A stretch of 64,000 bases of DNA. Source: Bacteroidales bacterium (GTDB lineage Bacteria > Bacteroidota > Bacteroidia > Bacteroidales > UBA932). Each line of letters starts with the position of its first letter. Position 1 is the first letter of the stretch. The translations under genes were made by a program, and so were the position numbers. Where the stretch lies: assembly GCA_017412645.1 (NCBI GenBank), contig JAFPWX010000022.1:124001-188000 (forward strand). The letters are read 5' to 3'. Under the pieces are notes generated by a model. It saw only the letters and a program-made list of their open reading frames with translations, was not told the DNA's origin and searched no databases. Shown piece by piece: positions 1 through 64,000 of the stretch.

Positions 1-1405
1 AAGAGAAGCCCTCCACGCCAATTTTGCCTACATAGGACTTGGCCTTGAGCCATTCCGCCCAGGTGCAGAAATCCTTTATGGGAGTTGTGGTAAGGTCTTT
101 ATGGTCGAGATCCGTGCCGGCGCGGCCACTGTGCCCGGCTACCCGGGAATCCGCTATGATATTGATAATGCCTTCGTCGCTCCACCACCTGTTTGCAGGA
201 CGCCAGCGGTCTGTAACATAAGGGGTACCCGGACCGCCGTAAATCTCCATATGCACTGGATATACCTTCGTGGAATCGAAATCCTTCGGATAAGTGATGA
301 GAGCCCACATTGCCTGGCCGTCTTCCGCAGGTATGCTGACCACCTGAGGCAGAGTCAGCGAATCCGGGGCGGCAGGTACTTCGAACGAGCCGTTTTTCCA
401 TTCGAAGGGCGGCGTAGTGCTGTTGGACAGGACCGCTTCGATGACCGAACAGTCTTCCGGAATAACAACTCTGTCGGTGTTGTAGGCTGTCGGAGTGACT
501 GCTGAAAGCTTGCCGTCGCTTGAAAGCCGGTAAAGCGCGGAACGTACTCTGGAGTCCCTCTGTGCGGTAAAGTAAATCTCTCCGGTAGCAGGATTGCGGC
601 GGATCAGCCGTACCCTCCAGTTAGGCCCGTCGGTGAGACGCTCGAAACGGGCTCCATCGTAACTTAAAAAGTAAATCTGTTCCCAGCCGGTTTCGAAGGC
701 GCGAACCATGTAGAGCCCGTCGTCGGCGAAGAGCATGTCTTCCGGCCAGTCCACCCAGGTGGGGTAGGTCTCGTGATAGATGGCTTTAGCGCTGCCGTCC
801 GAAGCCTTGACAGCATAGAGATCATAGGTGTTCTGAATGCGCGGCTCTCTGCCCACGAAGAAGGTCCTGGAGTCGGATCCCCAGAAGGGAATGCCGAAGT
901 AGCCGTCCTGCGAATAATCGAAGTCTGCCCACACTATATCCTTAGCCCGAAGCGTTCCTTTGCGGAATTTCGCTTTTGAAAGGTCGATGAATCCTATACG
1001 CACCTCCGGATTCGGCTCCCCGGCCTTGGGATAGTGGGTGCGGCGGATTGTGCCGTCCTGACCGAAGGGTGAATAGATGGGGAACATCGGAACCACTGAA
1101 TCGTCGTAACGGTAGAAGGCCAGAATCTGTGAATCCGGGCTCCACCAGAATGAGCGATGGTGACGCGGACGTCCGAAGATCTCTTCGAAATAGACCCATG
1201 AGCTATAACCATTGAGCGTGGTTTCGGAACCGTCAGTCGTGAGCCTGCGCACCTCTCCTGCCTTACTCCTGATATACAGATCTCCGCCGTGGTTATACGC
1301 GCACCAACTGGAGTCCGGAGCCCAGAGATGATTCTCCTCTGTGCTTTGGGCATGCAGAGCGACTGTCGCGAGAATAGCTACTAGAATTGCGAATATCCTT
1401 TTCAT
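1..1405 (-). CDS. S9 family dipeptidyl peptidase IV-like serine protease, partial (C-terminus outside window)
   Basis: The frame is open from an ATG at 1405 to the window edge, so only the first 468 residues are seen. Residues 1-19 are a signal peptide (KRIFAILVAILATVALHA), which predicts periplasmic or surface location. The body reads as the beta-propeller of DPP-IV peptidases: repeated WSPDS-type blades, and the double Glu of FEEIFGR at residues 73-79, which in this family anchors the substrate N-terminus. The C-terminal part starts the alpha/beta hydrolase fold (EIYGGPGTPYV, then DSRVAGHSGR). The last residues seen are GFS, the first half of the GxSxG nucleophile elbow, so Ser468 is the likely catalytic serine. 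The ATG overlaps the stop of the upstream helicase gene (ATGA), so the gene is the last visible member of that operon. Such enzymes trim dipeptides, usually after proline, from peptides. Confidence 0.9.
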   Translation of the reverse strand, partial: MKRIFAILVAILATVALHAQSTEENHLWAPDSSWCAYNHGGDLYIRSKAGEVRRLTTDGSETTLNGYSSWVYFEEIFGRPRHHRSFWWSPDSQILAFYRYDDSVVPMFPIYSPFGQDGTIRRTHYPKAGEPNPEVRIGFIDLSKAKFRKGTLRAKDIVWADFDYSQDGYFGIPFWGSDSRTFFVGREPRIQNTYDLYAVKASDGSAKAIYHETYPTWVDWPEDMLFADDGLYMVRAFETGWEQIYFLSYDGARFERLTDGPNWRVRLIRRNPATGEIYFTAQRDSRVRSALYRLSSDGKLSAVTPTAYNTDRVVIPEDCSVIEAVLSNSTTPPFEWKNGSFEVPAAPDSLTLPQVVSIPAEDGQAMWALITYPKDFDSTKVYPVHMEIYGGPGTPYVTDRWRPANRWWSDEGIINIIADSRVAGHSGRAGTDLDHKDLTTTPIKDFCTWAEWLKAKSYVGKIGVEGFS

Positions 1406-2841
1406 TTGAAAAAGCGGTCGGGAAAATTCACGAGGTATACCTGTTTCACCGCCCTCGTGATTGCGGTGTAAAGCCATTTCAGATCGTCCAGAGTCTGCTC
1501 TTCTTGCCAGAAGGGACAGTCGATAAATACACAGTCCCACTGTCCGCCCTGGCTCTTGTGCGCGGTGATTGCTGCGGCATATTTGAGCTGAAGCGCCCGG
1601 AAGTAAGGATCTTCCTTTACCTTGTCGTAGCGGGCCTTTTTGCCCTTGATGTGGGAATAATCATCATTCACTCCCTGATACAGGGCGTTTTGCTGCTCAT
1701 ATGTGAGCGATGCGGATTCACTCTGGAGAGTATCCAGACACACCTTGGCCTTGACTATGGCTCCCCCGTAATCGGAGAACGACAGGGTGGCATTTGCGAA
1801 ATGAAGTCCATAGCGGTCTTCGAAACCGCTTATTTTCAGGAGTTTGGCCATGTCGCCGTTGGCGATATAGTCTACGCCTTCCACGTCTTCCAGACCCTGA
1901 TAACAGTTCTTCACTATCATAAGCCTGTCTCCACGCACAAGACTCTCTTCCTTGTACTGAACAGTGGAGCGTATGCCCATGTTATAGCGTATCGCCCTCT
2001 TGTTGGAACGGCAGAGCACTTCCACTGAGTCCTCCCCCCAGCGCCCGTAGGCGTCAGAGAGGGTTTCTATAAGATTCTCTCCGCTCACCCGCACGATATC
2101 GTCGAAACCGCCCGTTTCCAATTGAAGCGAATCGAAGGTATCGTCGGGAGACGCGTCTGAAATAAGCTTCCTCAGCAGCGTGGCATTATGCAGTATGCCT
2201 GATTCTCCGGCCTGGCGGACTACCGTGGTGAGGGTTTCATAACAGACTCCTCCGAATCCGTCCATGAATTCGGGAGTGAGTGCGGGAGACGCTTCGAGGC
2301 CAATTGGAGGCAACTGAGCCGCATCTCCGGACAGAAGCAGTCGGCAGTCGGTGCCGTTACGCACGAAATGAATCAGGTCTTCCAGCAGATTACCGCTGCC
2401 GAACGCGGCCGACGATTCCTGAGTGCCGGCGTCATCTATGCCGATAAGCGACACCTCATCCACTACGAAAAGAGTGTTTTTGGCCTTGTTGGGCACCAGA
2501 TTGAACTGGCCGAAACCGTCGTCCCCCACCGAGCGCTGCTTGTAGATGTGCTTGTGTATGGTGAAAGCCGGACGGCCGCACATTTCGGAGAGCACTTTCG
2601 CTGCCCTTCCGGTAGGTGCCAGCAGAACCGTGTGAAGGCCAAGGGCTTCGAGGGTATCCACCACGGCCGCAAGCGCTGTCGTCTTGCCAGTACCTGCGTA
2701 ACCGTTGAGAACCATAATGTCGCCTTCGTCGCCTGTAAGGAAAGTGGCGGTGCTGCGCAGGAACCTGTCCTGGCAGGGCGTAGCCTCCACCTTCAGGCGT
2801 TTCGCGAACTCGGAATAGAGGAAATCGGCGCGGGAAAGCAT
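1402..2841 (-). CDS. RecD-like ATP-dependent DNA helicase (AAA_30/UvrD_C_2 type)
   Basis: 479 residues from the ATG at 2841; the frame extends further upstream but those codons overlap trkH and look like noise. Walker A is NGYAGTGKTT near residues 46-55, followed by APTGRAAKVL (motif Ia). Walker B is LFVVDEVSLIG. The C-terminal motif AITAHKSQGGQWDCVFID and the closing YTAITRAVKQVYLV match the UvrD-C/RecD family, where they couple ATP hydrolysis to DNA unwinding. There is no nuclease domain, so it is more like a stand-alone RecD2-type helicase of Bacteroidota than RecD of RecBCD. It starts one base after the trkH stop and its own stop overlaps the S9 peptidase ATG, so it is cotranscribed with both. 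The substrate is inferred from the family, not shown here. Confidence 0.9.
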   Translation of the reverse strand: MLSRADFLYSEFAKRLKVEATPCQDRFLRSTATFLTGDEGDIMVLNGYAGTGKTTALAAVVDTLEALGLHTVLLAPTGRAAKVLSEMCGRPAFTIHKHIYKQRSVGDDGFGQFNLVPNKAKNTLFVVDEVSLIGIDDAGTQESSAAFGSGNLLEDLIHFVRNGTDCRLLLSGDAAQLPPIGLEASPALTPEFMDGFGGVCYETLTTVVRQAGESGILHNATLLRKLISDASPDDTFDSLQLETGGFDDIVRVSGENLIETLSDAYGRWGEDSVEVLCRSNKRAIRYNMGIRSTVQYKEESLVRGDRLMIVKNCYQGLEDVEGVDYIANGDMAKLLKISGFEDRYGLHFANATLSFSDYGGAIVKAKVCLDTLQSESASLTYEQQNALYQGVNDDYSHIKGKKARYDKVKEDPYFRALQLKYAAAITAHKSQGGQWDCVFIDCPFWQEEQTLDDLKWLYTAITRAVKQVYLVNFPDRFFK

Positions 2842-2842
2842 C

Positions 2843-4300
2843 TTAGCGCCTCCTTTCCTTTGCAAAGAGAAGAGTTGCCACAGCCAGCAGAGGATAGATC
2901 TCCACGCGGCCGAGGAACATGTCCACCGTATAGATGAATTTGGCCAGCGAGGGCTGAGCGCCGAAGTTCCCAAAGGTGCCGAGTTCTCCGACCGAAGGTC
3001 CTACGTTGGTAATGGAACTGAGGGTGGCCATCATGGCCTGGTGACCGTCCACGCCGCTCAATGCGGTGATAATGATGGACAGGGTCCAGATGAAGAAGAA
3101 GAGGCCTATATAGATGGCGTGGGGATAGATGTCTTCCGTACTGATGTTGCGGCCGGAGATCTTGATTTCGGTAACGCTGTTAGGATGAAGGGCGGAATGC
3201 ATTCGAGCCCTGACGCCCTTCAGCAGGAGCAGAACACGGTCGCTCTTGAGACCACCAGTGGTGCTGCCCGCCATGCCGCAGATAGTTCCACCTATCATCA
3301 TGAGCATTACCACGAAGGTTGGGAATTTGGCGTTGTCGGCTGTTGCAAGCCCGCTCGTGGAGGCGTAGCTGAGAATCTGGAAGCCGCCATCGAGAAATGC
3401 CTTGCCCCAGCTGTCGCACACTCCGTGAATCTTGAGTGAGAATGCGGAGAGTACGGTGAAGAGAACGAGCATTCCAGCGTAGAATGCCAGCACTTCATTT
3501 TTGAGCGGCTTGAGACTGCGGCGTACGATGGTGAGCCAGATAATGCCGAAGTGTATGCTAGCAAGGAACATGAACACCATCGTAATGATGCTGATAGGAA
3601 CGCTGTTGAAACTCGCTATGCTCTGGTTGCGGGTGCTGAAACCGCCGGTCGCGCTCACGGTGAAAGCGTGATTCACGGCGTCGAAAGCGTTCATCCCGGC
3701 GAGAAGGTAGGAGACGAACGATGCCACAAAGATTCCAAGATAAACGTAGGTGAATATGTACACCGTGTGATTTGCCCTGGTCTGGTAGTCTTGCTTTGAA
3801 AGCGAGGACAGTTCCAGATTGGTGAGGCGAAGTTTCATCTGGCTGGCTCCGGGGATGAGCAGCAACAGGAAGACAACTACTCCCAAGCCGCCTATGAAAT
3901 GCGTGCTGCTACGCCAGAAAAGAAGGGCCTTGGGAAGGGATTCCACTTCGGAAAGAATTGACGCTCCCGTGGTGGTAAAGCCGCTTACGCTCTCGAACCA
4001 GGCGTTTATGACGGTGAACGGTCCGCCCCACAGGGCATAAGGCAGCATGCCGAAGATAAACGAGAGTGCCCAGGATAAAAAGATGATTACATATCCTTCC
4101 CTGACGGATATTGCTGCTGTTTTCTTGACGAAGATGAAAGGGAATGCGCCGACTATGAAGGTGAGCAGGAAACTGATGGCCAGGGGCCCCAGAGCGGTAT
4201 CGGCCGGATCGAAGAGGGCGATAAAGATTGCAATCAGCATGAAGAGTGCGTCCACCAGAAGGGCGTACCCTACGTTTCTGCTGACTGTGCTCCAGTTCAT
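2843..4300 (-). CDS. trkH: TrkH/KtrB-family potassium uptake protein
   Basis: 485 residues with about ten hydrophobic membrane segments in the inner membrane. The four pore-loop filters of the SKT family are all visible: TTTGAS near residue 110, ATGGFST near 220, TSGLATA near 312 and TNVGPSVG near 437. Each has a central glycine that lines the K+ path. The protein is the ion-conducting subunit and normally needs a cytoplasmic TrkA/KtrA gating partner, which is not in this window. The start ATG overlaps the stop of the upstream membrane sensor gene (ATGA), and its stop is followed one base later by the helicase gene. The pairing with a sensor-like membrane protein is a positional observation; a functional link is only a possibility. 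Confidence 0.95.
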   Translation of the reverse strand: MNWSTVSRNVGYALLVDALFMLIAIFIALFDPADTALGPLAISFLLTFIVGAFPFIFVKKTAAISVREGYVIIFLSWALSFIFGMLPYALWGGPFTVINAWFESVSGFTTTGASILSEVESLPKALLFWRSSTHFIGGLGVVVFLLLLIPGASQMKLRLTNLELSSLSKQDYQTRANHTVYIFTYVYLGIFVASFVSYLLAGMNAFDAVNHAFTVSATGGFSTRNQSIASFNSVPISIITMVFMFLASIHFGIIWLTIVRRSLKPLKNEVLAFYAGMLVLFTVLSAFSLKIHGVCDSWGKAFLDGGFQILSYASTSGLATADNAKFPTFVVMLMMIGGTICGMAGSTTGGLKSDRVLLLLKGVRARMHSALHPNSVTEIKISGRNISTEDIYPHAIYIGLFFFIWTLSIIITALSGVDGHQAMMATLSSITNVGPSVGELGTFGNFGAQPSLAKFIYTVDMFLGRVEIYPLLAVATLLFAKERRR

Positions 4301-5103
4301 TTCCCGTTGTTTTCGGAATTGCGCCTCATTGCCGAGATGCGCTTGCGGAGCACTCCGTTTTCGGAGGAGAGCTCTGAGATTTCCTCATTCAAGCCGTGAA
4401 GCTGGTCGTCCCCTGGGAAATCGTAATTGTACGGGGTGCCCTGAGTGCGGTACAGCCTGATGGAATCCAGCATACGGTAAATGGGCTTTACGTAATAGAC
4501 CGTTACGAAGAACAACAGCATCAAAAGCAGCAGCAGCCCTACTCCCACGGCTACGATTCCGGGGATGATGCTGCGGTAGAACGTGCTCTCAAAGGTGCGG
4601 GAGTTGTCTTCCAGGTCCATGTATATGGCGTCCGTAAGTTTGGCTATATCGGAGCGGAGCCTGCGGTAGCGGGGCTGCAGCCTCTCGAAATACCAGGAGC
4701 GTGTGTCGATGAAATCGGATGCTATGACGTCCTGGAGTTCGAGGCTGGTGAGCATATAGGCGGAGTAGGAGTATTCCACCGAGTCTGCGAGCGGCATTAT
4801 TCCATTGGAAGACAGCGACGCGCGGAGGCTGTCGCAGCGGGAGGTGAAGGCGGCGCGGTCGAAGTTGGGCAGCGCCACGGAGCTCTCCTCCCCCACAAGG
4901 GCCAGGATTTCCAGATTGTACTCGTTGGTCTGGTCTGCCAGCTTCTGGGCGACGTTGACGCTGTGGATGTTGTCCGCTATCATATCGGATACGTACGAGC
5001 TCATGCTCCTGTATTCCATGACCGAAATGATGCTGGAAACGAGCAGCACCACGCCGATCAGGCTCAGTGAAAGATTAAGCTTTGTACGTAAATTAAGCTT
5101 CAT
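4297..5103 (-). CDS. two-TM membrane sensor-like protein without output domain
   Basis: 268 residues. Transmembrane segments lie at about residues 10-28 and 178-205, enclosing a periplasmic, helix-rich region of about 150 residues that resembles the four-helix-bundle ligand domains of methyl-accepting and histidine-kinase sensors. After TM2 comes a short HAMP-like stretch (YYVKPIYRMLDSIRLY), then a C-terminal helix rich in Glu, Ser and Arg with no kinase, GGDEF or MCP signalling domain. The protein is therefore either a truncated sensor or a stand-alone partner that passes a signal to another protein. It is the first gene of the operon with trkH, the RecD-like helicase and the S9 peptidase. 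I do not recognise a named family, and the function is unknown. Confidence 0.75.
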   Translation of the reverse strand: MKLNLRTKLNLSLSLIGVVLLVSSIISVMEYRSMSSYVSDMIADNIHSVNVAQKLADQTNEYNLEILALVGEESSVALPNFDRAAFTSRCDSLRASLSSNGIMPLADSVEYSYSAYMLTSLELQDVIASDFIDTRSWYFERLQPRYRRLRSDIAKLTDAIYMDLEDNSRTFESTFYRSIIPGIVAVGVGLLLLLMLLFFVTVYYVKPIYRMLDSIRLYRTQGTPYNYDFPGDDQLHGLNEEISELSSENGVLRKRISAMRRNSENNGK

Positions 5104-5130
5104 TTTTAAAAAATTTCATTAAAACAAATA

Positions 5131-5138
5131 CAAATATA
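5131..5138 (-). promoter_or_regulatory. -7 box of the sensor-trkH operon promoter
   Basis: On the minus strand this reads TATATTTG, a perfect TAnnTTTG Bacteroidota -7 element, 28 bases upstream of the ATG at 5103. No TTG sits at the ideal 19-20 base distance, so the -33 element is weak. Confidence 0.55.
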
Positions 5139-5150
5139 GCATTAATTCCT

Positions 5151-5158
5151 TAAATTTG
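5151..5158 (+). promoter_or_regulatory. -7 box of the ROK gene promoter
   Basis: TAAATTTG matches TAnnTTTG and lies ten bases before the ATG at 5169, so the leader would be very short. It shares a 65-bp divergent gap with the promoter of the trkH operon. Confidence 0.5.
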
Positions 5159-5168
5159 TAAGCAAACC

Positions 5169-6344
5169 ATGCTAATTATGACCGACGAGCAAAAGGGTAT
5201 CATAAAGCAGTGCATCCGCAGCGGGGCCTGCAGCATAGCGGAGTTCAGCCGCAATCTGGGAATCAGTGTTCCCACTGCGACCAAGATTGTGGCCGGTCTC
5301 ATGGAAGACGGCTTCCTCCAGGAATGCGGCAAGGTTGGCACCAGCGGCGGTCGCCGTCCCAATACATATGGCCTTAACCCTGATGCCGGTTATTTCGTCG
5401 GGGTGGACATTGCCCGTCAGCATTTCCATATCGCAATATCCGATTTCAAAGGCGAAATCCGTTTCTATATTCAGGATATTCCTTTCGTTCTGGAGGCCAA
5501 TGCGGAGAGTTTCCGCGGCATGTGCCGCCACATCCGCAAGCAGGTCTCCGCTTCCGGAATCGAATGGTCCAAGGTGCTGGGCGTGGGCATCAGCCTTACC
5601 GGCCGTGTAAACCCCGAAAAGGGCTTCAGCCTCTCGTATTTCGTGTCGGACGACATTCCGCTCAAGGACATATTCCAGCGCGAACTCGAAGCTCCCGTGA
5701 ATATCGAGAACGACTCCCGCGCCATGACCTACGGTGAATTCATGACTCTCGGCAAGGAAGCCGACAACGACATGATCTTCATCAACCTCAGTTGGGGCCT
5801 CGGCATGGGAATTATTGTGGACGGCCAGCTCTACTACGGAAAGTCCGGCTTCTCCGGCGAAATCGGCCACTTCCCAATGCTGGACAACGATATCATCTGC
5901 CGTTGCGGCAAAATCGGCTGCCTCGAAACCGGCGCCTCCGGTTCCGCCCTCACCCGCTGGATCAAGGAACGTCTCAAGGAGGGCCGCCGTTCCTCGCTAT
6001 GGCAGATCTATAAGGAGAATGGAGACATCTCCCTTCAGAACGTACTCGACGCCGTCGAAAACGAAGACGTACTGGCCATCGAAGGCATAGGCGAGATGGG
6101 AGAGACCCTGGGCCGGGGTATCGCAGGCCTTATCAATGTGTTCAATCCCGGACTTGTGGTAATAGGCGGACGTCTGATTGTCGGCCGCGACTATCTCATG
6201 CTCCCCATCAGAGCAGCCGTGAACAAACTTTCGCTCAGCAAGGTTTCGGCCGACACGAAGATCCAGTTTAGCCGTCTGGGGCGCAGCGCCGCCGCAAAGG
6301 GCGACTGCCTGCTCTCCAGAGCTAAAGTGCTGAATCTGCTTTAA
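5169..6344 (+). CDS. ROK family transcriptional regulator/sugar kinase
   Basis: 391 residues. Residues 1-60 form a winged helix-turn-helix (SIAEFSRNLGISVPTATKIV), as in NagC/XylR-type ROK repressors. The rest is the actin-like sugar kinase fold: VGVDIARQHFHIAISD at the start of the phosphate-binding domain, IENDSRA, GEIGHFP, and the zinc signature CRCGKIGCLE near residues 244-253. A full HTH plus an intact GEIGH motif means it may sense a sugar or phosphosugar and repress DNA; whether it still phosphorylates sugar cannot be told. A second in-frame ATG lies three codons downstream (MTDEQKG) and is an equally plausible start. No sugar catabolic genes are adjacent, so its regulon is elsewhere or unknown. 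Confidence 0.9.
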   Translation: MLIMTDEQKGIIKQCIRSGACSIAEFSRNLGISVPTATKIVAGLMEDGFLQECGKVGTSGGRRPNTYGLNPDAGYFVGVDIARQHFHIAISDFKGEIRFYIQDIPFVLEANAESFRGMCRHIRKQVSASGIEWSKVLGVGISLTGRVNPEKGFSLSYFVSDDIPLKDIFQRELEAPVNIENDSRAMTYGEFMTLGKEADNDMIFINLSWGLGMGIIVDGQLYYGKSGFSGEIGHFPMLDNDIICRCGKIGCLETGASGSALTRWIKERLKEGRRSSLWQIYKENGDISLQNVLDAVENEDVLAIEGIGEMGETLGRGIAGLINVFNPGLVVIGGRLIVGRDYLMLPIRAAVNKLSLSKVSADTKIQFSRLGRSAAAKGDCLLSRAKVLNLL

Positions 6345-8000
6345 TTATTCCGGTTTGTAGGAATCCTTCAGGGAAACCGTCTTGTTGAAGACGGGTTCTT
6401 CCGGTGTGGAGTCGGCATCCTTGACGTAATAGCCGGTGCGCTCGAACTGAACAGCAATGCCGGAGGCGTCTTCCAGAAGGGCGGGCTCCGCATATCCGGT
6501 CCCAAGAGTGAGAGAGTCCGGATTCAGGAAGTCCTTGTAGTCCTTGTCTTCCGGCACCTGACTCATGTCGGCCAGGGTGAAGAGACGGTCGTAGTTGCGC
6601 AGAGTGATCTTTTTGGCATGCTCGGCAGAGACCCAGTGAATGGTACCCTTGACGCTGCGCCACTCTCCCCCGCCCGGACGGGTGCTCGGGTCGTAGGAGC
6701 AGCGGAGTTCGGTGATGTTGCCATCAGCGTCCTTAATCACTTCCTCACACTTGATGATGTAGGTGTACTTCAGACGCACTTCTCCGTCGGGTTTAAGGCG
6801 GAAGAATTTGTGCGGAGCATCCTCCATGAAGTCAGCGCGTTCAATGAGCAGATTACCGGTGAACGGAACCTTGCGGGTAGCGCCTTCCGGCTCTGCAGGA
6901 TTGAGCGGGCAGTCAAACCATTCAACCTGTCCTGCCGGCCAGTTGGTGATGGTGAGTTTAATCGGATCCTGAACCACCATGTAACGGTTGCTGCGGGCGT
7001 TCAGGTCCTGGCGGACGCACCATTCCAGAAGCTGGATATCCATGAGCTGGTCGCGCTTGCTTACGCCTATCTTATCGCAGAACATTTTGAGCGCCTCGGG
7101 AGTATAGCCGCGGCGGCGGACTCCGCAAAGCGTGGGCATGCGGGGATCGTCCCAACCGCTCACTATCCCCTTCTGCACGAGTTCCAGAAGCTTGCGCTTG
7201 CTCATGAGGGTATAGGTGAGATTCAGGCGGGCGAATTCGTACTGATGGCTGGGGTAGATACCCAGAGTCTTGATGTACCAGTCGTACAGAGGACGGTGTA
7301 CGTCGAATTCGAGGGTGCAGATGCTGTGGGTGATATGCTCGATAGAGTCGCTCTGGCCGTGGGTAAAGTCGTACATCGGGTAGATGCACCACTTGTCGCC
7401 GGTGCGGTGGTGGCTGGCATGCTTGATACGGTACATTATGGGATCGCGGAACATCATGTTCGGCGAGGCCATATCTATCTTGGCGCGGAGCACCTTCTCT
7501 CCGTCGGCATACTTGCCGTCACGCATTTCGCGGAAGATACGGAGATTCTCCTCGGGCGTGCGGTTTCTCCAGGGGCTCTCCTTACCGGGAGTTTCCACGG
7601 TACCGCGGCCGGCTGATATCTCTTCCTGGGTCTGGTCGTCAACATATGCCAGACCTTCGTTTATCATCTTTTCGGCCCACTCATAGAGCTGGTCGAAATA
7701 ATCGGAAGCGTAGAGTTCCTTCTCCCACTGGAAACCGAGCCACTTGATGTCTTCCTTTATGGCGTCTACGTATTCCGTGTCCTCCTTGGTGGGATTCGTG
7801 TCGTCGTAGCGGAGATTGGTCTTGCCGCCGTACTTCTGGGCAAGGCCGAAATTGATGCAAAGGCTCTTTGCGTGGCCGAGGTGCAGGTATCCGTTTGGTT
7901 CCGGGGGGAAGCGGGTGAGGATGGAGGATACCTTGCCGGTGCGGAGGTCTTCTTCGATAATCTCTTCGAGGAAATTTAGGGACTTCTTTTCTTCTTCCAT
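6345..8000 (-). CDS. glnS: glutaminyl-tRNA synthetase
   Basis: 551 residues, the usual length of bacterial GlnRS (about 550). The class I HIGH motif is LHLGH inside RFPPEPNGYLHLGHAKS, and the KMSKS motif is MSKRKL near residue 266. The Rossmann core is followed by the anticodon-binding beta-barrels (LLIERADFMEDAPHKFF region). It charges tRNA-Gln with glutamine in the cytoplasm, so the organism need not rely on the Glu-tRNA amidotransferase route. The gene is convergent with the ROK gene with no spacer at all: the stops are at adjacent bases 6344 and 6345. No terminator can sit between them, so overlapping transcript ends are expected. Confidence 0.97.
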   Translation of the reverse strand: MEEEKKSLNFLEEIIEEDLRTGKVSSILTRFPPEPNGYLHLGHAKSLCINFGLAQKYGGKTNLRYDDTNPTKEDTEYVDAIKEDIKWLGFQWEKELYASDYFDQLYEWAEKMINEGLAYVDDQTQEEISAGRGTVETPGKESPWRNRTPEENLRIFREMRDGKYADGEKVLRAKIDMASPNMMFRDPIMYRIKHASHHRTGDKWCIYPMYDFTHGQSDSIEHITHSICTLEFDVHRPLYDWYIKTLGIYPSHQYEFARLNLTYTLMSKRKLLELVQKGIVSGWDDPRMPTLCGVRRRGYTPEALKMFCDKIGVSKRDQLMDIQLLEWCVRQDLNARSNRYMVVQDPIKLTITNWPAGQVEWFDCPLNPAEPEGATRKVPFTGNLLIERADFMEDAPHKFFRLKPDGEVRLKYTYIIKCEEVIKDADGNITELRCSYDPSTRPGGGEWRSVKGTIHWVSAEHAKKITLRNYDRLFTLADMSQVPEDKDYKDFLNPDSLTLGTGYAEPALLEDASGIAVQFERTGYYVKDADSTPEEPVFNKTVSLKDSYKPE

Positions 8001-8037
8001 AGTACGGTGATTGAAGTCACAAAATTACGGATTTTTT

Positions 8038-8068
8038 TTGCTTTTCTCTCGGTTTGCACGTAAATTTG
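8038..8068 (+). promoter_or_regulatory. yicC promoter
   Basis: TTG at 8038-8040, twenty bases of spacer, then TAAATTTG at 8061-8068: a well-formed Bacteroidota -33/-7 pair just upstream of the ATG at 8077. Confidence 0.6.
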
Positions 8069-8076
8069 TAGTCGAT

Positions 8077-8958
8077 ATGATAAAATCCATGACCGGTTAC
8101 GGCAAGGGCGAGGCAATTCTCCCTTCCGGCAAACTCACTATCGAGATTCGCACGCTTAACGGCAAGAATGCCGACATCAGCATCAAAAGTTCCCTTCTCC
8201 CCAAAGACCGCGAACTGGAAGCAAGGCAGCGTATAGCAGACGCCCTGGTGCGCGGCACAATCGATGTCTATCTCAAGTTCGAGCCCGCAGCCGGTACTTC
8301 CGCCGCCCATATCGACGCCTCGCTGGTCAGGGATTACTGCTCACAGCTGGAGGCCGTAAAGGCGGAAATCCCCTCCTCCGAAAAGGGGCTCTCAGACAAT
8401 ATTCTGGCTGCCGTGCTTCGTTTCCCCGATGTAGTCGCCGCACATACGGAAGACGCCATCGGTCCCGAAGACTGGCCGGCAGTAGAAGCGGCACTGGACG
8501 CTGCTCTGCGCGAGGTTAACGCCTACCGCGAAAAGGAAGGCGCTGCACTTGAACGCGACGTAACGTCTAGGGTGCACAAGATACTGGATCTTGAGAACGA
8601 TGTTGAATCCCACGAGGCCGAACGTCTGGAAGTCGCACGCGCTGCCATCGTCAAGGCTGCCGAAGACGCCTCCGTGAAGCTGAATCCCGACCGCTTCGAG
8701 CAGGAAATGGTATTCTATCTCCAGAAACTCGACATCAACGAAGAAAAGGTGCGCCTTCGTCAGCACTGCAAATACTTCCTGGAAACCATCGCATCCGATC
8801 CGTACCCGGGCCGCAAGCTAGGTTTTATAATTCAGGAAATGGGGCGCGAAATAAATACCACCGGCTCCAAGGCTAACAATTCAGCCATTCAGAAGTCGGT
8901 GGTGATTATGAAAGACGAGCTCGAGAAAATCCGCGAGCAGAGTCTTAATATACTTTAA
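8077..8958 (+). CDS. yicC: YicC family endoribonuclease
   Basis: 293 residues from the ATG at 8077, chosen because family members begin MIKSMTGYG and because the promoter lies just upstream; codons before it (from 8011) would place the start in the promoter. N-terminal YicC_N domain (MTGYGKGEA and the following RTLNGKNADI), C-terminal DUF1732 domain (LQKLDINEEKVRLRQH and the closing GRKLGFIIQEMGREINTTGSKA). YicC proteins are stress-linked RNases; the E. coli member promotes decay of the sRNA RyhB. The 3' end overlaps the 3' end of the convergent nucleotidase gene by 14 bases. Confidence 0.93.
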   Translation: MIKSMTGYGKGEAILPSGKLTIEIRTLNGKNADISIKSSLLPKDRELEARQRIADALVRGTIDVYLKFEPAAGTSAAHIDASLVRDYCSQLEAVKAEIPSSEKGLSDNILAAVLRFPDVVAAHTEDAIGPEDWPAVEAALDAALREVNAYREKEGAALERDVTSRVHKILDLENDVESHEAERLEVARAAIVKAAEDASVKLNPDRFEQEMVFYLQKLDINEEKVRLRQHCKYFLETIASDPYPGRKLGFIIQEMGREINTTGSKANNSAIQKSVVIMKDELEKIREQSLNIL

Positions 8959-10579
8959 CCAGGCCCATTTCGCGGCCCCAGCATCCGTCGGTGATGATAG
9001 GCACCGAACGGCCGTCCAGATCAAGAGTATACACGAAATCCTTCACGAAAGTGTGGGTATGGCCTCCTATGACCAGATCCACGCCACGAGCCTGTGAAAT
9101 CACTGACTGGTCTTCACCATAGCCAAGGTGGCTCAGGAGGATAACCATATCGCAACCTTCCTCTTCCTTGAGGTAAGGGGCCCATTTGAGTATGGTCCCG
9201 ACATTGTCGTACTGCTGGATACGCTGGGCGGTAGGAGCGGCGACCATGGTGGCGATGTCGGATTCCATTCCAATTATGCCAATCTTCATGCCTCCGCGGC
9301 GGATTATGGCATATGGAGCCACGAACTGCTGGAGAGTGTCCGGGAATTCACAGTTTGCGCAAACTATCGGGCAGTCTATTTTTGCCAGACGGCCTGCCAG
9401 GTCCTCGATTCCGTTGTCCAGCTCATGGTTTCCAAGGGTGATGCAGTCGTATCCGAGCGCGTTTATCATCTTCGGCTCGAGGCTCCCCCCAAGTTCGCTA
9501 TAGTATGAACTGCCCTGGTTGAAGTCGCCTGCATGTAGGAAAAGAACCTTGCTTGCAGGATAGACGCGACGAATGCTGTCAGCAAATGCTGCCCTTTCAA
9601 TAATGCCACCGCGATAACCTACTTCCGTGGGGAACGGGTCGAAGTGAGAATGGGTGTCGTTGCAGTGCATGATCACCAGCCTGGGCTTACGGGTAGGAGC
9701 GGGTTCCGCTTCGGCTGCAGGGGCGTTCTCCTTTACTAGCAGCTTGTCCCCGGCCTTCTGCACGCGGACTCTGCCATCGGTAGCATACGTTAGCTGCTCC
9801 CCTGCCGCAGTGATGGCGCGAATGTCTTCCAGAATGATGTCGCCGATACGGTGGTCGGTGATGATGAAGTCCTTGGCACCACGGGCGAGCTTGTAACCGT
9901 CGCCACCGTCCATCATGAAGTCTATGGTGGCGAGACTGTAGTATTTGCGGTCGTCGATGGGCTTGCCGCCAATCTTCGCGCTCACAAGGCGGCCGTTCTC
10001 TATCACCAGTTCCGCACCCGAAACGCACTGAGGCCTTGTTTCGGCCATCTGCTCGAACACTTTACGGAGTTCGCTGCCAGGCACCAGGAGCCAGGTTGCG
10101 TAGTTGCTGAAAGGCAGCATGCTCACCACGTCGTCCAGCAGCACGTTTCCTTTGGGAAGATCGCAGCGTATGCCGCCGAAGTTGGTGATTGCCAGATCGA
10201 CATGCTTTCCGGTTATGCGTTCAGTTGCTGCCTTGAGATGGTCGACAATAAAGTTGCTCAGAGGGCTTTCCGGCGCATATCTGGTCAGTCCTTCGGGAGC
10301 GAAGGCGATGGCTTCCTTCAGATATGCCATTTCAGGCTGGACTCCGATCAGCAGGCTCGCAACCTCCGGAGTGCTACCCCCGCGGAACGTGCGGCCGTTA
10401 GGAGCCTTGTAGGCCTTCCCTTCAAGCGCTCCCAGCGCCTCCGGGACATTGTCGGCAGCAGGAACGGTAACGCCGGTGCGGTGACCGTCCATATCGAAGC
10501 GTTCCCAATAGTAGGCTTGGGGGGTGACATTGCATGCCGCAATGAGCAGCAACGGAAGAAGCGCACGCAGAATCTTCAT
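8945..10579 (-). CDS. 5'-nucleotidase/2',3'-cyclic phosphodiesterase lipoprotein with swapped domain order
   Basis: 544 residues from the ATG at 10579, two bases after the ABC permease stop. Residues 1-16 are a lipoprotein signal (LLPLLLIAAC, lipobox Cys16), so the protein is predicted to be an envelope lipoprotein. The 5'-nucleotidase C-terminal domain comes first (NFGGIRCDLPKGNV and MDGGDGY, the nucleoside-stacking loop). An Ala/Pro/Glu-rich linker follows, then the metallophosphoesterase domain (NDTHSHFDPF, HAGDFNQGS, LGNHELD, LLSHLGYG, GGHTHTF: a full set of metal ligands). Classical UshA-type enzymes have the reverse order. In many Bacteroidales these two domains are separate neighbouring genes, so this looks like a fusion of that pair. 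It probably releases nucleosides from extracytoplasmic nucleotides. Confidence 0.9.
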   Translation of the reverse strand: MKILRALLPLLLIAACNVTPQAYYWERFDMDGHRTGVTVPAADNVPEALGALEGKAYKAPNGRTFRGGSTPEVASLLIGVQPEMAYLKEAIAFAPEGLTRYAPESPLSNFIVDHLKAATERITGKHVDLAITNFGGIRCDLPKGNVLLDDVVSMLPFSNYATWLLVPGSELRKVFEQMAETRPQCVSGAELVIENGRLVSAKIGGKPIDDRKYYSLATIDFMMDGGDGYKLARGAKDFIITDHRIGDIILEDIRAITAAGEQLTYATDGRVRVQKAGDKLLVKENAPAAEAEPAPTRKPRLVIMHCNDTHSHFDPFPTEVGYRGGIIERAAFADSIRRVYPASKVLFLHAGDFNQGSSYYSELGGSLEPKMINALGYDCITLGNHELDNGIEDLAGRLAKIDCPIVCANCEFPDTLQQFVAPYAIIRRGGMKIGIIGMESDIATMVAAPTAQRIQQYDNVGTILKWAPYLKEEEGCDMVILLSHLGYGEDQSVISQARGVDLVIGGHTHTFVKDFVYTLDLDGRSVPIITDGCWGREMGLVKVY

Positions 10580-10581
10580 AT

Positions 10582-11943
10582 CTATTTCTGTTTTAACCAT
10601 TTCCAAAGGTCTGCCCAGGTGGATTTCTTACCGAAGATAAGAATGCCGGCCCTGTAGATTTTGGCAGACGCCCATGCGCAAAGGGCGAAGGTCGCTATAA
10701 GGATGGCGACTGAGAGTATGAGTTCCCAGCCGGGCACTCCGTATGGAATGCGCGCCAGCATGACTATGGGCGACGTGAACGGTATCATGCTCCCCCACCA
10801 AACCACCTGACTATACGGATTGCGCATTGCCATAAGGGCGATGAAGAATCCTATGATTAGCGGAATGGTTATAGGCAACTGAAGCTGCTGGCTGTCCGAT
10901 TCGTTCTCAACCGCAGATCCTACCGCAGCGAACAGCGAAGCATAGAGAAGGTAGCCAAGTACGAAATAGACCAGGAACGCGATTATCAGCTGGCCCCAGT
11001 GGATGTTGCCGAGGGTGGTAAGAATGGTCTTGAGGCCGCTATCTTCCATCGTAGCAACCGCGTCTTGAATATTGAAGCCGGTGCCCATGGCAGCCATCTG
11101 GGCCGTCTGTTCCATGGCGTCGCTGCCTTGCATCTTCTGGAGCAGCTTCGGGCCGAAGGCCGCGCCTCCGATTCCGACGATCGCGAGGGTGAGCACTATC
11201 CACAGCGCGAACTGCGTGAGCGCGACGAGTGCCACGCCTATGATCTTGCCGAACATCAGATCGATGCTCTTGACAGAGGATACAAGCACTTCTACCACGC
11301 GGGAACTCTTTTCTTCGATTACCGAGCCCATGACCATGCCACTGAACATTGCCACGAAGATGTAGATAAGCATGCCCAGAACCATGGAAATGATCATGAA
11401 GATGCCGGATTCGGAAATGGTTTCCTTACCATCCTCACCGAGGGTGAATTCCTGCACATGGATGCGGGCCTTCACGTTGGAAAGGATTTCGTCCAGCCCC
11501 TTGATATTGTAGGACTTGATGCGATAGTCTTCCACGGCATCCGATACGCGGCCTGAAAGACTCTCAGCAAAATCTACTCCTGCGGGCTTGGTGCTATAGG
11601 TTGCCACACTCACGGAACTCGCTGAATCCAACGGGCTGATTACCACGAGGATGTCTTTTCCAAGCTCGTCCAGACGGCCTTTAAGCTCTTCGGGATCTTC
11701 CGTGGAGTAATCGTACCAGTTGGCGGCCTGACCATTCTCGAGGAAGGGCATTACTATGCCGCTCTGGTCCACCACGGCGACCTCCTTGGTCTTCTCCTTG
11801 GTGTTGAGCATAATGAGGCTCGGGAGCACCATCATGGCAGCGAAGAGAATCGGCACCACGAAGGTGAGGATAAGGAAGGATTTCTTGCGAACGCGGGTAT
11901 TATATTCGCGGCCGATGACGAGGCCTATTGTTTTGAAGTTCAT
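10582..11943 (-). CDS. ABC-2 type transporter permease
   Basis: 453 residues. One membrane segment near residues 22-45 is followed by a periplasmic region of about 130 residues, then a cluster of five to six membrane helices (for example IISMVLGMLIYIFVAMFSGMVMGSVIEEKSSR). The EEKSSRVVEVLVSSVKS loop after the second helix is characteristic of the NatB/YhaP branch of ABC-2 permeases. It pairs with the ATP-binding protein just upstream, whose stop it overlaps by four bases (ATGA). Together they should form an inner-membrane exporter; members of this branch export sodium or unknown small molecules. The substrate cannot be read from the sequence. Confidence 0.92.
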   Translation of the reverse strand: MNFKTIGLVIGREYNTRVRKKSFLILTFVVPILFAAMMVLPSLIMLNTKEKTKEVAVVDQSGIVMPFLENGQAANWYDYSTEDPEELKGRLDELGKDILVVISPLDSASSVSVATYSTKPAGVDFAESLSGRVSDAVEDYRIKSYNIKGLDEILSNVKARIHVQEFTLGEDGKETISESGIFMIISMVLGMLIYIFVAMFSGMVMGSVIEEKSSRVVEVLVSSVKSIDLMFGKIIGVALVALTQFALWIVLTLAIVGIGGAAFGPKLLQKMQGSDAMEQTAQMAAMGTGFNIQDAVATMEDSGLKTILTTLGNIHWGQLIIAFLVYFVLGYLLYASLFAAVGSAVENESDSQQLQLPITIPLIIGFFIALMAMRNPYSQVVWWGSMIPFTSPIVMLARIPYGVPGWELILSVAILIATFALCAWASAKIYRAGILIFGKKSTWADLWKWLKQK

Positions 11944-12815
11944 TCTGCTGCAGGGGCCTCCTCTCCCGAATTGGTTACCAGACTGATGAAAATGTCGTTC
12001 ATGCGGGGCATGAGTTCACGGTAGCTGTTTACCGTTATGCCCTTGTCGATAAAGGATTTGAGAGTGCTGTTGCCGGCGGTTTCGCGGGGAAGGACCTCTG
12101 TATGGCGACCTTCGGCGTCAGTGTACTCGATTTCTATGTTGTCGTTGCCGTAGCGGCGGCGGATTTCCTGAACGTCGCCGGAAATGATAAGATGGCTGCG
12201 GTTGATGAGGGCGATGTCGTTGCAGAGCTCCTCCACGCTGCCCATGTCGTGCGTGGAAAGGATAATGGTTGCTCCTTCGTCGCGAAAACGGAGGATTTCC
12301 TTGCGCACCAGGTCGGCGTTAACCGGATCGAAGCCGCTGAAAGGCTCGTCCAGTATCATGAGAGCGGGCTTATGCACCACCGTGGTGATGAACTGAAGCT
12401 TCTGAGCCATACCCTTGGAGAGCTCTTCCACCTTCTTTCCCCACCAGTCCTGGATGCCGAAGCGGACGAACCAGTCCTTGAGGGCTGCGATTGCATCTGT
12501 GCGGGACATGCCTTTGAGGCGGGCCAGGTATAGGGCCTGCTCCCCTACCTTCATCTTACGGTAGAGTCCACGTTCTTCAGGCATGTAACCTATGCGGGCG
12601 ACGTCTTCCTGAGTGATGGGTTTGCCGCGGAAAAGTATCTCTCCGCCGCTGGGGATTGTGATACGGTTTATAATGCGGATGAGGGTGGTTTTACCGGCGC
12701 CGTTCGGTCCGAGAAGACCGGTTATCCTGCCCTCCTGAAAATCGAGGTTCACATGGTCCAGGGCCACCTTTGTGCCGAAGGATTTGCAAACCTCTTTACA
12801 TTCAATTAGAGCCAT
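11940..12815 (-). CDS. ABC transporter ATP-binding protein
   Basis: 291 residues. Walker A GPNGAGKTT near residues 36-44, Q-loop region, signature LSKGMAQKLQF, Walker B LMILDEPFSGFDP, D-loop and switch histidine in ILSTHDMGS. The C-terminal part (from about residue 215) is the extra domain found in NatA/YhaQ-type ATPases. It energises the permease encoded immediately downstream, with which it overlaps by four bases. The gene leads an operon of three: ATPase, permease and nucleotidase lipoprotein. Confidence 0.94.
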   Translation of the reverse strand: MALIECKEVCKSFGTKVALDHVNLDFQEGRITGLLGPNGAGKTTLIRIINRITIPSGGEILFRGKPITQEDVARIGYMPEERGLYRKMKVGEQALYLARLKGMSRTDAIAALKDWFVRFGIQDWWGKKVEELSKGMAQKLQFITTVVHKPALMILDEPFSGFDPVNADLVRKEILRFRDEGATIILSTHDMGSVEELCNDIALINRSHLIISGDVQEIRRRYGNDNIEIEYTDAEGRHTEVLPRETAGNSTLKSFIDKGITVNSYRELMPRMNDIFISLVTNSGEEAPAAE

Positions 12816-12861
12816 AAATTCTGTTTTGTTTTCGAAGCGCTAATATACGCAAATAATTTCT

Positions 12862-12869
12862 TATTTTTG
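12862..12869 (+). promoter_or_regulatory. -7 box of the holA operon promoter
   Basis: TATTTTTG fits TAnnTTTG, eight bases before the holA ATG at 12877. It would serve the run holA to hpf, whose genes are nearly all overlapping. Confidence 0.5.
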
Positions 12870-12876
12870 TAAGGTT

Positions 12877-13917
12877 ATGGCAAAAGGAAGTCCAGACGCA
12901 GCGGCCGTCAGTGCCAGCATTATAGAGGAAGTCCGCAACGGCGTTTTCCGTCCAGTATACCTCCTTATGGGAGACGAGCCCTACTACCCTGAGCTCGTCT
13001 GCAAAGCCATTATGGACAACTGTCTGGACGAGGCCGAGCGGGACTTCAACGAAACCGTCTGCTATGGTCCGGATGTCACTGCCGACCAGGTGGTCACCGC
13101 CGCGCGCCGCTATCCCATGATGGCGGAGCGTCAGCTGGTGGTGGTCAAGGAAGCGCAGGGACTCAAGGGCATCGAAGCTCTCAGCGTCTACACGGACGCC
13201 CCTCTGGATAGTACCGTGCTGGTGCTGCTCTTCCACCGAGGCAAGCTGGACAAACGTTACGGTCTCTACAAGAGCATAGCCAAGAACGGCGTGGTACTGG
13301 ACTCTCCCGCCATCAGGGACTACGAAGTTCCCGGCTGGATCGTATCTTACTACCGTTCCCGCGGCCTCGGCATCGACCCGCAGGCCGCCGCACTACTGGC
13401 GGAATCGGCCGGAACTGACCTGTCGGTAATCGTTGCCGAAACTGAAAAACTCCTCCGAAATCTGCCGGAAAGCGCCACGCAGGTAAGCGTGCAGGACATA
13501 GAAAAGAACGTCGGCATCTCCCGGGAATTCTCGGTATTCGAGCTCACCAGGGAGTTGTCTGCCCGAAACGCTCCCCGCGCTCTCAAGCTCGCCAGGCACA
13601 TCGGTGCAGGCGCCCGTTTCGCAATGCCGCCCGCAATCAGCGTGCTCTACACCCATTTCTACCGTATCCTCCGCTACGAGGCCTTCCTTCAGAACAACCC
13701 CCATCCTTCCAGGGAAGACGCCGCCGCAGTGCTTGGAGTCAGCCCCTTCTTCGTGCGCGAGTACGATCAGGCCGTGCGGAATTATCCGCTCAGGCGCACC
13801 ATGTCAATCATCTCCATGCTTTGCGAATACGACTATCTCGGCAAGGGAGGAGACGGCGCCGCAACCGCTCCCGATGAGCTTCTGGTAGAACTCACCGCAA
13901 AAATTCTGAATTCATAA
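12877..13917 (+). CDS. holA: DNA polymerase III delta subunit
   Basis: 346 residues, normal for delta (about 340). The N-terminal domain opens with FRPVYLLMGDEPYYPELV, the family's clamp-interacting start, followed by the degenerate AAA+ fold without a Walker A motif (VVVKEAQGLKG; VLVLLFHRGKLDKR). The helical collar domain at the C-terminus includes ISVLYTHFYRILRYE. Delta opens the beta sliding clamp within the clamp loader. The stop overlaps the next gene's start (TAATG), so it is translationally coupled to the downstream PD-(D/E)XK protein. Confidence 0.93.
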   Translation: MAKGSPDAAAVSASIIEEVRNGVFRPVYLLMGDEPYYPELVCKAIMDNCLDEAERDFNETVCYGPDVTADQVVTAARRYPMMAERQLVVVKEAQGLKGIEALSVYTDAPLDSTVLVLLFHRGKLDKRYGLYKSIAKNGVVLDSPAIRDYEVPGWIVSYYRSRGLGIDPQAAALLAESAGTDLSVIVAETEKLLRNLPESATQVSVQDIEKNVGISREFSVFELTRELSARNAPRALKLARHIGAGARFAMPPAISVLYTHFYRILRYEAFLQNNPHPSREDAAAVLGVSPFFVREYDQAVRNYPLRRTMSIISMLCEYDYLGKGGDGAATAPDELLVELTAKILNS

Positions 13918-14297
13918 TGTGGGATCCGCTGCGTCGTAAGGAAGTGGCGGATACCCCCGAGGAGCGGGTCCGTCAATGGTTCATAGGGGTGCTGTCTGGC
14001 AGCGGTTTTCCCATGGGCCTGATGGGCAGCGAAGTGCCTCTTTCCTATGGCGGAAAGTCTTTACGGGCCGATATCGTAGTGTACGACCGTGCTGGCGAGC
14101 CTCTGGCCATAGTTGAGTGCAAGCGGCAGGAGGTGGAGATCACTGCAGACGTGGCCCGCCAGGCGCTACTCTACCACGGAGCCCTTCCCGTTCGCTTTAT
14201 TTTCCTAACTAACGGAAATAATACTTATATTTATCGGCGGGCTGCGGCAGGCTTTGAAGCTCTGGACCGTTTCCCCACCTACGAAGAAATGCTATGA
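13917..14297 (+). CDS. small type I restriction HsdR_N-like PD-(D/E)XK domain protein
   Basis: 126 residues. After a helical N-terminus, the nuclease-like core shows SLRADIVVYDRAG (the D of the motif) and AIVECKRQEVEI (the E-x-K), followed by VARQALLYHGALPVRFIFLTNG. This is the HsdR_N_2 domain found as a stand-alone small protein in Bacteroidota, commonly next to holA. No restriction or specificity subunits are nearby, so a role in classical restriction is unlikely; a repair or replication role is suggested only by position. It overlaps holA (TAATG) and cca (ATGA). Confidence 0.85.
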   Translation: MWDPLRRKEVADTPEERVRQWFIGVLSGSGFPMGLMGSEVPLSYGGKSLRADIVVYDRAGEPLAIVECKRQEVEITADVARQALLYHGALPVRFIFLTNGNNTYIYRRAAAGFEALDRFPTYEEML

Positions 14298-15733
14298 GCA
14301 CCGTAACCGCGCAATATCTCGACAGACCCATCTTCAAAATAGTTTCGAAGGTGGCCGCAGAGCGTGGCGTAAAAGCCTTCGCAATAGGTGGTTACGTGCG
14401 CGACTGCTTCCTCGGCAGGCATAGCAGCGACATTGATATTGTGGTGGAAGGGAGCGGTATCGACTTCGCCACCGCAGTCGGGGAAGCCACTCACAGTAAG
14501 GTGTCCTATTTCCGTAATTTCGGCACCGCCATGCTCCGTTACCATGGAGATGAAATCGAGTTCGTAGGCGCCCGCAAGGAATCCTATCGTCGCGAATCCC
14601 GCAAACCCATCGTGGAAGACGGCACCCTGCGCGACGATCAGCTCCGCCGTGATTTCACCATCAACGCCATGGCCTTCTCGCTGAATGAGGATTCGTATGG
14701 TGAATTGGTCGACCCCTTCGGCGGCATCAGGGACCTGGCGGCCGGCATTATCCGCACTCCCCTCGACCCCGACACAACCTATAGCGACGATCCCCTCCGC
14801 ATGCTGAGGGCGGTTCGTTTCGCAACAAAGCTCTCCACTCCCGAACAGACCTTCACCATCGTCCCGGAAAGCATTGAAAGCATGCGCCGCATGGCCGACC
14901 GCCTCTCTATCCTCTCAAAAGAAAGGATAGCCGAGGAACTGAACAAAATGCTTGTCTGCCCAAAGCCTTCCATGGCATTCTTCCTTCTGGACGACGCCGG
15001 CCTGCTGCCCAAGATTCTGCCGCAGTTGTCGGCCCTGAAGGGCGTTGAGACGGTGGACGGACGCGGTCATAAAGACAATTTCACCCACACGCTCGCCGTG
15101 CTGGACAACGTTGCAGCGAGTGACGGCCCCGAACCCAAACTCTGGCTTCGCTGGGCAGCTCTCCTGCACGACATAGGCAAAGCTCAGGTAAAGAAATATA
15201 TCCCCGGAACCGGCTGGACCTTCCATGGCCACGACCTTGCCGGCTCCCGGATAGTGCCCGGTATCTTCGCGTCGCTCAAGCTCCCCATCGAGGAGATGAA
15301 ATACGTGAAGAAGCTGGTGTGGCTGCACATGCGTCCCATTTCTCTGGTAGACGATATCGTCACGGATTCCGCGGTGCGCCGTTTGCTTTTCGACGCCGGC
15401 GACGACATCGACGATCTCATGCTCCTCTGCCATGCCGATATAACTTCCAGGAATGCAGAGAAAGTGCGGAAGATTCACGCGAATTTCGAGCTGGTGAAGC
15501 AGAAGCTCGTGGAAGTGGAGGCCAAGGACGCCATTCGCAATTTCAAGAATCCCATAAGCGGGGATTATATTATGGAGCTGTACGGAATTGAGCCCTGCAA
15601 CACGATAGGAGAGATCAAAGAATACGTAAAAGAGGCCATTCTGGACGGCAAAATCGGCAATAATTTCGAGGAGGCCGACGCCCTTATGCGCGTCAAGGCA
15701 GCAGAACTCGGGCTGGTTGAGAAATGCAAATAG
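14294..15733 (+). CDS. cca: CCA tRNA nucleotidyltransferase with HD domain
   Basis: 479 residues. The class II nucleotidyltransferase head is FAIGGYVRDCFLGRHSSDID (GGxVRD and DxD), then the RRDFTINAMAF motif and the SDDPLRMLRAVRF nucleotide-recognition segment. A HD phosphohydrolase domain follows with LLHDIGKAQV near residue 295. The enzyme adds or repairs the 3' CCA of tRNAs. This is needed here because the tRNA genes in the window (Ser and Val) do not encode CCA. The start overlaps the previous stop (ATGA) and the end overlaps the recombinase start by ten bases. Confidence 0.94.
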   Translation: MSTVTAQYLDRPIFKIVSKVAAERGVKAFAIGGYVRDCFLGRHSSDIDIVVEGSGIDFATAVGEATHSKVSYFRNFGTAMLRYHGDEIEFVGARKESYRRESRKPIVEDGTLRDDQLRRDFTINAMAFSLNEDSYGELVDPFGGIRDLAAGIIRTPLDPDTTYSDDPLRMLRAVRFATKLSTPEQTFTIVPESIESMRRMADRLSILSKERIAEELNKMLVCPKPSMAFFLLDDAGLLPKILPQLSALKGVETVDGRGHKDNFTHTLAVLDNVAASDGPEPKLWLRWAALLHDIGKAQVKKYIPGTGWTFHGHDLAGSRIVPGIFASLKLPIEEMKYVKKLVWLHMRPISLVDDIVTDSAVRRLLFDAGDDIDDLMLLCHADITSRNAEKVRKIHANFELVKQKLVEVEAKDAIRNFKNPISGDYIMELYGIEPCNTIGEIKEYVKEAILDGKIGNNFEEADALMRVKAAELGLVEKCK

Positions 15734-16659
15734 AGCAATACCTCGCATATCTGGGAGGAGTGCGCCGTTACTCCCCCCGTACGCAGGAAGTCTATCGTGA
15801 CATCCTGAAACGTTTCGAGGATTCCGGAGAGCAACTAACCCCGACGGGTATAAGGAATTATGAGGTTTCGCTGCTGGATGCCAAAGGCGACAGCGCCCGC
15901 ACGGTTGATCTGCATCTTTCAGTATTGAGCGGATATTGCCGCTGGGCCATGCGTAAAGGCCTTATGGATTCCAATCCGGTACGGCTCGTCCCAAAGCCTA
16001 AACAAGAAAAGCGTCTACCCGTTTTTTATCGGGAGGCGGACATGAAGGAGTATTTTGCCTCTACCGCTGTCAATGCAGATGCAGAGCAACTGGAATTCAT
16101 GAAAAGCCTTCCTGTCGGAGATCCTACCGTTAAGGAGTTGTATTCCCGTCGGTTACGCAGGCTTATAGTTTCCATGCTGTATGGAACCGGCCTTCGCCGG
16201 AGCGAACTGATCTCTCTGAACTACTCTTCCGTGGACTTCTCCCGCAAGGTTCTGTCGGTGCGAGGCAAGGGCGACAAAATGCGGGAAATTCCCCTCACCT
16301 CTTCTCTTTGTCAGGAAATTTCACTATATTTGAGTGCAGCAGCATGGATGCTGGGCGATGGTTCGTCTGCCACTCCCCTTTTGCGCACCCCAGCCGGAGG
16401 CCGGCTCTATCCGGTCTTTTGCGACAGGGCTGTAAAGCTGGAACTCGGCGGCGAAGTCACGGGGCAGAAATCCCCGCACATCCTTCGCCACACGCTGGCC
16501 ACGGAACTGCTGGAAGGCGGAGCAGACCTCAATTCCATAAAGGAACTTCTCGGTCACTCCTCTCTTGCAGCCACCCAGGTCTACACGTACAACAGCATCG
16601 AGAGGCTGCGAAGTGAATATAACAAAGCCCATCCGAGGGCAAATAAAAAGGAGGAATAA
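15724..16659 (+). CDS. XerC/XerD-like tyrosine recombinase
   Basis: 311 residues with a SAM-like N-terminal domain (YLAYLGGVRRYSPRTQEVYR) and a full catalytic set: Arg in GTGLRRSEL, Lys in VRGKGDKMREI, HxxR in HILRHTLATELL, His in LLGHSSLAATQ, and Tyr in VYTYNS. Length and motifs fit XerC/D, which resolves chromosome dimers at dif. Location in a housekeeping operon between cca and hpf, with no repeats around it, argues for a resident Xer protein and not a mobile element integrase. Which of the two Xer proteins it is cannot be settled here. Confidence 0.88.
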   Translation: MQIEQYLAYLGGVRRYSPRTQEVYRDILKRFEDSGEQLTPTGIRNYEVSLLDAKGDSARTVDLHLSVLSGYCRWAMRKGLMDSNPVRLVPKPKQEKRLPVFYREADMKEYFASTAVNADAEQLEFMKSLPVGDPTVKELYSRRLRRLIVSMLYGTGLRRSELISLNYSSVDFSRKVLSVRGKGDKMREIPLTSSLCQEISLYLSAAAWMLGDGSSATPLLRTPAGGRLYPVFCDRAVKLELGGEVTGQKSPHILRHTLATELLEGGADLNSIKELLGHSSLAATQVYTYNSIERLRSEYNKAHPRANKKEE

Positions 16660-16660
16660 T

Positions 16661-16960
16661 ATGGATATTAAACTGAAAAGCCTCAAGTTCGACGCCGACC
16701 AGAAGCTGGCCGAATACGTCGACAAGAAAGTCAGCCGCCTGGAGAGGTTCTTCCCCGCCGGTGCTGAACAGACCGCGGAAGTAACCCTGTCGCTCGGCGT
16801 GAATCCCGAGAACAAAGAAGTGAAGATTCTCGCGCACATTCCGGGACAGGAACTCGTGATTGAGCGCCAGAGCACTTCGTTCGAGCAGGCAATCACCGAC
16901 GCAGTGGACGCAATGAAGGAAAAACTCACTCGCGCAAAGGAAAAGCTTTACGAGAAATAG
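16661..16960 (+). CDS. hpf: short ribosome hibernation promoting factor (HPF/RaiA)
   Basis: 99 residues from the ATG at 16661, preceded by AAGGAGGAATAAT, one of the few clear ribosome binding sites here. Upstream in-frame codons belong to the recombinase gene. The fold is the beta-alpha-beta-beta-beta-alpha of S30Ae proteins (KFDADQKLAEYVDKKVSRLE; final helix FEQAITDAVDAMKEKL). The length marks the short form without the dimerising C-terminal domain. It binds the decoding region of the 30S subunit and silences ribosomes in stationary phase. It follows the recombinase stop by one base. Confidence 0.92.
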   Translation: MDIKLKSLKFDADQKLAEYVDKKVSRLERFFPAGAEQTAEVTLSLGVNPENKEVKILAHIPGQELVIERQSTSFEQAITDAVDAMKEKLTRAKEKLYEK

Positions 16961-16972
16961 ACTCTGCAGGGC

Positions 16973-17001
16973 TTGCAAATCAGAAAAATTCCTTATATTT
17001 G
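16973..17001 (+). promoter_or_regulatory. tRNA-Ser promoter
   Basis: TTG at 16973-16975 and TATATTTG at 16994-17001 with 18 bases between them, 11 bases before the tRNA 5' end. A good Bacteroidota promoter pair. Confidence 0.65.
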
Positions 17002-17012
17002 CAGCCCCTTTA

Positions 17013-17100
17013 GGAAAGATGCTCGAGTGGCTGAAGAGGCGCGTCTGGAAAGCGCGTAACCGCCTAAAGCGGTTCCCGGGTTCGAATCCCGGTCTTTCCG
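17013..17100 (+). tRNA. tRNA-Ser(GGA)
   Basis: 88 nt with a 7-bp acceptor stem (GGAAAGA with TCTTTCC), G discriminator at 17100, long variable arm as in class II tRNAs, TTCGAAT T-loop, and anticodon loop CTGGAAA giving anticodon GGA (reads UCC/UCU). CCA is not encoded. Its last 14 bases lie inside the prophage attL core, so integration leaves the tRNA intact. Confidence 0.95.
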
Positions 17101-17104
17101 CAAA
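17087..17104 (+). other. attL core
   Basis: TCCCGGTCTTTCCGCAAA, the 3' end of tRNA-Ser plus four bases; identical to 53015-53032. Confidence 0.92.
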
Positions 17105-17145
17105 ATCCCCTTAAATCGCTATCAATCAATAATTTAGGCGATTTT

Positions 17146-18408
17146 ATGGGGTCCAGCCGGGACAAACCCGGGACAGACCAAAAAAGCAACCTTTTTCTTG
17201 CCGACAAAAGCCTGTACGACCTTATTCAGGAATTGTCGGAAAGAAAAAAAATGCAATTCTTCAGACCAATTCCCTACGTTCATTACAGGACGTGCACACT
17301 CGTCGAGGGCGAAGTGTGGTACATTTATTTCTATGTCCAAGACCCGGCAACCGGCAGACTCAAGAGGATCCGCAAGAAGCTGAACCGGATATCACCTTGC
17401 AAGCTCAGGCGCCGCGTGGCCAGGGACCTGATGAACGCCATCGACGAGCGTCTGGCACTGGGGTGGAATCCTCTGATTGAACGGCAGGCCCCGAAATCTT
17501 ACACCAAGCTCTTCGAGTGCTTCGACTCTTTCCTGAAGATAAAGAAGAAGGAGATGGAAAAGGAATCCGTGCGGGTATATGTCTCTTACGTGAAGATAAT
17601 CAAGGACTGGGCGCAGAAAAACGGTTTCTCCGAAGACAGCCCCTGCACGAGTTTTACGCACGAAGCGGCTGTCGAATTCATGAATGAGGTGGAAGACAAC
17701 GATAAGATATCGGCCCGCACCTATAATAATTACGTGCGCTTCTACCACGGTCTCTTCAAATGGATGGCTGATAAAGGATACGCGCCGGGCAATGCCTTCG
17801 AGGGAATTCAGCGGAAACCGCGTCGCCTTATGAAGAAAAAGCGCCGCCTGTTCACCGATGCGGAGCTGACGCGGCTGTTCACTTTTCTGGCCAAAGAGAA
17901 CAAGGAGTACCTGGCCATGTGCATGCTCACCTACTGTTGCTTCGTGCGACCTAAAGAACTTGCGCTGCTGCGCTGCGAGGATGTCGACCTGGCCAGGCAG
18001 ACCGTCCATATACGTGAAGACGTGGCCAAGAACGACAAAAGTTCATACCGGACCATTCCCAATGACCTCATGCCATATCTCTCCAGGCTGGATCTCTCGC
18101 ATCCTAAATGGTTCCTGTTCGGGAAGAACGAAGGGTTCGACTTCTCCCCTTCCCCGGAGACCATATGCAGCCGCAGGTTCGCGGCATATTGGAACCTTGT
18201 TGTCCGTCCGGCCTGTGGATTCGGGATGGATGTGCAATATTATGGTCTCAAGGATACCGGCATCACCAACATGCTCGGCCGAGGCGTGCCCATATCCTTC
18301 GTCCAGCAGCAGGCGGACCATTCATCGGTGGCCATGACGGCCATCTATGTAGGCAAAAGCCCTTCAGCCCGGGAAGAGCTGAAGGGCGTGGATATCCTTC
18401 CTGATTAA
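17146..18408 (+). CDS. int: phage tyrosine integrase
   Basis: 420 residues if started at 17146; an alternative start is Met36 at 17251. A basic N-terminal arm-binding region and a SAM-like core-binding domain (ESVRVYVSYVKIIKDW) precede the catalytic domain. Catalytic residues: Arg in CFVRPKELALL, His in QQADHSSVAMT, Tyr in TAIYVGK near the C-terminus. The usual HxxR box is replaced by YGLKDTGI, with Lys at the Arg position, a variant known among Bacteroidota phage integrases. It lies 41 bases from attL, reads away from it, and is the only phage gene besides the repressor on the plus strand. It should integrate and excise this element at tRNA-Ser. The paired CGGGAC motifs at 17158-17174 lie within its first codons. 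Confidence 0.93.
   Translation: MGSSRDKPGTDQKSNLFLADKSLYDLIQELSERKKMQFFRPIPYVHYRTCTLVEGEVWYIYFYVQDPATGRLKRIRKKLNRISPCKLRRRVARDLMNAIDERLALGWNPLIERQAPKSYTKLFECFDSFLKIKKKEMEKESVRVYVSYVKIIKDWAQKNGFSEDSPCTSFTHEAAVEFMNEVEDNDKISARTYNNYVRFYHGLFKWMADKGYAPGNAFEGIQRKPRRLMKKKRRLFTDAELTRLFTFLAKENKEYLAMCMLTYCCFVRPKELALLRCEDVDLARQTVHIREDVAKNDKSSYRTIPNDLMPYLSRLDLSHPKWFLFGKNEGFDFSPSPETICSRRFAAYWNLVVRPACGFGMDVQYYGLKDTGITNMLGRGVPISFVQQQADHSSVAMTAIYVGKSPSAREELKGVDILPD
17158..17174 (+). repeat. paired CGGGAC motif next to attL (candidate integrase arm site)
   Basis: Two CGGGAC words at 17158-17163 and 17169-17174, exactly 11 bases apart (one helical turn), 53 bases inside the attL core. The same spacing recurs twice near attR (52825-52841 and 52904-52920). 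Confidence 0.6.
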
Positions 18409-18471
18409 AGTCCGGCCGCTACTGGTTAGCGAAATCGTCCGCATCTCGCAATAGACTGGACGTGGGTACTT

Positions 18472-19011
18472 TCACGGCCGGGGCAACTTCGGAAGAATCC
18501 ACTTTGTTATGGCCGCCACAGCCAGATATATCAGGATTGCAAAAAAGGTGAGCCGGCCCAGTACCAGGAAGAAACTCTGCCACTGAGTCAGGGGCTTCTC
18601 GACCTCTATTATCTCCGGAGGCGGCTTCTCGCTGTAAAAGGCAGTTGTATCCGAGACGGGGACCGAAACGGGCACGTGGATGGTCTGCGGCTTCGTCTCA
18701 AGTGAATGGTATAAGTATCCACTCCGGATTGCCGCATCGCTTTTCGAGAATGTGTTTTCAAGGTGCGAGGCCGTGTCCCGCGTCACCACTTCCTTCACCT
18801 CCGACGGCAGGTTGATGGTTGCCGTAACATGGGCAATCCGTTGCCGGATCACCACCGAATCCCGATAATCCGAGCGGGGCTGCTGCTTGCAGACGCAGCA
18901 GGAAGAAAGCAGCAGTATGGCCACGCACACGAGTATGGCAATGATGCCCACTGCGTGCTGCCAGGGTTCCATCTCCGGGGGACCGTTGTCGTCATGGATG
19001 AACGTCGTCAT
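18472..19011 (-). CDS. phage membrane protein at the lysis end (possible spanin-like)
   Basis: 179 residues with a membrane segment at about 20-41 (VGIIAILVCVAILLLSSCC) and a second near the C-terminus (about 148-166). Between them is a soluble stretch that contains a Pro-rich segment (SEKPPPEIIEVEKP). It is the last minus-strand gene before the convergent integrase, downstream of an endolysin-like DUF5675 gene and two small membrane proteins, so it belongs to a lysis-type cassette. Spanin or envelope-disrupting function is inferred from position only; no family is recognised. The SSCC at the end of the first helix could alternatively be a lipobox. Confidence 0.6.
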   Translation of the reverse strand: MTTFIHDDNGPPEMEPWQHAVGIIAILVCVAILLLSSCCVCKQQPRSDYRDSVVIRQRIAHVTATINLPSEVKEVVTRDTASHLENTFSKSDAAIRSGYLYHSLETKPQTIHVPVSVPVSDTTAFYSEKPPPEIIEVEKPLTQWQSFFLVLGRLTFFAILIYLAVAAITKWILPKLPRP

Positions 19012-19015
19012 GGCG

Positions 19016-19486
19016 TCATTTTATATTTATAGTTATTGTCTCGCCGCGCTTGTGCGCAGGCATGAGGTAGTTGTCCATAAGGTCATAGTAGTACTTTGTC
19101 GCTTTGGAAATCCAGCCTTTCTTGTCGTTCTTACCCACTCCAATGCACCCGAGGGAATCTTCTGCGCAGTTGAGCGGATGGATGCGCACCCCGGAGAAGG
19201 CAGGCACATCCATTATCTCGGGGACGAGACCACCGTATTTCTCGCCCCAGGCTCGGTTCATGAACTTTGGTGAAAAAGTGAGTTTGACTATATATGTTCC
19301 GGTGGGGATTGCGGTCTTGCCGTACACCTTCCCCAGCTGGATAGCCTTGAGCGGCATGGACTTGTCGAAGCCGCGGTCCTTGTCTTCCATGGAGTTCCCG
19401 AAGAAGGCTCCGGCAACATAGAAGCGACCCACGGTGTACGTGTCCTTCTTCCACTTGCGCTCGACGAGGAGATTGAGTTCGCCCAC
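19016..19486 (-). CDS. DUF5675 family protein, candidate endolysin
   Basis: 156 residues. The second half has GVRIHPLNCAEDSLGCIGVG, which resembles the H...S-x-GC-x-x-x catalytic segment of L,D-transpeptidase/YkuD-like folds, with Cys as a possible nucleophile. Bacteroidota phages carry this family in the lysis region. No lysozyme, amidase or peptidase gene is otherwise seen in the prophage, so this is the best candidate for the cell wall enzyme. That role is an inference. It lies four bases from the membrane protein downstream and three from the coiled-coil gene upstream. Confidence 0.7.
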   Translation of the reverse strand: MGELNLLVERKWKKDTYTVGRFYVAGAFFGNSMEDKDRGFDKSMPLKAIQLGKVYGKTAIPTGTYIVKLTFSPKFMNRAWGEKYGGLVPEIMDVPAFSGVRIHPLNCAEDSLGCIGVGKNDKKGWISKATKYYYDLMDNYLMPAHKRGETITINIK

Positions 19487-19489
19487 GGT

Positions 19490-19861
19490 TCAGCCCTCCT
19501 TCTTTGCGTAGCGCCCGGTATTCTCGTCGCGCAGCTGCTTGTTCGCTTTCATGCCCAGGGCCTTGGTAATGTCGACAATCTGCTTCTGCAGCGCGGCAAT
19601 CTGCTTCTGATAAGAGTCCCTTTCCCGGGTGCGCTCTTCTCGCAGAGCCTTCACTTCCGCCTCAAGTTCCTGTATGCGGGTGTTCTGCTGGTTGATAAGG
19701 GGCTTGTAGACCTCATCGACAATCTTCTTGATGTTGTCGATTTCCATGCCCTTGCCCTCCTCCTTTCCCTTCTTGCGGTTGATCCGCCAATTGAGGAGCT
19801 GCGTGAGGCCACCGGCTCCCAGCGCTGTGGCGGCATAGCTTAAGATTTCGTTCACTTCCAT
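19490..19861 (-). CDS. small phage membrane/coiled-coil protein, holin-like position
   Basis: 123 residues from the ATG at 19861 (MEVNEILSYAATALGAGG); the longer frame to 19900 adds 13 codons that overlap the preceding gene and are less likely. An N-terminal hydrophobic helix (about residues 5-24) is followed by a basic stretch (NRKKGKEEGKG) and a long coiled coil (about residues 55-100, IQELEAEVKALREE). A single N-terminal helix with a charged tail next to an endolysin candidate is consistent with a holin, but no family is recognised. Confidence 0.6.
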   Translation of the reverse strand: MEVNEILSYAATALGAGGLTQLLNWRINRKKGKEEGKGMEIDNIKKIVDEVYKPLINQQNTRIQELEAEVKALREERTRERDSYQKQIAALQKQIVDITKALGMKANKQLRDENTGRYAKKEG

Positions 19862-19881
19862 GGCTGTATAGAGATATAATG

Positions 19882-20190
19882 TTACTTCACGAACACCCAC
19901 ACCAGCACACCAACTACCGCATAGAAGGCCCTTACGAAGAAACTCTGCGGGAAATTAAGGTCCACATCCTTCGTGTGGCTCCTTGCTATCCCGAGTGCAT
20001 AGGCAGCATTATGAGCCGCCCATTCGAGCTTCATCTGTGCGAAGCCTCTTTCCCAGACTTCACTCTTGGGATGAAGGGCCTTCATCTGGTTAAGCTCCGT
20101 CTGAAACTTCTTCTTCGACACCTTATAGGAATCGAAGATGCAGAGGTTCGCAGGGATGACGTTCTGCGGCGTTATAGAGTGCTTCTGCAT
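19882..20190 (-). CDS. small phage protein with C-terminal membrane anchor
   Basis: 102 residues. Soluble, basic N-terminal two thirds and a C-terminal hydrophobic helix (FFVRAFYAVVGVLVWVFVK). It sits between an unknown 104-residue gene and the lysis-type genes and is tightly packed with both. Unrecognised; a lysis or superinfection role is possible from its place. Confidence 0.55.
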   Translation of the reverse strand: MQKHSITPQNVIPANLCIFDSYKVSKKKFQTELNQMKALHPKSEVWERGFAQMKLEWAAHNAAYALGIARSHTKDVDLNFPQSFFVRAFYAVVGVLVWVFVK

Positions 20191-20194
20191 AAGG

Positions 20195-20509
20195 CTATTC
20201 GGATATTGCCTTGCGGACTTCCTTTATAAGAGCCTTGGCATCCACCTCCGGCGCTCCGCCTTCGGGATAGCGGACTGCAAGGTCTTTGGCTACGGAGTCG
20301 CGAAGGTCCTCTTCGTCGAATCTGCCACGGAACACAAGTTCGGTGCAGATGACGTTATCGGTCTGCTTGGTCTTGCCTTCTTCGCCTTCCTTCTTTGCGG
20401 GGATGGTGATGACCTCCGGCACAGCATCCCAGCGGATAGTGATGATGCCGTCATTGATTTCCACTGCTTTGAAGTCTTTAGCTTTTACGATAGTTCTGAT
20501 TGTGCGCAT
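20195..20509 (-). CDS. hypothetical phage protein downstream of the DGR reverse transcriptase
   Basis: 104 residues, soluble, with beta-rich first half (IVKAKDFKAVEINDGIITIRW) and a charged C-terminal helix. Its start overlaps the 3' end of the reverse transcriptase gene by 25 bases, so the two are translationally linked. Not recognised as a known DGR accessory (it resembles neither Avd nor HRDC-type partners); it may simply be a phage tail-end gene. Confidence 0.6.
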   Translation of the reverse strand: MRTIRTIVKAKDFKAVEINDGIITIRWDAVPEVITIPAKKEGEEGKTKQTDNVICTELVFRGRFDEEDLRDSVAKDLAVRYPEGGAPEVDAKALIKEVRKAISE

Positions 20510-21891
20510 TTGATTGAGTATTTTAAGTTGTTGAAAAATCTTCTTTCCTGCCGGAGCTTACTGCGAAGGCGCTGCCGGCGAGGATATTTAACGTTTATCT
20601 TCTCGCAGCCTGGGGAGATGATGATATATGTGTTCCACTCCGGAGCGATGGAGTTGCAGATCTTCTCCCTCTGCTCCACGGTGTCGTAGTGCTTCATCAG
20701 ACCGAGGTAGGAGTTCAGCGAGGAAACGAAGTCCTGTGCCCTCGATTCCTTATTGCGGATATGATTGTAGTACCTTACTGCATTGCAGGCTTTTCCGATA
20801 GTCTTCCCGGAAGGATAGGCTTTACCCTCGCGGAAGATGACTCCGAGGTACTTGAACCCGTCCCGCCAATGGCAGAGTTTGAACTTATGTGGATTGACCT
20901 TTGCCCCGCAGGTGAGTTCGAGCATCTGCCGAATGACAGGCATTGCGTGCAGGAGGGCCTGCTTGTCCTGCGATATAAGCGCGAAGTCATCCACGTAACG
21001 GTCGCTCTCGAAATGACGGGTGATGAAGTGGTCTATGATGTCAAGCTCGAAGTTTCCGTCCAGCTGTGAGAGCAGGTCGCCGATGGGGAGTCCGTGCCGG
21101 TGGAAAAGACTCTTACGCTCAGGGAGTGCCGCCCACTCCTCCGGGGAACCGTACCTGATGCAGTCTTCCTCCGGGGCATGGGTGATGATAAGACGAATGA
21201 GGTGGAGGAGAACTGCCTTGTCTTCGCCCACATAGCGGTCTGCAACGAACTTGCAGAGTCTGCCTGCGGCTTTCTCCCGGTTGATTCCCATGAAGAATCC
21301 GGATAGGTCGAATATTATAATGTAGGCATCCTTCGTGTAGTCCTCGGATACACGTCTTATTTGTTCACGGAGGTTCTGCACCGCCCAATAAACGCCTTTT
21401 CCCTCACGGCAGTTCCAGGTCGTCGGGACGAACTGCCTCTCGAGCAGCGGGATGATACGCTCCGCCACCCAGGTATGCACCACGCGGTCGCGGAAAGCCG
21501 CTGCAAAAACCTCGCGATTCTCGGTTATGAAGGCGATGGACGTGCCAGGGTAGTAAGTTCCGTCGGAAATCTCCTTGTGGAGTTGCCGGACATTTGCCAA
21601 TTCGTTGATGCGAAAAAGAACTGCGCTGGCAGTACTCTTCTTATGCTCAAGACACTTCTGATATGCCTGCCACAATCCTTCCTCCGACAGATAGAAAACG
21701 GGAGTGCCTGCCTCTTGTATTCCTTGAAATTCGGAGACAGCAAGAACATAGTTAGTGTTGTTCTTATTGTTGTTGTTCACGTTTCCATTGTTCATGTTCA
21801 CGTTCCATGCGTTGTTGAGAGAATAGTCGCTTATTCTGCGGCGGGTAAATGACCCTCCGCAGACCTTTTCAATTACATACTCGGTGCGCAC
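20485..21891 (-). CDS. diversity-generating retroelement reverse transcriptase
   Basis: The frame runs 468 residues from a GTG at 21891. Palm motifs: FDLSGFF (194-200, first catalytic Asp), GLPIGDLLSQ (267-276), where the DGR-specific SQ replaces the QGxxxSP of retroviral and group II intron enzymes, and RYVDDF (298-303, catalytic Asp pair). A thumb-like segment HKFKLCHWRDGFKYLGVIF follows. Residues 21-56 are encoded by the template repeat, a run of Asn codons that is unlikely to be functional protein; a Met codon inside it (residue 33, base 21795) is an alternative start, and the RT fold begins near residue 63. The GTG overlaps the end of the avd-like gene by 19 bases. The enzyme copies TR RNA with errors at adenines and the cDNA replaces VR sequences. 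Confidence 0.95.
   Translation of the reverse strand: MRTEYVIEKVCGGSFTRRRISDYSLNNAWNVNMNNGNVNNNNKNNTNYVLAVSEFQGIQEAGTPVFYLSEEGLWQAYQKCLEHKKSTASAVLFRINELANVRQLHKEISDGTYYPGTSIAFITENREVFAAAFRDRVVHTWVAERIIPLLERQFVPTTWNCREGKGVYWAVQNLREQIRRVSEDYTKDAYIIIFDLSGFFMGINREKAAGRLCKFVADRYVGEDKAVLLHLIRLIITHAPEEDCIRYGSPEEWAALPERKSLFHRHGLPIGDLLSQLDGNFELDIIDHFITRHFESDRYVDDFALISQDKQALLHAMPVIRQMLELTCGAKVNPHKFKLCHWRDGFKYLGVIFREGKAYPSGKTIGKACNAVRYYNHIRNKESRAQDFVSSLNSYLGLMKHYDTVEQREKICNSIAPEWNTYIIISPGCEKINVKYPRRQRLRSKLRQERRFFNNLKYSIKCAQSELS
21725..21830 (-). repeat. DGR template repeat (TR)
   Basis: 106 bp, coding-strand sense on the minus strand, adenine-dense: most variable positions are AAC or AAT codons. It aligns without gaps to VR1 (22355-22460) and VR2 (45329-45434). 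The conserved 3' block, ending in TATGTTCTTGCTGTCTCCG, is identical in all three copies and fits the role of the initiation-of-homology site; beyond it TR has AA where both VRs have CT. The TR lies in the reading frame of the reverse transcriptase gene's 5' end. Confidence 0.95.
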
Positions 21892-22289
21892 GGCGCAGCC
21901 GCGACCGCGCCGCCACTGACCAGCAACTTACGTTGCGAGGCTAACCATCGGGCAAGCTCTCCCTCAATGTCTTCTATCAGTTCCGCCATATCCAGCGAGA
22001 GGGTGCGTCCGAATTGGAACTCACCTGTCATCTCGCACCGAGTATGATAACGCACGAAAACGCGGAAGTGTTTCCGTGCGTCCTTGATAAGGTCGAACTT
22101 CTCCTTTGGATTTGGCTCAAGATAGGCCATCTCGGAGCAGGCTTGAGCCTGGTCCGCCCACATCCGCATAGGCTCCCAGAGCGAACGCCTGTACTTGACG
22201 GGAACGTTCGCATCGAAAGCCAGCAACAGAAGGCACAGACGGTCCATCTTGTCGAAGACCTTCCCGGATTGATTCGCCTTTTTGTTCAT
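21873..22289 (-). CDS. avd: Avd-like DGR accessory protein (four-helix bundle)
   Basis: 138 residues, almost entirely helical and basic. It fits the S23/Avd-type four-helix bundle: helix 1 near MDRLCLLLLAFDANVPVKYR, then helices from MRMWADQAQACSEMAYL, KFDLIKDARKHFRVFVRYH and MAELIEDIEGELARWLASQRK. Avd proteins form pentamers that bind the reverse transcriptase and TR RNA and are required for mutagenic retrohoming. Order here is target gene, avd, TR, RT, as in known cassettes. The start is 49 bases downstream of the target gene stop, and the 3' end overlaps the RT start. The assignment rests on size, helical pattern and context. Confidence 0.8.
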   Translation of the reverse strand: MNKKANQSGKVFDKMDRLCLLLLAFDANVPVKYRRSLWEPMRMWADQAQACSEMAYLEPNPKEKFDLIKDARKHFRVFVRYHTRCEMTGEFQFGRTLSLDMAELIEDIEGELARWLASQRKLLVSGGAVAAAPCAPSM

Positions 22290-22305
22290 ACTCGTTAGTA
22301 GTTAT

Positions 22306-22331
22306 GCCCCGCCGCATCAAAGCGACGGGGC
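22306..22331 (-). terminator. GC-rich stem-loop just downstream of VR1
   Basis: GCCCCGCCGC and GCGACGGGGC pair over ten positions (one G-U in RNA) around a six-base loop. It starts eight bases after the target gene stop and 23 bases beyond VR1. It could be a terminator (no U-run follows) or the cruciform-forming hairpin that in characterised DGRs enhances retargeting next to VR. Confidence 0.6.
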
Positions 22332-22338
22332 GAAAGGT

Positions 22339-23454
22339 TTAATCATAGTAATAATGAAAAGCGGAGACAGCAAGAACATAGGTAGTGTAGTACTTATAGA
22401 GGTTGCCCACGTCTCCAGTGTCCATGTCCACGCCCCATGCGTTGCGGAGAGAAGAGGCACTGGACGACCAGTGCCAGCTGTTATCTATTGAGGCTATGTT
22501 CGAACCTTCCCAATCGGCAAGGAGGCTGTTTATAGCTGCCTTGTTGTTATAGATGGTCTTGAGTTCGCCTGCTCCGGGAAGATACTGCTGCGCCATCCAA
22601 TCGTTCGACTGCGAGGCAAAAAGCGCTGCGGGGCAGTCAATGAGGGAGGATAGGATCTTGTCGGAGTTGAGCGCCCCTTCCATATCAAGGGCTGCCGCAG
22701 CCTGCGCTGCCTCCCAATTCATGCCATTGGTATAGAAGTATTCCTCCAGTCCGGGAACGCTCCTTCCAAAGTTCTGCTTAGACCAGTACAGCGTCTGAGA
22801 TGACTTGTTGCCAGACATGAGCAGGAAGGAAGCCGTTGCGGTGGAGACGAGAACGCCTACGCCCCAGCCGCCATCGTCCATTGACTCGTCCTCGCGGGTG
22901 TCCCACTCAGAATCGGGTTCTTCGTCGCCGTTGGCCTGCAGGACGGGGTAGATGCGAGAGTTATTGTCTTCGTCCATTACGGCATACCAGCCGTACTTCC
23001 ATACCCCCAGCGAACAGTTCCAAAGGAACACCTCGCGGGATTCCTTGCAGGCGGTAAAGACAAGCCTGAATGAGGCGCCGAGGCCACTTACTATGGAGTA
23101 GACGGTGTAGTGCAGTCCGTATCGGATGTCGAACTCCACGATGGCATACTCGTCTGCATCGGCCTGAGAGATGGAGAACTCCCGGATCGGGTAGTTGAAG
23201 CCTGTAGCGGGGTCGTAGGACTTTACATAGACCTTCCCGCCGTTCACGGAGGCGGATTCATTTCCGTCGTTCCCGCGAATTTTCACCACTACATGCTCAA
23301 GGGCGGGGTCGGACTTGCCGACTTTACCAGAGAGACTCTCCGCGAGTTCCTCCCTTTCCTCCGTTCCCTTGTTCAGCTGCTCTTTCAGGAAGGTCTCCAC
23401 CTCTGCGTGGGTGTGTCCGTTCCAGGGTGTGTTGATGTCATTAATTTTTCCCAT
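22339..23454 (-). CDS. DGR target protein 1: tail fibre/tip protein with C-type-lectin-like variable domain
   Basis: 371 residues. The N-terminus NTPWNGHTHAEVETFLKEQL is the attachment motif seen at the start of Bacteroidota phage tail proteins. A central beta-rich part follows, then a lectin-like/FGE-type fold from about residue 245 (EAAQAAAALDMEG, YLPGAGELKTIYNNKAAIN, WHWSSS). VR1 encodes residues 332-367, ending five codons before the stop. Within it AAC-derived positions have become Arg, Gly, Asp, Leu, Tyr and Thr, while scaffold residues (NAW, GDV, YVLAVSAF) are kept. It should be a receptor-binding protein at the tail tip whose ligand surface is diversified by the adjacent DGR. It lies between a structural gene and avd. 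Confidence 0.92.
   Translation of the reverse strand: MGKINDINTPWNGHTHAEVETFLKEQLNKGTEEREELAESLSGKVGKSDPALEHVVVKIRGNDGNESASVNGGKVYVKSYDPATGFNYPIREFSISQADADEYAIVEFDIRYGLHYTVYSIVSGLGASFRLVFTACKESREVFLWNCSLGVWKYGWYAVMDEDNNSRIYPVLQANGDEEPDSEWDTREDESMDDGGWGVGVLVSTATASFLLMSGNKSSQTLYWSKQNFGRSVPGLEEYFYTNGMNWEAAQAAAALDMEGALNSDKILSSLIDCPAALFASQSNDWMAQQYLPGAGELKTIYNNKAAINSLLADWEGSNIASIDNSWHWSSSASSLRNAWGVDMDTGDVGNLYKYYTTYVLAVSAFHYYYD
22355..22460 (-). repeat. DGR variable repeat 1 (VR1)
   Basis: 106 bp aligned gap-free to TR. I count 20 substitutions at template adenines (to C, G or T) and one C-to-T at the far 5' edge, which may lie outside the true repeat. Confidence 0.93.
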
Positions 23455-23491
23455 TTCTATAAACGTTAATTGTTAGTATTCTTGTTATCTT

Positions 23492-24070
23492 TTATCTGGA
23501 TATCCATTCTTCATCACCGTCCCATAAGGCCTCCGAGCGCCAGGTGATGAGAGACTCCTCCAGCACCGCCGGGATGATTCCCGTATAGACTCTGGGTAGA
23601 TATCGGTCGCCAAATTCCTGCGAAAAAACCAGATGGGAGCGCTGGGCGTCCTTGCTGTCGGTCGGCTCCGCAGAAAGGAATAGCGGGTTGCATTTGCGCC
23701 CATAGATCTTCGTGGGCGCGTCGCAGCTCCGGATGATTATCACTACTCCACGGCCTGCGAACGCTTCGATGAAATTGTTCAGGGCCTGATTGTCTCCAGG
23801 ATAATCGAACTCTACCTTGTCCGCGAACACTTTCGCGTCCACGTCGCCGGAGTTCTCATATCCGGCGCTAATGGACGGTCGGTCTGCCTGGATAAAGAGT
23901 CCGCTGGCTCCCCCGGCAAGAACGATATCAGACGAGACAACGGTTTCGCCAAGATGACGAACTGCGTCCACGGCGATATCATTTGCATCGTAGATGTTTA
24001 TTATGTCCCGCTTCGGAACAGCAGCGCCGCCACCGGGACGTTTGGGGATAGATATTTTCGTGTAAGTCAT
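23492..24070 (-). CDS. phage structural protein, paralogue A
   Basis: 192 residues, beginning MTYTKISIPKRPGGGAAVPK. It is clearly paralogous to the product of 40109-40651: same start, the shared block GYENSGDVDAKVFADKVEFD, then KIYGR-CNPL, SAEPTDSKD and YLPRVYTG in the same order. The two genes share a 35-bp identical stretch (23823-23857 here, 40404-40438 there). One copy sits beside the tail-tip genes and the other next to the capsid gene, so both are probably virion proteins. Tail tube or decoration roles are guesses. Copy A has a longer, different C-terminus (about 25 residues). Confidence 0.75.
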   Translation of the reverse strand: MTYTKISIPKRPGGGAAVPKRDIINIYDANDIAVDAVRHLGETVVSSDIVLAGGASGLFIQADRPSISAGYENSGDVDAKVFADKVEFDYPGDNQALNNFIEAFAGRGVVIIIRSCDAPTKIYGRKCNPLFLSAEPTDSKDAQRSHLVFSQEFGDRYLPRVYTGIIPAVLEESLITWRSEALWDGDEEWISR

Positions 24071-24073
24071 ACT

Positions 24074-25234
24074 CTATGTTGTGTATTCTGGCAGATTGGT
24101 GAATGTGGGCAATACGCCACCACGCTCATATTCGCGGCGGAACTTGAAGGTCGCTTCGTTCAGTTCCCCTGCCGAAAACTTCGGCGAGGCCTCTGACATA
24201 GAAATCTTCTCCGGCTCACCGCCCGCAGGGATATAGTATTTCTCGGCGGACCGTAGAAATGCCAGCCAGAGGCGCCGCTCTTCGGCCGTCGAAATCGGAC
24301 CGCTGGAGGCCTCGAAAATCGTATCGGGATTGGTGTCGAGAGAGCGACGGAGTCTTCCGTTAATGAATTCCGAAGGTTCATATCCCCCAAGGAAACGGAA
24401 TCCGCCAATAGCGTGAATGGAGTCCACTCCCCCGAGGTCATTGACGAAGGCGAAACTTGCTGAAGCTGTGCGCCCGTTGTGAACGACATACCGCACGGTC
24501 GGATATGTCCGTATCGTAATGGTTTGCAGGGCTCCCGTGGCGCCAGGCGCAGTTCGGGTTATTGACAGCGCGACATCCCAGGCGACAATGTGGCCGCCTT
24601 CGCCAGAATCATGGCCTTCAATCCAGGCCTTTGACATATTGAGGACGCAGAGCCAGGTCTGCGACTGGTCCAAGCTGTCGTTCAGAACCATGTTTCCCTG
24701 CTGACCGTCCGCATAATACACCGTGATATTCTTCTTTATCTTATAGGTATAGGTTCCGGAGATATTTCCAAGGCCGGCCCACGCTATTGCAAGGAATTCG
24801 AGTGCTCCCGGATAGGTCTTCCTGATCTGCGGAGCCTGCGAAAGAAGTCTCTCCGCCAGTATATCGGCCGCATCATCAGCATCCACGCTCCTGTCCATAA
24901 TGAAGCCTTTGACAGCCGGGAAGGTTACTTCGTCAACCATATCATTATTGCTGTCCACGATGCGTAATGTCACTTCAGACAATACCGTAGTGATTAAGCC
25001 ATCATTGCTGGACGGCAAGTCTGCCGATGCAAGCGGCAGCGCATCCAGCACTTCTGCGAGATCCAGGGTATGGGAATTGCCGTCGGCTATGGCCTTGAGT
25101 TCGAAGCTCGCCAGCTCCACGCCGTCATCGGTTACGATCAGATGGAGCGTTTCGCCCGCGTCCAACGTGTACGTAAGTTCTCCGGCATTGCCTGAGAGGA
25201 TAGGTATGGCTGAGCTATATGACAGGCTTCCCAT
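24074..25234 (-). CDS. phage tail-tip protein
   Basis: 386 residues, predominantly beta with no membrane segment; the first 120 residues look like an Ig- or carbohydrate-binding-like sandwich (GELTYTLDAGETLHLIVTDDG). It lies three bases from paralogue A and 55 bases downstream of the 502-residue tail gene, in the tail-tip/baseplate part of the late operon. No named family is recognised; an adaptor between tail tube and the diversified tip protein is a reasonable guess. Confidence 0.65.
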   Translation of the reverse strand: MGSLSYSSAIPILSGNAGELTYTLDAGETLHLIVTDDGVELASFELKAIADGNSHTLDLAEVLDALPLASADLPSSNDGLITTVLSEVTLRIVDSNNDMVDEVTFPAVKGFIMDRSVDADDAADILAERLLSQAPQIRKTYPGALEFLAIAWAGLGNISGTYTYKIKKNITVYYADGQQGNMVLNDSLDQSQTWLCVLNMSKAWIEGHDSGEGGHIVAWDVALSITRTAPGATGALQTITIRTYPTVRYVVHNGRTASASFAFVNDLGGVDSIHAIGGFRFLGGYEPSEFINGRLRRSLDTNPDTIFEASSGPISTAEERRLWLAFLRSAEKYYIPAGGEPEKISMSEASPKFSAGELNEATFKFRREYERGGVLPTFTNLPEYTT

Positions 25235-25289
25235 AATTGCTTCTTTTTTGCAAAGTTACTTTCCGGGCAGACTCCGGAAAGGACACCCA

Positions 25290-26798
25290 TTATGGGCATT
25301 CCACGAATTCGCCCCTGCAGGAAACAAGACCTCTTTTGGCGGTGATGTCGAATGTTAGCTTCTTGACAAGCCAAAGGCGTCCGGAGAATTGAACCTTTTG
25401 CCAGAACCGGAAAGCGGCAATGTCCGATACTGAAAGGTTTAAACCGGCCGTAATTGTATCTTTGTCGGTATTGATGAACTGTGCGAAAGTGGCGTGCAAA
25501 TCGTCAAATATCCGCTGCGAGCGAATAGGATATGCGCTGTTCTGCCATCCCGAACCATATCCATAAGTTTTATTGTCAACCAGTTGGCTATTATGAAGAG
25601 TGCCTATATACATTTTCGTTGGAAGGTCCGTCTGAGACACGGCATATACCGGCTCGATTGCAGGGAGCATTTTCGGAGTTCTGGTGATGCTGCTTCCACT
25701 CTTGGACAGGATTTCGCAGGGCACGCAACGTATAGGGATGAATGGTGAACTATTGTCTACGATTTCATCCTCGCTTCCGGTTCCGACAGAGACGACAGCC
25801 AACCCTTCCCTGTGAACCGTATCCACGAGACGCTCGTAAGTTGAGATTCCGTCCACGGTGCAGTTCTCTTTCTTTATCGAGAATATATCTTCGCCTTCAT
25901 TGGTTACTTTGAATGCTTTATAATCATTGGTCGCGGCCGAAAACATATTATTCATATTCGCAACCGTTGTTTCACCTTGGTTTGCGGCAGCGGTCGCTTC
26001 GCTTCCTGCTGAACCCTCTTCTGAGCCAAAACCGAAACGGTACCCTTTCGCAATCATCTTCCTCGCCTCAAACACATCCGACACCTTGGACTCCCAGTCC
26101 AGGGAATCGGTGACAGGTGATATCAAGATGTCGTGTAATCTCTTGAGGTACAACCTGTTTCCGTCGCGGAACACGGCCATACAAAAGGTCTTGGCCACCG
26201 CTTGAAGCAATTCCAGGAATGACACGTCCGGAAGTTGAGCAGCCGGTGAGGTATAAGTGCGTGTAACAGGAAAAACCCATTGACCAAGAATATGGATAAT
26301 CGGGAAGGCCTCCATAACAAGAAAGGGGACTATTGATAGGATATCATTAACTGAAACCGCAGTCATAACATTGTCAAGAATCTTCTCGTCACCAGTCTCT
26401 GCCACGCGTGATGGCAGGATGGTTTTTATCCAGTCTCCGGAGGCTGAAGTTGCATTGTATATCTTATTCCGCCGCAGCGAGGCTAAACGGTTCCCGGAGA
26501 ATCCGTATTCCAGAAAACCGTCTTCGGTGACGGCATCGAACTCAAGGGTACCACTCATCAGTTCCACGCCGTCAAGTACCAGAGAGACTGCAAGCGAATG
26601 GACCGACGGGAGCATCTTGAGTGCCGGCAGGTAGCCGAAGACAATGCAGTTATCCATGGTGGGAGGGAACTGCAAAGAGGTGCTGAACGTGTTCGGAATG
26701 TAATCCTGACAGAATATCGGATTCTCCATCTCGAACTCGACGCTGGTGTCCGGTCGGACATCCAGTTCTTTTCCGGCGTCTGTAATGATTCGTAGCAT
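25290..26798 (-). CDS. phage tail protein, distal-tail/hub-like
   Basis: 502 residues. It directly follows the tape measure gene, the place usually taken by the distal tail protein and tail hub. The N-terminal part (residues 1-130) is beta-rich with EFEMENPIFCQDYIPNTFST and YGFSGNRLASLRRNKIY. A central part with LLQAVAKTFCMAVFRDGNRLYLKRL fits hub proteins that carry a short helix and beta layer. The C-terminal FRFWQKVQFSGRLWLVKKLTF is beta again. Family not identified with certainty; position is the main evidence. Confidence 0.68.
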   Translation of the reverse strand: MLRIITDAGKELDVRPDTSVEFEMENPIFCQDYIPNTFSTSLQFPPTMDNCIVFGYLPALKMLPSVHSLAVSLVLDGVELMSGTLEFDAVTEDGFLEYGFSGNRLASLRRNKIYNATSASGDWIKTILPSRVAETGDEKILDNVMTAVSVNDILSIVPFLVMEAFPIIHILGQWVFPVTRTYTSPAAQLPDVSFLELLQAVAKTFCMAVFRDGNRLYLKRLHDILISPVTDSLDWESKVSDVFEARKMIAKGYRFGFGSEEGSAGSEATAAANQGETTVANMNNMFSAATNDYKAFKVTNEGEDIFSIKKENCTVDGISTYERLVDTVHREGLAVVSVGTGSEDEIVDNSSPFIPIRCVPCEILSKSGSSITRTPKMLPAIEPVYAVSQTDLPTKMYIGTLHNSQLVDNKTYGYGSGWQNSAYPIRSQRIFDDLHATFAQFINTDKDTITAGLNLSVSDIAAFRFWQKVQFSGRLWLVKKLTFDITAKRGLVSCRGEFVECP

Positions 26799-26802
26799 TC
26801 TG

Positions 26803-29800
26803 TTATGGCTTTATTTTCCCTCGTTCAAGTTGCTGCTGCCGCTTGTTAAACACTTCCTCAAAGCCGTTCAGGCCGGTCATAGTCATAATCGCCGGAATCG
26901 GGTTGTCCATCTTGACGAGTATCTCGCCAAGCATTGATTTCACCTCCGACATGTCTGCCTCTGGGATGTCTGCCGCGCTGGGACGGCCGGAAGGTGTGCC
27001 CTGTGTAACATAGCCGCCGGATGCAAGGCCGCAGGTTTGCGCCGGATAGGTGGCGCTGAGATTGAGGCTCTTGAGGGTACCCATCCTGCGGGCGTTCTCT
27101 ATCTGGGCCAGGACCGGCGCAATGGAAGGATTGCTCACTCCGTCAGCCGGGACGACGTATTCCATACCATCCTCCCCTACGAGTATTGTCGGCCGGCCGA
27201 TGAAGCCACGCCTTCCAGGTGCGACCGACGCCTTATAGCCTTTCCCGTCCTGGGCCCTGTTCACGGATACCAGGCCGCCTTCGGCATATCCAACCGGAGT
27301 CGCTGATATCATCGCCACCTGGGCGGCTCCGAGCGCGGCCATTATGGCAGCAGGTACCACGCCGGCAGGCCAGCCCCCGAACTCCACGAAGGTTTTCAGG
27401 GTGGCCAGGGCGGAATCGATGGTGGCCTGCACGATGGCCAGCTTCTTTTCCCGCTGCGCCTGCTGAAGCTTCATATCGTCGGATTTCTGCTGCTGCTCCT
27501 TCTCCATCCGCTCGATCTCGGCGTCGTATTGCACCTGGCTCATGAGTCCGGAATCGAGACGCTTCTTCAGCTTTTCTTTCTTATCGTCCTGGATCTTGAC
27601 ATATTCGTCGTATTCCTTATTCTCACGGTCGTTCACGAGTTTGATAGCCTGGGCTGCGAGCTTATACCCTTCCTGTGCGGCGCCGCCTATGCCGCCGAGA
27701 ATGGTGGACATATCCTTGGCGCTGAGCGTTCCTTTCTCCAGGTTCAGGAAGAGCTGGTCCCAGTCGGACTGGGAGATGCCGAAAAGAGAACCGCCGCTGC
27801 CTCCCTTGAAGAGATTGGCCAGGTTCTGCAGACCCCCTTTCTTCGACAGATTGTCAACGTTCGCCTTCGCCTCGGCCAGCTGCTTGCGGAGTTCTGCCAG
27901 CATCGCCGCATACTGCGCCTTCTGTTCTTTGGTAAGGTTCGAATCTTCGGTTTCGACAATCTTATCAATGATGGATATCTGTGATTCTATATATGCAAGA
28001 TTGGCAGCAGCGGTGTCTGAGGCCTGTTTCCTTTGAATCTCTGCCTTGCGGTGAGCAGGTGTTGTCGCAAGATTCAACTCGTAAGCATCTTCTTCCTGAA
28101 TCTTCGCAATTATTGTTTTGTACCTCGTGTCAAGATCCTTCTTTTCCGCCTCGATGGCATCGATGCGAATCTTGCGGAGATTGTTCTGATGCTGCTTCTC
28201 GGCAGCCTCCACTACTTTCTCGTAGTCCTTAATGGTCTCTTTGTTCTTTTCATACCCCTCCATTTCGGTCTCAAAGCGGAGGTCCTCGGCCGCTTCCTGA
28301 GCCTTCGCCCGCTCTTCGTGTGTTTCCGATATGGAAATATACAGCTGGGCTGCCGCCTTCTCGGACTCAAGGAACTTCTTCCTTCGCTCCTCTTCCTTCT
28401 TGGCAGATTCTTCATTCTTTTTTTGTACCTCTTGATTGTGTTTGAGGGTGGAATCCTGCATATCGGCTTCTATCTTGGCCCGGTCGGCTCCGGACTCCTT
28501 CCCAAGAGCGAGACGCGCCTTATATGCCGATTGCTCCGCCTGATACATCGCTTCCTGGAATTCGGTCTCGGATGCAATCTCGCCGTCGTTATAGCGCCGT
28601 GTGATTGAGGCCTTTTCCTTCAGATAGGCTTCATCGCTACTGAGGTTCCAGGACTTTTTGCCACTGTCGCTTCCTCCGGATGTGGTCGCACTGGAGGAAG
28701 TAGGCGCAGAACCTGTCGAAACTGTTCCAGTACTGGTCGTCGCCGTATCGTCCATAACAAGCCTGCCGAGTGCAGACTGGTGTTGGGCTATATTCTTTTC
28801 GAGTTCCTTCAAGGCCTTCTCTTGGCGTTTTTTCTCCTTTTTATCAGAAGTCGCAGCGAGTCTTTCCTTGAGAGCGTCCGCCGCCGTCATATATTCCAGC
28901 AGCTTGGCGTTGGCCGCTTCTGCAGCTTCCTCGGCGCTATCGAAAGTGGTCTTATAATACTCCACCAGACCGTCAACCGCCTTTTCCTGACTGATCTGAC
29001 CGCCACTCACCAGGTCAGTAATGCCCTGAATGGCCATGCGGGTATAATCGACGATGCTCTTGAGCACGCCGGTGGTGCCGCGAAGCGTGAGCACGAACCT
29101 CTCCCAAGCGGATTTCAGTGACAGAACCGACCCTTCGAGGGTGTTCATCCTGGTTTCTGCGAGTTCTTTGAGGGCCCCGTCCGTCAGTTCCAGTTCGTTG
29201 CGCAGTTCGGCTGCCGAATCCGCCCCGCGCAGGAACGAATTGAATGCTGCCACGGACCGTTTGTCAGTCAGTTCGAGGGTGGTGGCCAGATCGATACCCT
29301 TTGCGTCCAGGGTCTGGAGCCCGGATATGAGCTCATCGAAGTTGCTGACAGGACCGCCCAGGGATTTCGCGAGGTCTCCGTTGGCGTCGGCCAGCTTCAG
29401 GAAGATATTTCTCGTGGCAGTAGCGGCCGAGGATGCGTCAAAGCCAGAATTGGCCAGGACACCCAGCAGGGCGGTAGTATCCTTGACGCTGAAACCGAAG
29501 GTCTTGGCCACCGGGCCGACGGTGCTCATGGCAGACTGGAGATATCCGAAGTTGAGAGCGCTCTTGTTGGTGGAAAGCGCCAGGGCGGCAAGGGTATCCT
29601 CCGTGTCCGTAGCACTGAGCTCGAACATACGAAGTGTCGCACCTGCGAGAGCAGCTGCTTCCGGAAGATCCGCTCCGACCGCCGTTGCGAAGTTCAGCAC
29701 CGGCTCTTCCATGGCTTTTATCTGGCCCTTGTTGAACCCGAGCTTTGCGAGTTCCGTCTGAAGGGCCGTGACTTCCGATGCCGTATAGCGGGTGCTGCCG

Positions 29801-30426
29801 CCGAGGCGCATGGCCTCATTGGTAAGATCCTCCATCTCCTTCACGTTTACTCCGAGAATGGTCGAAAGGTTGACGTTCGCCTGCTCAAAGTCCTTCATGG
29901 TATTGACGGCGCTGCCAAAGACCTTGGTCAGACCGGCCACTACACCGGCAGCTGCCGCCCATCCGGCCTTGATGCCGGCAAGCCCCTTCATCGCCTTGCC
30001 TGTATCCCCGGCCTGGGTCTTCAGCTCCCGCATCCGGTCCTTGGTCTTCCTGAGCTCTTCGTTGTATTTTGTGAACTCGGGAGTACCAGGCTTGAGGTTC
30101 CGGAGCGTCGCGCTTACAGTCCGGGCGTGCGAAGCCAGCTCCTTCATCGTCATGCCGGTAATGCTCAGGCGGCGCTCATAGTCGGCATAATTCGACTGCA
30201 GGTTCTTGAGGGCGCTCCTGTGAGCGTTCAGTTCCTTATCCAGAGTCTTGACCTGGTTGGATTCCTCGCCATACTGTTTGACGAGTTTCTTCCTCTCTTT
30301 CTCAAGGTCGGAGATAGTGGATTTGGTCTTGGTGATTTCGCCGCGAAGCGAGGCCATGTTCTTTCTGGTCTCGTCTCCGTTGATTATGAGGTTCAGACGA
30401 AGGTCTTCTTCTTTGATTCGTGCCAT
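26803..30426 (-). CDS. phage tail tape measure protein, TP901 family
   Basis: 1207 residues, the longest gene of the late operon. Residues 1-140 are coiled coil (NMASLRGEITKTKSTISDLE). The TP901 core lies at about 175-420 (NLSTILGVNVKEMEDLTNEA, TRYTASEVTALQTELAKLG, GATLRMFELS, VGPVAKTFGFSVKDTTALLG). A Ser/Thr-rich hinge near 560-600 is followed by long Lys/Glu coiled coils and hydrophobic helices near 1020-1050 (WPAGVVPAAIMAALGAAQVA). The protein sets tail length; at roughly 1.5 Angstrom per residue this gives a tail in the order of 180 nm. Confidence 0.93.
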   Translation of the reverse strand: MARIKEEDLRLNLIINGDETRKNMASLRGEITKTKSTISDLEKERKKLVKQYGEESNQVKTLDKELNAHRSALKNLQSNYADYERRLSITGMTMKELASHARTVSATLRNLKPGTPEFTKYNEELRKTKDRMRELKTQAGDTGKAMKGLAGIKAGWAAAAGVVAGLTKVFGSAVNTMKDFEQANVNLSTILGVNVKEMEDLTNEAMRLGGSTRYTASEVTALQTELAKLGFNKGQIKAMEEPVLNFATAVGADLPEAAALAGATLRMFELSATDTEDTLAALALSTNKSALNFGYLQSAMSTVGPVAKTFGFSVKDTTALLGVLANSGFDASSAATATRNIFLKLADANGDLAKSLGGPVSNFDELISGLQTLDAKGIDLATTLELTDKRSVAAFNSFLRGADSAAELRNELELTDGALKELAETRMNTLEGSVLSLKSAWERFVLTLRGTTGVLKSIVDYTRMAIQGITDLVSGGQISQEKAVDGLVEYYKTTFDSAEEAAEAANAKLLEYMTAADALKERLAATSDKKEKKRQEKALKELEKNIAQHQSALGRLVMDDTATTSTGTVSTGSAPTSSSATTSGGSDSGKKSWNLSSDEAYLKEKASITRRYNDGEIASETEFQEAMYQAEQSAYKARLALGKESGADRAKIEADMQDSTLKHNQEVQKKNEESAKKEEERRKKFLESEKAAAQLYISISETHEERAKAQEAAEDLRFETEMEGYEKNKETIKDYEKVVEAAEKQHQNNLRKIRIDAIEAEKKDLDTRYKTIIAKIQEEDAYELNLATTPAHRKAEIQRKQASDTAAANLAYIESQISIIDKIVETEDSNLTKEQKAQYAAMLAELRKQLAEAKANVDNLSKKGGLQNLANLFKGGSGGSLFGISQSDWDQLFLNLEKGTLSAKDMSTILGGIGGAAQEGYKLAAQAIKLVNDRENKEYDEYVKIQDDKKEKLKKRLDSGLMSQVQYDAEIERMEKEQQQKSDDMKLQQAQREKKLAIVQATIDSALATLKTFVEFGGWPAGVVPAAIMAALGAAQVAMISATPVGYAEGGLVSVNRAQDGKGYKASVAPGRRGFIGRPTILVGEDGMEYVVPADGVSNPSIAPVLAQIENARRMGTLKSLNLSATYPAQTCGLASGGYVTQGTPSGRPSAADIPEADMSEVKSMLGEILVKMDNPIPAIMTMTGLNGFEEVFNKRQQQLERGKIKP

Positions 30427-30481
30427 GGATTACCGGTTCTATGGCACAAAAATAGCCACTCGAAAGTGGCTTAAAAGGACA

Positions 30482-30991
30482 TCACATATGCACGGACATA
30501 CCTCGCTTCACCGACGGTAGATGCCATTCGAGCTCATCTGTTAGGTATGCTCTAAGCGTATCAAGAAATGCGGCATCTTTGGAACTGAGGCCGACATTAT
30601 CAAGCGGAACCTTCATAAAGTTTGGTCCATGGACGCGGCCCGGCATAATGCCGGTAATCTTAACCACGTAGTAGTTGTCATAGCAATATATTGCTAAATC
30701 ATATCTCAAGTCCACCCGATATGTCTTATTTGCTTCTAAAGAGGGGATTCGAAGATCATAATCAGCATACATCAAGCTCTGACTATATACATAGTCATAG
30801 CACCTCGTGACTTGAGATTCCTTTGTAGGATAATTCCATAGTACCTCAAATGCCCTTTTGTATAACTCACTCCTGCTCACCCCCGGCATCTCCACTGTCT
30901 TTTCCACCTTCCAGGCATCATCACCCCACTGCCCGAATGCCGCAAGGCTCGTACAAAGAATAAGAAGGGTTATGATTACCAGGCGTTTCAT
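30482..30991 (-). CDS. secreted DUF4468-like protein inside the tail operon (moron candidate)
   Basis: 169 residues with a strong Sec signal peptide (KRLVIITLLILCTSLAAFGQ). Mature part VEKTVEMPGVSRSELYKRAFEVLW resembles the start of Bacteroidota DUF4468 domains (TBP-like fold), proteins normally found in host envelopes. Its codon use and local base composition are more AT-rich than its phage neighbours. Being exported, it cannot be an ordinary virion assembly part; it may be a lysogenic conversion or superinfection-exclusion gene picked up between the connector and tape measure genes. It is in the same orientation as the operon. Confidence 0.7.
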   Translation of the reverse strand: MKRLVIITLLILCTSLAAFGQWGDDAWKVEKTVEMPGVSRSELYKRAFEVLWNYPTKESQVTRCYDYVYSQSLMYADYDLRIPSLEANKTYRVDLRYDLAIYCYDNYYVVKITGIMPGRVHGPNFMKVPLDNVGLSSKDAAFLDTLRAYLTDELEWHLPSVKRGMSVHM

Positions 30992-31044
30992 CTGTCACAA
31001 ACATACAAAAAAGATTTTGCAAATGCAATGCCTTTGCAATAATA

Positions 31045-31434
31045 TTACGTACCGGAGAGGAATTTCGACCGGATTTCGTCAATTTCCTCCTTGAGCGCAG
31101 CCTGCATCAAGGAAGTAAATTCGGTCATCAGGCGGTCCGCCACCCGGTTGTACATCTTCATCACCGGGCGGTTGTGGATCCGGCGCCGGTGGGCCTTCTG
31201 CTGGCCGGAAAGACGGGGCATATCCAGGAAACGTTCGTATGCCGGGTGAACGAACTCTATCACCCCGTCGAAGTCGCCGTCCGAACCCTTGGCCACGGCC
31301 GAACGGTGCGACAACAGGTAGCCGGTGCGGTCGGTGAGCACGCTGCGGATTCTGGAGGTCTGGCCCTGAAGGAAGTTTTCGGCCTCCTCGTTCAGGACCT
31401 TATGGATGAACCTTGCCCGGACCAGATCTGCCAT
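31045..31434 (-). CDS. phage head-tail joining protein, unassigned
   Basis: 129 residues, basic and helical (HKVLNEEAENFLQGQTSRIR; VMKMYNRVADRLMTEF). It is the last of a run of connector-region genes after the portal. Size and place fit a HK97-gp10-like or tail completion protein, but I see no diagnostic motif. Four bases separate it from the upstream gene. Confidence 0.6.
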   Translation of the reverse strand: MADLVRARFIHKVLNEEAENFLQGQTSRIRSVLTDRTGYLLSHRSAVAKGSDGDFDGVIEFVHPAYERFLDMPRLSGQQKAHRRRIHNRPVMKMYNRVADRLMTEFTSLMQAALKEEIDEIRSKFLSGT

Positions 31435-31437
31435 GGC

Positions 31438-31887
31438 TTATTCGAAAGAGAGTGAGAGAGAGTATCCGTTCCAGCTGCTGAACACCTTGACCTCCGGACG
31501 CACCTCGGCATCGGTGAGCGTGACTCCGGACAGGCCATCGCAACCGTCGGAGTCTTCCCGTATTTTCGACAGGATATCGTCCGCCACATCCAGGCAGCGG
31601 TCATACTGTTCGCGCTCCAGGATGTCGGTCTTGCCGTCCCCGAGGTCCTTTTCCAGGATAAAGAATGCGGCATCGATGATGTACCTGCGGGGCGAGTCCG
31701 GATCCAGGAAGTTCACCCTTGCCTCCGGGCGTACCGCAAGCACCTGGATACTGGCAAGAGTTGTAAGCCGGGGCGCGGCGTCCTCCTGGCCGGTGACGTA
31801 GTTGAAGTGAACATCCGGGCGCTCCGGCAGGCTGAAGTCCCGCAGATACCCGTTAATCCTTTTTAGCTTTCTTAAGATTCCGTTCAT
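31438..31887 (-). CDS. phage connector/tail terminator-region protein, unassigned
   Basis: 149 residues with alternating beta strands and a helix (REQYDRCLDVADDILSKIRED), reminiscent of tail terminator folds. The first codons overlap the end of the upstream 298-residue gene by 35 bases. A minor tail or terminator role is suggested by position between portal and tape measure. Confidence 0.6.
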   Translation of the reverse strand: MNGILRKLKRINGYLRDFSLPERPDVHFNYVTGQEDAAPRLTTLASIQVLAVRPEARVNFLDPDSPRRYIIDAAFFILEKDLGDGKTDILEREQYDRCLDVADDILSKIREDSDGCDGLSGVTLTDAEVRPEVKVFSSWNGYSLSLSFE

Positions 31888-32749
31888 TGCGCTGGTTTTC
31901 TTTGTAGTTTGACCACATGTGAAGGATTATGGTCATCAGCGGTGCTTCATCCACCGCATCCATATTGCCGATGGTGCCCTCCCTCGCTATCTGCAGCAAC
32001 AGGTCATTCCAGGTGGTCTTCTGACCGTCGGATTCTTCGCCGCCAGAGAAAAGCAGGCCGAGGTCTACGGATTCGCCGCCAAGCGTCAGCTTTTCCGTCT
32101 GGAGGAAGTTGATGCAGCTGGCGAACCAGAGCATTATCAGGTTCTTTTGCCACGGAAGCATAGCGAATACCGCCTTGACATCGTCCTCGAAGGTGTCAAC
32201 CCTGACTGGCCGCACCTTGCGGCCGGCCTTGTTGGCGTTCATTGAACGCGGCCGATAGAGATGGGCTATGCATTCGTCGAGCGCTGCGGGGTCTTCCGTC
32301 TCGAAGAAGGTGTTCAGGGCCATAGCCGCGCTCCGGAACTCCCCGAACGTCAGGTCCTGGCATAGGGTAGCGGGGCCGCAGAGCGAACGGCCGCCACACT
32401 TCACGCTTTGCAGGGGATTCTGGATGCTCCGGAACGATAGCTGCGGGACGGTGTCGTCTTCCGGAGTATTATAATATATATAGGAAATGAGGTTGCAAAG
32501 AGTGTTTAGATTCTCCACTACGGCACTGTTCACGGCTGCGGCGCGGGATGGGCCCCGCTGCAGGCCGATGAGCCGGTAAACCACCAGTACTTCGAACTGC
32601 CGCCGGGTGAGTTCTCCCTTGGCGAGCCGCTCGTACTGCTGGAAGATATACCGCACCTGTGAGGCGGACATCTCATCCCAGGATTCGGGCATCTTGAGTG
32701 TCTTGACGGCCGGGCCTCCGGCAGCCGGGGTGAGATCTATCCTTATCAT
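31853..32749 (-). CDS. phage connector-region protein, unassigned
   Basis: 298 residues, largely helical, soluble (MPESWDEMSASQVRYIFQQY at the start; Lys-rich end NLKKAKKD). The start overlaps the upstream stop by four bases (ATGA). Equivalent genes in Bacteroidota phages lie between the DUF6712-like gene and the tape measure; the function is unknown. It could act before the tape measure as a tail assembly chaperone, but no frameshift signal is seen. Confidence 0.6.
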   Translation of the reverse strand: MIRIDLTPAAGGPAVKTLKMPESWDEMSASQVRYIFQQYERLAKGELTRRQFEVLVVYRLIGLQRGPSRAAAVNSAVVENLNTLCNLISYIYYNTPEDDTVPQLSFRSIQNPLQSVKCGGRSLCGPATLCQDLTFGEFRSAAMALNTFFETEDPAALDECIAHLYRPRSMNANKAGRKVRPVRVDTFEDDVKAVFAMLPWQKNLIMLWFASCINFLQTEKLTLGGESVDLGLLFSGGEESDGQKTTWNDLLLQIAREGTIGNMDAVDEAPLMTIILHMWSNYKENQRNERNLKKAKKD

Positions 32750-33645
32750 ACGGTGAAGTATTTGTTTTTCGGGTCGTTCTCCGGAATCAGGGGGAATCCC
32801 TTATATGGGTTCTCCTTCACTTCCGCGAGCACTTCTGATTCGGCCTGTGATGCCTGCTCTTCGAGCTTGGCCACGGCCCAGTCTATCTCTTCAGTGGTCG
32901 CTGCCCGTTTTTCTTTATTACCCTGGTATGACGGGGCGAACTGACGTGCCACCTCGGTCGGGAATACCGACAGGGCCCAGCGGCGGAGCGCCAGTACCAG
33001 GGCCTTCAGCACGATAAATCTACGGGCTGCTGGGAGCAGGGCATCCGGAATCTCGGTCACTCCTGCCTCAGATATGAGCTTTGCCTGCGACTCCTCCATG
33101 AGCGGGACCATCATGAAGAAGGTATACTGGCTGTGAGCCACAGGATAGACCTGTTCCATTGCGGCGAGCGACGGCACCAGCAGCTGCGCGGTCCTCTGGT
33201 ATATCGGAGTCGCTTCCCAATCGGAATCCCGTATTGCCGTCAGATAGCCGAAGAGCGCGTCGAGCGAACGGTAGTAACGTTCCCGCATCTCGCGGTCGTC
33301 ACGGTCGATCATCCACTCGAACGGGACCTTCTCGTTGTCGCCGACGGTCATCTTGCGACCGGAAGCCCCGTGCGTGAGCCCAGTAATCCGGGAGAAGTTG
33401 CAGATGGCAAGGAACGCCACCGGGCGCCTCACCATATCCAGGTACTCCTGGTTTTTCGAACTGATATTTTCCTGGGCGTATATCGCTTCGGCTTTCGCCA
33501 CCACGGCATCTCCAACGACGCGCGCCACCTCCATCTGCGCGGATATCACTTCGGTGGCCACTGCGCTGAAGGGAGTGGCGGCCTGGAAGGTACCGGACAG
33601 TTCGTAAAGCTCGACGGAGCCATTATCATTCTTATTGAAAAGCAT
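32746..33645 (-). CDS. DUF6712-like phage connector protein
   Basis: 299 residues, helical (PVAFLAICNFSRITGLTHG, FIVLKALVLALRRWALSVFP). It directly follows the portal gene (two bases apart), the place of head-tail adaptors. Proteins of this length and helical composition after the portal in Bacteroidota phages are annotated as DUF6712; that assignment is from memory of the family's context and not from a search. Confidence 0.62.
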   Translation of the reverse strand: MLFNKNDNGSVELYELSGTFQAATPFSAVATEVISAQMEVARVVGDAVVAKAEAIYAQENISSKNQEYLDMVRRPVAFLAICNFSRITGLTHGASGRKMTVGDNEKVPFEWMIDRDDREMRERYYRSLDALFGYLTAIRDSDWEATPIYQRTAQLLVPSLAAMEQVYPVAHSQYTFFMMVPLMEESQAKLISEAGVTEIPDALLPAARRFIVLKALVLALRRWALSVFPTEVARQFAPSYQGNKEKRAATTEEIDWAVAKLEEQASQAESEVLAEVKENPYKGFPLIPENDPKNKYFTV

Positions 33646-33647
33646 GG

Positions 33648-35021
33648 TTACTGGTTTTTAATCCGGTCTCCGGACGAAATGGACTCTTCGGTCTTCACGC
33701 TTTGGTGGAAGAAACCCAGCTGGAGGTTCTTTCCGGGGAAGTTTATAGCGAGAGCCTCGTTGATGGAGGCCGTGAGCAGCATTGTCGGAATCGCCGTGTC
33801 GGAGTTCAGGTAGAGTTTGAAGGCATAGAGCATCTCGCTGCCGGATGCGAGCTTGCCGTTCACCATTATGTTCGACAGGGACGGATGAAGCCCCATTCCG
33901 GAAGTGATTGCAGACACGGACGCCTCGGCTATCTTCAGCTGCGAGTCGACGAAGTCTTTGATCTTCTGGTCGACCGCTTCAATCTTCCAGGGATGGACGT
34001 TGCCCATGTCATCGGCGCAGTCGATGGAGTGGAACATCTTGCCGGCATTCTCCTTGCCGGTAAGCACCTGCGTCATGGAGTCGAGGAGTTCCTTGGTTAT
34101 CTTCATAATCTCCTTCTCAATCTCCGCGTCGCTCCAGTCGGGGTTGGCGTTCCGGAGCACCTCGCGCCGATAGTCCCAGTATGCCTGCGAGCTGTGCACG
34201 TGATATGCCAGGTTGATGCCGTTGTCGGTGACGTACTTGAAGATAGTCGGTATTTCCGAACCTCGGATGATCCACCGGAGCGCTCCCCAGAACTGCGGGA
34301 TGGAGTAGAAACTGCGGCCGAACGAGTCGAGGCGGCGGTAGAAGGCCGCTGCCGGGTACTTCCCCGGATTACGCCTATCGAAGACCGGGAATACCTGGAT
34401 ACCCGTATTCAGGCACCCGTGCTCGAAGTCACCTACGAGAATGTGTTTGCAGGCCTCGATGCGGCGGGAATCGTCTTCCGGCCACTCCAGCCGCGACATC
34501 CCGACCGGCAGGTGTTCGAGATGGCTCACCTTTTTGATGCTGCTGAGCCGGGAACCCCGGGTGAGATACCGTGCATCGAAGTAACCTCCGGTATGAAGGA
34601 AGTCCTCCATGATGCCGAGGAGATACTGCTTATAATTCCAGCTGTCAAGCCAGGCCTGGGCCTCTTCGTCTTCGGTCCACTGCTGGATAATCTGGCCGTT
34701 CTCGAACACGTTCCTGAAGAGCTGGGGACCCTGGCCCCAGAGCAGACCCTTCTGGCGGGCGATGATGCCGGGCGCCAGGTTATTGTCGCTGAGGGTGTCA
34801 CGGATGAAAGACGGCACGTCATTGTTCCACCCGTAGGGCACTATCCGGTAATCGCCCACGGTCTGGGGCATCACCTCCCAGTCATGACGTCCGTTTATGA
34901 TGAAAGTCTGCCCCATAGCCCCCTTCAGGGAGCCGTCGATGGCATTCGACAGGATATACACTCGGCCGTCGTCAAGATGGGCGGCGAAACTGTGTTCTGA
35001 TATTTGCTTTATGTTTTTCAC
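33648..35021 (-). CDS. phage portal protein
   Basis: 457 residues from a GTG at 35021 whose last two bases are the start of the upstream gene's TGA stop (GTGA overlap). The open frame continues upstream to 35315, but there it overlaps the better-supported 90-residue gene and its residues look random. Helical, charged protein with VPSFIRDTLSDNNLAPGIIA and IRGSEIPTIFKYVTD, followed by the long helical stem region. Portals form the dodecameric ring through which DNA is packaged; the position two genes after the large terminase supports this. Confidence rests on order and length more than on a motif. Confidence 0.8.
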   Translation of the reverse strand: MKNIKQISEHSFAAHLDDGRVYILSNAIDGSLKGAMGQTFIINGRHDWEVMPQTVGDYRIVPYGWNNDVPSFIRDTLSDNNLAPGIIARQKGLLWGQGPQLFRNVFENGQIIQQWTEDEEAQAWLDSWNYKQYLLGIMEDFLHTGGYFDARYLTRGSRLSSIKKVSHLEHLPVGMSRLEWPEDDSRRIEACKHILVGDFEHGCLNTGIQVFPVFDRRNPGKYPAAAFYRRLDSFGRSFYSIPQFWGALRWIIRGSEIPTIFKYVTDNGINLAYHVHSSQAYWDYRREVLRNANPDWSDAEIEKEIMKITKELLDSMTQVLTGKENAGKMFHSIDCADDMGNVHPWKIEAVDQKIKDFVDSQLKIAEASVSAITSGMGLHPSLSNIMVNGKLASGSEMLYAFKLYLNSDTAIPTMLLTASINEALAINFPGKNLQLGFFHQSVKTEESISSGDRIKNQ

Positions 35022-35290
35022 GACATCGTTACGTTTTCCCCGTTGAAGGTCATCAACAGCGGCTGATAGAAGCGGCGGGGCTCCATCGTATCCAGGTTGA
35101 TATACCTTTCGATGATATCTGCATCTTTGTACTTCGAGCCCATCTCCCTGGAGGTGAGGCGGCCATGGAGCACTTCCACCATACCCTCGCTGCGGCCCCT
35201 TTCGAGGTCGCAGCTCATGAATGAGAAGCTGAAGTCCTTCCCTTCCCGGGAAAGGTCCCTCATCCGGTGTATGGCGTCCCAGATATTCAT
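35018..35290 (-). CDS. small phage protein between terminase and portal
   Basis: 90 residues from the ATG at 35290 (MNIWDAIHRMRDL). Charged, with a C-terminal MEPRRFYQPLLMTFNG. Its stop overlaps the portal start, so the two are translationally coupled and probably act together. No family recognised. Confidence 0.7.
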   Translation of the reverse strand: MNIWDAIHRMRDLSREGKDFSFSFMSCDLERGRSEGMVEVLHGRLTSREMGSKYKDADIIERYINLDTMEPRRFYQPLLMTFNGENVTMS

Positions 35291-35565
35291 CCTGTGCAAA
35301 ATTACCCCGAATCAATCCTTTGGAAAGGACGGAAAATCCTCTTGTCGGCGCCGGGAGGTCTTAAGCGCCCTTTCGGGCGATGTGTACCCCCGCGCCGGGC
35401 GATATTCAGGCGTTATTTAACTGAACGAAAGTATTAAAGTGTTGAAAAGCAATTCGTTGACTCCACTGGCCGGGATGGACGCACTTTTTGTGTCGTTCGA
35501 GAGCGCGGCCCGCCCTGCTCTGCGAGTGCAATCGCAAATGCCTGGAAAAGGTGATTTATGGCGGA
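35291..35565. other. 275-bp noncoding gap inside the packaging genes
   Basis: No convincing gene on either strand. It contains GC-rich short inverted repeats (CGCCC at 35366-35370 with GGGCG at 35375-35379, and repeated GGCGCCGGG/CGCGCCGGG words). The minus strand has TAATTTTG at 35297-35304, but this is too close to the ATG at 35290 to be its usual promoter. A gap next to terl is a plausible packaging signal (cos or pac) or an internal promoter. Confidence 0.4.
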
Positions 35566-37356
35566 TTACTTGCCTGCGCCGGAGATATCGATGTTGCCCG
35601 GGATGACGCTGCGGGCGCTTTTTACCACCTTTCTCCAGTCCTTGGTCATCAGCAGATATTTGAGGCTGTCGGACGGGTTGGTGGACTCGTTCGGAAGGCG
35701 CGAAAGTTCCAGTTTTTCGGTCGATTTGTCCTTATAGACCACCCCGTTCTTCATTATGAGCCGGGCCCGCTCAAGGGAGTTCTTGAGTTCCTTCGCCGCC
35801 TTCATGTCGATGCGCAGCAGCGGGAGCCGGACATTGTCTTCGCTCATAAGTATCTGCATGAAGTGGTACTCTTCGCTCTGGTAGATGGTGCCCTGTCCCC
35901 GGCTCATCAGATGAACCGTCCAGCCGGTGGGCCGGCCCGCTTCGTCGCGCTCGATGGCGTTCTTGAGTTCACCTGCATAGTCTTTCTTCACGTCTTTGTT
36001 GGCATTGCCGGCACGGTCATAGTACATGAATACCACGCGGTTGGTCATGGGGGCAAAGTAGGTCCTGAACTTCTCACCAAGTTCCTTCAGGTACGCGGGT
36101 GAAAGCGTGTAGAGGAACTTGATGACGCGTATGATATCGCGGGTGGAACCGGATTCCTTTTGCAGCTGTGCGATGCTCATGCTGTTCATCCTTCCTCCAA
36201 AATCCACCCCGAGCCGCAATGGCAGGGCTGGGTTGCAGTGCTTGAGGACGACGCATGTTTCCTGGCCAAGAAGCGCTATTTTATCATACTCCGCCTCATT
36301 GATGCTGTCTTCGAAGAAGTGGAACTCACAGAGCCTCGGATAGAACTTGTCCCCGGTACTGAGAGTGGAACGCATTGACAGCACTGCCGTCTGTGTGTCC
36401 GGAAGTGAAGCGGCGAACGCATCTGCGAACCAGTCGGCCCCGAGGATGTCTGCGTTTACATAGCTTGATGCACGCAGGTAGAGCGTATCCGCATCTGGCT
36501 GCAGGCGTGTCCGGATCCAACGCTCGCGCCAGCGTGAAGCGACGGCAAGCTTCGCCTCATACGCCTTGCGAGCCTTCTCGCTCCCGCTATCCACCCAGGC
36601 GTCTTTCGCCGCGATGGCCTCGCGGAGGGCTTCGTTATAAACCAGGCCGGCACGTATGACAAGGAGTATGGCCTCTTTGTTCATATTCCGCGCCTGGCTG
36701 CGCATCCAGTCGTATTCCCCCACGTGCGACGGATCGGCCACGTCCGAGGTGAAGAACTGGCCTCTGTAGTATGGACTTGACTTGTATTGCGGATATCCAC
36801 GTACGGCCTTGAGCAAATTCGCAATCTGCGCCGGCTTGAGGTACTTCGCTTCATCGCCTATCACGAAGACGAAGGAACGGCCGGCAAGCGTCGAAGGCCT
36901 GTCTATAGATCCGAAGGTGATGTTCAGACCCGTGAAGAAGATTATGGTGCGCTTGTATGAGATTATATGGTTCACCGGATTCCAGAAATGCGGACGCAGC
37001 CACTCCTGCAGGGATTCCCGTTCCTTGTCGCTGAACTCCGGAGGAGCAGTCTCCACCACATAGTGGACGCCTTCCCGGAATCCCTTGCGCTCCAGGCCTT
37101 CCAGGACGGAAGGAAGGATATTGGAAGACAGGTTCGAGAATGTGTCGGCAATCCAGGCGATGGGAGCGCCAGGCAGCTCGTACACCAGTTCGATAAGCAG
37201 AGAACAGAGTATCTCCGTTGTCTTGGCTGAGCCGCGGCCGAGTTCCAGGAAAGTTTTTCTTGCCCCGACCAGGGAGATGATCTGGGCGAATTTGTTCTGG
37301 TAGAGTATGTCGGCCGAACGGGTTTTGTCCAGGTTAATTTTCTTCCTCGATGGCAT
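35566..37356 (-). CDS. terL: terminase large subunit
   Basis: 596 residues. ATPase domain: Walker A GRGSAKTT (residues 40-46 region), Walker B FVFVIGDEAKY with Asp168-Glu169. C-terminal RNase H-like nuclease domain opens with RLGVDFGGRMNSM near residue 375 (first metal-binding Asp), followed by VVFMYYDRAGN (second Asp). It powers DNA translocation into the prohead and cuts concatemers. The start overlaps the small subunit gene by 23 bases. This family is far from lambda and T4 types, consistent with a Bacteroidota siphophage. Confidence 0.92.
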   Translation of the reverse strand: MPSRKKINLDKTRSADILYQNKFAQIISLVGARKTFLELGRGSAKTTEILCSLLIELVYELPGAPIAWIADTFSNLSSNILPSVLEGLERKGFREGVHYVVETAPPEFSDKERESLQEWLRPHFWNPVNHIISYKRTIIFFTGLNITFGSIDRPSTLAGRSFVFVIGDEAKYLKPAQIANLLKAVRGYPQYKSSPYYRGQFFTSDVADPSHVGEYDWMRSQARNMNKEAILLVIRAGLVYNEALREAIAAKDAWVDSGSEKARKAYEAKLAVASRWRERWIRTRLQPDADTLYLRASSYVNADILGADWFADAFAASLPDTQTAVLSMRSTLSTGDKFYPRLCEFHFFEDSINEAEYDKIALLGQETCVVLKHCNPALPLRLGVDFGGRMNSMSIAQLQKESGSTRDIIRVIKFLYTLSPAYLKELGEKFRTYFAPMTNRVVFMYYDRAGNANKDVKKDYAGELKNAIERDEAGRPTGWTVHLMSRGQGTIYQSEEYHFMQILMSEDNVRLPLLRIDMKAAKELKNSLERARLIMKNGVVYKDKSTEKLELSRLPNESTNPSDSLKYLLMTKDWRKVVKSARSVIPGNIDISGAGK

Positions 37357-38275
37357 CGTCCAGAGTCTTTATGATGTCGAAATCCTTAATGCCGGCTTCG
37401 CGCTTGAGGCGGTCTGCTTCGGCTGCAGGCAACTCCAGCGCGTCGATCTGGGCGCCCAGGGCATCGCGGCTCACCGTCGGCAGACCTATGGACTCCGGCG
37501 CCAGACTCGACACTATGAACTTGCGGGGGTAGTTCTCCGGAGCCACGGTTTCAGGCTCCGGCTGGTCCAGCTGCAGAAGCTTTGCACGTTTGTCCAAAAT
37601 CCCTGCCGCAAGGGCGAAATCCTGCGGAGTCTTCGCGGTTTCCAGGATGGCGTGATAGAGCGTGTCGTAGCTTTCCGCAATATGATACCGCATAGCCTGG
37701 CGGGTGTTACGACGTCCGCCGTTAAAAAGTTCTATGGCTTCCGCCAGCATCTCTTTCGCCTGGGGGAAAGCCAGGGCGAACGGTTCCTTCTGAAGTAGCT
37801 GCAGGGTCTTGCGGTCGCCGAAGCGAAGCTGGAAGGAATATATCATCTGCAGGGCCTGGATGTACAGCTGTTCATCGCTGTCGAAGCGGCCGGACTTGCC
37901 GGAAGAGAGCAGCTGCTCCACCGATTCGAAAAGGGACGGATCATCCGCTCCTCCGAAAAGGTCGAGCTTCGTGAGTTTGAACGAACGTTCCCGGACCATG
38001 TCCGAGAAGAGCTTTATCGATGTCTGGTTGCCGGACTTCGCATCACTCAGCAGTTTGGACTCCATCTCAAAGGTGGCTTTCAGTTCACCTTTGAGGATGG
38101 CCTTCCTTACATCACTCGCCGGATCGTGCATCTCCGCTTCCAGGGCACTGGCATCCCAGCCGAAGAAGGTCGCGATGTCGTCAACGCTCCATCGCAGCTC
38201 CCCCAGTTTCTCCAGCTCGGTCAGATCGGTATCTGACGGGGTGATCTTCGAGTATGCAGGATTTGTAGAACTCAT
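37334..38275 (-). CDS. terminase small subunit-like protein
   Basis: 313 residues from Met at 38275 (MSSTNPAYSK); four more codons to 38287 are possible. N-terminal region has a helix-turn-helix-like segment (ELRWSVDDIATFFGWDASALEAEM) as expected for the DNA-recognising subunit; the C-terminal half is helical (HIL-like segments, AMRYHIAESYDTLYHAILET). It lies directly upstream of terL and overlaps it. Longer than most small terminases, so a fusion with another packaging function is possible. Confidence 0.75.
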   Translation of the reverse strand: MSSTNPAYSKITPSDTDLTELEKLGELRWSVDDIATFFGWDASALEAEMHDPASDVRKAILKGELKATFEMESKLLSDAKSGNQTSIKLFSDMVRERSFKLTKLDLFGGADDPSLFESVEQLLSSGKSGRFDSDEQLYIQALQMIYSFQLRFGDRKTLQLLQKEPFALAFPQAKEMLAEAIELFNGGRRNTRQAMRYHIAESYDTLYHAILETAKTPQDFALAAGILDKRAKLLQLDQPEPETVAPENYPRKFIVSSLAPESIGLPTVSRDALGAQIDALELPAAEADRLKREAGIKDFDIIKTLDDAIEEEN

Positions 38276-38836
38276 ATATCCGTTCATTATTGCAGATTGT
38301 GTATTGTTCGTTGCCGGAATTCTCCGCGAAATTGCCGGATCCGGTGATTACTATTTTACCCCCCCCCCGGTGGAGGCGAGCGTCACCTTGGAGTGATTGA
38401 ATCCAAGGCCTATCCGAACCTTCTCCGCGCGGGCCGCGACCGCCGATTTCAAATAATCCCATTTTGCCGGGCTCATTCGCGGAACGTAATCGCTCAAGTA
38501 GAGATATACGCTGCGGATCTTTCCTTTGTCCAGCCAGTCGAAGAGCGTCTGGCAGCAGATGTTGCTGATACTGTAGGTGCTCACTATCAGTTCATCTATA
38601 TTCCCCAGGGATTCAATGAGCCAGATTATCATCGACATCGTGTTGAACTGGGCAGTGGTCCAAAGGAAGAGCATCTCTCCCGGGCCCGGAGGCGCGGCTA
38701 CGTTCTTGCGTATGTTCGCCACTTTCGCCACGTGCATCTCTTCGAAGGCCTGCACAGCTGCCGCTGTCTTCCCTTCCGGGCGCTCTGGCATCTGAGGTGC
38801 GGGGGCTGCCGGGACTTCAAGTGAGAAGAGGCCCAT
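38181..38836 (-). pseudogene. phospholipase D-like domain protein, frame broken at a poly-G tract
   Basis: As read, the ATG at 38836 gives 161 residues ending at 38351, right after a run of ten G on the coding strand (38359-38368 on plus). The next frame continues the same domain: HSKVTLAS upstream of the tract and IVITGSGNFAENSGNEQYTI after it together form the HxK...GSxN signature of PLD-like nucleases/phospholipases. Eleven G (or eight) would rejoin them into one protein of about 219 residues ending at 38181 and overlapping the small terminase start. So the gene is either phase-variable, decoded by slippage, or affected by a homopolymer sequencing error. The likely role is a nuclease; it lies in the head operon. 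Confidence 0.75.
38359..38368 (-). repeat. poly-G tract (10 G on coding strand)
   Basis: Homopolymer at the point where the reading frame of the PLD-like gene breaks; one more base would restore it. Confidence 0.85.
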
Positions 38837-39523
38837 TCACCTGGTGCGTTTATCGGATTCGGCAATCATGCCCTCGACTACTTCCAGCTGACGCCGTTTT
38901 GCTTCGATGCGCTCTTCGCGGGAATCCTTGAGGTGGGGTTTGTCTCCCCTGCGAATCTCCGACTCCGCCCGCCAGATGGCACCTTTTAGGCGCTTGCTTT
39001 CGGCGACCAGCTCCACGACGCTCATTTTCCGGTAGGCATCGTACTGTCTGGACTGAGCGAATACCGGGTGTTTGCCAAGGATTTTACCGTGCTCTTTGTA
39101 ATACGCAAATTCGGCTGTGATCTGCCGGTTTTGCTGAAAATTTTTCAGCAGTTTTTTTGCAGTTTCGAAACAGTCTTCCAGAGATCCACACTCGAAGAGT
39201 GCTCTATGTCCTTCGATGGTCCCTTCATAGGCAGTGATTTTGTCGTTGGCCAGGATCTTCAACTCTACCGGACAGCCGGGCTTCGAGAGGAACGGCCACT
39301 CTTCACGAAATCGGTTGCGGGGCTGAGGTTCCGGAGGCGCAAGCAGCTGCCCGGCCGGCACGTCGGAATAGCCGGAAAGGGCCTTCACCAACTGCGATTT
39401 ATACAGTCTCGGCCGTGCCGTGACGAGACGTTCCAGCAACGGGTTCGGAGTATATATGCCAAGGAGCCGAAGCCCTTCACGGACCTCGGCTCCACCTCTG
39501 AGCCATAGTGCTACGTCATTCAT
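38837..39523 (-). CDS. hypothetical phage protein of the head region
   Basis: 228 residues from the ATG at 39523 (MNDVALWLRGG); the frame upstream to 39592 overlaps the previous gene and is rejected. Mixed N-terminal half and a long charged C-terminal coiled coil (VVELVAESKRLKGAIWRAES; EERIEAKRRQLEVVEGM). Its stop adjoins the PLD-like gene start. Unrecognised. Confidence 0.65.
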   Translation of the reverse strand: MNDVALWLRGGAEVREGLRLLGIYTPNPLLERLVTARPRLYKSQLVKALSGYSDVPAGQLLAPPEPQPRNRFREEWPFLSKPGCPVELKILANDKITAYEGTIEGHRALFECGSLEDCFETAKKLLKNFQQNRQITAEFAYYKEHGKILGKHPVFAQSRQYDAYRKMSVVELVAESKRLKGAIWRAESEIRRGDKPHLKDSREERIEAKRRQLEVVEGMIAESDKRTR

Positions 39524-40109
39524 TGCGGTCGGATTTAGCGTAATCTTGCAGCAGGTCGGAAATGGCGTTCCAGCCTGTGAGCGAGCAGCCAAGGAACCGC
39601 CTTGAGAGCAGCGCCTCTATGACCTTGTGCCGGCAGGGCGAACCGGACAGCACCTGGAAGAAGTATCCGTCGGGAGATGCGTGCGAAACCTTTAAGGGAC
39701 GTCCGTTCGGGACGGTGCAGTCCCTGATGCATTTCTCTGTGTCAAAGTCTGACGTTTCCTTGAGACCGGAGAGGTATTCCACGACTCTTTCTTTGCTCAG
39801 GCGGACCGGAACGCGGCTGCTGTACTTCACATCACCGTTGCCCGCAGATACATAGACCGCCGGAAAGAGAATAGTTTCTACAGAGGTCGGTCCGAGTGGG
39901 ACGGTGTTGGCCTGTACAAGAACGAAATCCTCGCCGATGGCGGCGTCGGTCACGATATCCAGAAGCACTTCCATGACGGAGTAGTCCTCCGGAACGCTCA
40001 GGATCATAACCGTTCCGGAGAACCGTTTCTCCCAGAGAGCCCGCATCAGGTCTTCCGTGCCTTCATAGGCCAGGACGATTACGGGATAGTTGTCGAGAGA
40101 CTCCGCCAT
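39516..40109 (-). CDS. hypothetical phage protein of the head region
   Basis: 197 residues. Alternating beta/alpha start (YPVIVLAYEGTEDLMRALW; GTVMILSVPEDYSVMEVLLD) and a C-terminal part with several Cys (DTEKCIRDCTV, GSPCRH). The start ATG directly precedes the stop of paralogue B in a one-base overlap at 40109, and its stop overlaps the next start by eight bases. Unrecognised; head-completion role is possible from position. Confidence 0.65.
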   Translation of the reverse strand: MAESLDNYPVIVLAYEGTEDLMRALWEKRFSGTVMILSVPEDYSVMEVLLDIVTDAAIGEDFVLVQANTVPLGPTSVETILFPAVYVSAGNGDVKYSSRVPVRLSKERVVEYLSGLKETSDFDTEKCIRDCTVPNGRPLKVSHASPDGYFFQVLSGSPCRHKVIEALLSRRFLGCSLTGWNAISDLLQDYAKSDRNE

Positions 40110-40651
40110 TATTCACCTGCGCTTTCGTCCTCGGCGTCTTCGGCCACTGCGGGCAGGGTGCCGGTATAGACGCGGGGCACATAGGCGTCTCCCATCTCCT
40201 GGGTGAAGGAGAGGTGGGTCTTCAGGCCGTCCTTGCTGTCGGTCGGCTCAGCGCTCAGCACCAACGGGTTGCAGGTGCGACCGTAGATCTTCGTCGGAGC
40301 GTCGCAGCTCTGGACGATGATGATGACGCCCTTGTTGGCGTATGCCTCGACGAAGTTGTTGAGCGCGACGGAATCGCCGGGATAGTCGAACTCGACCTTG
40401 TCTGCGAACACTTTCGCGTCCACGTCGCCGGAGTTCTCGTAGCCTACGCTGATGGAAGAGCGGGACACCTGGATGGCCACGGCCTTGGCTCCTTCGTTCA
40501 GCGCAAGGTTGGAGCTCGTGCTGGTGTTGCCGAACTCGCGGGTCACGTCGGTTGCCACGTCGTCCACATCGATGATGTAGATCTTATCCTTCTTTGCCAC
40601 GGCAGCGCCGCCGCCGGGAATCTTGGGAATGGATGCTTTTACGTAAGTCAT
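40109..40651 (-). CDS. phage structural protein, paralogue B
   Basis: 180 residues starting MTYVKASIPKIPGGGAAVAK. It shares the order of all main motifs with paralogue A (GYENSGDVDAKVFADKVEFD, YPGD, KIYGR-CNPL, SAEPTDSKD, YVPRVYTG). Acidic C-terminal tail (EDAEDESAGE). It is the first gene after the capsid gene, so a major virion component is likely (tail tube, decoration or head fibre); the sequence does not decide which. Confidence 0.75.
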   Translation of the reverse strand: MTYVKASIPKIPGGGAAVAKKDKIYIIDVDDVATDVTREFGNTSTSSNLALNEGAKAVAIQVSRSSISVGYENSGDVDAKVFADKVEFDYPGDSVALNNFVEAYANKGVIIIVQSCDAPTKIYGRTCNPLVLSAEPTDSKDGLKTHLSFTQEMGDAYVPRVYTGTLPAVAEDAEDESAGE

Positions 40652-40715
40652 TGTATTCTGTGTTTTATTGGGGGCCGGGAGGTGCGGCCCCCTGATTTAA
40701 CATGTTACGACTCGA

Positions 40716-42326
40716 CTATTCGCCTTCGGAGTTAGCGTTTTCGCCTCCTTCAGCACCGCCTTCAGCACCTTCACCGCCTTCAGCACCTTCACCGCCTTCC
40801 GTGCCACTGCCGCTGCCCTCGCCAGAAGCTGCCTCCCCGCCAGAGTTTGGGTCCTGGCCGTTCTCCCACGCGTCGGATGCGCTCAGGGGATCGGTTGCCA
40901 CGGAGGGAGTGTAACCGTCGGGAATGGCCGCGTAGACGGCTTCGGCCACGAGGAAGCCCACGGAGAGGCTGTACTCACCGAAGATCTTCACGTCGTAGTT
41001 CTCGACCTGGATCATGTTGATGCAGGACTCTGCCTTGGCATAGTCCACGAGCATCACCATGTTGTCGGCGGGAGTGGCGAAGAGGATCTTCGAGCCGTAC
41101 ATGCTCTTGAGGGCAACCAGGTTGAAGCTGGTGAAGCGGATCTTGCCGTCGCTTTCGGCGTTGGTGTACTTGCCGTTCACCTCGAAGTCGGCACGGCGGT
41201 AAGCCGTGAGGAACTCCGGCGAGCAGTACACGTTGAAGATACGGCTGAACAGCGGGGAGATGGCATCCACGAAGCTGTCCACGTATGCGAGGAGCTGGGC
41301 TGCCGTGAGGGTGGTGTAGTCCAGCGCGTTCCTGAAGAAGTTCATTTTGCAGGAAGAGTCGGACTTGCCGTTCACGAGGATGGTCTCGATACCGTCCATG
41401 GAGTCCTTGGCCGCGAAGCCGGCGTCGCCGTCGGACACGCTGCCGTCGTTGTGGTCCACGAAGGAGCCCTTGGCGACCATTGCGAGGGTGATGTCGTCCG
41501 TCACCTTCGGGAGTACGTGCTGCTCTATCATGTACTTGATGATAGGCATCTCGGCCGGGGTCTTGCCCTGTTCGTAAAGGTACTGGAGCCAGCTTTCCAG
41601 GATGTCGGTGGCTTTGAGCTTAACGTTGATCTTGTGGCGGCGGTAGACGATTTCGATGGGAGTGAACTTGGCGCTGCCTTTCGGGGTCCACGCCGGGGTG
41701 AACTGCTGCGAAACCTCGGTCATGAGGGCGGAGGTGGCCTTGTAGTTCGTGTTCGAGGTGATCTTGCGGAAGTACTTCGCATCGTCGAAGCCGTTATAGA
41801 TCCGCTTTGCCAGGATCTCAATGCGGGTGTTGGCCGGCATTACGGCGCCGAACTCCGTGCGGAGATCGGAGGTATCGAGGGTTGCGGTGGCTGCAGTGGC
41901 CATCGCCGGGGCGAAGCCGCCTGCGAGCGCCTGCGCTGCGAGCTTGTTGTGCAGGGCACCGGCGTTCAGGTCGAACTTCTTTACGGTACCGGCTGCGGGA
42001 GCGGCGGGTTTCTGTGCCTGCGGCTGGGGCTCGGGCTGCTGCGAGAGGGTCTTGACATCGGCCTGCAGCCTGGACTTCTCTTCCTTAAGCTGCGCGATTT
42101 CGGCGTCCTTCGCCTTGGTGAGGTTGGCGAGGTTTTCGAGAAGAGTCTCTGCACTCTTCCCTTCGGAGGCGGCGGACTCTATCTCCCTGAGGATATCGGA
42201 GCCGTAGATGCTCTCCAGCTTGGCACGCTGTTCATCGCTAATGTCCAGCTTGCCTTCCTTGATCTCCAGGGCCTTGAGCCCGAGAGCACCGGCCATGACG
42301 GCCAGTATGCGTGCGAGTTTTTTCAT
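40716..42326 (-). CDS. major capsid protein with N-terminal scaffold region
   Basis: 536 residues. Residues 1-110 include a coiled coil (NLTKAKDAEIAQLKEEKSRL) followed by a Pro/Gln/Ala linker (QPEPQPQAQKPAAPAAGT), a typical cleavable delta/scaffold domain. The HK97-like body runs from about 115 to 480 (DLRTEFGAVMPANTRIEILA, FSRIFNVYCSPEFLTAYRRA, EYSLSVGFLVAEAVYAA). The last 45 residues are a Gly/Glu/Ser low-complexity tail of GGEGAEGG repeats, encoded by short repeated codons at 40745-40830. The gene is preceded by the head protease gene, which probably removes the scaffold region. No separate scaffold gene is present. Confidence 0.88.
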   Translation of the reverse strand: MKKLARILAVMAGALGLKALEIKEGKLDISDEQRAKLESIYGSDILREIESAASEGKSAETLLENLANLTKAKDAEIAQLKEEKSRLQADVKTLSQQPEPQPQAQKPAAPAAGTVKKFDLNAGALHNKLAAQALAGGFAPAMATAATATLDTSDLRTEFGAVMPANTRIEILAKRIYNGFDDAKYFRKITSNTNYKATSALMTEVSQQFTPAWTPKGSAKFTPIEIVYRRHKINVKLKATDILESWLQYLYEQGKTPAEMPIIKYMIEQHVLPKVTDDITLAMVAKGSFVDHNDGSVSDGDAGFAAKDSMDGIETILVNGKSDSSCKMNFFRNALDYTTLTAAQLLAYVDSFVDAISPLFSRIFNVYCSPEFLTAYRRADFEVNGKYTNAESDGKIRFTSFNLVALKSMYGSKILFATPADNMVMLVDYAKAESCINMIQVENYDVKIFGEYSLSVGFLVAEAVYAAIPDGYTPSVATDPLSASDAWENGQDPNSGGEAASGEGSGSGTEGGEGAEGGEGAEGGAEGGENANSEGE

Positions 42327-42362
42327 CGGTTGAATTATTGAATTGGTTTACACTATGTTAAG

Positions 42363-43265
42363 TTAGAATCTTGAAGCCCTGATTGCCACTATCTCAACGC
42401 AGCTGGCCAGATCGCCGGTGCCATCAGCCATATTCAGTTCTATGGCTTTGGCCGTCGTGAAGACTGCTCCTGAGAGCACGCCCTCGGCCTCCGCCTTGAG
42501 TTTTGGGCGTCCCGCCTTGACGGATTCCTGGAAAACAACTGCGGTCTCGGAGAGTTCCTTCTCCATCGTTTCGAACTTTCCGTCCAGGGCGTCCCTGTAA
42601 GCTTTGTTCTTATCGACGGACTGAGGAGCATAGATGGTAAGGCGCTTCTCACCGGTAGCTTTGTCTTCGCGATCATCGATAACAGTGGCACAAACACCTA
42701 TGCTACCTACTTCGGACAGGATATTGTCCATTATAATTGCATCGGTCTGAGAGGCAATCCAGTATGCGGCGGACGCCGCGAAGTCGCAGTGGGCGATGAT
42801 CGGCTTACCGTCGGCCTGGATCTTCTTTATCTCGTTCACCAGGGGCATAACCGCATTGACAGCGCCGCCGGGAGAGTTGATATCGAGGATGAAACCGATG
42901 ACGTTCTCGTCAGTGCGGTACTGTTCGAGGATATCCACGACCTCCATAGTGGCCGTGCCGAAGCAGTTGTCGTACTGGGTGAGGGTTCCCTGCAGAGGAA
43001 CGATGAGCACGAACGGCTGGGTGAGGTTAGCATCCTCGCCGCTCGGTACCGTCTGCTCCTGGCCGTCAAGGGCCTGGAAGGTGAGACGTATGGGTTCGGT
43101 ATTGGTGCCGTTCACCAGCTCCCGGCGGAGGAAGGCCCTTGCGGCCTCCAGCATCTTCGGGGCGGAACGGCTATCGAGTAACCACTTGCCGCGCAGGATA
43201 TCGCCCGCGAGCATACGGTTGTTGACGAAGCTCTTTTTCATAACCTTTGCAAAAATGTTCATCAC
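42363..43265 (-). CDS. phage prohead protease, S49/SppA (ClpP-like) family
   Basis: 300 residues (a second ATG at codon 2). The ClpP/crotonase fold shows DINSPGGAV (residues 128-136), the nucleophile region CDFAASAAYWIAS with Ser165, and SEVGSIGV (184-191). The downstream Lys of KNKAYRDALDGK is a candidate general base as in SppA enzymes. It should process the scaffold region of the capsid protein encoded next. The start codon precedes the capsid gene by about 940 bases with only a 36-bp gap after its stop. Confidence 0.88.
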   Translation of the reverse strand: MMNIFAKVMKKSFVNNRMLAGDILRGKWLLDSRSAPKMLEAARAFLRRELVNGTNTEPIRLTFQALDGQEQTVPSGEDANLTQPFVLIVPLQGTLTQYDNCFGTATMEVVDILEQYRTDENVIGFILDINSPGGAVNAVMPLVNEIKKIQADGKPIIAHCDFAASAAYWIASQTDAIIMDNILSEVGSIGVCATVIDDREDKATGEKRLTIYAPQSVDKNKAYRDALDGKFETMEKELSETAVVFQESVKAGRPKLKAEAEGVLSGAVFTTAKAIELNMADGTGDLASCVEIVAIRASRF

Positions 43266-43301
43266 AAAGGTATGAAAACGCGCTCCGCACGAAAGGACAG
43301 C

Positions 43302-43634
43302 CTACAAAACGCGCCTGTAGGTGCATTTGACGGCTATGGTAGCATTGTCTTCCAACGTAAATCTTGCAGGAATATCCGAGCTTCCGAAGGTTAGCGTCTT
43401 CTGTGTGCCGGCTTGGTCATCGAGGTACGCGACTGAGACCATGGAGAGGTCTGCAGTACAGTCGGCAGGGACTTCCTTAAGACGGGCATTTACGGTTATC
43501 TCTTCGGTAAGGCCGTCGGAAGCTGTGGAACGCGACAGGGTTGCCGTGCCGGGAATAATCGGGAGGTTAAGAGCATCCTCATCGCTTTTGGGAAATGCGA
43601 AGGCAGCCGTAATGGCGGTGATTACGTGTTTCAT
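43302..43634 (-). CDS. hypothetical phage head-region protein
   Basis: 110 residues, beta-rich throughout (TEEITVNARLKEVPADC; RFTLEDNATIAVKCTYRR). Overlaps the upstream gene's stop by four bases (ATGA). The size and beta content would fit a decoration protein, but this is a guess. Confidence 0.6.
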   Translation of the reverse strand: MKHVITAITAAFAFPKSDEDALNLPIIPGTATLSRSTASDGLTEEITVNARLKEVPADCTADLSMVSVAYLDDQAGTQKTLTFGSSDIPARFTLEDNATIAVKCTYRRVL

Positions 43635-44191
43635 CGGGGTTGTATTGAGTTGGTGTCGGATTCGTCGAAGAAGTATTTCGCCTTGCGGCGCAGCTGCTCC
43701 ACTTTGTGCTTCATTATGTCCATCTCCTTCCTGAACACCCTTTTGTGAAGAGTGTCGAAAGGTTCGCCGGTTACGAGGTTCCTGGAAAGAACATATGTCT
43801 CCACTATATCTTTCTTTTCGTAGCCATATTGGATGCCCTTCAGGTAATATCGGTAGAAATCCAGGTCGAAGCAGTCGGAGAGCACGTGGTTGATGCGCAC
43901 CATGTCATCCCGGCCGTACTGCATCCATTGTCCCCTGGGGAGCGCATCGACGGCGGGGAGATCCAGGATGCAGACGGTCTTGCCCTGTTTATCCGGAAGG
44001 TACGCGGGCGTGAGTGATGGCTGTGCCAGGTAGGTCATCATCCCTCCCACCGTGTTCGAGCTGGACACCGCATAGTGCCCGGATTCCTTATCGACGGGAA
44101 ACAGATACCGCAGGTAATCCAGCGGGAACCCGTTGTCGATGTATATGGCGGCGCAACTGCGTGCGAAATTCGGTTGAGATGGTATCGGCAT
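43631..44191 (-). CDS. hypothetical phage protein, first gene of the late operon
   Basis: 186 residues, mixed alpha/beta with many aromatic residues (FPLDYLRYLFPVDKES; DLDFYRYYLKGIQYGYEKKD) and a basic C-terminal helix (MKHKVEQLRRKAKYFF). It opens the long run of late genes immediately downstream of the 545-bp noncoding region. Not recognised. Confidence 0.6.
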   Translation of the reverse strand: MPIPSQPNFARSCAAIYIDNGFPLDYLRYLFPVDKESGHYAVSSSNTVGGMMTYLAQPSLTPAYLPDKQGKTVCILDLPAVDALPRGQWMQYGRDDMVRINHVLSDCFDLDFYRYYLKGIQYGYEKKDIVETYVLSRNLVTGEPFDTLHKRVFRKEMDIMKHKVEQLRRKAKYFFDESDTNSIQPR

Positions 44192-44404
44192 TATAAGTTG
44201 TTAAGTTACAAATAATTCCGGAGAATTCCTAATGTTCCGGACGGTTTTTATACCCCGGAAAAGGTATTTTTTCAAAAAGGAAGGCCATTTTTCCGTGCTA
44301 CCATTAACTACCAAACTACCGCGCTGATTATCAGCACTTTAGAAAACTACCTCCGGTAGCATTGGTAGTTTTTTCGGCGGCTATCTGGCCGCGAGGTAGC
44401 AAAA

Positions 44405-44432
44405 GGTAGTTTTTTTGTAGCAAAAAACTACC
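44405..44432. repeat. perfect 11-bp hairpin in the GGTAG cluster
   Basis: GGTAGTTTTTT (44405-44415) and AAAAAACTACC (44422-44432) with loop TGTAGC. Confidence 0.8.
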
Positions 44433-44634
44433 ATAAAACTACCGCCTAACTATTTGACTGATAGCGCGGTAGTTGGTGGTAGCAAAGGTAGTCGCAAAAT
44501 ATCCCCTATTTTTGGAGGAACATCATTTTTCGGCCGGATTTCCGCAGACTCGGCCGACCTCTCTGCTTTTGGAGCGGAAGGCGGGGACCACCCCGCCCCT
44601 TTTAAATAGGGGGTACGGGGGAATATGATTTCAA

Positions 44635-44650
44635 CCGGTTGTACAACCGG
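44635..44650. repeat. 16-bp perfect palindrome
   Basis: CCGGTTGTACAACCGG, a likely dimer-binding operator; it lies about 90 bases from the toxin gene 3' end. Confidence 0.6.
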
Positions 44651-44736
44651 TGGTATATTGTGAATGGAAAAGCCAACGTCCGGCGCGATCCGGCCTTGCG
44701 GCCGGGCACCGGACGGGCATGTGATGAATTCAGCGT

Positions 44737-45012
44737 TTAACCGAAGATATCGGAATGAGTGCCGGTATTGAGCATCAATAGCGTGAGCTCTGTGTCATTC
44801 TGCGACCATACCAGGAGCCAGTCTGGGCGGAGATGGCATTCCCATTCCCCTGCGTGATTGCTTGATAGTCTGTGAGGCCTGTACTCTGCCGGCAAAGTTC
44901 CAGTTTGCTGAAGAATATCTACAACTGTATTGAGGATACTGATATCATACCCCCTCTTACTACAGCGTTTCACATCTTTACGAAACTGGGCAGTATATGT
45001 GATTGTGTACAT
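44737..45012 (-). CDS. YafQ/RelE-family mRNA interferase toxin
   Basis: 91 residues, typical size. TAQFRKDVKRCSKRGYDI at the start, PHRLSSNHAGEWECHLRPDWLLVW in the core and the closing LMLNTGTHSDIF match the YafQ branch, where the H-x-R-D-W-L-x-x-W segment and the final His contribute to ribosome-dependent mRNA cleavage. The start overlaps the antitoxin stop by one base (TAATG-like coupling at 45012). In a prophage it may stabilise the element or act in phage defence. Confidence 0.88.
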   Translation of the reverse strand: MYTITYTAQFRKDVKRCSKRGYDISILNTVVDILQQTGTLPAEYRPHRLSSNHAGEWECHLRPDWLLVWSQNDTELTLLMLNTGTHSDIFG

Positions 45013-45206
45013 TATCCAAGGATCTGACGAATCATGTCGCTCGCATCCTTGGCGTGGAATACATGTCCGGTACGGGCTTCGTACTTGGACTGTTCGTAGG
45101 CGCTGCGCTTGGGCCTGGCCACGGTAACGCCGTCAAAGGCCCTCACTACCTTGCTCAGGGTAGGGATAACCTTCTCATCCTTGATGTTGAGAATCATCTG
45201 GGTCAT
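45012..45206 (-). CDS. antitoxin of the YafQ-type pair
   Basis: 64 residues, directly upstream of and overlapping the toxin gene. N-terminal short beta strand and helix (MTQMILNIKDEKVIPTLSKV) and a C-terminal segment that would wrap the toxin (FHAKDASDMIRQILG). No clear ribbon-helix-helix motif, so DNA-binding autoregulation is probable but not visible. Identification rests on the pairing. Confidence 0.75.
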   Translation of the reverse strand: MTQMILNIKDEKVIPTLSKVVRAFDGVTVARPKRSAYEQSKYEARTGHVFHAKDASDMIRQILG

Positions 45207-45230
45207 ACTCGGTCACGTTTTGAGTCTGTG

Positions 45231-45238
45231 CAAATATA
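45231..45238 (-). promoter_or_regulatory. -7 box for the toxin-antitoxin operon
   Basis: TATATTTG on the minus strand, 25 bases before the antitoxin ATG. It lies between the terminator at 45253-45278 and the operon, so the pair has its own promoter. Confidence 0.5.
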
Positions 45239-45252
45239 CAAATATTTCTTTC

Positions 45253-45278
45253 AAAAAAGCCCCGGACGAATCCGGGGC
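45253..45278 (-). terminator. rho-independent terminator/hairpin downstream of VR2
   Basis: On the minus strand, GCCCCGGA-TTCG-TCCGGGGC (8-bp stem, UUCG tetraloop) followed by six T. It ends the target protein 2 transcript about 35 bases beyond the stop; being GC-rich and close to VR2 it might also serve as the DGR retargeting hairpin. Confidence 0.85.
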
Positions 45279-45312
45279 CGAAAGACCTCCGCTTCCTGCC
45301 TTTCAAAAAGTA

Positions 45313-45969
45313 TTACAAATTTAAGTTTTGAAAAGCGGAGACAGCAAGAACATAGTTAGTGGCGTTCTTACCGTTGTCGTTCACGTCTCCAGTGCTCATG
45401 TCCACGGACCATGCGTTGTAGAGAGAATAGGCGCAGGCGATGCTTGACCAATAGAAGCCCATAATCATTGCGGGAAATCCCATTGCCCTCCGGCAGCGAT
45501 TGATTTCTTTGCGATAGCGACTTACGAACTTCAGTTGCGCCAAGGTAGGCAAATCCCACTTGCCCGAGCCTATTCCCGAAGTCTCATATCTCCGGCAAAA
45601 CTCCGCAGCCGGTGAGCCAACGAAGTCGTATTCATCGTCTCCATCGTAATCGTGCCAAATCTGTCCCCTGCTCGCATCGATTATTGCATCGGTAGCTGCC
45701 TTACTGTCAAGGCTGTTGACATCAGTGACGAATTTGCCGGATTCCGTCGGGACACCCCATTGGGCGACGATGGTGTTATGGAGACCGACGATGAACGAGG
45801 CTTCTTTCGTTACGACTGCTATGCATTCCGGATGAGAGTGCTCTGCCGGGTTCCAGCGGTCAAAGGAAATGAGTTCGTGCCTGTTGTCCGGGTCTTCTCC
45901 GGTCCTGTTGACACACCACACTCCGATTGGAGCGTCCTGAATCTTGTTTTCATTGTTTTTCTTTTTCAT
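45313..45969 (-). CDS. DGR target protein 2: remote lectin-like variable protein
   Basis: 218 residues from the ATG at 45969 (MKKKNNENK); the longer frame to 46167 overlaps the methyltransferase and is rejected. No signal peptide or membrane segment, and no tail-attachment motif. From about residue 20 it looks like a DUF1566/FGE-type C-type-lectin fold (HELISFDRWNPAEHSHPECI; KWDLPTLAQLKFVSRYRKEI; MGFYWSSIACAYS), parallel to target protein 1 in its last 60 residues. VR2 encodes residues 179-214 and the stop comes four codons later. It lies between the methyltransferase and the toxin-antitoxin pair, far from tail genes, so it may be cytoplasmic or a minor virion part. Its ligand is unknown. Confidence 0.9.
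   Translation of the reverse strand: MKKKNNENKIQDAPIGVWCVNRTGEDPDNRHELISFDRWNPAEHSHPECIAVVTKEASFIVGLHNTIVAQWGVPTESGKFVTDVNSLDSKAATDAIIDASRGQIWHDYDGDDEYDFVGSPAAEFCRRYETSGIGSGKWDLPTLAQLKFVSRYRKEINRCRRAMGFPAMIMGFYWSSIACAYSLYNAWSVDMSTGDVNDNGKNATNYVLAVSAFQNLNL
45329..45434 (-). repeat. DGR variable repeat 2 (VR2)
   Basis: 106 bp aligned gap-free to the TR at 21725-21830. I count 16 differences, all at template adenines; every non-adenine position is identical. Confidence 0.94.
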
Positions 45970-46003
45970 ATCTATTTGATTTAGAGGTTGTTTTTTAACG
46001 TAT

Positions 46004-46942
46004 TCATCTCCTATTTTCGTTAAACAATCTTCTTGTAGCCATTGCCACATACTCCGGATTGAGTTCAATGCCCACAAAGTTTCTCCCGAGAGACTTGGCC
46101 GCCACCCCAGTAGTGCCAGTTCCAAAGAATGGATCCAGAACGGTTCCTCCTTCTGGACATCCCGCAAGAATACACGGTTGTATTAACTTGACAGGAAAGG
46201 TAGCAAAATGGGCTTCTTTCGACCGAGAGGTAGCCACCTCCCAGACAGAACGTTTGTTACGTAGCCCCCCCGCCTCAATTGAGAGTTTCCCTTCTCTCTC
46301 CCTTCTGCCGGAATTCGGTGTGAACGTCCCTTTGCTACCCATCGGCAATCTTTTATTGCATCCCACGGCGGGTTCTTTAATCAGTTCTGCATTATAATAA
46401 TAGTGCCTGCTCTTTGACAGGAGGAAAATATACTCATGGCTTTTCGTACACCTGTCGCGGACGGATTCCGGCATACAGTTCTTTTTCGACCAGATGATAT
46501 CCTGCCTGAGATACCAACCACGTGAGCGAAGCGCAAAAGCAAGCATCCAGGGAATTCCAATTAGATCTTTCGGCTTATATCCCGGAAAATTTCCCCGCAG
46601 TACTTTCTTCCCGAGCATTCCCCGATTCGTCCCCTGCTTATAATTCATTGCATTGTCAGGCCATGTCGCAGCTCCTTTCCAGCTGCCCGAATAACTATCG
46701 CCAATGTTCACCCAGAGCGTCCCTTCTCTCTTGAGAACACGCCTTACTTCCTCGAAAATCACGACCAGACGTTCTATGTACTCTTCCGGAGAGTCCTCAA
46801 GGCCCAGTTGACCGATCATGCCATAATCACGCAGACCGTAATATGGCGGAGAGGTAACGCAGCAATCGATAGATTCGGGCTCCATTGCCTGCAGGCACTC
46901 CAACGCATCTCCTGTTATAACACTTGAGGTTTCCATTTCCAT
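46004..46942 (-). CDS. phage DNA methyltransferase (N4-cytosine/N6-adenine, beta order)
   Basis: 312 residues. Catalytic motif IV TSPPYYGLRDYG near residues 29-40 precedes the target region, and the AdoMet site DPFFGTGTTGVAA is near residue 270, giving the beta-class order. SPPY is more usual for N4-cytosine enzymes, but N6-adenine activity occurs. YLRQDIIWSKKNCMPESVRD is the conserved segment of this family in phages. No restriction partner is adjacent, so it is likely an orphan enzyme protecting phage DNA from host restriction. It follows the collapsed C5 methyltransferase. Confidence 0.9.
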   Translation of the reverse strand: MEMETSSVITGDALECLQAMEPESIDCCVTSPPYYGLRDYGMIGQLGLEDSPEEYIERLVVIFEEVRRVLKREGTLWVNIGDSYSGSWKGAATWPDNAMNYKQGTNRGMLGKKVLRGNFPGYKPKDLIGIPWMLAFALRSRGWYLRQDIIWSKKNCMPESVRDRCTKSHEYIFLLSKSRHYYYNAELIKEPAVGCNKRLPMGSKGTFTPNSGRREREGKLSIEAGGLRNKRSVWEVATSRSKEAHFATFPVKLIQPCILAGCPEGGTVLDPFFGTGTTGVAAKSLGRNFVGIELNPEYVAMATRRLFNENRR

Positions 46943-46975
46943 CGTTATCAGATTACAATTATATTGTGTGCCGTG

Positions 46976-47149
46976 CTATGATGCTATTCCGTTGATCTCT
47001 GCAGATAGCGAATAGCAGAGCGCACAGGCGACATGGGTTTCGACCGCATTACCGATGTACTTCTTCTGTTCGGCCTGTGTTGCGGATTCAACACCGGTGG
47101 ACGTGCCGCCAGCACCGCAGAAGAGATCAATATAGAGCAACTGTTTCAT
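46976..47149 (-). pseudogene. C5-cytosine methyltransferase collapsed to its end motifs
   Basis: 57 residues from Met at 47149 (MKQLLYIDLFCGAGG). It begins with motif I of Dcm-type enzymes (IDLFCGAGGTSTGVES, AdoMet binding) and after about four residues jumps to motif X (KKYIGNAVETHVACAL), which in full enzymes lies some 250-400 residues later. All between, including the catalytic PC motif IV and the target domain, is missing, yet the frame is kept. It cannot methylate DNA as it stands. A remnant of an in-frame internal deletion is the simplest reading. Confidence 0.8.
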
Positions 47150-47448
47150 TTCGATTGTACCCATTTGTGGTATTCCTCAGGAGATAAGGCGCCCCGCTGC
47201 AGGAAGCGCATATCGCTGCTGAAGGTGAGATTGATCCGCCCGTCGATGTAAAGCAGACAAAGCAGGCCTGTAACGATTTCCTCCCGGCTGGGCTCAGGCC
47301 GAAACGGCACCCATTCAAAGAGAGGAAGTCTCTGGAACCACGCCTCCATCGAGCGCATCGCCACGGCGAGAGCGTCCTCCCGGAAACGTCTGCGGAAAGC
47401 CGCGGCCTGCGCGTCGGTCCTGAGCAGATATCGGTCTGAGACGGCCAT
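47146..47448 (-). CDS. hypothetical phage replication-region protein
   Basis: 100 residues from the ATG at 47448, one base after the primase stop; the longer frame to 47583 runs through the primase gene and is rejected. Basic N-terminal half (LRTDAQAAAFRRRFREDA), aromatic middle (AWFQRLPLFEWVPF). Ends at the start of the methyltransferase remnant with a four-base overlap. Not recognised. Confidence 0.65.
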   Translation of the reverse strand: MAVSDRYLLRTDAQAAAFRRRFREDALAVAMRSMEAWFQRLPLFEWVPFRPEPSREEIVTGLLCLLYIDGRINLTFSSDMRFLQRGALSPEEYHKWVQSK

Positions 47449-47449
47449 A

Positions 47450-50400
47450 TCAGAGCAGAGGTATATCCTCCAGTTCCGTAGCAGGCGGAGCTGCAGGAGT
47501 GGTCGCCGGGGTATCGTCATCATCGGAGCCGGGAGCGCTGAGCACATCGAGGCTGATTCCGTAGCTGTCCATAAGCGCGTCATAATCGAACACCATCGCG
47601 GTAGTCACCTTCGTCTTGGGCGCGTTCGGATTTATGTAACCCGTCGCATTCTCTATAATCTTGAACTTCACCTTTTCACAGGTGCCCACGAATTCCGGAG
47701 AGTGCTCCAGGTAATACTTGAGGGTGTCCGACGGTAGCGTCTTTCCTTGCGTATCCCGGCCTTCCTTCTGATACAGGCCGGACACTCTCTTGAAGTTGAC
47801 GAACAGGTAACGCCTGTCGGGGTGCGGGGTGAAGACGCCTCCGTTCTTGGCGGCCTCCTTGGTCTTTATCGGACGGTCGCCGTCCTTGATGCGATAATCG
47901 ACGTTCATCCATATCCTGGACGATGCGACCAGAGTCTCAAGCGTCTCCCAGAATCCGGACAGTTCGTTGTTCTGCTGGGTCTTGCTGTTCTGGTCGACGC
48001 ACATCCTGGCACATAGGTCGAGCATCTCCTTGTAATCGAACGGGAAGTCAAGGGAACTCTCAAGAGTCTTATACGCAGCGAGCACCGTACACCAGTTCTG
48101 CAGAGTACGCGCTTCGATGCCGTATGTCCGGACTCGCTTCATCATATCCGCCTGCACATCCTCCCACGCAATCCGAAATCCTCCCTGGAAGCGGTTCCGG
48201 TTCTGCAGTATCTGGCCGGTAAGGTGTGAGAGGCCCCGGCGCTCGATACGCTTGAGTTCATCGTAGGCCATCCGCTCGGCATCACTGAAGGCGGTCTTGC
48301 TGAACGGCAGGAAGACCACACGGTTGAAGAGGGCGATATCCGGGTGCGTGAGCATCTGCTGGCCGGAGATAATGACTCCGGAGTCCACAGCCGTGGTCAC
48401 GCGCTTCTTGTTATTGTCCATATCCATCTTCGACCGGCCCTGGCCGTCCCAGATGGCCTTGAGGAACTCCCGCCGGTCGATGTCGATGTCCTGCCGGAAC
48501 TCCTCCAGGTGCACAATAGCGTTCGAGACTTCCGCCACCGCTTCGGCAAGAGCAGCTTTTGTGGATCCAGAGATGTTCGGAGCCTCGAAGTTGCCGGTGA
48601 CAAAGAATGCAGACAGTGAATGGCCAAGGGCGGACTTCCCCGTCCCCTTGGGGCCGAAGAGGTTCAGTATCGGGAACTGGATGGTGACACCGGTCACGAT
48701 ATCCTTGAAGAGAGTGGCCACCAGGAAGCAGAGCGCCACCTTGGCGTTGTCGCCGAATACGTTCACGAGTTTTTCCGCATAGGCCCTCAGTGTGATATCA
48801 TTAGTAATCCCATACGTGAACCGCCGGTCGAGCATATACGCCTGGGTGTTCGTCTCAGTGTCGGCCGCCATTCCCGGCAGATAGAACCGGTGGTCCCCTA
48901 CTTTCACGATTCCGTACTTATCGGCCGGTACAAAGTCGGCGCCGTCAAGGCAGCCGTTACCCCAGGCATAGATATTCCATCGTTTCTGCCATCCCAGCTG
49001 CTTCACTTCATCGGCGCTCGGAGTGTCGTCGTAGAGATACTTCTTCAGCTGGGTGAGCTCTGCTGCAGTAGCCTCCCAGACATAGTTGCCGGCCGTCTCC
49101 GTGCGGGTCTTGAAGTCGGCAAAGGAGACCAGCTCACTCTGGTTGAACTTGATGACCGATTCCTGCCGTTTCTGGTTCACGATGCGGTAGATGCGCTTCG
49201 CGTTGCGTTCATCCTTGATATGCAGCACCGGTTCAAGGATGAAGTTCGACCAGCGACGGTCCGCTCCGCTTGCCGATGCTCCGTAATAGCAATTGTCCTT
49301 GATATAGAACCCGTATTCCTTCAGCATCTCACGGGACTTGTCGTCCACGCTCTCCGTCTGGCGCTGCCTGGCATTGCGGGCCTTGAAGTATTCGGCATTC
49401 CAAATCTTCTGGTACTTGTACTTCTTCACAAAGTCCGCAAGGTACATATCCACCACCGACTGGTCCGAACACCAGGCCATAAGGCCGCATATTTCGGCGA
49501 TGGCCATCGACACCTCCGCCTGGGAGGTCTTGCCTTTCATCGTACGCTCCGCCGTCCAGGGAATATAGTCCTGCGTGTCGCTGGTAAGCGTCTCCTCCCA
49601 TCTTGCCGGATAAAGCTTGAAATATTCGTCCGGATCCTTGGGGCCTTCCTTCCGTTCCGCATCATAGCCCGTCCATTCCACCACCCGGACCTTGAATCCC
49701 GCCTTCAGAAGGTCTTCGCCCTGCCGGCTTGCCGCCTCGCGGCCGGGACGGTCCATATCGCCTGCGATGATGACCGTGTCCACGTGCTTCTTCAGGTATT
49801 CCACGTTCGCCGGAGTGAGGGCCGTGCCCATGGGGGCGATGGCATTGCCGACTCCTATCTGATGCAGCCGTACCACGTCCGGATTCCCTTCGCAGAGCAC
49901 CACCGTGCTGTTGGTCTTTGCTACCCGGCGGGCCTGGTACCAGCCGAAAAGCATCTCCCCTTTCTTGAAGAGGAGCGTTTCCTTGGTGTTCTTGTACTTC
50001 GCGATATCAGTCCTGTCACCGACGTACCGGCCGGTGAACCCTGCAATATAACCTGTCTTCGAATATATGGGAAACATAATGCGGTCCCGGAAGGCATCGT
50101 AGTAGTTGCCGTCATCGGTCACCCCGGCAAGGCCGGCTTCCATTATGAGGTCCCGCTTCCAGCCAGCAGTCATCAAGTCCTGCAGAAGGCCGCCAGCCTT
50201 CGGAGCGAAGCCGATTCCGAACAGCTTCACCATATCCTCCTTCCAGCCGCGTTTCTTGATGTAATCCTGGGCTGCAGGAGCGGAGTTGAACCGGCCGATG
50301 AACCAGGCCTGAGCCGCCTGATTGAGTGCTATGAGCTGCTCCTTCTTGTGCGAGGCCTCGCGCTCCTCCGGAGTGGGTTCATGCTTCTCATACTGGATAC

Positions 50401-50671
50401 CCAGTTTGCCGGCAAGGTATTCGAGCGCCTCCGGATAGGTCATCTGATACTTATCACGCACAAAAGCGATGGCATCCCAGCTCTTGCCTTCCCCGAAGCA
50501 GGTGGCGATATTCCGCGTCGGTGATACCATGAAAGAGGGCGTCTTCTCGTTATGGAACGGGCAGCAGCACTTATAGTATGCTCCTTCGCGCTTGAGTTCA
50601 AGCCCTTCTTCTTTCAGGATGCTCACAAGGTCGGCATCCTTTATCTGCTCTTTTACATATTCAGGAATCAT
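47450..50671 (-). CDS. phage primase-helicase (CHC2 zinc finger, TOPRIM, AAA+ helicase)
   Basis: 1073 residues, three modules. Zinc-finger primase domain: YKCCCPFHNEKTPSF and IATCFGEG (C-x2-H...C type) in residues 30-65. TOPRIM: VVLCEGNPDVVRLH near 256 and IIAGDMDRPGREA near 305. After a linker, a C-terminal ATPase has Walker A LFGPKGTGKSALG near 673 and the IVHLEEFRQDID segment (Walker B with EE). This combination matches self-loading phage replication proteins that make primers and unwind DNA. The domain order implies the phage starts its own replication but relies on host polymerase, since no DNA polymerase gene is present. Confidence 0.92.
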   Translation of the reverse strand: MIPEYVKEQIKDADLVSILKEEGLELKREGAYYKCCCPFHNEKTPSFMVSPTRNIATCFGEGKSWDAIAFVRDKYQMTYPEALEYLAGKLGIQYEKHEPTPEEREASHKKEQLIALNQAAQAWFIGRFNSAPAAQDYIKKRGWKEDMVKLFGIGFAPKAGGLLQDLMTAGWKRDLIMEAGLAGVTDDGNYYDAFRDRIMFPIYSKTGYIAGFTGRYVGDRTDIAKYKNTKETLLFKKGEMLFGWYQARRVAKTNSTVVLCEGNPDVVRLHQIGVGNAIAPMGTALTPANVEYLKKHVDTVIIAGDMDRPGREAASRQGEDLLKAGFKVRVVEWTGYDAERKEGPKDPDEYFKLYPARWEETLTSDTQDYIPWTAERTMKGKTSQAEVSMAIAEICGLMAWCSDQSVVDMYLADFVKKYKYQKIWNAEYFKARNARQRQTESVDDKSREMLKEYGFYIKDNCYYGASASGADRRWSNFILEPVLHIKDERNAKRIYRIVNQKRQESVIKFNQSELVSFADFKTRTETAGNYVWEATAAELTQLKKYLYDDTPSADEVKQLGWQKRWNIYAWGNGCLDGADFVPADKYGIVKVGDHRFYLPGMAADTETNTQAYMLDRRFTYGITNDITLRAYAEKLVNVFGDNAKVALCFLVATLFKDIVTGVTIQFPILNLFGPKGTGKSALGHSLSAFFVTGNFEAPNISGSTKAALAEAVAEVSNAIVHLEEFRQDIDIDRREFLKAIWDGQGRSKMDMDNNKKRVTTAVDSGVIISGQQMLTHPDIALFNRVVFLPFSKTAFSDAERMAYDELKRIERRGLSHLTGQILQNRNRFQGGFRIAWEDVQADMMKRVRTYGIEARTLQNWCTVLAAYKTLESSLDFPFDYKEMLDLCARMCVDQNSKTQQNNELSGFWETLETLVASSRIWMNVDYRIKDGDRPIKTKEAAKNGGVFTPHPDRRYLFVNFKRVSGLYQKEGRDTQGKTLPSDTLKYYLEHSPEFVGTCEKVKFKIIENATGYINPNAPKTKVTTAMVFDYDALMDSYGISLDVLSAPGSDDDDTPATTPAAPPATELEDIPLL

Positions 50672-50672
50672 C

Positions 50673-50810
50673 TTATACGCTCCTCGTTATCGGACACCAA
50701 CCGAAATCTATAGGTTTGCCGCAGCCCCCCCCCCCGTGCAGGTACCAGCGGCACGAGAGACAAAGGTTCCGGCCCCTGACGGGACCGTTGCTCATTTTGA
50801 GTATATACAT
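50673..50810 (-). CDS. small four-cysteine phage protein with poly-G tract
   Basis: 45 residues, too small for routine gene calls, from the ATG at 50810. Its stop ends two bases before the primase start. Four Cys in the pattern C-x2-C-x9-C-x8-C (CLSC, then GGCG, then GWC) suggest a zinc-binding fold. The middle is encoded by eleven consecutive G (50725-50735 on plus as C), giving GGGG. The frame is intact as read; loss or gain of one G would break it. Same strand and tight spacing with the neighbours support it as a real gene. Confidence 0.65.
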   Translation of the reverse strand: MYILKMSNGPVRGRNLCLSCRWYLHGGGGCGKPIDFGWCPITRSV

Positions 50811-50811
50811 A

Positions 50812-50976
50812 TCAGTTGTTTTTTAGGATCTCGTCCTCTATCTTGCGCAAAAGAGTCTGGCATTTCAGGATGCGCAGGATATCATTCTCACTTTTGTTGA
50901 TATATGAGTTCAGCAGGCGGAGCTGCGTCTCCACAGCCGTCTTGATCAAGTCCATATCTTGGGAAGTGAATTGCAT
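50812..50976 (-). CDS. small helical phage protein
   Basis: 54 residues from the ATG at 50976 (MQFTSQDMDLIKT), stop one base from the next gene's ATG. Amphipathic helix throughout (LRLLNSYINKSENDILRILK). It fills the gap between the 96-residue gene and the Cys protein in the same operon. Unrecognised. Confidence 0.6.
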   Translation of the reverse strand: MQFTSQDMDLIKTAVETQLRLLNSYINKSENDILRILKCQTLLRKIEDEILKNN

Positions 50977-50978
50977 AA

Positions 50979-51269
50979 TCACCATCCATATCCTTTCACT
51001 TCCTGCAGGGAAATATGCACGCGGCCCATCTGAATGTGAGGAACATAGCGCATTTCCTTCCGGATCTCCACGGGTTTGAGCCGCTTGCAGTCGGCGCAGA
51101 GTTTAGCCTGGTATTCTATCAGACCTTCTTTCACGAAGGCATTCAGGCTGTCTTCGTCGAGAACATAGCCGAGCACCTCCTTGGTAGCTTTGGCTTCGAG
51201 TTGTTTCTCAAGCGTGGTCATATTGGCGTATCCGTGTACGCCGGTCACGAAGTATTCTTTTTGTTCCAT
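50979..51269 (-). CDS. hypothetical phage early protein
   Basis: 96 residues, soluble, with a central CADCKRLKPVE (C-x2-C) and N-terminal coiled segment (TTLEKQLEAKATKEVLG). Part of the early run of small genes. No family recognised. Confidence 0.6.
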   Translation of the reverse strand: MEQKEYFVTGVHGYANMTTLEKQLEAKATKEVLGYVLDEDSLNAFVKEGLIEYQAKLCADCKRLKPVEIRKEMRYVPHIQMGRVHISLQEVKGYGW

Positions 51270-51278
51270 ATTGTTATG

Positions 51279-51554
51279 TTAGAACTCTATTATCCGGTCG
51301 GCAAGGCCGCTTACTACATATTCATCTACGAACCTGATAAGCAGTTCGAGGTTTTCGTTGTCAAGGGACAGAATTCTCGTGGTGATTGGCTCGGAAACGT
51401 TGATATATTCCCGCCACATATGCTCCCCGAACTCCCGTTCCTGCCAGCGTTCACTTCCGTTCGCTCTGCAGTACTCGTAGAGGTCAATTCTATATAGCTT
51501 CCATTCTGTAGAGAGGATTGCGATGCCGTATGCTATTCTTGCGTCGATGGTCAT
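51279..51554 (-). CDS. hypothetical phage early protein
   Basis: 91 residues, helical and acidic (EWKLYRIDLYEYCRANGSER; NLELLIRFVDEYVVSG). The start overlaps the upstream membrane protein's stop by four bases (ATGA). Unrecognised. Confidence 0.6.
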   Translation of the reverse strand: MTIDARIAYGIAILSTEWKLYRIDLYEYCRANGSERWQEREFGEHMWREYINVSEPITTRILSLDNENLELLIRFVDEYVVSGLADRIIEF

Positions 51555-51904
51555 GGCTCGGTCTGGATTTTGGGATTATCACGATTAAAAAGGGCGGACA
51601 GCGTGCGAACCGCCCGGTACGTGATCGAGAATGCCTGTCGAAAAAGACATGCCGCTGTTTGTCGTATTGGCGTCCAAAGCCAGTTGGACAGGTTTTTGGC
51701 GAACCTGGATAGGATTTCTATCTGCCCTTTGGTAAGAGAGACCTTTGTAAGGTAGAAGAACACGGCCAGCCACGGATAATGCCACCAGGCAAGATTCGCA
51801 GTGCCGAGAAGGGCCATGACTGCGTTGACTGCCAACGCCACGGCCATTGCGCAAGTGAATCCTAACAGAATCCACCCGTGCAGGGTTTCGAAATTGTGTT
51901 GCAT
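51551..51904 (-). CDS. small phage membrane protein
   Basis: 117 residues with two adjacent membrane helices in residues 10-55 (WILLGFTCAMAVALAVNAVM; LAWWHYPWLAVFFYL) and a basic cytoplasmic tail. As an early-region membrane protein it could take part in superinfection exclusion; this is positional inference. It follows the Cro-like gene. Confidence 0.6.
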   Translation of the reverse strand: MQHNFETLHGWILLGFTCAMAVALAVNAVMALLGTANLAWWHYPWLAVFFYLTKVSLTKGQIEILSRFAKNLSNWLWTPIRQTAACLFRQAFSITYRAVRTLSALFNRDNPKIQTEP

Positions 51905-51925
51905 TCTCGATCACGGTTTTATGAT

Positions 51926-52159
51926 TTAATTCATCGGGAATAGGGTTTCCGGAGTGTGCTGAGTCCCCAGAAGTTCATTTATTATCTGGGTCGCTGCCTT
52001 TCTGGTAAGGAAAAGGGTGGGATAATGGCCTTTCGTCCAACGCCAGAAGGTGGACTGGTTTATACGTAACTGATAAATCAGTTCCGCTTTAATACTCCCC
52101 TGCATTTCTACGGGGAGTCCCTGATAGATTTCTCTGAAATTCTTTGTGTTTGCTGCCAT
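51926..52159 (-). CDS. Cro-like small regulator
   Basis: 77 residues with a helix-turn-helix-like stretch (AELIYQLRINQSTFWRWTKG). It is divergent from the repressor gene and is the first gene of the leftward early operon, the place of Cro in lambdoid layouts. It would bind operators in the 52160-52279 gap and tip the switch to lytic growth; the direct target sites are only inferred. Confidence 0.7.
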   Translation of the reverse strand: MAANTKNFREIYQGLPVEMQGSIKAELIYQLRINQSTFWRWTKGHYPTLFLTRKAATQIINELLGTQHTPETLFPMN

Positions 52160-52174
52160 TTTATTATATATTTG
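52144..52174 (+). promoter_or_regulatory. rightward promoter towards the repressor
   Basis: TTG at 52144-52146, 20 bases, TATATTTG at 52167-52174. Transcription would start near 52181 and give a leader of about 100 bases before the repressor ATG. Confidence 0.5.
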
Positions 52175-52178
52175 CTCT

Positions 52179-52190
52179 TTGCGTGTGCAA
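52179..52190. promoter_or_regulatory. candidate operator palindrome
   Basis: TTGC-GTGT-GCAA lies at the expected start point of the rightward promoter and just upstream of the Cro-like ATG. Confidence 0.4.
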
Positions 52191-52221
52191 CTCCGCTATA
52201 ATTAACGGACATTTAACGATG

Positions 52222-52251
52222 CAAATATATGAATAATTTATGAAAATGCAA
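52222..52251 (-). promoter_or_regulatory. leftward early promoter
   Basis: On the minus strand, TTG (52249-52251), 19 bases, TATATTTG (52222-52229): a near-perfect Bacteroidota promoter driving the Cro-like gene and the early operon. It faces the rightward promoter, so the two start points would overlap by about 35 bases. Confidence 0.65.
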
Positions 52252-52279
52252 GAGTTTTCAAGAAAATTAAAGAAGAATT

Positions 52280-52753
52280 ATGTCTGATAATAGATTCGAC
52301 ACAATGGTTCGAGCCCTTGGATACAAGAGTGTTCGTTCCTTTGCTTCTCAGCTGGGAATCAATCCTCAGGTTTTTTACGATTTGGCAAGCGGAAAGGTTA
52401 AAAGGCTTAATCCTCAAATCAGCACCCGGATTAAAACAATGCATCCAGAAGTGTCGGTTGGTTGGTTAATTACAGGAGAGGGCTCTATGTTTGAAGGCAA
52501 TTCTGCCCAGAATAATGGCTCAGGCCTTGTCATCAATGGGAATAATAACATTAACAGTCCTATAGATAACCGCCATTACTATTCGGATTCACCAGACGTG
52601 CTCCGGGCTCAAGTTGAACAAATGGACAATCTCCTGAAGGAAAAGGAAGAACGCATACGCGAGAAGGATGCTCAGATACGCGAGAAGGATGCTCAGATAC
52701 GCGAGAAGGATGCTCAGATAGCAAAACTATTGAACATTTTAGCCAATAAATGA
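52280..52753 (+). CDS. CI-like phage repressor with heptad-repeat tail
   Basis: 157 residues. N-terminal HTH (YKSVRSFASQLGINPQVFYD) and the VGWLITGEGSMF motif that ends the DNA-binding domain in Bacteroidota phage repressors. A Asn-rich linker (NGNNNINS) leads to a coiled coil: three perfect copies of REKDAQI encoded by a 21-bp tandem repeat (52658-52720). There is no S24 peptidase domain, so self-cleavage on RecA signalling is not expected; multimerisation may occur through the coiled coil. It is the main plus-strand gene near attR and should keep the lysogen silent. Confidence 0.85.
   Translation: MSDNRFDTMVRALGYKSVRSFASQLGINPQVFYDLASGKVKRLNPQISTRIKTMHPEVSVGWLITGEGSMFEGNSAQNNGSGLVINGNNNINSPIDNRHYYSDSPDVLRAQVEQMDNLLKEKEERIREKDAQIREKDAQIREKDAQIAKLLNILANK
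52658..52720 (+). repeat. 21-bp tandem repeat x3 in the repressor gene
   Basis: Three perfect copies (52658, 52679, 52700), each encoding one coiled-coil heptad; copy number can change without breaking the frame. Confidence 0.9.
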
Positions 52754-52824
52754 TGGCCAGATAAATGTCCGTTTTTTAGTGCAGTAAAAAGAGCCGAAAA
52801 ACGGGCGTTTTGCTTTATACAAAT

Positions 52825-52920
52825 CGGGACAAAACCGGGACAAATAATCCGGTAAATTCTTATGCGGCAATACAATAATCTCTCTGGTTTTCTTGCACCG
52901 CACCGGGACTGGTTCGGGAC
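52825..52920 (+). repeat. two paired CGGGAC motifs next to attR (candidate arm sites)
   Basis: Pairs at 52825/52836 and 52904/52915, each 11 bases apart, the same as near attL. They lie in the 260-bp gap between repressor and attR, which holds no convincing gene. Confidence 0.6.
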
Positions 52921-53014
52921 AAGAATACCTCATTTTTGCCTCATTTTGGCAAAAATTCCAAAGATAACTATTTGATTATGAATAAATTAACCCTTCAAAA
53001 AATCACCAAGGAAT

Positions 53015-53032
53015 TCCCGGTCTTTCCGCAAA
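53015..53032 (+). other. attR core
   Basis: TCCCGGTCTTTCCGCAAA, identical to attL at 17087-17104; the flanking bases differ. Confidence 0.92.
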
Positions 53033-53166
53033 GCAAGAATGGCATCGCAGCGCAGCTGCGGTGCTTTTTGTTTGCAGCTGGAGCGTAGAAAGCTGGCTTT
53101 CTAAAGCGAAAGCTGCGAACAAAAGCACAGATGTCACAAAGTGACACATGCCATTCGCAGCTTTGC
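53028..53166. other. 139-nt multi-hairpin element at the prophage junction
   Basis: Outer stem GCAAAGC/GCTTTGC (53028-53034 with 53160-53166) and GAATGGCAT/ATGCCATTC (53037-53045 with 53148-53156). Inside are a hairpin (53046-53060), a stem of 18-19 bp (53061-53079 with 53111-53128) capped by a perfect 7-bp hairpin TAGAAAG/CTTTCTA (53086-53103), and a third hairpin TGTCAC-AAA-GTGACA (53132-53146). The left end shares GCAAA with the att core. The remaining gap to the TfoX-like gene holds another small hairpin near 53198-53216. Could be a structured RNA or a palindromic repeat element. Confidence 0.7.
53042..53069 (+). terminator. terminator displaced from tRNA-Ser
   Basis: GCATCGCAG-CGCAG-CTGCGGTGC (9-bp stem with one G-U) followed by TTTTT. 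In the uninterrupted chromosome it would start about 10 bases after the tRNA core; the prophage has moved it 36 kb away. It overlaps the multi-hairpin element, so the two folds are alternatives. Confidence 0.65.
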
Positions 53167-53220
53167 AGGGCCCCGCGGCGAGCGGACCGGGATGTGGCCT
53201 CGCGCAGCGAGGGCAAATCC

Positions 53221-53547
53221 CTACTTCATCGGATTCTTCTTTGCCTTCGGCTTCGGAAGCGCCGGAATCGTAGCCTTGATTAGCTCCGTCAGATAATCCC
53301 GGTCATCTACATCACTTACATAGAAGTAGTCCTTGGCACCATCATATGGCGGCCGAAGAATCACTTCCTTCAACAGTGCCTTGCCGGGTTCAGTCACCTT
53401 CAAATAGAGGTTGTTGTCGCAGATCAGCCCGAACAGAACCCCGTCGCAGTAGACGCAATAATCTCCCATCATCTTCTTTACATCTATCACCCCGGCTCCG
53501 GAGCACTGGTCCACTATGTATTGTACAAAGTCCGAATTGGAAGCCAT
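53221..53547 (-). CDS. TfoX/Sxy N-terminal domain protein
   Basis: 108 residues. The TfoX_N fold is visible in VDVKKMMGDYCVYCDGVLFG-type residues (KKMMGDYCVYCDG), LICDNNLYLKVTEPG and RPPYDGAKDYFYVSD. The family's longer members (Sxy/TfoX) switch on competence genes, but stand-alone N domains in Bacteroidota have no established role. C-terminal tail is Lys/Pro-rich. It lies three bases after the acetyltransferase gene. Confidence 0.88.
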   Translation of the reverse strand: MASNSDFVQYIVDQCSGAGVIDVKKMMGDYCVYCDGVLFGLICDNNLYLKVTEPGKALLKEVILRPPYDGAKDYFYVSDVDDRDYLTELIKATIPALPKPKAKKNPMK

Positions 53548-53550
53548 ATG

Positions 53551-54438
53551 CTATTTCCAACGCTTTAACATAGGGAAGAATCCCCGCATCATCTGAATAT
53601 ACTGTTCCCGCGTCATCGGTACAGGCATATTCTTGTTCACCTCATCAAGGAACTGCGCACAATGTTCAATCATCTCGTCCATCGTGCACTCCTGAAGGAA
53701 TTTGCCACCCTGGTAGCAAAACTGGCAGTAGTCGAAATTTACGCTACCATCGGCATTAGTCCCGCAGTCTTCCTTCCGGGTGAGCGGCATTCCGCAACTC
53801 TGGCAGAACTGCGGTAGCTGACCGGGAGCAAAATCTTTTTCTTTAGGCGGAAAGGAGGCCTCGTAAGCATCAAAAGCCTCTGGGTTGTCATCGGCCACAA
53901 AGTAGCCCTTGGGTGGACAGTAGACAGCCTCCATTATGCCGTTAGCCTTAAGCCAGCCTGGAACGAGTTCCTGTGCAAGGAAGTACGGCACCTGAGCTCC
54001 GGCTGGCTCAGAGTGATAATTGATATTCAGCTTGCATGCAAGATCAAATCCTGCATGCTTGTAAAAGTCAATATTGCCCTCCATACAGAGGAATCCAATG
54101 CCAGCCTCGCGCGCCTTGCCAAGTGCGTAATTCAGCAACTGCAGTCCATACCCTTTTCGCTTGTAGTCAGGATGGATGCTAATTGGGCCGAAAGTCCAGG
54201 AAGGCTTATGCATGCCGTCCGGCAGAATCAATTCTGCCTTGGAGAACATCACATGGCCGATAATGCGGCCATCCTCCTCCATTACGAAGTCCAGTTCCCG
54301 GATGAAATCCGGATTACTTCGGTATTGATTCAGCACAAAATGCTCTGTACTACCGGGACGGTATACATTCCAGAACGCCTCGCGCGTGAGGTTCTCCACT
54401 TCAGCGTAATCAGCAGGTATCTCCAGTCTTATTCTCAT
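53551..54438 (-). CDS. GNAT acetyltransferase with C-terminal zinc-ribbon domain
   Basis: 295 residues. GNAT core at 1-165: motif A ISIHPDYKRKGYGLQLLNYA (acetyl-CoA pyrophosphate loop) and FYKHAGFDLA (motif B). From about 205 a separate domain has FCQSCGMPL, then FDYCQFCYQGG: four Cys in a CxxC...CxxC zinc ribbon, and a helical end (MTREQYIQMMRGFFPML). This second domain is found alone in many anaerobes as a putative zinc-ribbon protein; the fusion could read as one bifunctional protein. The substrate is unknown. Confidence 0.88.
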   Translation of the reverse strand: MRIRLEIPADYAEVENLTREAFWNVYRPGSTEHFVLNQYRSNPDFIRELDFVMEEDGRIIGHVMFSKAELILPDGMHKPSWTFGPISIHPDYKRKGYGLQLLNYALGKAREAGIGFLCMEGNIDFYKHAGFDLACKLNINYHSEPAGAQVPYFLAQELVPGWLKANGIMEAVYCPPKGYFVADDNPEAFDAYEASFPPKEKDFAPGQLPQFCQSCGMPLTRKEDCGTNADGSVNFDYCQFCYQGGKFLQECTMDEMIEHCAQFLDEVNKNMPVPMTREQYIQMMRGFFPMLKRWK

Positions 54439-54478
54439 CTTTTCATTCCCATGAGAAATTTGCTATCCAAGATCTATA

Positions 54479-55582
54479 TTAATCACTGTAATTGTGGTCA
54501 ATGACTACGGCAACCTGATGATCCGGCACCAATGCCTGAATCTCTTCCGTTAATAGCTTGCGGAGGGCTACATCATCGTGGCAGGAAATGTCTGGAACAA
54601 CATCAACGGAAAGCATCTTGTCCTTCTCGGAATAATAGAATCCGTGGACTTGGACGAGCTCCTTATGGGTGGCGAGAGCCTTCATTACCTTAGACTGGAG
54701 GTCGGCACACTGAGTCTCTCCCGTAGCCACTGCATAGATCCCCACGGTCATAATGATTCCGTGCTTATCATACATCAGCGAGGTAATAGTTCGAGTGAGA
54801 CCGTGAATCTCATGTGCTGACATAGTGTCCAGGACGCTGATATGGAGTGAACCGATCATCACATCAGGGCCGTAGTTATGGAGAATTATATCGAAGACGC
54901 CTCGTACGCCTTCAATGGCCATTATCTCCTGCTTTATCTCTTTGATGAGGTCCGGAGATACTCTGGCTCCAAGCAGTTCATTGACCGGAGATGCCAGCAT
55001 CTCCACACCTGCCTTGATGATGAGAATAGAGATCAACGCGCCCAGGATTCCATCAAGGGAAAAGCCCCAAATCAGCATCACACCGGCAGAGACAAGTGTT
55101 GCAGTGGTAATTATGGCATCAAACAGTGCATCCGAACCGGAAGCTATCAGAGCGTCGCTCTTAAGTTGCTTACCCTTGTTCTTAACGAACCATCCCAGCG
55201 CTAACTTGACAACGATAGCGACGATGATTACAATAAGAGTCGGTGTCGTGTAGCTCGGTTCCGTGGGCTCTATGATTTTCTTTACCGACTCGATGAGCGA
55301 GGTAACACCTGCCGATAGCACAATGACAGCGATGATGATGGCACTGAAGTACTCAATGCGTCCGAACCCGAAAGGATGCTTCCGGTCCGCCGGCCGTTGT
55401 GACAGCTTTGTGCCTATAATGGTAATAACACTTGAAAGAGCGTCACTCAAATTGTTTATAGCGTCCATGACGATGGCAACGCTGCTTGCGATAATACCGA
55501 CAACAGCCTTGAATGCCGCCAACATCACATTGGCGACAATCCCAATGACGCTTGTGCGTATGATTTGAGAACTACGGTCCAT
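54479..55582 (-). CDS. cation diffusion facilitator family transporter
   Basis: 367 residues. Five to six membrane helices in residues 10-205, with the metal-site motifs NLSDALSS (TM2) and ASGSDALFDAII (TM5). Cytoplasmic C-terminal ferredoxin-like domain from about 210 (GVRGVFDIILHNYGPDVMIG; HVSVLDT-type HISVLDTMSAHEIHG). The usual HxxxD in TM5 is here D...D-rich (SDALFDA), so metal preference cannot be inferred safely; Zn, Mn or Fe efflux is typical. It has its own promoter and is divergent from the GreA-type gene. Confidence 0.9.
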   Translation of the reverse strand: MDRSSQIIRTSVIGIVANVMLAAFKAVVGIIASSVAIVMDAINNLSDALSSVITIIGTKLSQRPADRKHPFGFGRIEYFSAIIIAVIVLSAGVTSLIESVKKIIEPTEPSYTTPTLIVIIVAIVVKLALGWFVKNKGKQLKSDALIASGSDALFDAIITTATLVSAGVMLIWGFSLDGILGALISILIIKAGVEMLASPVNELLGARVSPDLIKEIKQEIMAIEGVRGVFDIILHNYGPDVMIGSLHISVLDTMSAHEIHGLTRTITSLMYDKHGIIMTVGIYAVATGETQCADLQSKVMKALATHKELVQVHGFYYSEKDKMLSVDVVPDISCHDDVALRKLLTEEIQALVPDHQVAVVIDHNYSD

Positions 55583-55610
55583 GGTTTAATCCCGATTTAT
55601 CAAACTCTCA

Positions 55611-55618
55611 AATATAAC
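55611..55618 (-). promoter_or_regulatory. -7 box of the CDF transporter gene
   Basis: TATATTTG on the minus strand, 29 bases before the ATG at 55582. Confidence 0.5.
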
Positions 55619-55638
55619 GATTCTCGCGGAAAATTGAG

Positions 55639-55646
55639 TAAATTTG
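55639..55646 (+). promoter_or_regulatory. -7 box of the GreA-type gene
   Basis: TAAATTTG on the plus strand five bases before the ATG at 55651; the leader would be nearly absent. Confidence 0.45.
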
Positions 55647-55650
55647 AGCC

Positions 55651-56118
55651 ATGGAATATCTGTCAAAGCAACGATACGACGAGATTGCAGCCGAGTTGAA
55701 GCATCTTATCGACGATGTTTATCCCAAGATAACTGACGCCCTTGCGGAGGCCAGCGCCCAGGGTGATAGGAGTGATAATGCCGGATACCGCGAAGCAAGG
55801 CGTCTTCAGGCGAAGACCATCAGTCGTATCCGTTTCCTACAGAAAATTCTCGAGAATTCACGCATACTAGACACCGCAGCCCTCCCCAAAGACAGGGTCT
55901 GCCTCCTTAGTACGGTCGAATTTACGAACCTGGCCACAAATGCACGTATGAAGTTCGAGATTGTCAGCCCCCATGAGATGGATCTGGAGGCTGGCAAGAT
56001 TTCGCTGAAATCTCCTATCGGCGCTGCCCTGATGGGCAAGAAGGTCGGTGAAATCGCAGAAGCGCAGGTCCCCTCCGGCACCCTTCGGCTGAGAATCGAA
56101 AGCATCAACCTTGATTGA
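55651..56118 (+). CDS. greA: GreA/GreB family transcript cleavage factor
   Basis: 155 residues, the usual size. N-terminal coiled coil (EIAAELKHLIDDVYPKITDA; DRSDNAGYREARRLQAKTIS) with acidic/basic tip residues that reach the RNA polymerase active site. C-terminal FKBP-like domain ends ISLKSPIGAALMGKKVGEIAE...VPSGTLRLRIESI, the family signature. GreA releases backtracked polymerase by 3' RNA cleavage. It is convergent with ssrA, with a bidirectional terminator between. Confidence 0.92.
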   Translation: MEYLSKQRYDEIAAELKHLIDDVYPKITDALAEASAQGDRSDNAGYREARRLQAKTISRIRFLQKILENSRILDTAALPKDRVCLLSTVEFTNLATNARMKFEIVSPHEMDLEAGKISLKSPIGAALMGKKVGEIAEAQVPSGTLRLRIESINLD

Positions 56119-56139
56119 GGGCACTCCAGTAACAAAAAA

Positions 56140-56161
56140 GACCGCGACTTGAATCGCGGTC
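56140..56161. terminator. bidirectional terminator between greA and ssrA
   Basis: GACCGCGA-CTTGAA-TCGCGGTC: 8-bp stem, six-base loop, with A-run on the left and TTCTT on the right. The same stem recurs after tRNA-Val (58799-58820). Confidence 0.85.
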
Positions 56162-56171
56162 TTCTTGTCAG

Positions 56172-56562
56172 TGGAGATGGGCGGAGTCGAACCGCCGTCC
56201 AAACAACGCACCGAAAAGCTTTCTACACGCTTATTCTTCCATTGATTGTCGGGAGAGGGCTGCCGGAAGACAGGCCACCCGGACCTTATCCCCTAAATCT
56301 TAGCGCGGTTTAAGGGAGTCCCCGCGAGCAGACATCCTGAATGATACCCCTTGACCCCGGCATGGACGCCCTGAAGCGGGAGGGATACTCGTGAGGCCGC
56401 AACCTAGGCGGCGTCATTAAGCCAATCCGCTTGGCAGATTAGGCAGCGAGTGCATAGTTGCTGTTGCCAGCTAGTTGTTTGGAGTGTGTTTTAACGGGCA
56501 TAACCCCATGGCCCGGCGTGCTTACTTCCCGACGTCGATGCTGTCAAAACCAGAACATCCCC
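56172..56562 (-). ncRNA. ssrA: transfer-messenger RNA
   Basis: 391 nt. The 5' end GGGGATG pairs with CATCTCC(A) at the 3' end to form the tRNA-like acceptor; a TTCGACTCC T-arm lies before it. The 5' part reads the typical GTTTTGACAGCATCGACGTC. The tag frame gives GNSNYALAA followed by TAA (near 56434-56460), preceded by GCT. CCA is not encoded. It rescues stalled ribosomes and tags the unfinished proteins for degradation. Confidence 0.95.
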
Positions 56563-56575
56563 AGGAAATAGTGCG

Positions 56576-56583
56576 CAAAGGTA
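56576..56583 (-). promoter_or_regulatory. -7 box of ssrA
   Basis: TACCTTTG on the minus strand, 14 bases before the tmRNA 5' end, inside the gap after the glycosyltransferase gene. Confidence 0.5.
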
Positions 56584-56587
56584 TGAA

Positions 56588-57901
56588 TTATTTTCGATTC
56601 TGTGCGATTCTCGCTTCAATTTCCCAGCTACGGATGCTGTCTTTATAGAAATTATAGCGGTTGAGCGTCTCCTGCGGGAGCGCCGAATCCGAGTTGCCTC
56701 CCCAACGGCGGCAGTAGTACATGGTATCCCAGATGCGTCCGATGCGGTATTCCCGGCAGATTCTCAACCCCACTGCATAGTCTTCACCGTATTTGGTGGG
56801 CGGGAAGTTGACAGTGCGAAGGAGCGGAGTCCAGAAACCTCTGGGAGCTCCCAGACCGTTGATCCTGAGTGCGTTGTTGCGGCCGTTGTCTTCCGTCCAT
56901 TCACGATGGTCGATCTTTCCGGGAGGAAGGGGTTTGAGGTCGATATCCGTTATCTCATAGGTCCCCACCACCATCGCGCAGTTTTGCTCGCGGAAGGCAT
57001 CCACGAAGCGCTGCACCGTATTCTCGGAAGAATATACGTCGTCGCTGTCGAGCTGGAGGGCGAAGCGACCGCATTGGGGATGATGCACAGCTGCGTTCCA
57101 GTTGCCTCCTATGCCATGCCAACTCTTCGGCTGGGCAATGTAGATGAGTTTGGGGTCGGAGAGGAATTCCTTGATGATATCTACCGTTCCGTCATCGGAA
57201 TTGTCATCCACCACGAAAACGTTGTAAGGAAAATCGGTTTTCTGGGAAAGGGCGCTTCGCAGAGCATCAGCTATAGTCCTGACGCGGTTGCGGCAGGGAA
57301 TCACCACGCTGGCCTCTACCGGGAAGGATCCTTCCGAGAGATCCACATCTTTAAAAACCGGTCGGAGCCAGGCGCCAATCGCCTTGAGGTGAGCCGTGCA
57401 GGCCGCTTCCATCTCTATCTGCACCTCGCGGTTGCGGGGATTCACGTAGTCGAACTGCTTTTCCCCGGAAGCGCGGTCATCTGTGTCTATCTCATAATAA
57501 AGGAATTCTCCCACGTGGACGATAGCGCCCTTTCGGCTGAGACGCAGACGCGCATCGTACAAGCCGGCATAGCGGTAATCCACATTCATTTCGAGAACCA
57601 CCTCTTTCAAGGTAGCAGTACGGATGAGCAGAAGGCCGCCGAAGTCGAAATCGTCCCGAACCGAACCTAGCTGATACTCCGTCACCGGGCAGGGTTCCTC
57701 GCCGTTGAAATGGTCGGCATAAGTGAGCACAGCTCCGGTATTGTCGGCCACCTGTACCATACGCTCGAGCCCGAATTCCACGAAGCGGAAATCGGTGGGA
57801 CGGATGTATAGGAGAGAGTAGTCGGTATCGGCCTTCGAAGCCACATCGCGAACTGCTGAAGTGCTGAAGTTGCCCAGACGGAAGATTTTGACTCGGTTCA
57901 T
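56588..57901 (-). CDS. family 2 glycosyltransferase with N-terminal extension
   Basis: 437 residues. Residues 1-190 resemble a second, degenerate transferase-like domain (YSLLYIRPTDFRFVEFGLER, VLTYADHFNG). The GT-A domain starts near 198 (EASVVIPCRNRVRTIADALR), with VVDDNSDDGT (nucleotide-binding DD) and LQLDSDDVYS (the metal-binding DxD). C-terminal LYG-like YGEDYAVGLRICREY is the catalytic ED segment. It probably transfers a sugar to an envelope or surface glycan. Divergent from the DPM1-like gene with 38 bases between. Confidence 0.88.
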   Translation of the reverse strand: MNRVKIFRLGNFSTSAVRDVASKADTDYSLLYIRPTDFRFVEFGLERMVQVADNTGAVLTYADHFNGEEPCPVTEYQLGSVRDDFDFGGLLLIRTATLKEVVLEMNVDYRYAGLYDARLRLSRKGAIVHVGEFLYYEIDTDDRASGEKQFDYVNPRNREVQIEMEAACTAHLKAIGAWLRPVFKDVDLSEGSFPVEASVVIPCRNRVRTIADALRSALSQKTDFPYNVFVVDDNSDDGTVDIIKEFLSDPKLIYIAQPKSWHGIGGNWNAAVHHPQCGRFALQLDSDDVYSSENTVQRFVDAFREQNCAMVVGTYEITDIDLKPLPPGKIDHREWTEDNGRNNALRINGLGAPRGFWTPLLRTVNFPPTKYGEDYAVGLRICREYRIGRIWDTMYYCRRWGGNSDSALPQETLNRYNFYKDSIRSWEIEARIAQNRK

Positions 57902-57939
57902 ACCTCAAAGTTAATTATTTTCCGTAACTTCGCACCGCT

Positions 57940-58665
57940 ATGGACAAGAAACTGGTCATCATACCCACTTATAACGAGATAGAGAACGCGGAAAAGATTA
58001 TCCGCGCAGTCTTTGCTCTCGAGGGCGGATATCATATCCTCATCATAGACGACGGCTCACCCGACGGCACGGCCGCTGCTGTGAAAACCCTCATGAAGGA
58101 ACTCCCTGAAAGGCTTTTCCTTATCGAGCGCAGCGGCAAGCTTGGGCTTGGTACTGCCTATCTAACCGGTTTCAAATGGGCTCTCGAGCATGGCTACGAC
58201 TATGTTTTCGAGATGGACGCGGATTTCTCGCATGCTCCGGCTGATCTTCCGCGTCTTTATGCGGCATGCGCAGATGATGGTGCTGATTTCTCCGTGGGTT
58301 CGCGTTATAAAGACGGTGTGAGCGTGGTCAACTGGCCCATTACCCGTATTCTCATGAGTTACTTCGCTTCTGTATATGTGCGCACAGTGCTGGGGGTCAG
58401 GATCTTCGACTCCACGGCTGGTTTTGTATGTTACAGCCGCAAGGTCCTGGAAACAATCGACATGGATGCCGTGAAGATGAAGGGCTACGGCTTCCAGATA
58501 GAAATGAAGTACTCCGCAGTTAAGCTCGGCTTCAAACTTGCCGAAGTGCCGGTAATCTTTGTGAACCGCAAGGAAGGCACCAGCAAAATGAGCGGCAGCA
58601 TATTCGGAGAGGCATTCTGGGGCGTAATCGGGCTCCGTTTCAGAAAGATTCGCCCGAGAGTTTAA
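57940..58665 (+). CDS. polyprenol-phosphate mannosyltransferase-like GT2 (DPM1-like)
   Basis: 241 residues, the size of the soluble DPM1 core. VIIPTYNEIENAEKII start, IIDDGSPDGTAAAV (nucleotide-binding), MDADFSHAP (DxD), then GSRYKDG and the QIEMKYSAVKLGFK segment of dolichol-phosphate mannosyltransferases. No C-terminal membrane helices, so it would act at the inner face of the membrane. It makes a lipid-linked mannose or glucose for protein or surface glycosylation, a process common in Bacteroidota. Confidence 0.9.
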   Translation: MDKKLVIIPTYNEIENAEKIIRAVFALEGGYHILIIDDGSPDGTAAAVKTLMKELPERLFLIERSGKLGLGTAYLTGFKWALEHGYDYVFEMDADFSHAPADLPRLYAACADDGADFSVGSRYKDGVSVVNWPITRILMSYFASVYVRTVLGVRIFDSTAGFVCYSRKVLETIDMDAVKMKGYGFQIEMKYSAVKLGFKLAEVPVIFVNRKEGTSKMSGSIFGEAFWGVIGLRFRKIRPRV

Positions 58666-58671
58666 AAAAAC

Positions 58672-58702
58672 TTGGCGGATTGATTTTTTTGCCTTACCTT
58701 TG
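58672..58702 (+). promoter_or_regulatory. tRNA-Val promoter
   Basis: TTG at 58672-58674, 20 bases, TACCTTTG at 58695-58702, 12 bases before the tRNA. Confidence 0.6.
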
Positions 58703-58714
58703 CACTCCCTTGAA

Positions 58715-58789
58715 GGGCGCATAGCTCAGCTGGTTTAGAGCACCTGCCTTACAAGCAGGGGGTCGGCGGTTCAAATCCGTCTGCGCCCA
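58715..58789 (+). tRNA. tRNA-Val(TAC)
   Basis: 75 nt; acceptor GGGCGCA with TGCGCCC, A discriminator at 58789, T-loop TTCAAAT, anticodon loop CTTACAA giving TAC. CCA not encoded. Confidence 0.95.
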
Positions 58790-58798
58790 CACAAATAA

Positions 58799-58824
58799 GA
58801 CCGCGATCCAAGTCGCGGTCTTTT
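58799..58824 (+). terminator. terminator after tRNA-Val
   Basis: GACCGCGA-TCCAAG-TCGCGGTC followed by TTTT; also ends the convergent tex gene. Stem sequence identical to that at 56140-56161. Confidence 0.85.
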
Positions 58825-58828
58825 GCGT

Positions 58829-60940
58829 TTATATAAGTCTCAGGGCTATTCTTCCCCGCTCCAGATCCACGTCCAGTACCGTTACTCGCACCTGCTCGTG
58901 CAGGTGAACTTTGCGACGCATTTGGGAGCTGTGGATGAGACCATTCTCATGAAGGCCAATATCAACGAAAGCTCCGAAGGCAGTGATATTTGTAACGATT
59001 CCTGGCAGTTCCATACCAGGCTTCAAATCTGATATGCTGCGCACATCATCGGCAAAAGAGAACTCCGATGCAGCTTCACGCGGGTCCAGGCCCGGTTTTG
59101 CAAGCTCACGAAGGATATCGTTTACCGTAGGTAGTCCCACCTCTCCCCCGACATAACGGGTGGGATCAATCTTAGAACACAGTTCGGCGTTACCCACCAG
59201 CTCTTTAACGGAAACTCCCAAATCGGCGGCCATGTGGTCCACAACAAAATAGCTTTCCGGATGCACGGCGGAATCATCCAAAGGATTTGCAGCGCCCTTC
59301 ACGCGAAGGAAACCAGCGCACTGCTGATAGGCCTTGGGCCCCAGGCGGGGCACCTTAAGCAGTTCCGCACGCGAACGGAATCCGCCGCGCTCACTACGAT
59401 AATCCACAATCGCTCGGGCCAGCGACGGGCCTATACCCGCCACATACCGCAGTAGCCAGGGCGAAGCCGTATTGAGGTTCACTCCCACTGCATTCACGCA
59501 GGCCTCCACCGTATTGTCCAGTTTCTCGCGCAGCAGAGCCTGATCCACATCATGCTGATACTGGCCGATTCCAAGGTTCTTCGGGTCGATCTTCACCAGT
59601 TCGGAAAGCGGATCCTGAAGTCTCCGGCCGATGGAAACGGCTCCACGGACGGTAACGTCTTCGTTCGGAAACTCCTCCCTCGCGGCCTCAGAAGCCGAAT
59701 AGATGGAGGCACCATCCTCGGAAACCGTCCAGATGCGGCAGTCAGAGGGAAGGTCTATCATCTTAAGGAATTCCACGCTCTCGCGCGACGCGGTTCCGTT
59801 ACCCACTGCTATCGCCTGGACATGATAACGGTCTACCAGATCCTGAACGGTAGTCAATGCCTTAACCTTCTCATTCTGAGGCGGATGCGGATAGATAATC
59901 GTATGGCAGAGCAGGTCTCCGCGTTCGGAAAGGACTGCCAGTTTGCATCCATTGCGGAAGCCGGGATCAAGGGCAAGGGTAACCTTCTGCCCCACAGGAG
60001 CCCCAAGCAGCAACTGCCGGAGATTGTCCCCGAACACCGCAATGCTCTCCACATCGGCTTTAGCCTTTGCTTCTCGTATCACCTCTCCCGAAATGGAGGG
60101 CTGTAGCAGACGGTCGAAAGAATCGCTTACTGCTTCCTGCACCTGAGCCTTGCAGCCTGCGGATGGGAACCCCGCTGCCTTGCAATAATCGTAAAACACC
60201 TTTGCGGAGCATTTCTCCGAATCCGTATCCAGATCTATCGACAGGAAACCCTGATCTGCGGCACGAAGCACGGCCAGCAGGTTGTGAGCAGGCACACGGG
60301 CGATAGGCATCGACCAGTTGAAATAAGAACGGTATTTCGCGGCCTCGGGATCATCAGATGCTGCCTTCGTGGCCTTAGCGATAATCCTTCTCTGCCTAAA
60401 TGAAGCCCTCTGATTCTCCCTCACAGGAATGCACTCTGACACCCTTTCAGCGATAATATCACGCGCACCGGCAAGAGCGTCTTCTACCGTAGGCACGCCT
60501 TCTTTCACGAATGGCTTCGCTGCCGCTTCCGGATTCGATATACGGGCGGACATAAGTGCGTCTGCAAGAGGCTCGAGGCCGAGCGATTTGGCAACGGTGG
60601 CCCTGGTGCGACGCTTCGGCTTCCAGGGAAGGTAGAGGTCTTCCAGTTCAGTGGAGGAGACAGTTCCTTCGATCTTCGAACGAAGCTCATCTGTGAGCGC
60701 TCCGGCCTCATCTATCACCTTGAGAATCGTTGCCTTACGCGTCTCCATCTCATCGAAAACGTCAACCCAATGCTTCACTTCGGCCACGGTGGCGTCATCC
60801 ATGCCGCCCGTCTTTTCCTTGCGATAACGGGAGATGAACGGGATGGTGTCGCCGTCTTCCAGCATGGTGGCGCAGTTCTCAACCTGCCAAGTCTTAACCT
60901 GTAACTGAGCCGCGATATGTTTGATATAGAGTTCTTTCAT
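58829..60940 (-). CDS. tex: Tex RNA-binding transcription accessory protein
   Basis: 703 residues from the ATG at 60940, which overlaps the ClC stop (TGATG); upstream codons to 61051 lie within the ClC gene. Tex N-terminal helices (TIPFISRYRKEKTGGMDDAT, the family hallmark), YqgF/RNase H-like domain (LALDPGFRNGCKLAVL), helix-hairpin-helix pair (VAGIGPSLARAIVDYR; VPRLGPKAYQQCAGFL) and a C-terminal S1 domain (GIVTNITAFGAFVDIGLHEN). It binds RNA and DNA and affects transcription. Third gene of an operon with the acidic protein and the ClC gene. Confidence 0.95.
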   Translation of the reverse strand: MKELYIKHIAAQLQVKTWQVENCATMLEDGDTIPFISRYRKEKTGGMDDATVAEVKHWVDVFDEMETRKATILKVIDEAGALTDELRSKIEGTVSSTELEDLYLPWKPKRRTRATVAKSLGLEPLADALMSARISNPEAAAKPFVKEGVPTVEDALAGARDIIAERVSECIPVRENQRASFRQRRIIAKATKAASDDPEAAKYRSYFNWSMPIARVPAHNLLAVLRAADQGFLSIDLDTDSEKCSAKVFYDYCKAAGFPSAGCKAQVQEAVSDSFDRLLQPSISGEVIREAKAKADVESIAVFGDNLRQLLLGAPVGQKVTLALDPGFRNGCKLAVLSERGDLLCHTIIYPHPPQNEKVKALTTVQDLVDRYHVQAIAVGNGTASRESVEFLKMIDLPSDCRIWTVSEDGASIYSASEAAREEFPNEDVTVRGAVSIGRRLQDPLSELVKIDPKNLGIGQYQHDVDQALLREKLDNTVEACVNAVGVNLNTASPWLLRYVAGIGPSLARAIVDYRSERGGFRSRAELLKVPRLGPKAYQQCAGFLRVKGAANPLDDSAVHPESYFVVDHMAADLGVSVKELVGNAELCSKIDPTRYVGGEVGLPTVNDILRELAKPGLDPREAASEFSFADDVRSISDLKPGMELPGIVTNITAFGAFVDIGLHENGLIHSSQMRRKVHLHEQVRVTVLDVDLERGRIALRLI

Positions 60941-62682
60941 CAGTCTTCGGAGCTGATACGCATGAGTTCGCGTCTGTAGGCCGCGAGAATGCGGGAACGG
61001 GAGATGAATCCGACGTAACGGCCTTCCGTGTCGATTACGGGCAGACGCCATGCTTCGGTGCTGTCGAATTTACGCATCACGCTGGCGCTATCTTCTCCCT
61101 GCCGTATCTCCGCCGCCGGTTCTTTCATCAGCGAACGCAGCTTCACGGTCTCGCGCTCGCGAGCGTCGACCATATGCTTGCGCACATCGTCCACCTCAAG
61201 CATGCCGGCAAGGCGGCCATCTTCCGTGAGCACCGGGAACACCGCCACGGGGCTGTCTGCAACCACCGGAAGCACGTCCTGAAGGGTCTGGTCCACTCGG
61301 AGACGGGGATACTTGTCCGACACCAACTCCGCTGTATCAAGAAGAGCTAGCGCCGCCTGGTCGCTGTCGTGAGTGAGCAGTTCACCGCTGGTAGCGATTC
61401 GTTTCGTGTAGATGGAATACTTCTCCCAGATCCGGGTGACACCGAACGACACGGCCGAACAGAGTATGAGCGGCAGCAGCAGATCGTAACCGCCGGTCAT
61501 TTCGGCGATGAGGAAGATAGCTGTCATAGGAGCCTGCATAACCCCGGCCATAAGGCCTGCCATGCCAACCAGCACGAAGTTTTGCTCCGGAAGAGGCATG
61601 CCCAGAAGGCTGATTGTCCGGGCAACCACGAATCCGGCGAGAGCGCCAGTGAACAGGGTGGGACCGAAAGTACCGCCCACTCCCCCTCCGGCATTGGTCA
61701 GGGTCATGCTTATAACCTTGACAAGAAGCACAAGAAGCACGAATAAAGGCACTCCCCAAGGAGTATGCAGCATGAATGCCAGGGGCGATTCGCCATCGAA
61801 GCTCCAGGCGTTTCCACTGAGGAGATTTCCAAGGAAATTGTATCCTTCTCCGAACAGAGGCGGGAAAAACAAGATGCAGAGCCCGACTCCTATGGAGCAG
61901 AGCAACCACTTGACCCAGGGACTCTTCAGTCCGGCGAACTTGTCTTCCAAGAACAGGGTGAAACGGGTGAAATACAGTGAGAACAGCCCGCAGAACACGC
62001 CCAGCACCAGATAGAAAGGCAGGTTCCCCATATTGAACGGGGCCAGAGTGCAGGTGAAAGGAGTGCCTGTTCCTGTGAGCAGCAGCGACACCACGGTAGC
62101 GGTGAGCGTGCTTATCAGCAGCGGCATCATGCTGCTCAGGCTCAGTTGGAAGAAGAGGATCTCCAGAGTGAACAGTATGCCTGCCAGAGGAGCCTTGAAG
62201 ATGCCGGCTATTGCTCCTGCAGCGCCGCATCCGACCAGGATCGTGATGTTGCGGTAATTGAGATTGAACGCCCTGCCGATATTGCTGCCGATAGCGGCTC
62301 CCGTATAGACGATAGGCGCCTCGGCACCCACGGAACCGCCGAATCCTATGGTAACGGCGGACGTGGCCATGGAAGACCACATATTGTGCGGTTTGATGCG
62401 GGATTCCTTGCGGGAAATGGCCTGGAGCACCTTGGTAACACCGTGGCTGATGTCGTCCTTAACCAGAAAACGGATTAGGAGCAGTGAAACCATCATACCA
62501 AAGGCTGGGAACACCAGGGCAATAAAACTGAATCCTCCCTTGTTTACAATGGGGAAGACGAAGTTTTGTATGAGCGTGATGAGTTTTTCCAGCAGAACTG
62601 CCGCGCAACCTGAGCCGATGCCCGTAAGGAAGCTCAGCAGAAGGAGTTTAGCTCTTTCGGAAATATTGGGCAGGCGGAACAT
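60940..62682 (-). CDS. ClC-family chloride channel/transporter with CBS domains
   Basis: 580 residues. Membrane part (1-430) has GSVGAEAPIVYTG, carrying the gating Glu in place of GREGP, and GGVGGTFGPTLFTGA (the GxFxP motif). The cytoplasmic end (about 450-570) has a CBS pair (VLPVVADSPVAVFPVLTEDG and WRLPVIDTEGRYVGFISRS). ClC proteins move chloride, as channels or H+/Cl- exchangers; the Glu favours an exchanger. CBS domains suggest control by nucleotides. It overlaps the upstream gene's stop by one base (TAATG). Confidence 0.93.
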   Translation of the reverse strand: MFRLPNISERAKLLLLSFLTGIGSGCAAVLLEKLITLIQNFVFPIVNKGGFSFIALVFPAFGMMVSLLLIRFLVKDDISHGVTKVLQAISRKESRIKPHNMWSSMATSAVTIGFGGSVGAEAPIVYTGAAIGSNIGRAFNLNYRNITILVGCGAAGAIAGIFKAPLAGILFTLEILFFQLSLSSMMPLLISTLTATVVSLLLTGTGTPFTCTLAPFNMGNLPFYLVLGVFCGLFSLYFTRFTLFLEDKFAGLKSPWVKWLLCSIGVGLCILFFPPLFGEGYNFLGNLLSGNAWSFDGESPLAFMLHTPWGVPLFVLLVLLVKVISMTLTNAGGGVGGTFGPTLFTGALAGFVVARTISLLGMPLPEQNFVLVGMAGLMAGVMQAPMTAIFLIAEMTGGYDLLLPLILCSAVSFGVTRIWEKYSIYTKRIATSGELLTHDSDQAALALLDTAELVSDKYPRLRVDQTLQDVLPVVADSPVAVFPVLTEDGRLAGMLEVDDVRKHMVDARERETVKLRSLMKEPAAEIRQGEDSASVMRKFDSTEAWRLPVIDTEGRYVGFISRSRILAAYRRELMRISSED

Positions 62683-63041
62683 TACTCGTCGTCGTCGGCG
62701 CCTTCGCCTCCGTACTGCGAGATATTGTCGTCGGGAAGAGTGTTGTCTTCGGGCTCGTTGTCGGGACCGGCGCCTGCAACCTGACGGTTCTCGGCATCCT
62801 CCTCACCCTCGAGCCAGCGCTCTATATCTTCAGCGTCGTCGGTCTTCACCTGTATCTTGACAAGATAGATGGCGTCGGGAATCTCGATGGTAACGGCATA
62901 GAACGATGTGCCGTCCGGCTTCGGGTACTTTACCAAATCATCGAAGAAATCCTGATATCCGCGGGGATACTTTTCATTGAAGGCCGCAAGGAGTTCCTGC
63001 GACATGTTTTCATAGCTTACTACGTGCCTTTTCTTGTCCAT
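62682..63041 (-). CDS. conserved small protein with acidic tail
   Basis: 119 residues. Residues 1-75 are folded (MSQELLAAFNEKYPRGYQDF; TSFYAVTIEIPDAIYLVKIQ); residues 76-119 are a low-complexity Asp/Glu/Gly/Asn tail. The N-terminal part is of the kind seen widely in Bacteroidota without assigned function. First gene of the operon with the ClC gene and tex, overlapping the ClC ATG. Confidence 0.75.
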   Translation of the reverse strand: MDKKRHVVSYENMSQELLAAFNEKYPRGYQDFFDDLVKYPKPDGTSFYAVTIEIPDAIYLVKIQVKTDDAEDIERWLEGEEDAENRQVAGAGPDNEPEDNTLPDDNISQYGGEGADDDE

Positions 63042-63102
63042 AATTCAGGTTTTGGTTTCAGGGCACAATATTAAGCCAAAAAAACGGATTTGCAAAAAAA
63101 TC

Positions 63103-64000
63103 TTACATTCTTTCCGGCAAATCTATTCCAAGGAGTCCCATTCCTGTACGAAGCACCTTTGAAATAAGATCCAGAAGCGCCAGACGCTGACTTCTCACGG
63201 CTGCATCCTCCTCGCGGAGGATCTGGGTGTCGTGGTAGTACTGGTTGAACTCCTTGGCCAGATCGTAGCACCAGTTGGCGATGAGTGCCGGGGAAAGGCC
63301 TGCCGCCGCCTCGGAAACTTTCTGCGGGAATGCGGCGAGGATCTGCACGAGGCGGATTTCCTTCGGACTGAGTTCGGCGCCGGTAGGCTTCACCTCCAGT
63401 CCCTGCTCCGCGGCCTTGCGGAGTATGCTACGGATGCGGGCGTGGGTATACTGGATGAACGGGCCGGTGTTACCGTTGAAGTCGATGCTTTCGTGCGGGT
63501 CAAAGAGCATGGTCTTCTTGGGATCCACCTTGAGGATGAAGTATTTGAGGGCTCCGAGACCTATCATGGAGTAGAGCCTGTCGCGTTCCTCTTCGGGCAC
63601 GTCAGCCAGTTTGCCGCTTTCCTCGGACACGCTGCGGGCTTCGTTCTTCATCTGGGCGATGAGGTCGTCGGCATCCACGACGGTTCCTTCGCGGCTCTTC
63701 ATCTTGCCCTCCGGGAGCTCGACCATACCGTATGAGAGATGGTAGATCTGGTCGGCCCAGGGGAAACCCAGCTTAGCAAGCACGAGCTTGAGCACCTGGA
63801 AATGGTAGTTCTGCTCGTCGCCCACCACATATATGTGGCTATCGAGTTTGTTCCTGGTAAAACGTTGCTCAGCCGTGCCAAGGTCCTGGGTCATGTATAC
63901 CGAGGTTCCGTCGCTGCGAAGCAGGAGTTTGCGGTCGAGTCCGTCGGCAGTGAGGTCGCACCACACGCTGCCGTCGGGATCCTGAACGAAAACGCCCATG
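63103..64000 (-). CDS. argS: arginyl-tRNA synthetase, partial (N-terminus outside window)
   Basis: The frame is open to the right window edge; about 299 C-terminal residues are seen. Landmarks: LLRSDGTSVYMTQDLGTAEQ, the catalytic-domain segment that follows the HIGH helix in ArgRS, VGDEQNYHFQVLKLVLAKLG, and KMKSREGTVVDADDLI (KMSKS equivalent). The anticodon-binding helices run from about FNGNTGPFIQYTHARIRSI to the end, which closes IDLPERM. It charges tRNA-Arg. The ATG at 63999 is an internal Met, not the start. Confidence 0.95.
   Translation of the reverse strand, partial: MGVFVQDPDGSVWCDLTADGLDRKLLLRSDGTSVYMTQDLGTAEQRFTRNKLDSHIYVVGDEQNYHFQVLKLVLAKLGFPWADQIYHLSYGMVELPEGKMKSREGTVVDADDLIAQMKNEARSVSEESGKLADVPEEERDRLYSMIGLGALKYFILKVDPKKTMLFDPHESIDFNGNTGPFIQYTHARIRSILRKAAEQGLEVKPTGAELSPKEIRLVQILAAFPQKVSEAAAGLSPALIANWCYDLAKEFNQYYHDTQILREEDAAVRSQRLALLDLISKVLRTGMGLLGIDLPERM

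Follow-up and report, generated by a model that had tools for sequence, protein, structure and literature searches.

A prophage DGR with one template repeat and two candidate lectin-type targets 23 kb apart

Introduction

Phage DGR targets have mostly been discussed as receptor-binding proteins. Layouts in which one template repeat (TR) serves two targets are already published, for the Bacuni phages, for Quimbyvirus and for four inducible gut prophages. In the Bacuni phages F1, F2 and F4 of Bacteroides uniformis, according to the accessible part of PMC8143477, a single TR goes with a near target by Avd and the reverse transcriptase (RT) and with a far target that lies among replication genes and adjoins a C5 methyltransferase; both targets are DUF1566 proteins with the variable repeat (VR) at the 3′ end. 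The locus described here, in which Avd is a candidate gene and the methyltransferase is of another type, is otherwise alike in these points. Quimbyvirus, which we compared by description (accessible part of PMC8008677), also has a pair of lectin targets: the first follows the tail genes, and the second is distal and near methyltransferases and other conflict genes. A second, distal VR is further described for four inducible gut prophage species (accessible part of PMC12629997; again compared by description). Here we analyse a two-target DGR in a Bacteroidales prophage and follow its far target into related phages.

Results

The DGR cassette and its two variable repeats

Within the window, the whole 64,000-nucleotide stretch of DNA analysed, a 35.9-kb prophage (17087..53032) of a gut bacterium sits in a tRNA-Ser gene. 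An 18-bp repeat marks its bounds, one copy (17087-17104) being at the 3′ end of the tRNA gene and the other at 53015-53032. It carries a tyrosine-type phage integrase (17146..18408, plus strand; PF00589), a tail tape measure protein (26803..30426, minus strand; PHROG 1533 and others) and a weak match to a terminase large subunit (35566..37356, minus strand; PHROG 2, E 2.2e-7). The RT open reading frame (20485..21891, minus strand) is of the DGR kind: it matches PF00078 and PHROG 1423, the SQ and YVDD motifs noted in the preliminary description can be read in it, and its relatives adjoin TR/VR pairs. Next to it, the gene at 21873..22289 (minus strand) is called Avd-like only from its place and size and because it weakly resembles the gene annotated as Avd in Bacuni (E 0.002) and genes of two relatives; it had no match among Pfam, PHROG or NCBIfam models.

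A repeat search located the TR (21724..21830), inside the 5′ part of the RT frame at nucleotide 61, and two gap-free copies, VR1 (22354..22460) and VR2 (45328..45434), all three on the minus strand. The single TR with two VRs described earlier is thus confirmed, and the mismatches have the pattern expected of a DGR: although only 41 of the 107 TR nucleotides are A, 21/22 mismatches in VR1 and 15/15 in VR2, 36/37 combined, fall at template adenines (hypergeometric P 4.6e-10 and 8.4e-8, respectively). This adenine restriction rules out a chance repeat. TR adenines 100-101 read CT in both VRs, a change that is better seen as a fixed difference between IMH and IMH*; with these positions removed, 19/20 (VR1) and 13/13 (VR2) mismatches remain at adenines. 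A search of the prophage's own assembly with the TR region (1.8 Mb, 26 contigs, E ≤ 0.001) returned three places, the TR, VR1 and VR2, and no further DGR target.

The IMH at the VR differs from the IMH* at the TR in this prophage and two relatives, with TR ends reading GAATTTC (3/3) and VR ends GCTTTTC (6/6). A GC-rich hairpin lies downstream of VR1 (22306..22331, minus strand) and another hairpin downstream of VR2 (45258..45279, minus strand), with none at the TR; the second is terminator-like too and may be a terminator. Neither loop fits the GRNA consensus quoted in the accessible part of PMC3240598. Among the 12 of 21 far-VR records taken into the count, a hairpin occurs within 80 nt downstream of 12/12 near VRs, 8/12 far VRs (missing at the other four) and 0/12 TRs, against a background of 145/1800 random windows and 87/439 ORF ends.

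Two targets with a predicted lectin fold

Target 1 (T1; 22339..23454, minus strand, 371 aa) stands at the end of the tail cluster, adjacent to the cassette. Target 2 (T2; 45313..45969, minus strand, 218 aa) lies 23 kb away. The C-terminus of T2 matches Lcl_C (PF07603) at 39.7 bits, above the cut-off of 34.9, and its profile matches PDB 8q4e (E 3.2e-10); T1 matches the same model at 26 bits (E 1.2e-5), below the Pfam cut-off. Judged by sequence, a C-type-lectin fold is predicted at the VR end of both targets, with the T1 match below cut-off, and calling the two genes unrelated, as the preliminary description did, was too strong. T2 lacks the N-terminal part of T1, and no N-terminal hydrophobic stretch was found in T2 or in 10 other far targets.

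As stated earlier, VR2 lies beside methyltransferase and toxin-antitoxin genes. An N4/N6 DNA methyltransferase adjoins T2 34 nt upstream (46004..46942, minus strand; PF01555, E 5.7e-55; PADLOC type II MTase), and a DnaG-type primase (47450..50671, minus strand; TIGR01391 above cut-off) is nearby. On the other side there is a RelE/StbE-type toxin (44737..45012, minus strand; PHROG 7251, TIGR02385); a small ORF (45012-45206) occupies the antitoxin position. The common direction and 34-nt spacing of T2 and the methyltransferase suggest co-transcription with early genes. T2 itself matched no PADLOC model at E ≤ 0.01, and an anti-CRISPR match of its profile (E 0.86) is at chance level.

A tree of lectin cores (20 sequences, at most 115 residues) separates far from near targets, with support of 0.987 for the far group of this prophage, RUG13713 and RGIG1763 and 0.991 for the near group of the same three; the near target of G179 is long-branched and misplaced (support 0.414), and the other deep nodes are weak. 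The separation rules out that the VR2 gene is a recent copy of T1.

Far variable repeats recur in related phages

Far second targets, regarded as unusual in the preliminary description, are no rarity in the relatives that we scanned. From at least 160 RT loci listed, 48 were chosen by record size and closeness, 37 of them viral. We scanned 35 of the 37 viral records (all except G156 and G157; G162, G169 and G174 minus their last 1.6-1.7 kb), many of which are linear and may be fragments. A TR/VR pair was present in 33, and a far VR in 8/33 of these least selected records; over all related records scanned the count is 20/58. The loci of G186, G191 and RUG13713 were taken because a distant lectin or T2 match was already known, so they serve as examples and not as a measure of prevalence. 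Within the same genus, the RT was found at E ≤ 1e-40 in 36/400 genomes, at 38 places, 20 of which we scanned on one side of the RT for up to about 35 kb. With G543:C15 left out (taken as RGIG1763) and two of the 19 others without a TR/VR pair, 17 loci remain, of which 6 have a far VR, in one case (G478) only 5 kb away. Together, the viral and same-genus counts suggest that surveys restricted to the RT neighbourhood miss many targets.

T2 orthologues occur in the RUG13713 and RGIG1763 prophages, which have little else in common with this prophage except the RT, the Avd-like gene and T1. Between these otherwise different phages T2 is 54% and 40% identical, whereas T1 is 34% and 35% identical. 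Over TR columns 17-99, the far VR of each of the three phages shows no non-adenine mismatch to its own TR (0/50, 0/55 and 0/52); against the TRs of the other two phages it has 10-17 differences. A T2 search of 149 family genomes matched six, namely the prophage's own genome and five with weak lectin matches; IMG/VR single-sequence scans with T2 and with the RT, and a search there with a 19-nt TR pattern, gave nothing useful.

Pfam neighbours of far targets include PolA and VapE (G191, G164, G179), Dam (G179), a C5 methyltransferase (G191), ArdC (G178) and a ParB-methyltransferase (G166). A methyltransferase or ArdC lies within 2 kb of 6/12 far VRs and 0/12 near VRs, with 0.72 expected, a count that is not a fair test because the panel was partly drawn from those same neighbourhoods. 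Three Pfam methyltransferase families chosen beforehand matched in only 2/8 far-VR records, a set that left out this prophage and G191, each of which has one such family. Given the biased panel and the 2/8, we dropped the methyltransferase neighbour as a rule for far targets and treat it as optional.

Discussion

Adenine restriction at both VRs, together with the match between each far VR and the TR of the same phage, leaves us nearly certain that this DGR has two recipients. Invariance of the far VR while the near one varies, or variation spread over all bases, had been named beforehand as evidence against such a reading. In the Bacuni phages, whose layout is the same and in which natural variation was seen, neither holds: the far VR has 16 differences between F1 and F2, 15 at template adenines, and a comparison of F1 with F4 gives 18 for the near VR, 17 at template adenines.

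The reading that we favour, and consider reasonably probable, is that of a temperate phage's DGR with two targets, of which T1 is the receptor-binding tip and T2 an early intracellular lectin. In this scheme the TR transcript would serve the DGR reverse transcriptase and the Avd-like protein as the source of a cDNA that carries mutations at template adenines and takes the place of either VR1 or VR2. Receptor binding by the tip would most likely fall to T1, whose gene stands in the tail cluster. T2 would be a small soluble C-type-lectin protein that lacks a secretion signal, encoded among early genes; its most likely ligand is a host factor that varies and is met within the cell, at induction or in the early phase of infection, and its role would probably be counter-defence or takeover. 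We infer that the DGR is active in this prophage and that T2 is expressed early; all that is said of T2's function is deduction, and its intracellular role taken by itself we rate at slightly less than an even chance. Of the earlier proposal that one cassette does two jobs, the two recipients stand, with the second among early or replication genes, and a binding function set early in infection fits the place of the T2 gene; the notion of two unrelated genes falls with their common lectin domain.

T2 could also belong to the virion, as a decoration or an additional adhesin encoded away from the structural genes; adsorption would then be the task of both targets. The lectin domain and the one TR are common to both targets, for the Bacuni pair the authors presume a role in host adhesion (accessible part of PMC8143477), and a virion protein may well lack a signal peptide, which tail proteins do not need either. 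We nevertheless think this somewhat unlikely: in several phages the gene lies among primase, polymerase, methyltransferase or transposase-like genes, T2 lacks the N-terminal part of T1, and far and near lectin cores form separate lineages. A role of T2 in the lysogen instead of the infecting phage, such as superinfection exclusion or a contribution to host fitness, would agree with the prophage state and the adjoining toxin-antitoxin-like genes; the suggested early co-transcription with the methyltransferase and the lack of a secretion signal for a surface role make it quite improbable. Least credible is a decaying by-product, in which the DGR homes to a leftover, functionless lectin gene: the far VRs of G486, with an indel and an early stop, and of G228, where no ORF matches, do look broken, but T2 is better conserved than T1, keeps its frame and IMH and is not a recent T1 copy.

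Returning to an intracellular T2, the presence of a hypervariable protein in the early region of differently built phages suggests that their diversification extends beyond adsorption. More speculatively, and as something possible rather than probable, T2 and its relatives may be early, cytoplasmic, DGR-diversified binders of variable intracellular host factors (e.g. defence proteins), with the same template diversifying the receptor-binding tip; the cassette and both targets would then form one module whose distant parts are kept together as it moves between integrase-type and Mu-like phages. The recurring far-target proteins are concrete objects for work on expression and timing and for a search in virions.

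Comparison with known DGRs

The DGR of BPP-1 has the TR/VR pair, the IMH, the hairpin downstream of the VR and the RT in common with this locus, but a single adjacent target (accessible part of PMC3240598). The Tentaclin phages nd4 and nd12 likewise have one TR and two lectin-type targets; unlike here, one of these combines Ig domains with a VR close to the 5′ end, and both belong to the cassette region (accessible part of PMC10743442). In Quimbyvirus the distal target is on the opposite strand, whereas both VRs here are on the minus strand, and the RT in three frames and the larger genomes are unlike this prophage as well (accessible part of PMC8008677). The Bacuni RT is 34-37% identical to the RT here; Bacuni targets align with T2 in the lectin part only, and the Bacuni methyltransferase and replication genes differ from those here. 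Like the Bacuni phages, this prophage has a second, distal VR of the same TR outside the structural cluster, in a target close to a DNA methyltransferase gene (PF01555). Its two-target DGR belongs to that published kind, and one of the points added here is that the same pair of target genes recurs in phages that are otherwise different.

The prophage and its retroelement

The window holds a complete-looking prophage of 35.9 kb, bounded by an 18-bp repeat with copies at the 3' end of a tRNA-Ser gene (17087-17104) and at 53015-53032. Its genes include an integrase, a diversity-generating retroelement (DGR), a tape measure protein, a head maturation protease, a DnaG primase, a methyltransferase and a repressor-like gene; a terminase was matched weakly. 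The preliminary description of one template repeat (TR) with two gap-free variable repeats was borne out: compared with the TR (21724-21830), VR1 (22354-22460) has 22 mismatches, 21 at adenines, and VR2 (45328-45434) has 15, all 15 at adenines. All three repeats lie on the same strand, and the phage's own assembly holds no TR match besides VR1 and VR2. TR and VR2 are 23.6 kb apart along the prophage and, by arithmetic, would be about 12.3 kb apart the other way round in an excised circle. The TR is read in frame within the reverse transcriptase (RT) ORF (20485-21891), and the GTG with which this ORF starts overlaps the Avd-like gene. The TR stretch weakly resembles the C-type-lectin domain Lcl_C (DUF1566), and Lcl_C matches also occur inside the RT-sized open frames of several relatives. 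A paralogous pair, both PHROG 19897, lies at 23492-24070 and 40109-40651, 16.6 kb apart, with DNA stretches 83% and 72% identical.

Two targets that share a lectin domain

VR1 spans residues 332-367 of T1, a 371-aa protein placed after the tail genes, and VR2 spans residues 179-214 of T2, a 218-aa protein (45313-45969, minus strand), in the same reading frame. T2 is 34 nt downstream of an N4/N6 methyltransferase gene, with the DnaG primase gene further upstream and a terminator-like hairpin downstream. The two genes had been called unrelated, which did not hold because both end in Lcl_C, above the Pfam cut-off in T2 and below it in T1. Significant BLASTP alignment between T1 and T2 is limited to 32 residues of the VR. 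In a tree, the lectin cores of far targets stand apart from those of near targets, which counts against a recent duplication of T1.

By analogy with precedent and from its place, it follows that T1 would be a receptor-binding tip. For T2, its place, size and conservation favor an intracellular binding role, although it is possible that T2 is a virion protein. T2 and 10 other far targets lack an N-terminal hydrophobic stretch by a simple hydropathy measure, as distinct from a signal-peptide program. The authors of PMC8008677 and PMC12629997 tie distal targets of this kind to phage-host conflict.

Recipient marks at the variable repeats

VR1 and VR2 look like true recipients. Two further genomes of the host genus encode T2 orthologues, RUG13713 with 54-59% identity and RGIG1763 with about 40%. 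Between TR columns 17 and 99, the far VRs of this phage, RUG13713 and RGIG1763 each show no non-adenine difference from their own TR (0/50, 0/55 and 0/52), compared with 10-17 differences from the TRs of the other two phages. The near VRs agree equally with their own TRs, except for 2/55 in RUG13713; outside these columns single non-adenine differences occur, for example one in VR1 of the window and one in the far VR of RGIG1763 (1/61). The end signature is GAATTTC at the TR in 3/3 phages and GCTTTTC at the VR in 6/6 cases.

Within 80 nt on the downstream side, a GC-rich hairpin follows the near VR in 12/12 records, the far VR in 8/12 and the TR in 0/12, against a detector background of 145/1800 random windows and 87/439 ORF ends; the four records with no far-VR hairpin in those 80 nt are RUG13713, RGIG1763, G164 and G166. 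In BPP-1 a hairpin downstream of the VR is described as necessary and has a GRNA loop (PMC3240598), whereas the hairpin loops of this phage do not fit GRNA; the hairpin after VR2 may instead be a terminator. In G179:C1 the near and far hairpins (after 9223 and 38127) are both at +14 with the same stem and reverse-complementary loops.

No second strain of this phage was found. For the Bacteroides uniformis phages Bacuni F1, F2 and F4, which share the two-target layout and have a reported similarity of 99.83% (PMC8143477), we counted differences over 111 nt of each repeat. The far VR has 16 between F1 and F2 (15 at TR adenines) and none between F1 and F4, the near VR has 18 between F1 and F4 (17 at adenines) and one between F1 and F2, and the TR has none among the three; the two VRs therefore change separately, mostly at adenines. 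The published count differs slightly, with 15 SNPs in the secondary VR of F2 and 18 in the primary VR of F4 (PMC8143477).

Distribution and surroundings of far targets

We compared 41 phage genes of the window with 51 kb of RUG13713 and 40 kb of RGIG1763 by tblastn (E <= 1e-4). RT, the Avd-like gene, T1 and T2 matched in both, together with one small RT-adjoining gene in RUG13713; the cassette and both targets are thus common to phages that have no such matches elsewhere in the stretches compared. The far VR is about 27 kb from the TR in both genomes, and the cassette-to-far-target gap in the three phages is 24-27 kb. Within the host genus, two genomes each carry two related DGR RTs on separate contigs (G248, C20 and C28; G543, C15 and C24).

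Scanning each record with its own TR and tolerating partial matches, we found a far VR (>3 kb away, score >= 24; reversed-sequence control maximum 21.9) in 20/58 records with a TR/VR pair, a set that takes in the window, the three Bacuni phages and chosen examples; RUG13713 is an additional case. Less selected parts gave 8/33 viral records (7/33 in a stricter full-length scan) and 6/17 same-genus loci, one with its far VR just 5 kb away. Near and far VRs are co-stranded in 19/20 far-VR records and in RUG13713; the sole opposite one is G155:C1:57400-57513, in a 66-kb record. This fits the preference of reconstituted DGR editing in E. coli for targets co-directional with replication, as reported in PMC12875486, and one-way phage gene order explains it equally well.

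Family models place far targets near primase and methyltransferase (window), PolA, VapE and a C5 methyltransferase (G191), PolA and VapE (G164), PolA, Dam and VapE (G179), ParB-methyltransferase and PcfJ (G166), PcfJ (G155) and ArdC (G178); G176 has a primase-type CHC2 zinc finger at a distance of about 3 kb, and G160 an SMC-like AAA protein at about 2.4 kb. Annotation of Bacuni F1 gives DNA polymerase A, a C5 methyltransferase and VirE primase. Judged by eye only, the neighbors are a DnaG-like primase (G248), an N4/N6-like methyltransferase (G486), a PolA-like gene (G558), a primase-sized gene (G297) and regulators (G167, G478). What these places share is that they belong to the early or replication region, where a methyltransferase is often, but not necessarily, a neighbor.

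The T2 gene of RUG13713 immediately precedes a 688-aa gene that occupies the transposase place and has no Pfam match, with AAA genes and a GemA match beyond; the element is Mu-like because of Mu F and Phage_tail_S matches. RGIG1763 gave a weak integrase-core match and AAA domains, and its assignment as Mu-like rests on by-eye likeness to RUG13713.

Several loci stood out individually. At G486:C11:157542-158260 an indel splits the far VR compared with the TR and an early stop is present; the gene that follows is, by eye, a relative of the window methyltransferase. The far VR at G228:C8:19917-20022 is changed at 18/35 adenines and 3/71 other sites, and by eye no lectin-like or matching ORF surrounds it. 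In the window, a 62-aa ORF (46976-47164) matches the terminal part of phage DNA methyltransferase families (PHROG 116, E 2.3e-6) and may be what is left of a second methyltransferase.

Comparison with known systems

The survey PMC8144416 states that its own method would miss remote targets. In the literature searched, as text, we found no far-target protein common to integrase-type and Mu-like phages. The two-target layout itself is already published for other phages, namely Bacuni (PMC8143477), Quimbyvirus (PMC8008677) and four inducible gut prophage species (PMC12629997).
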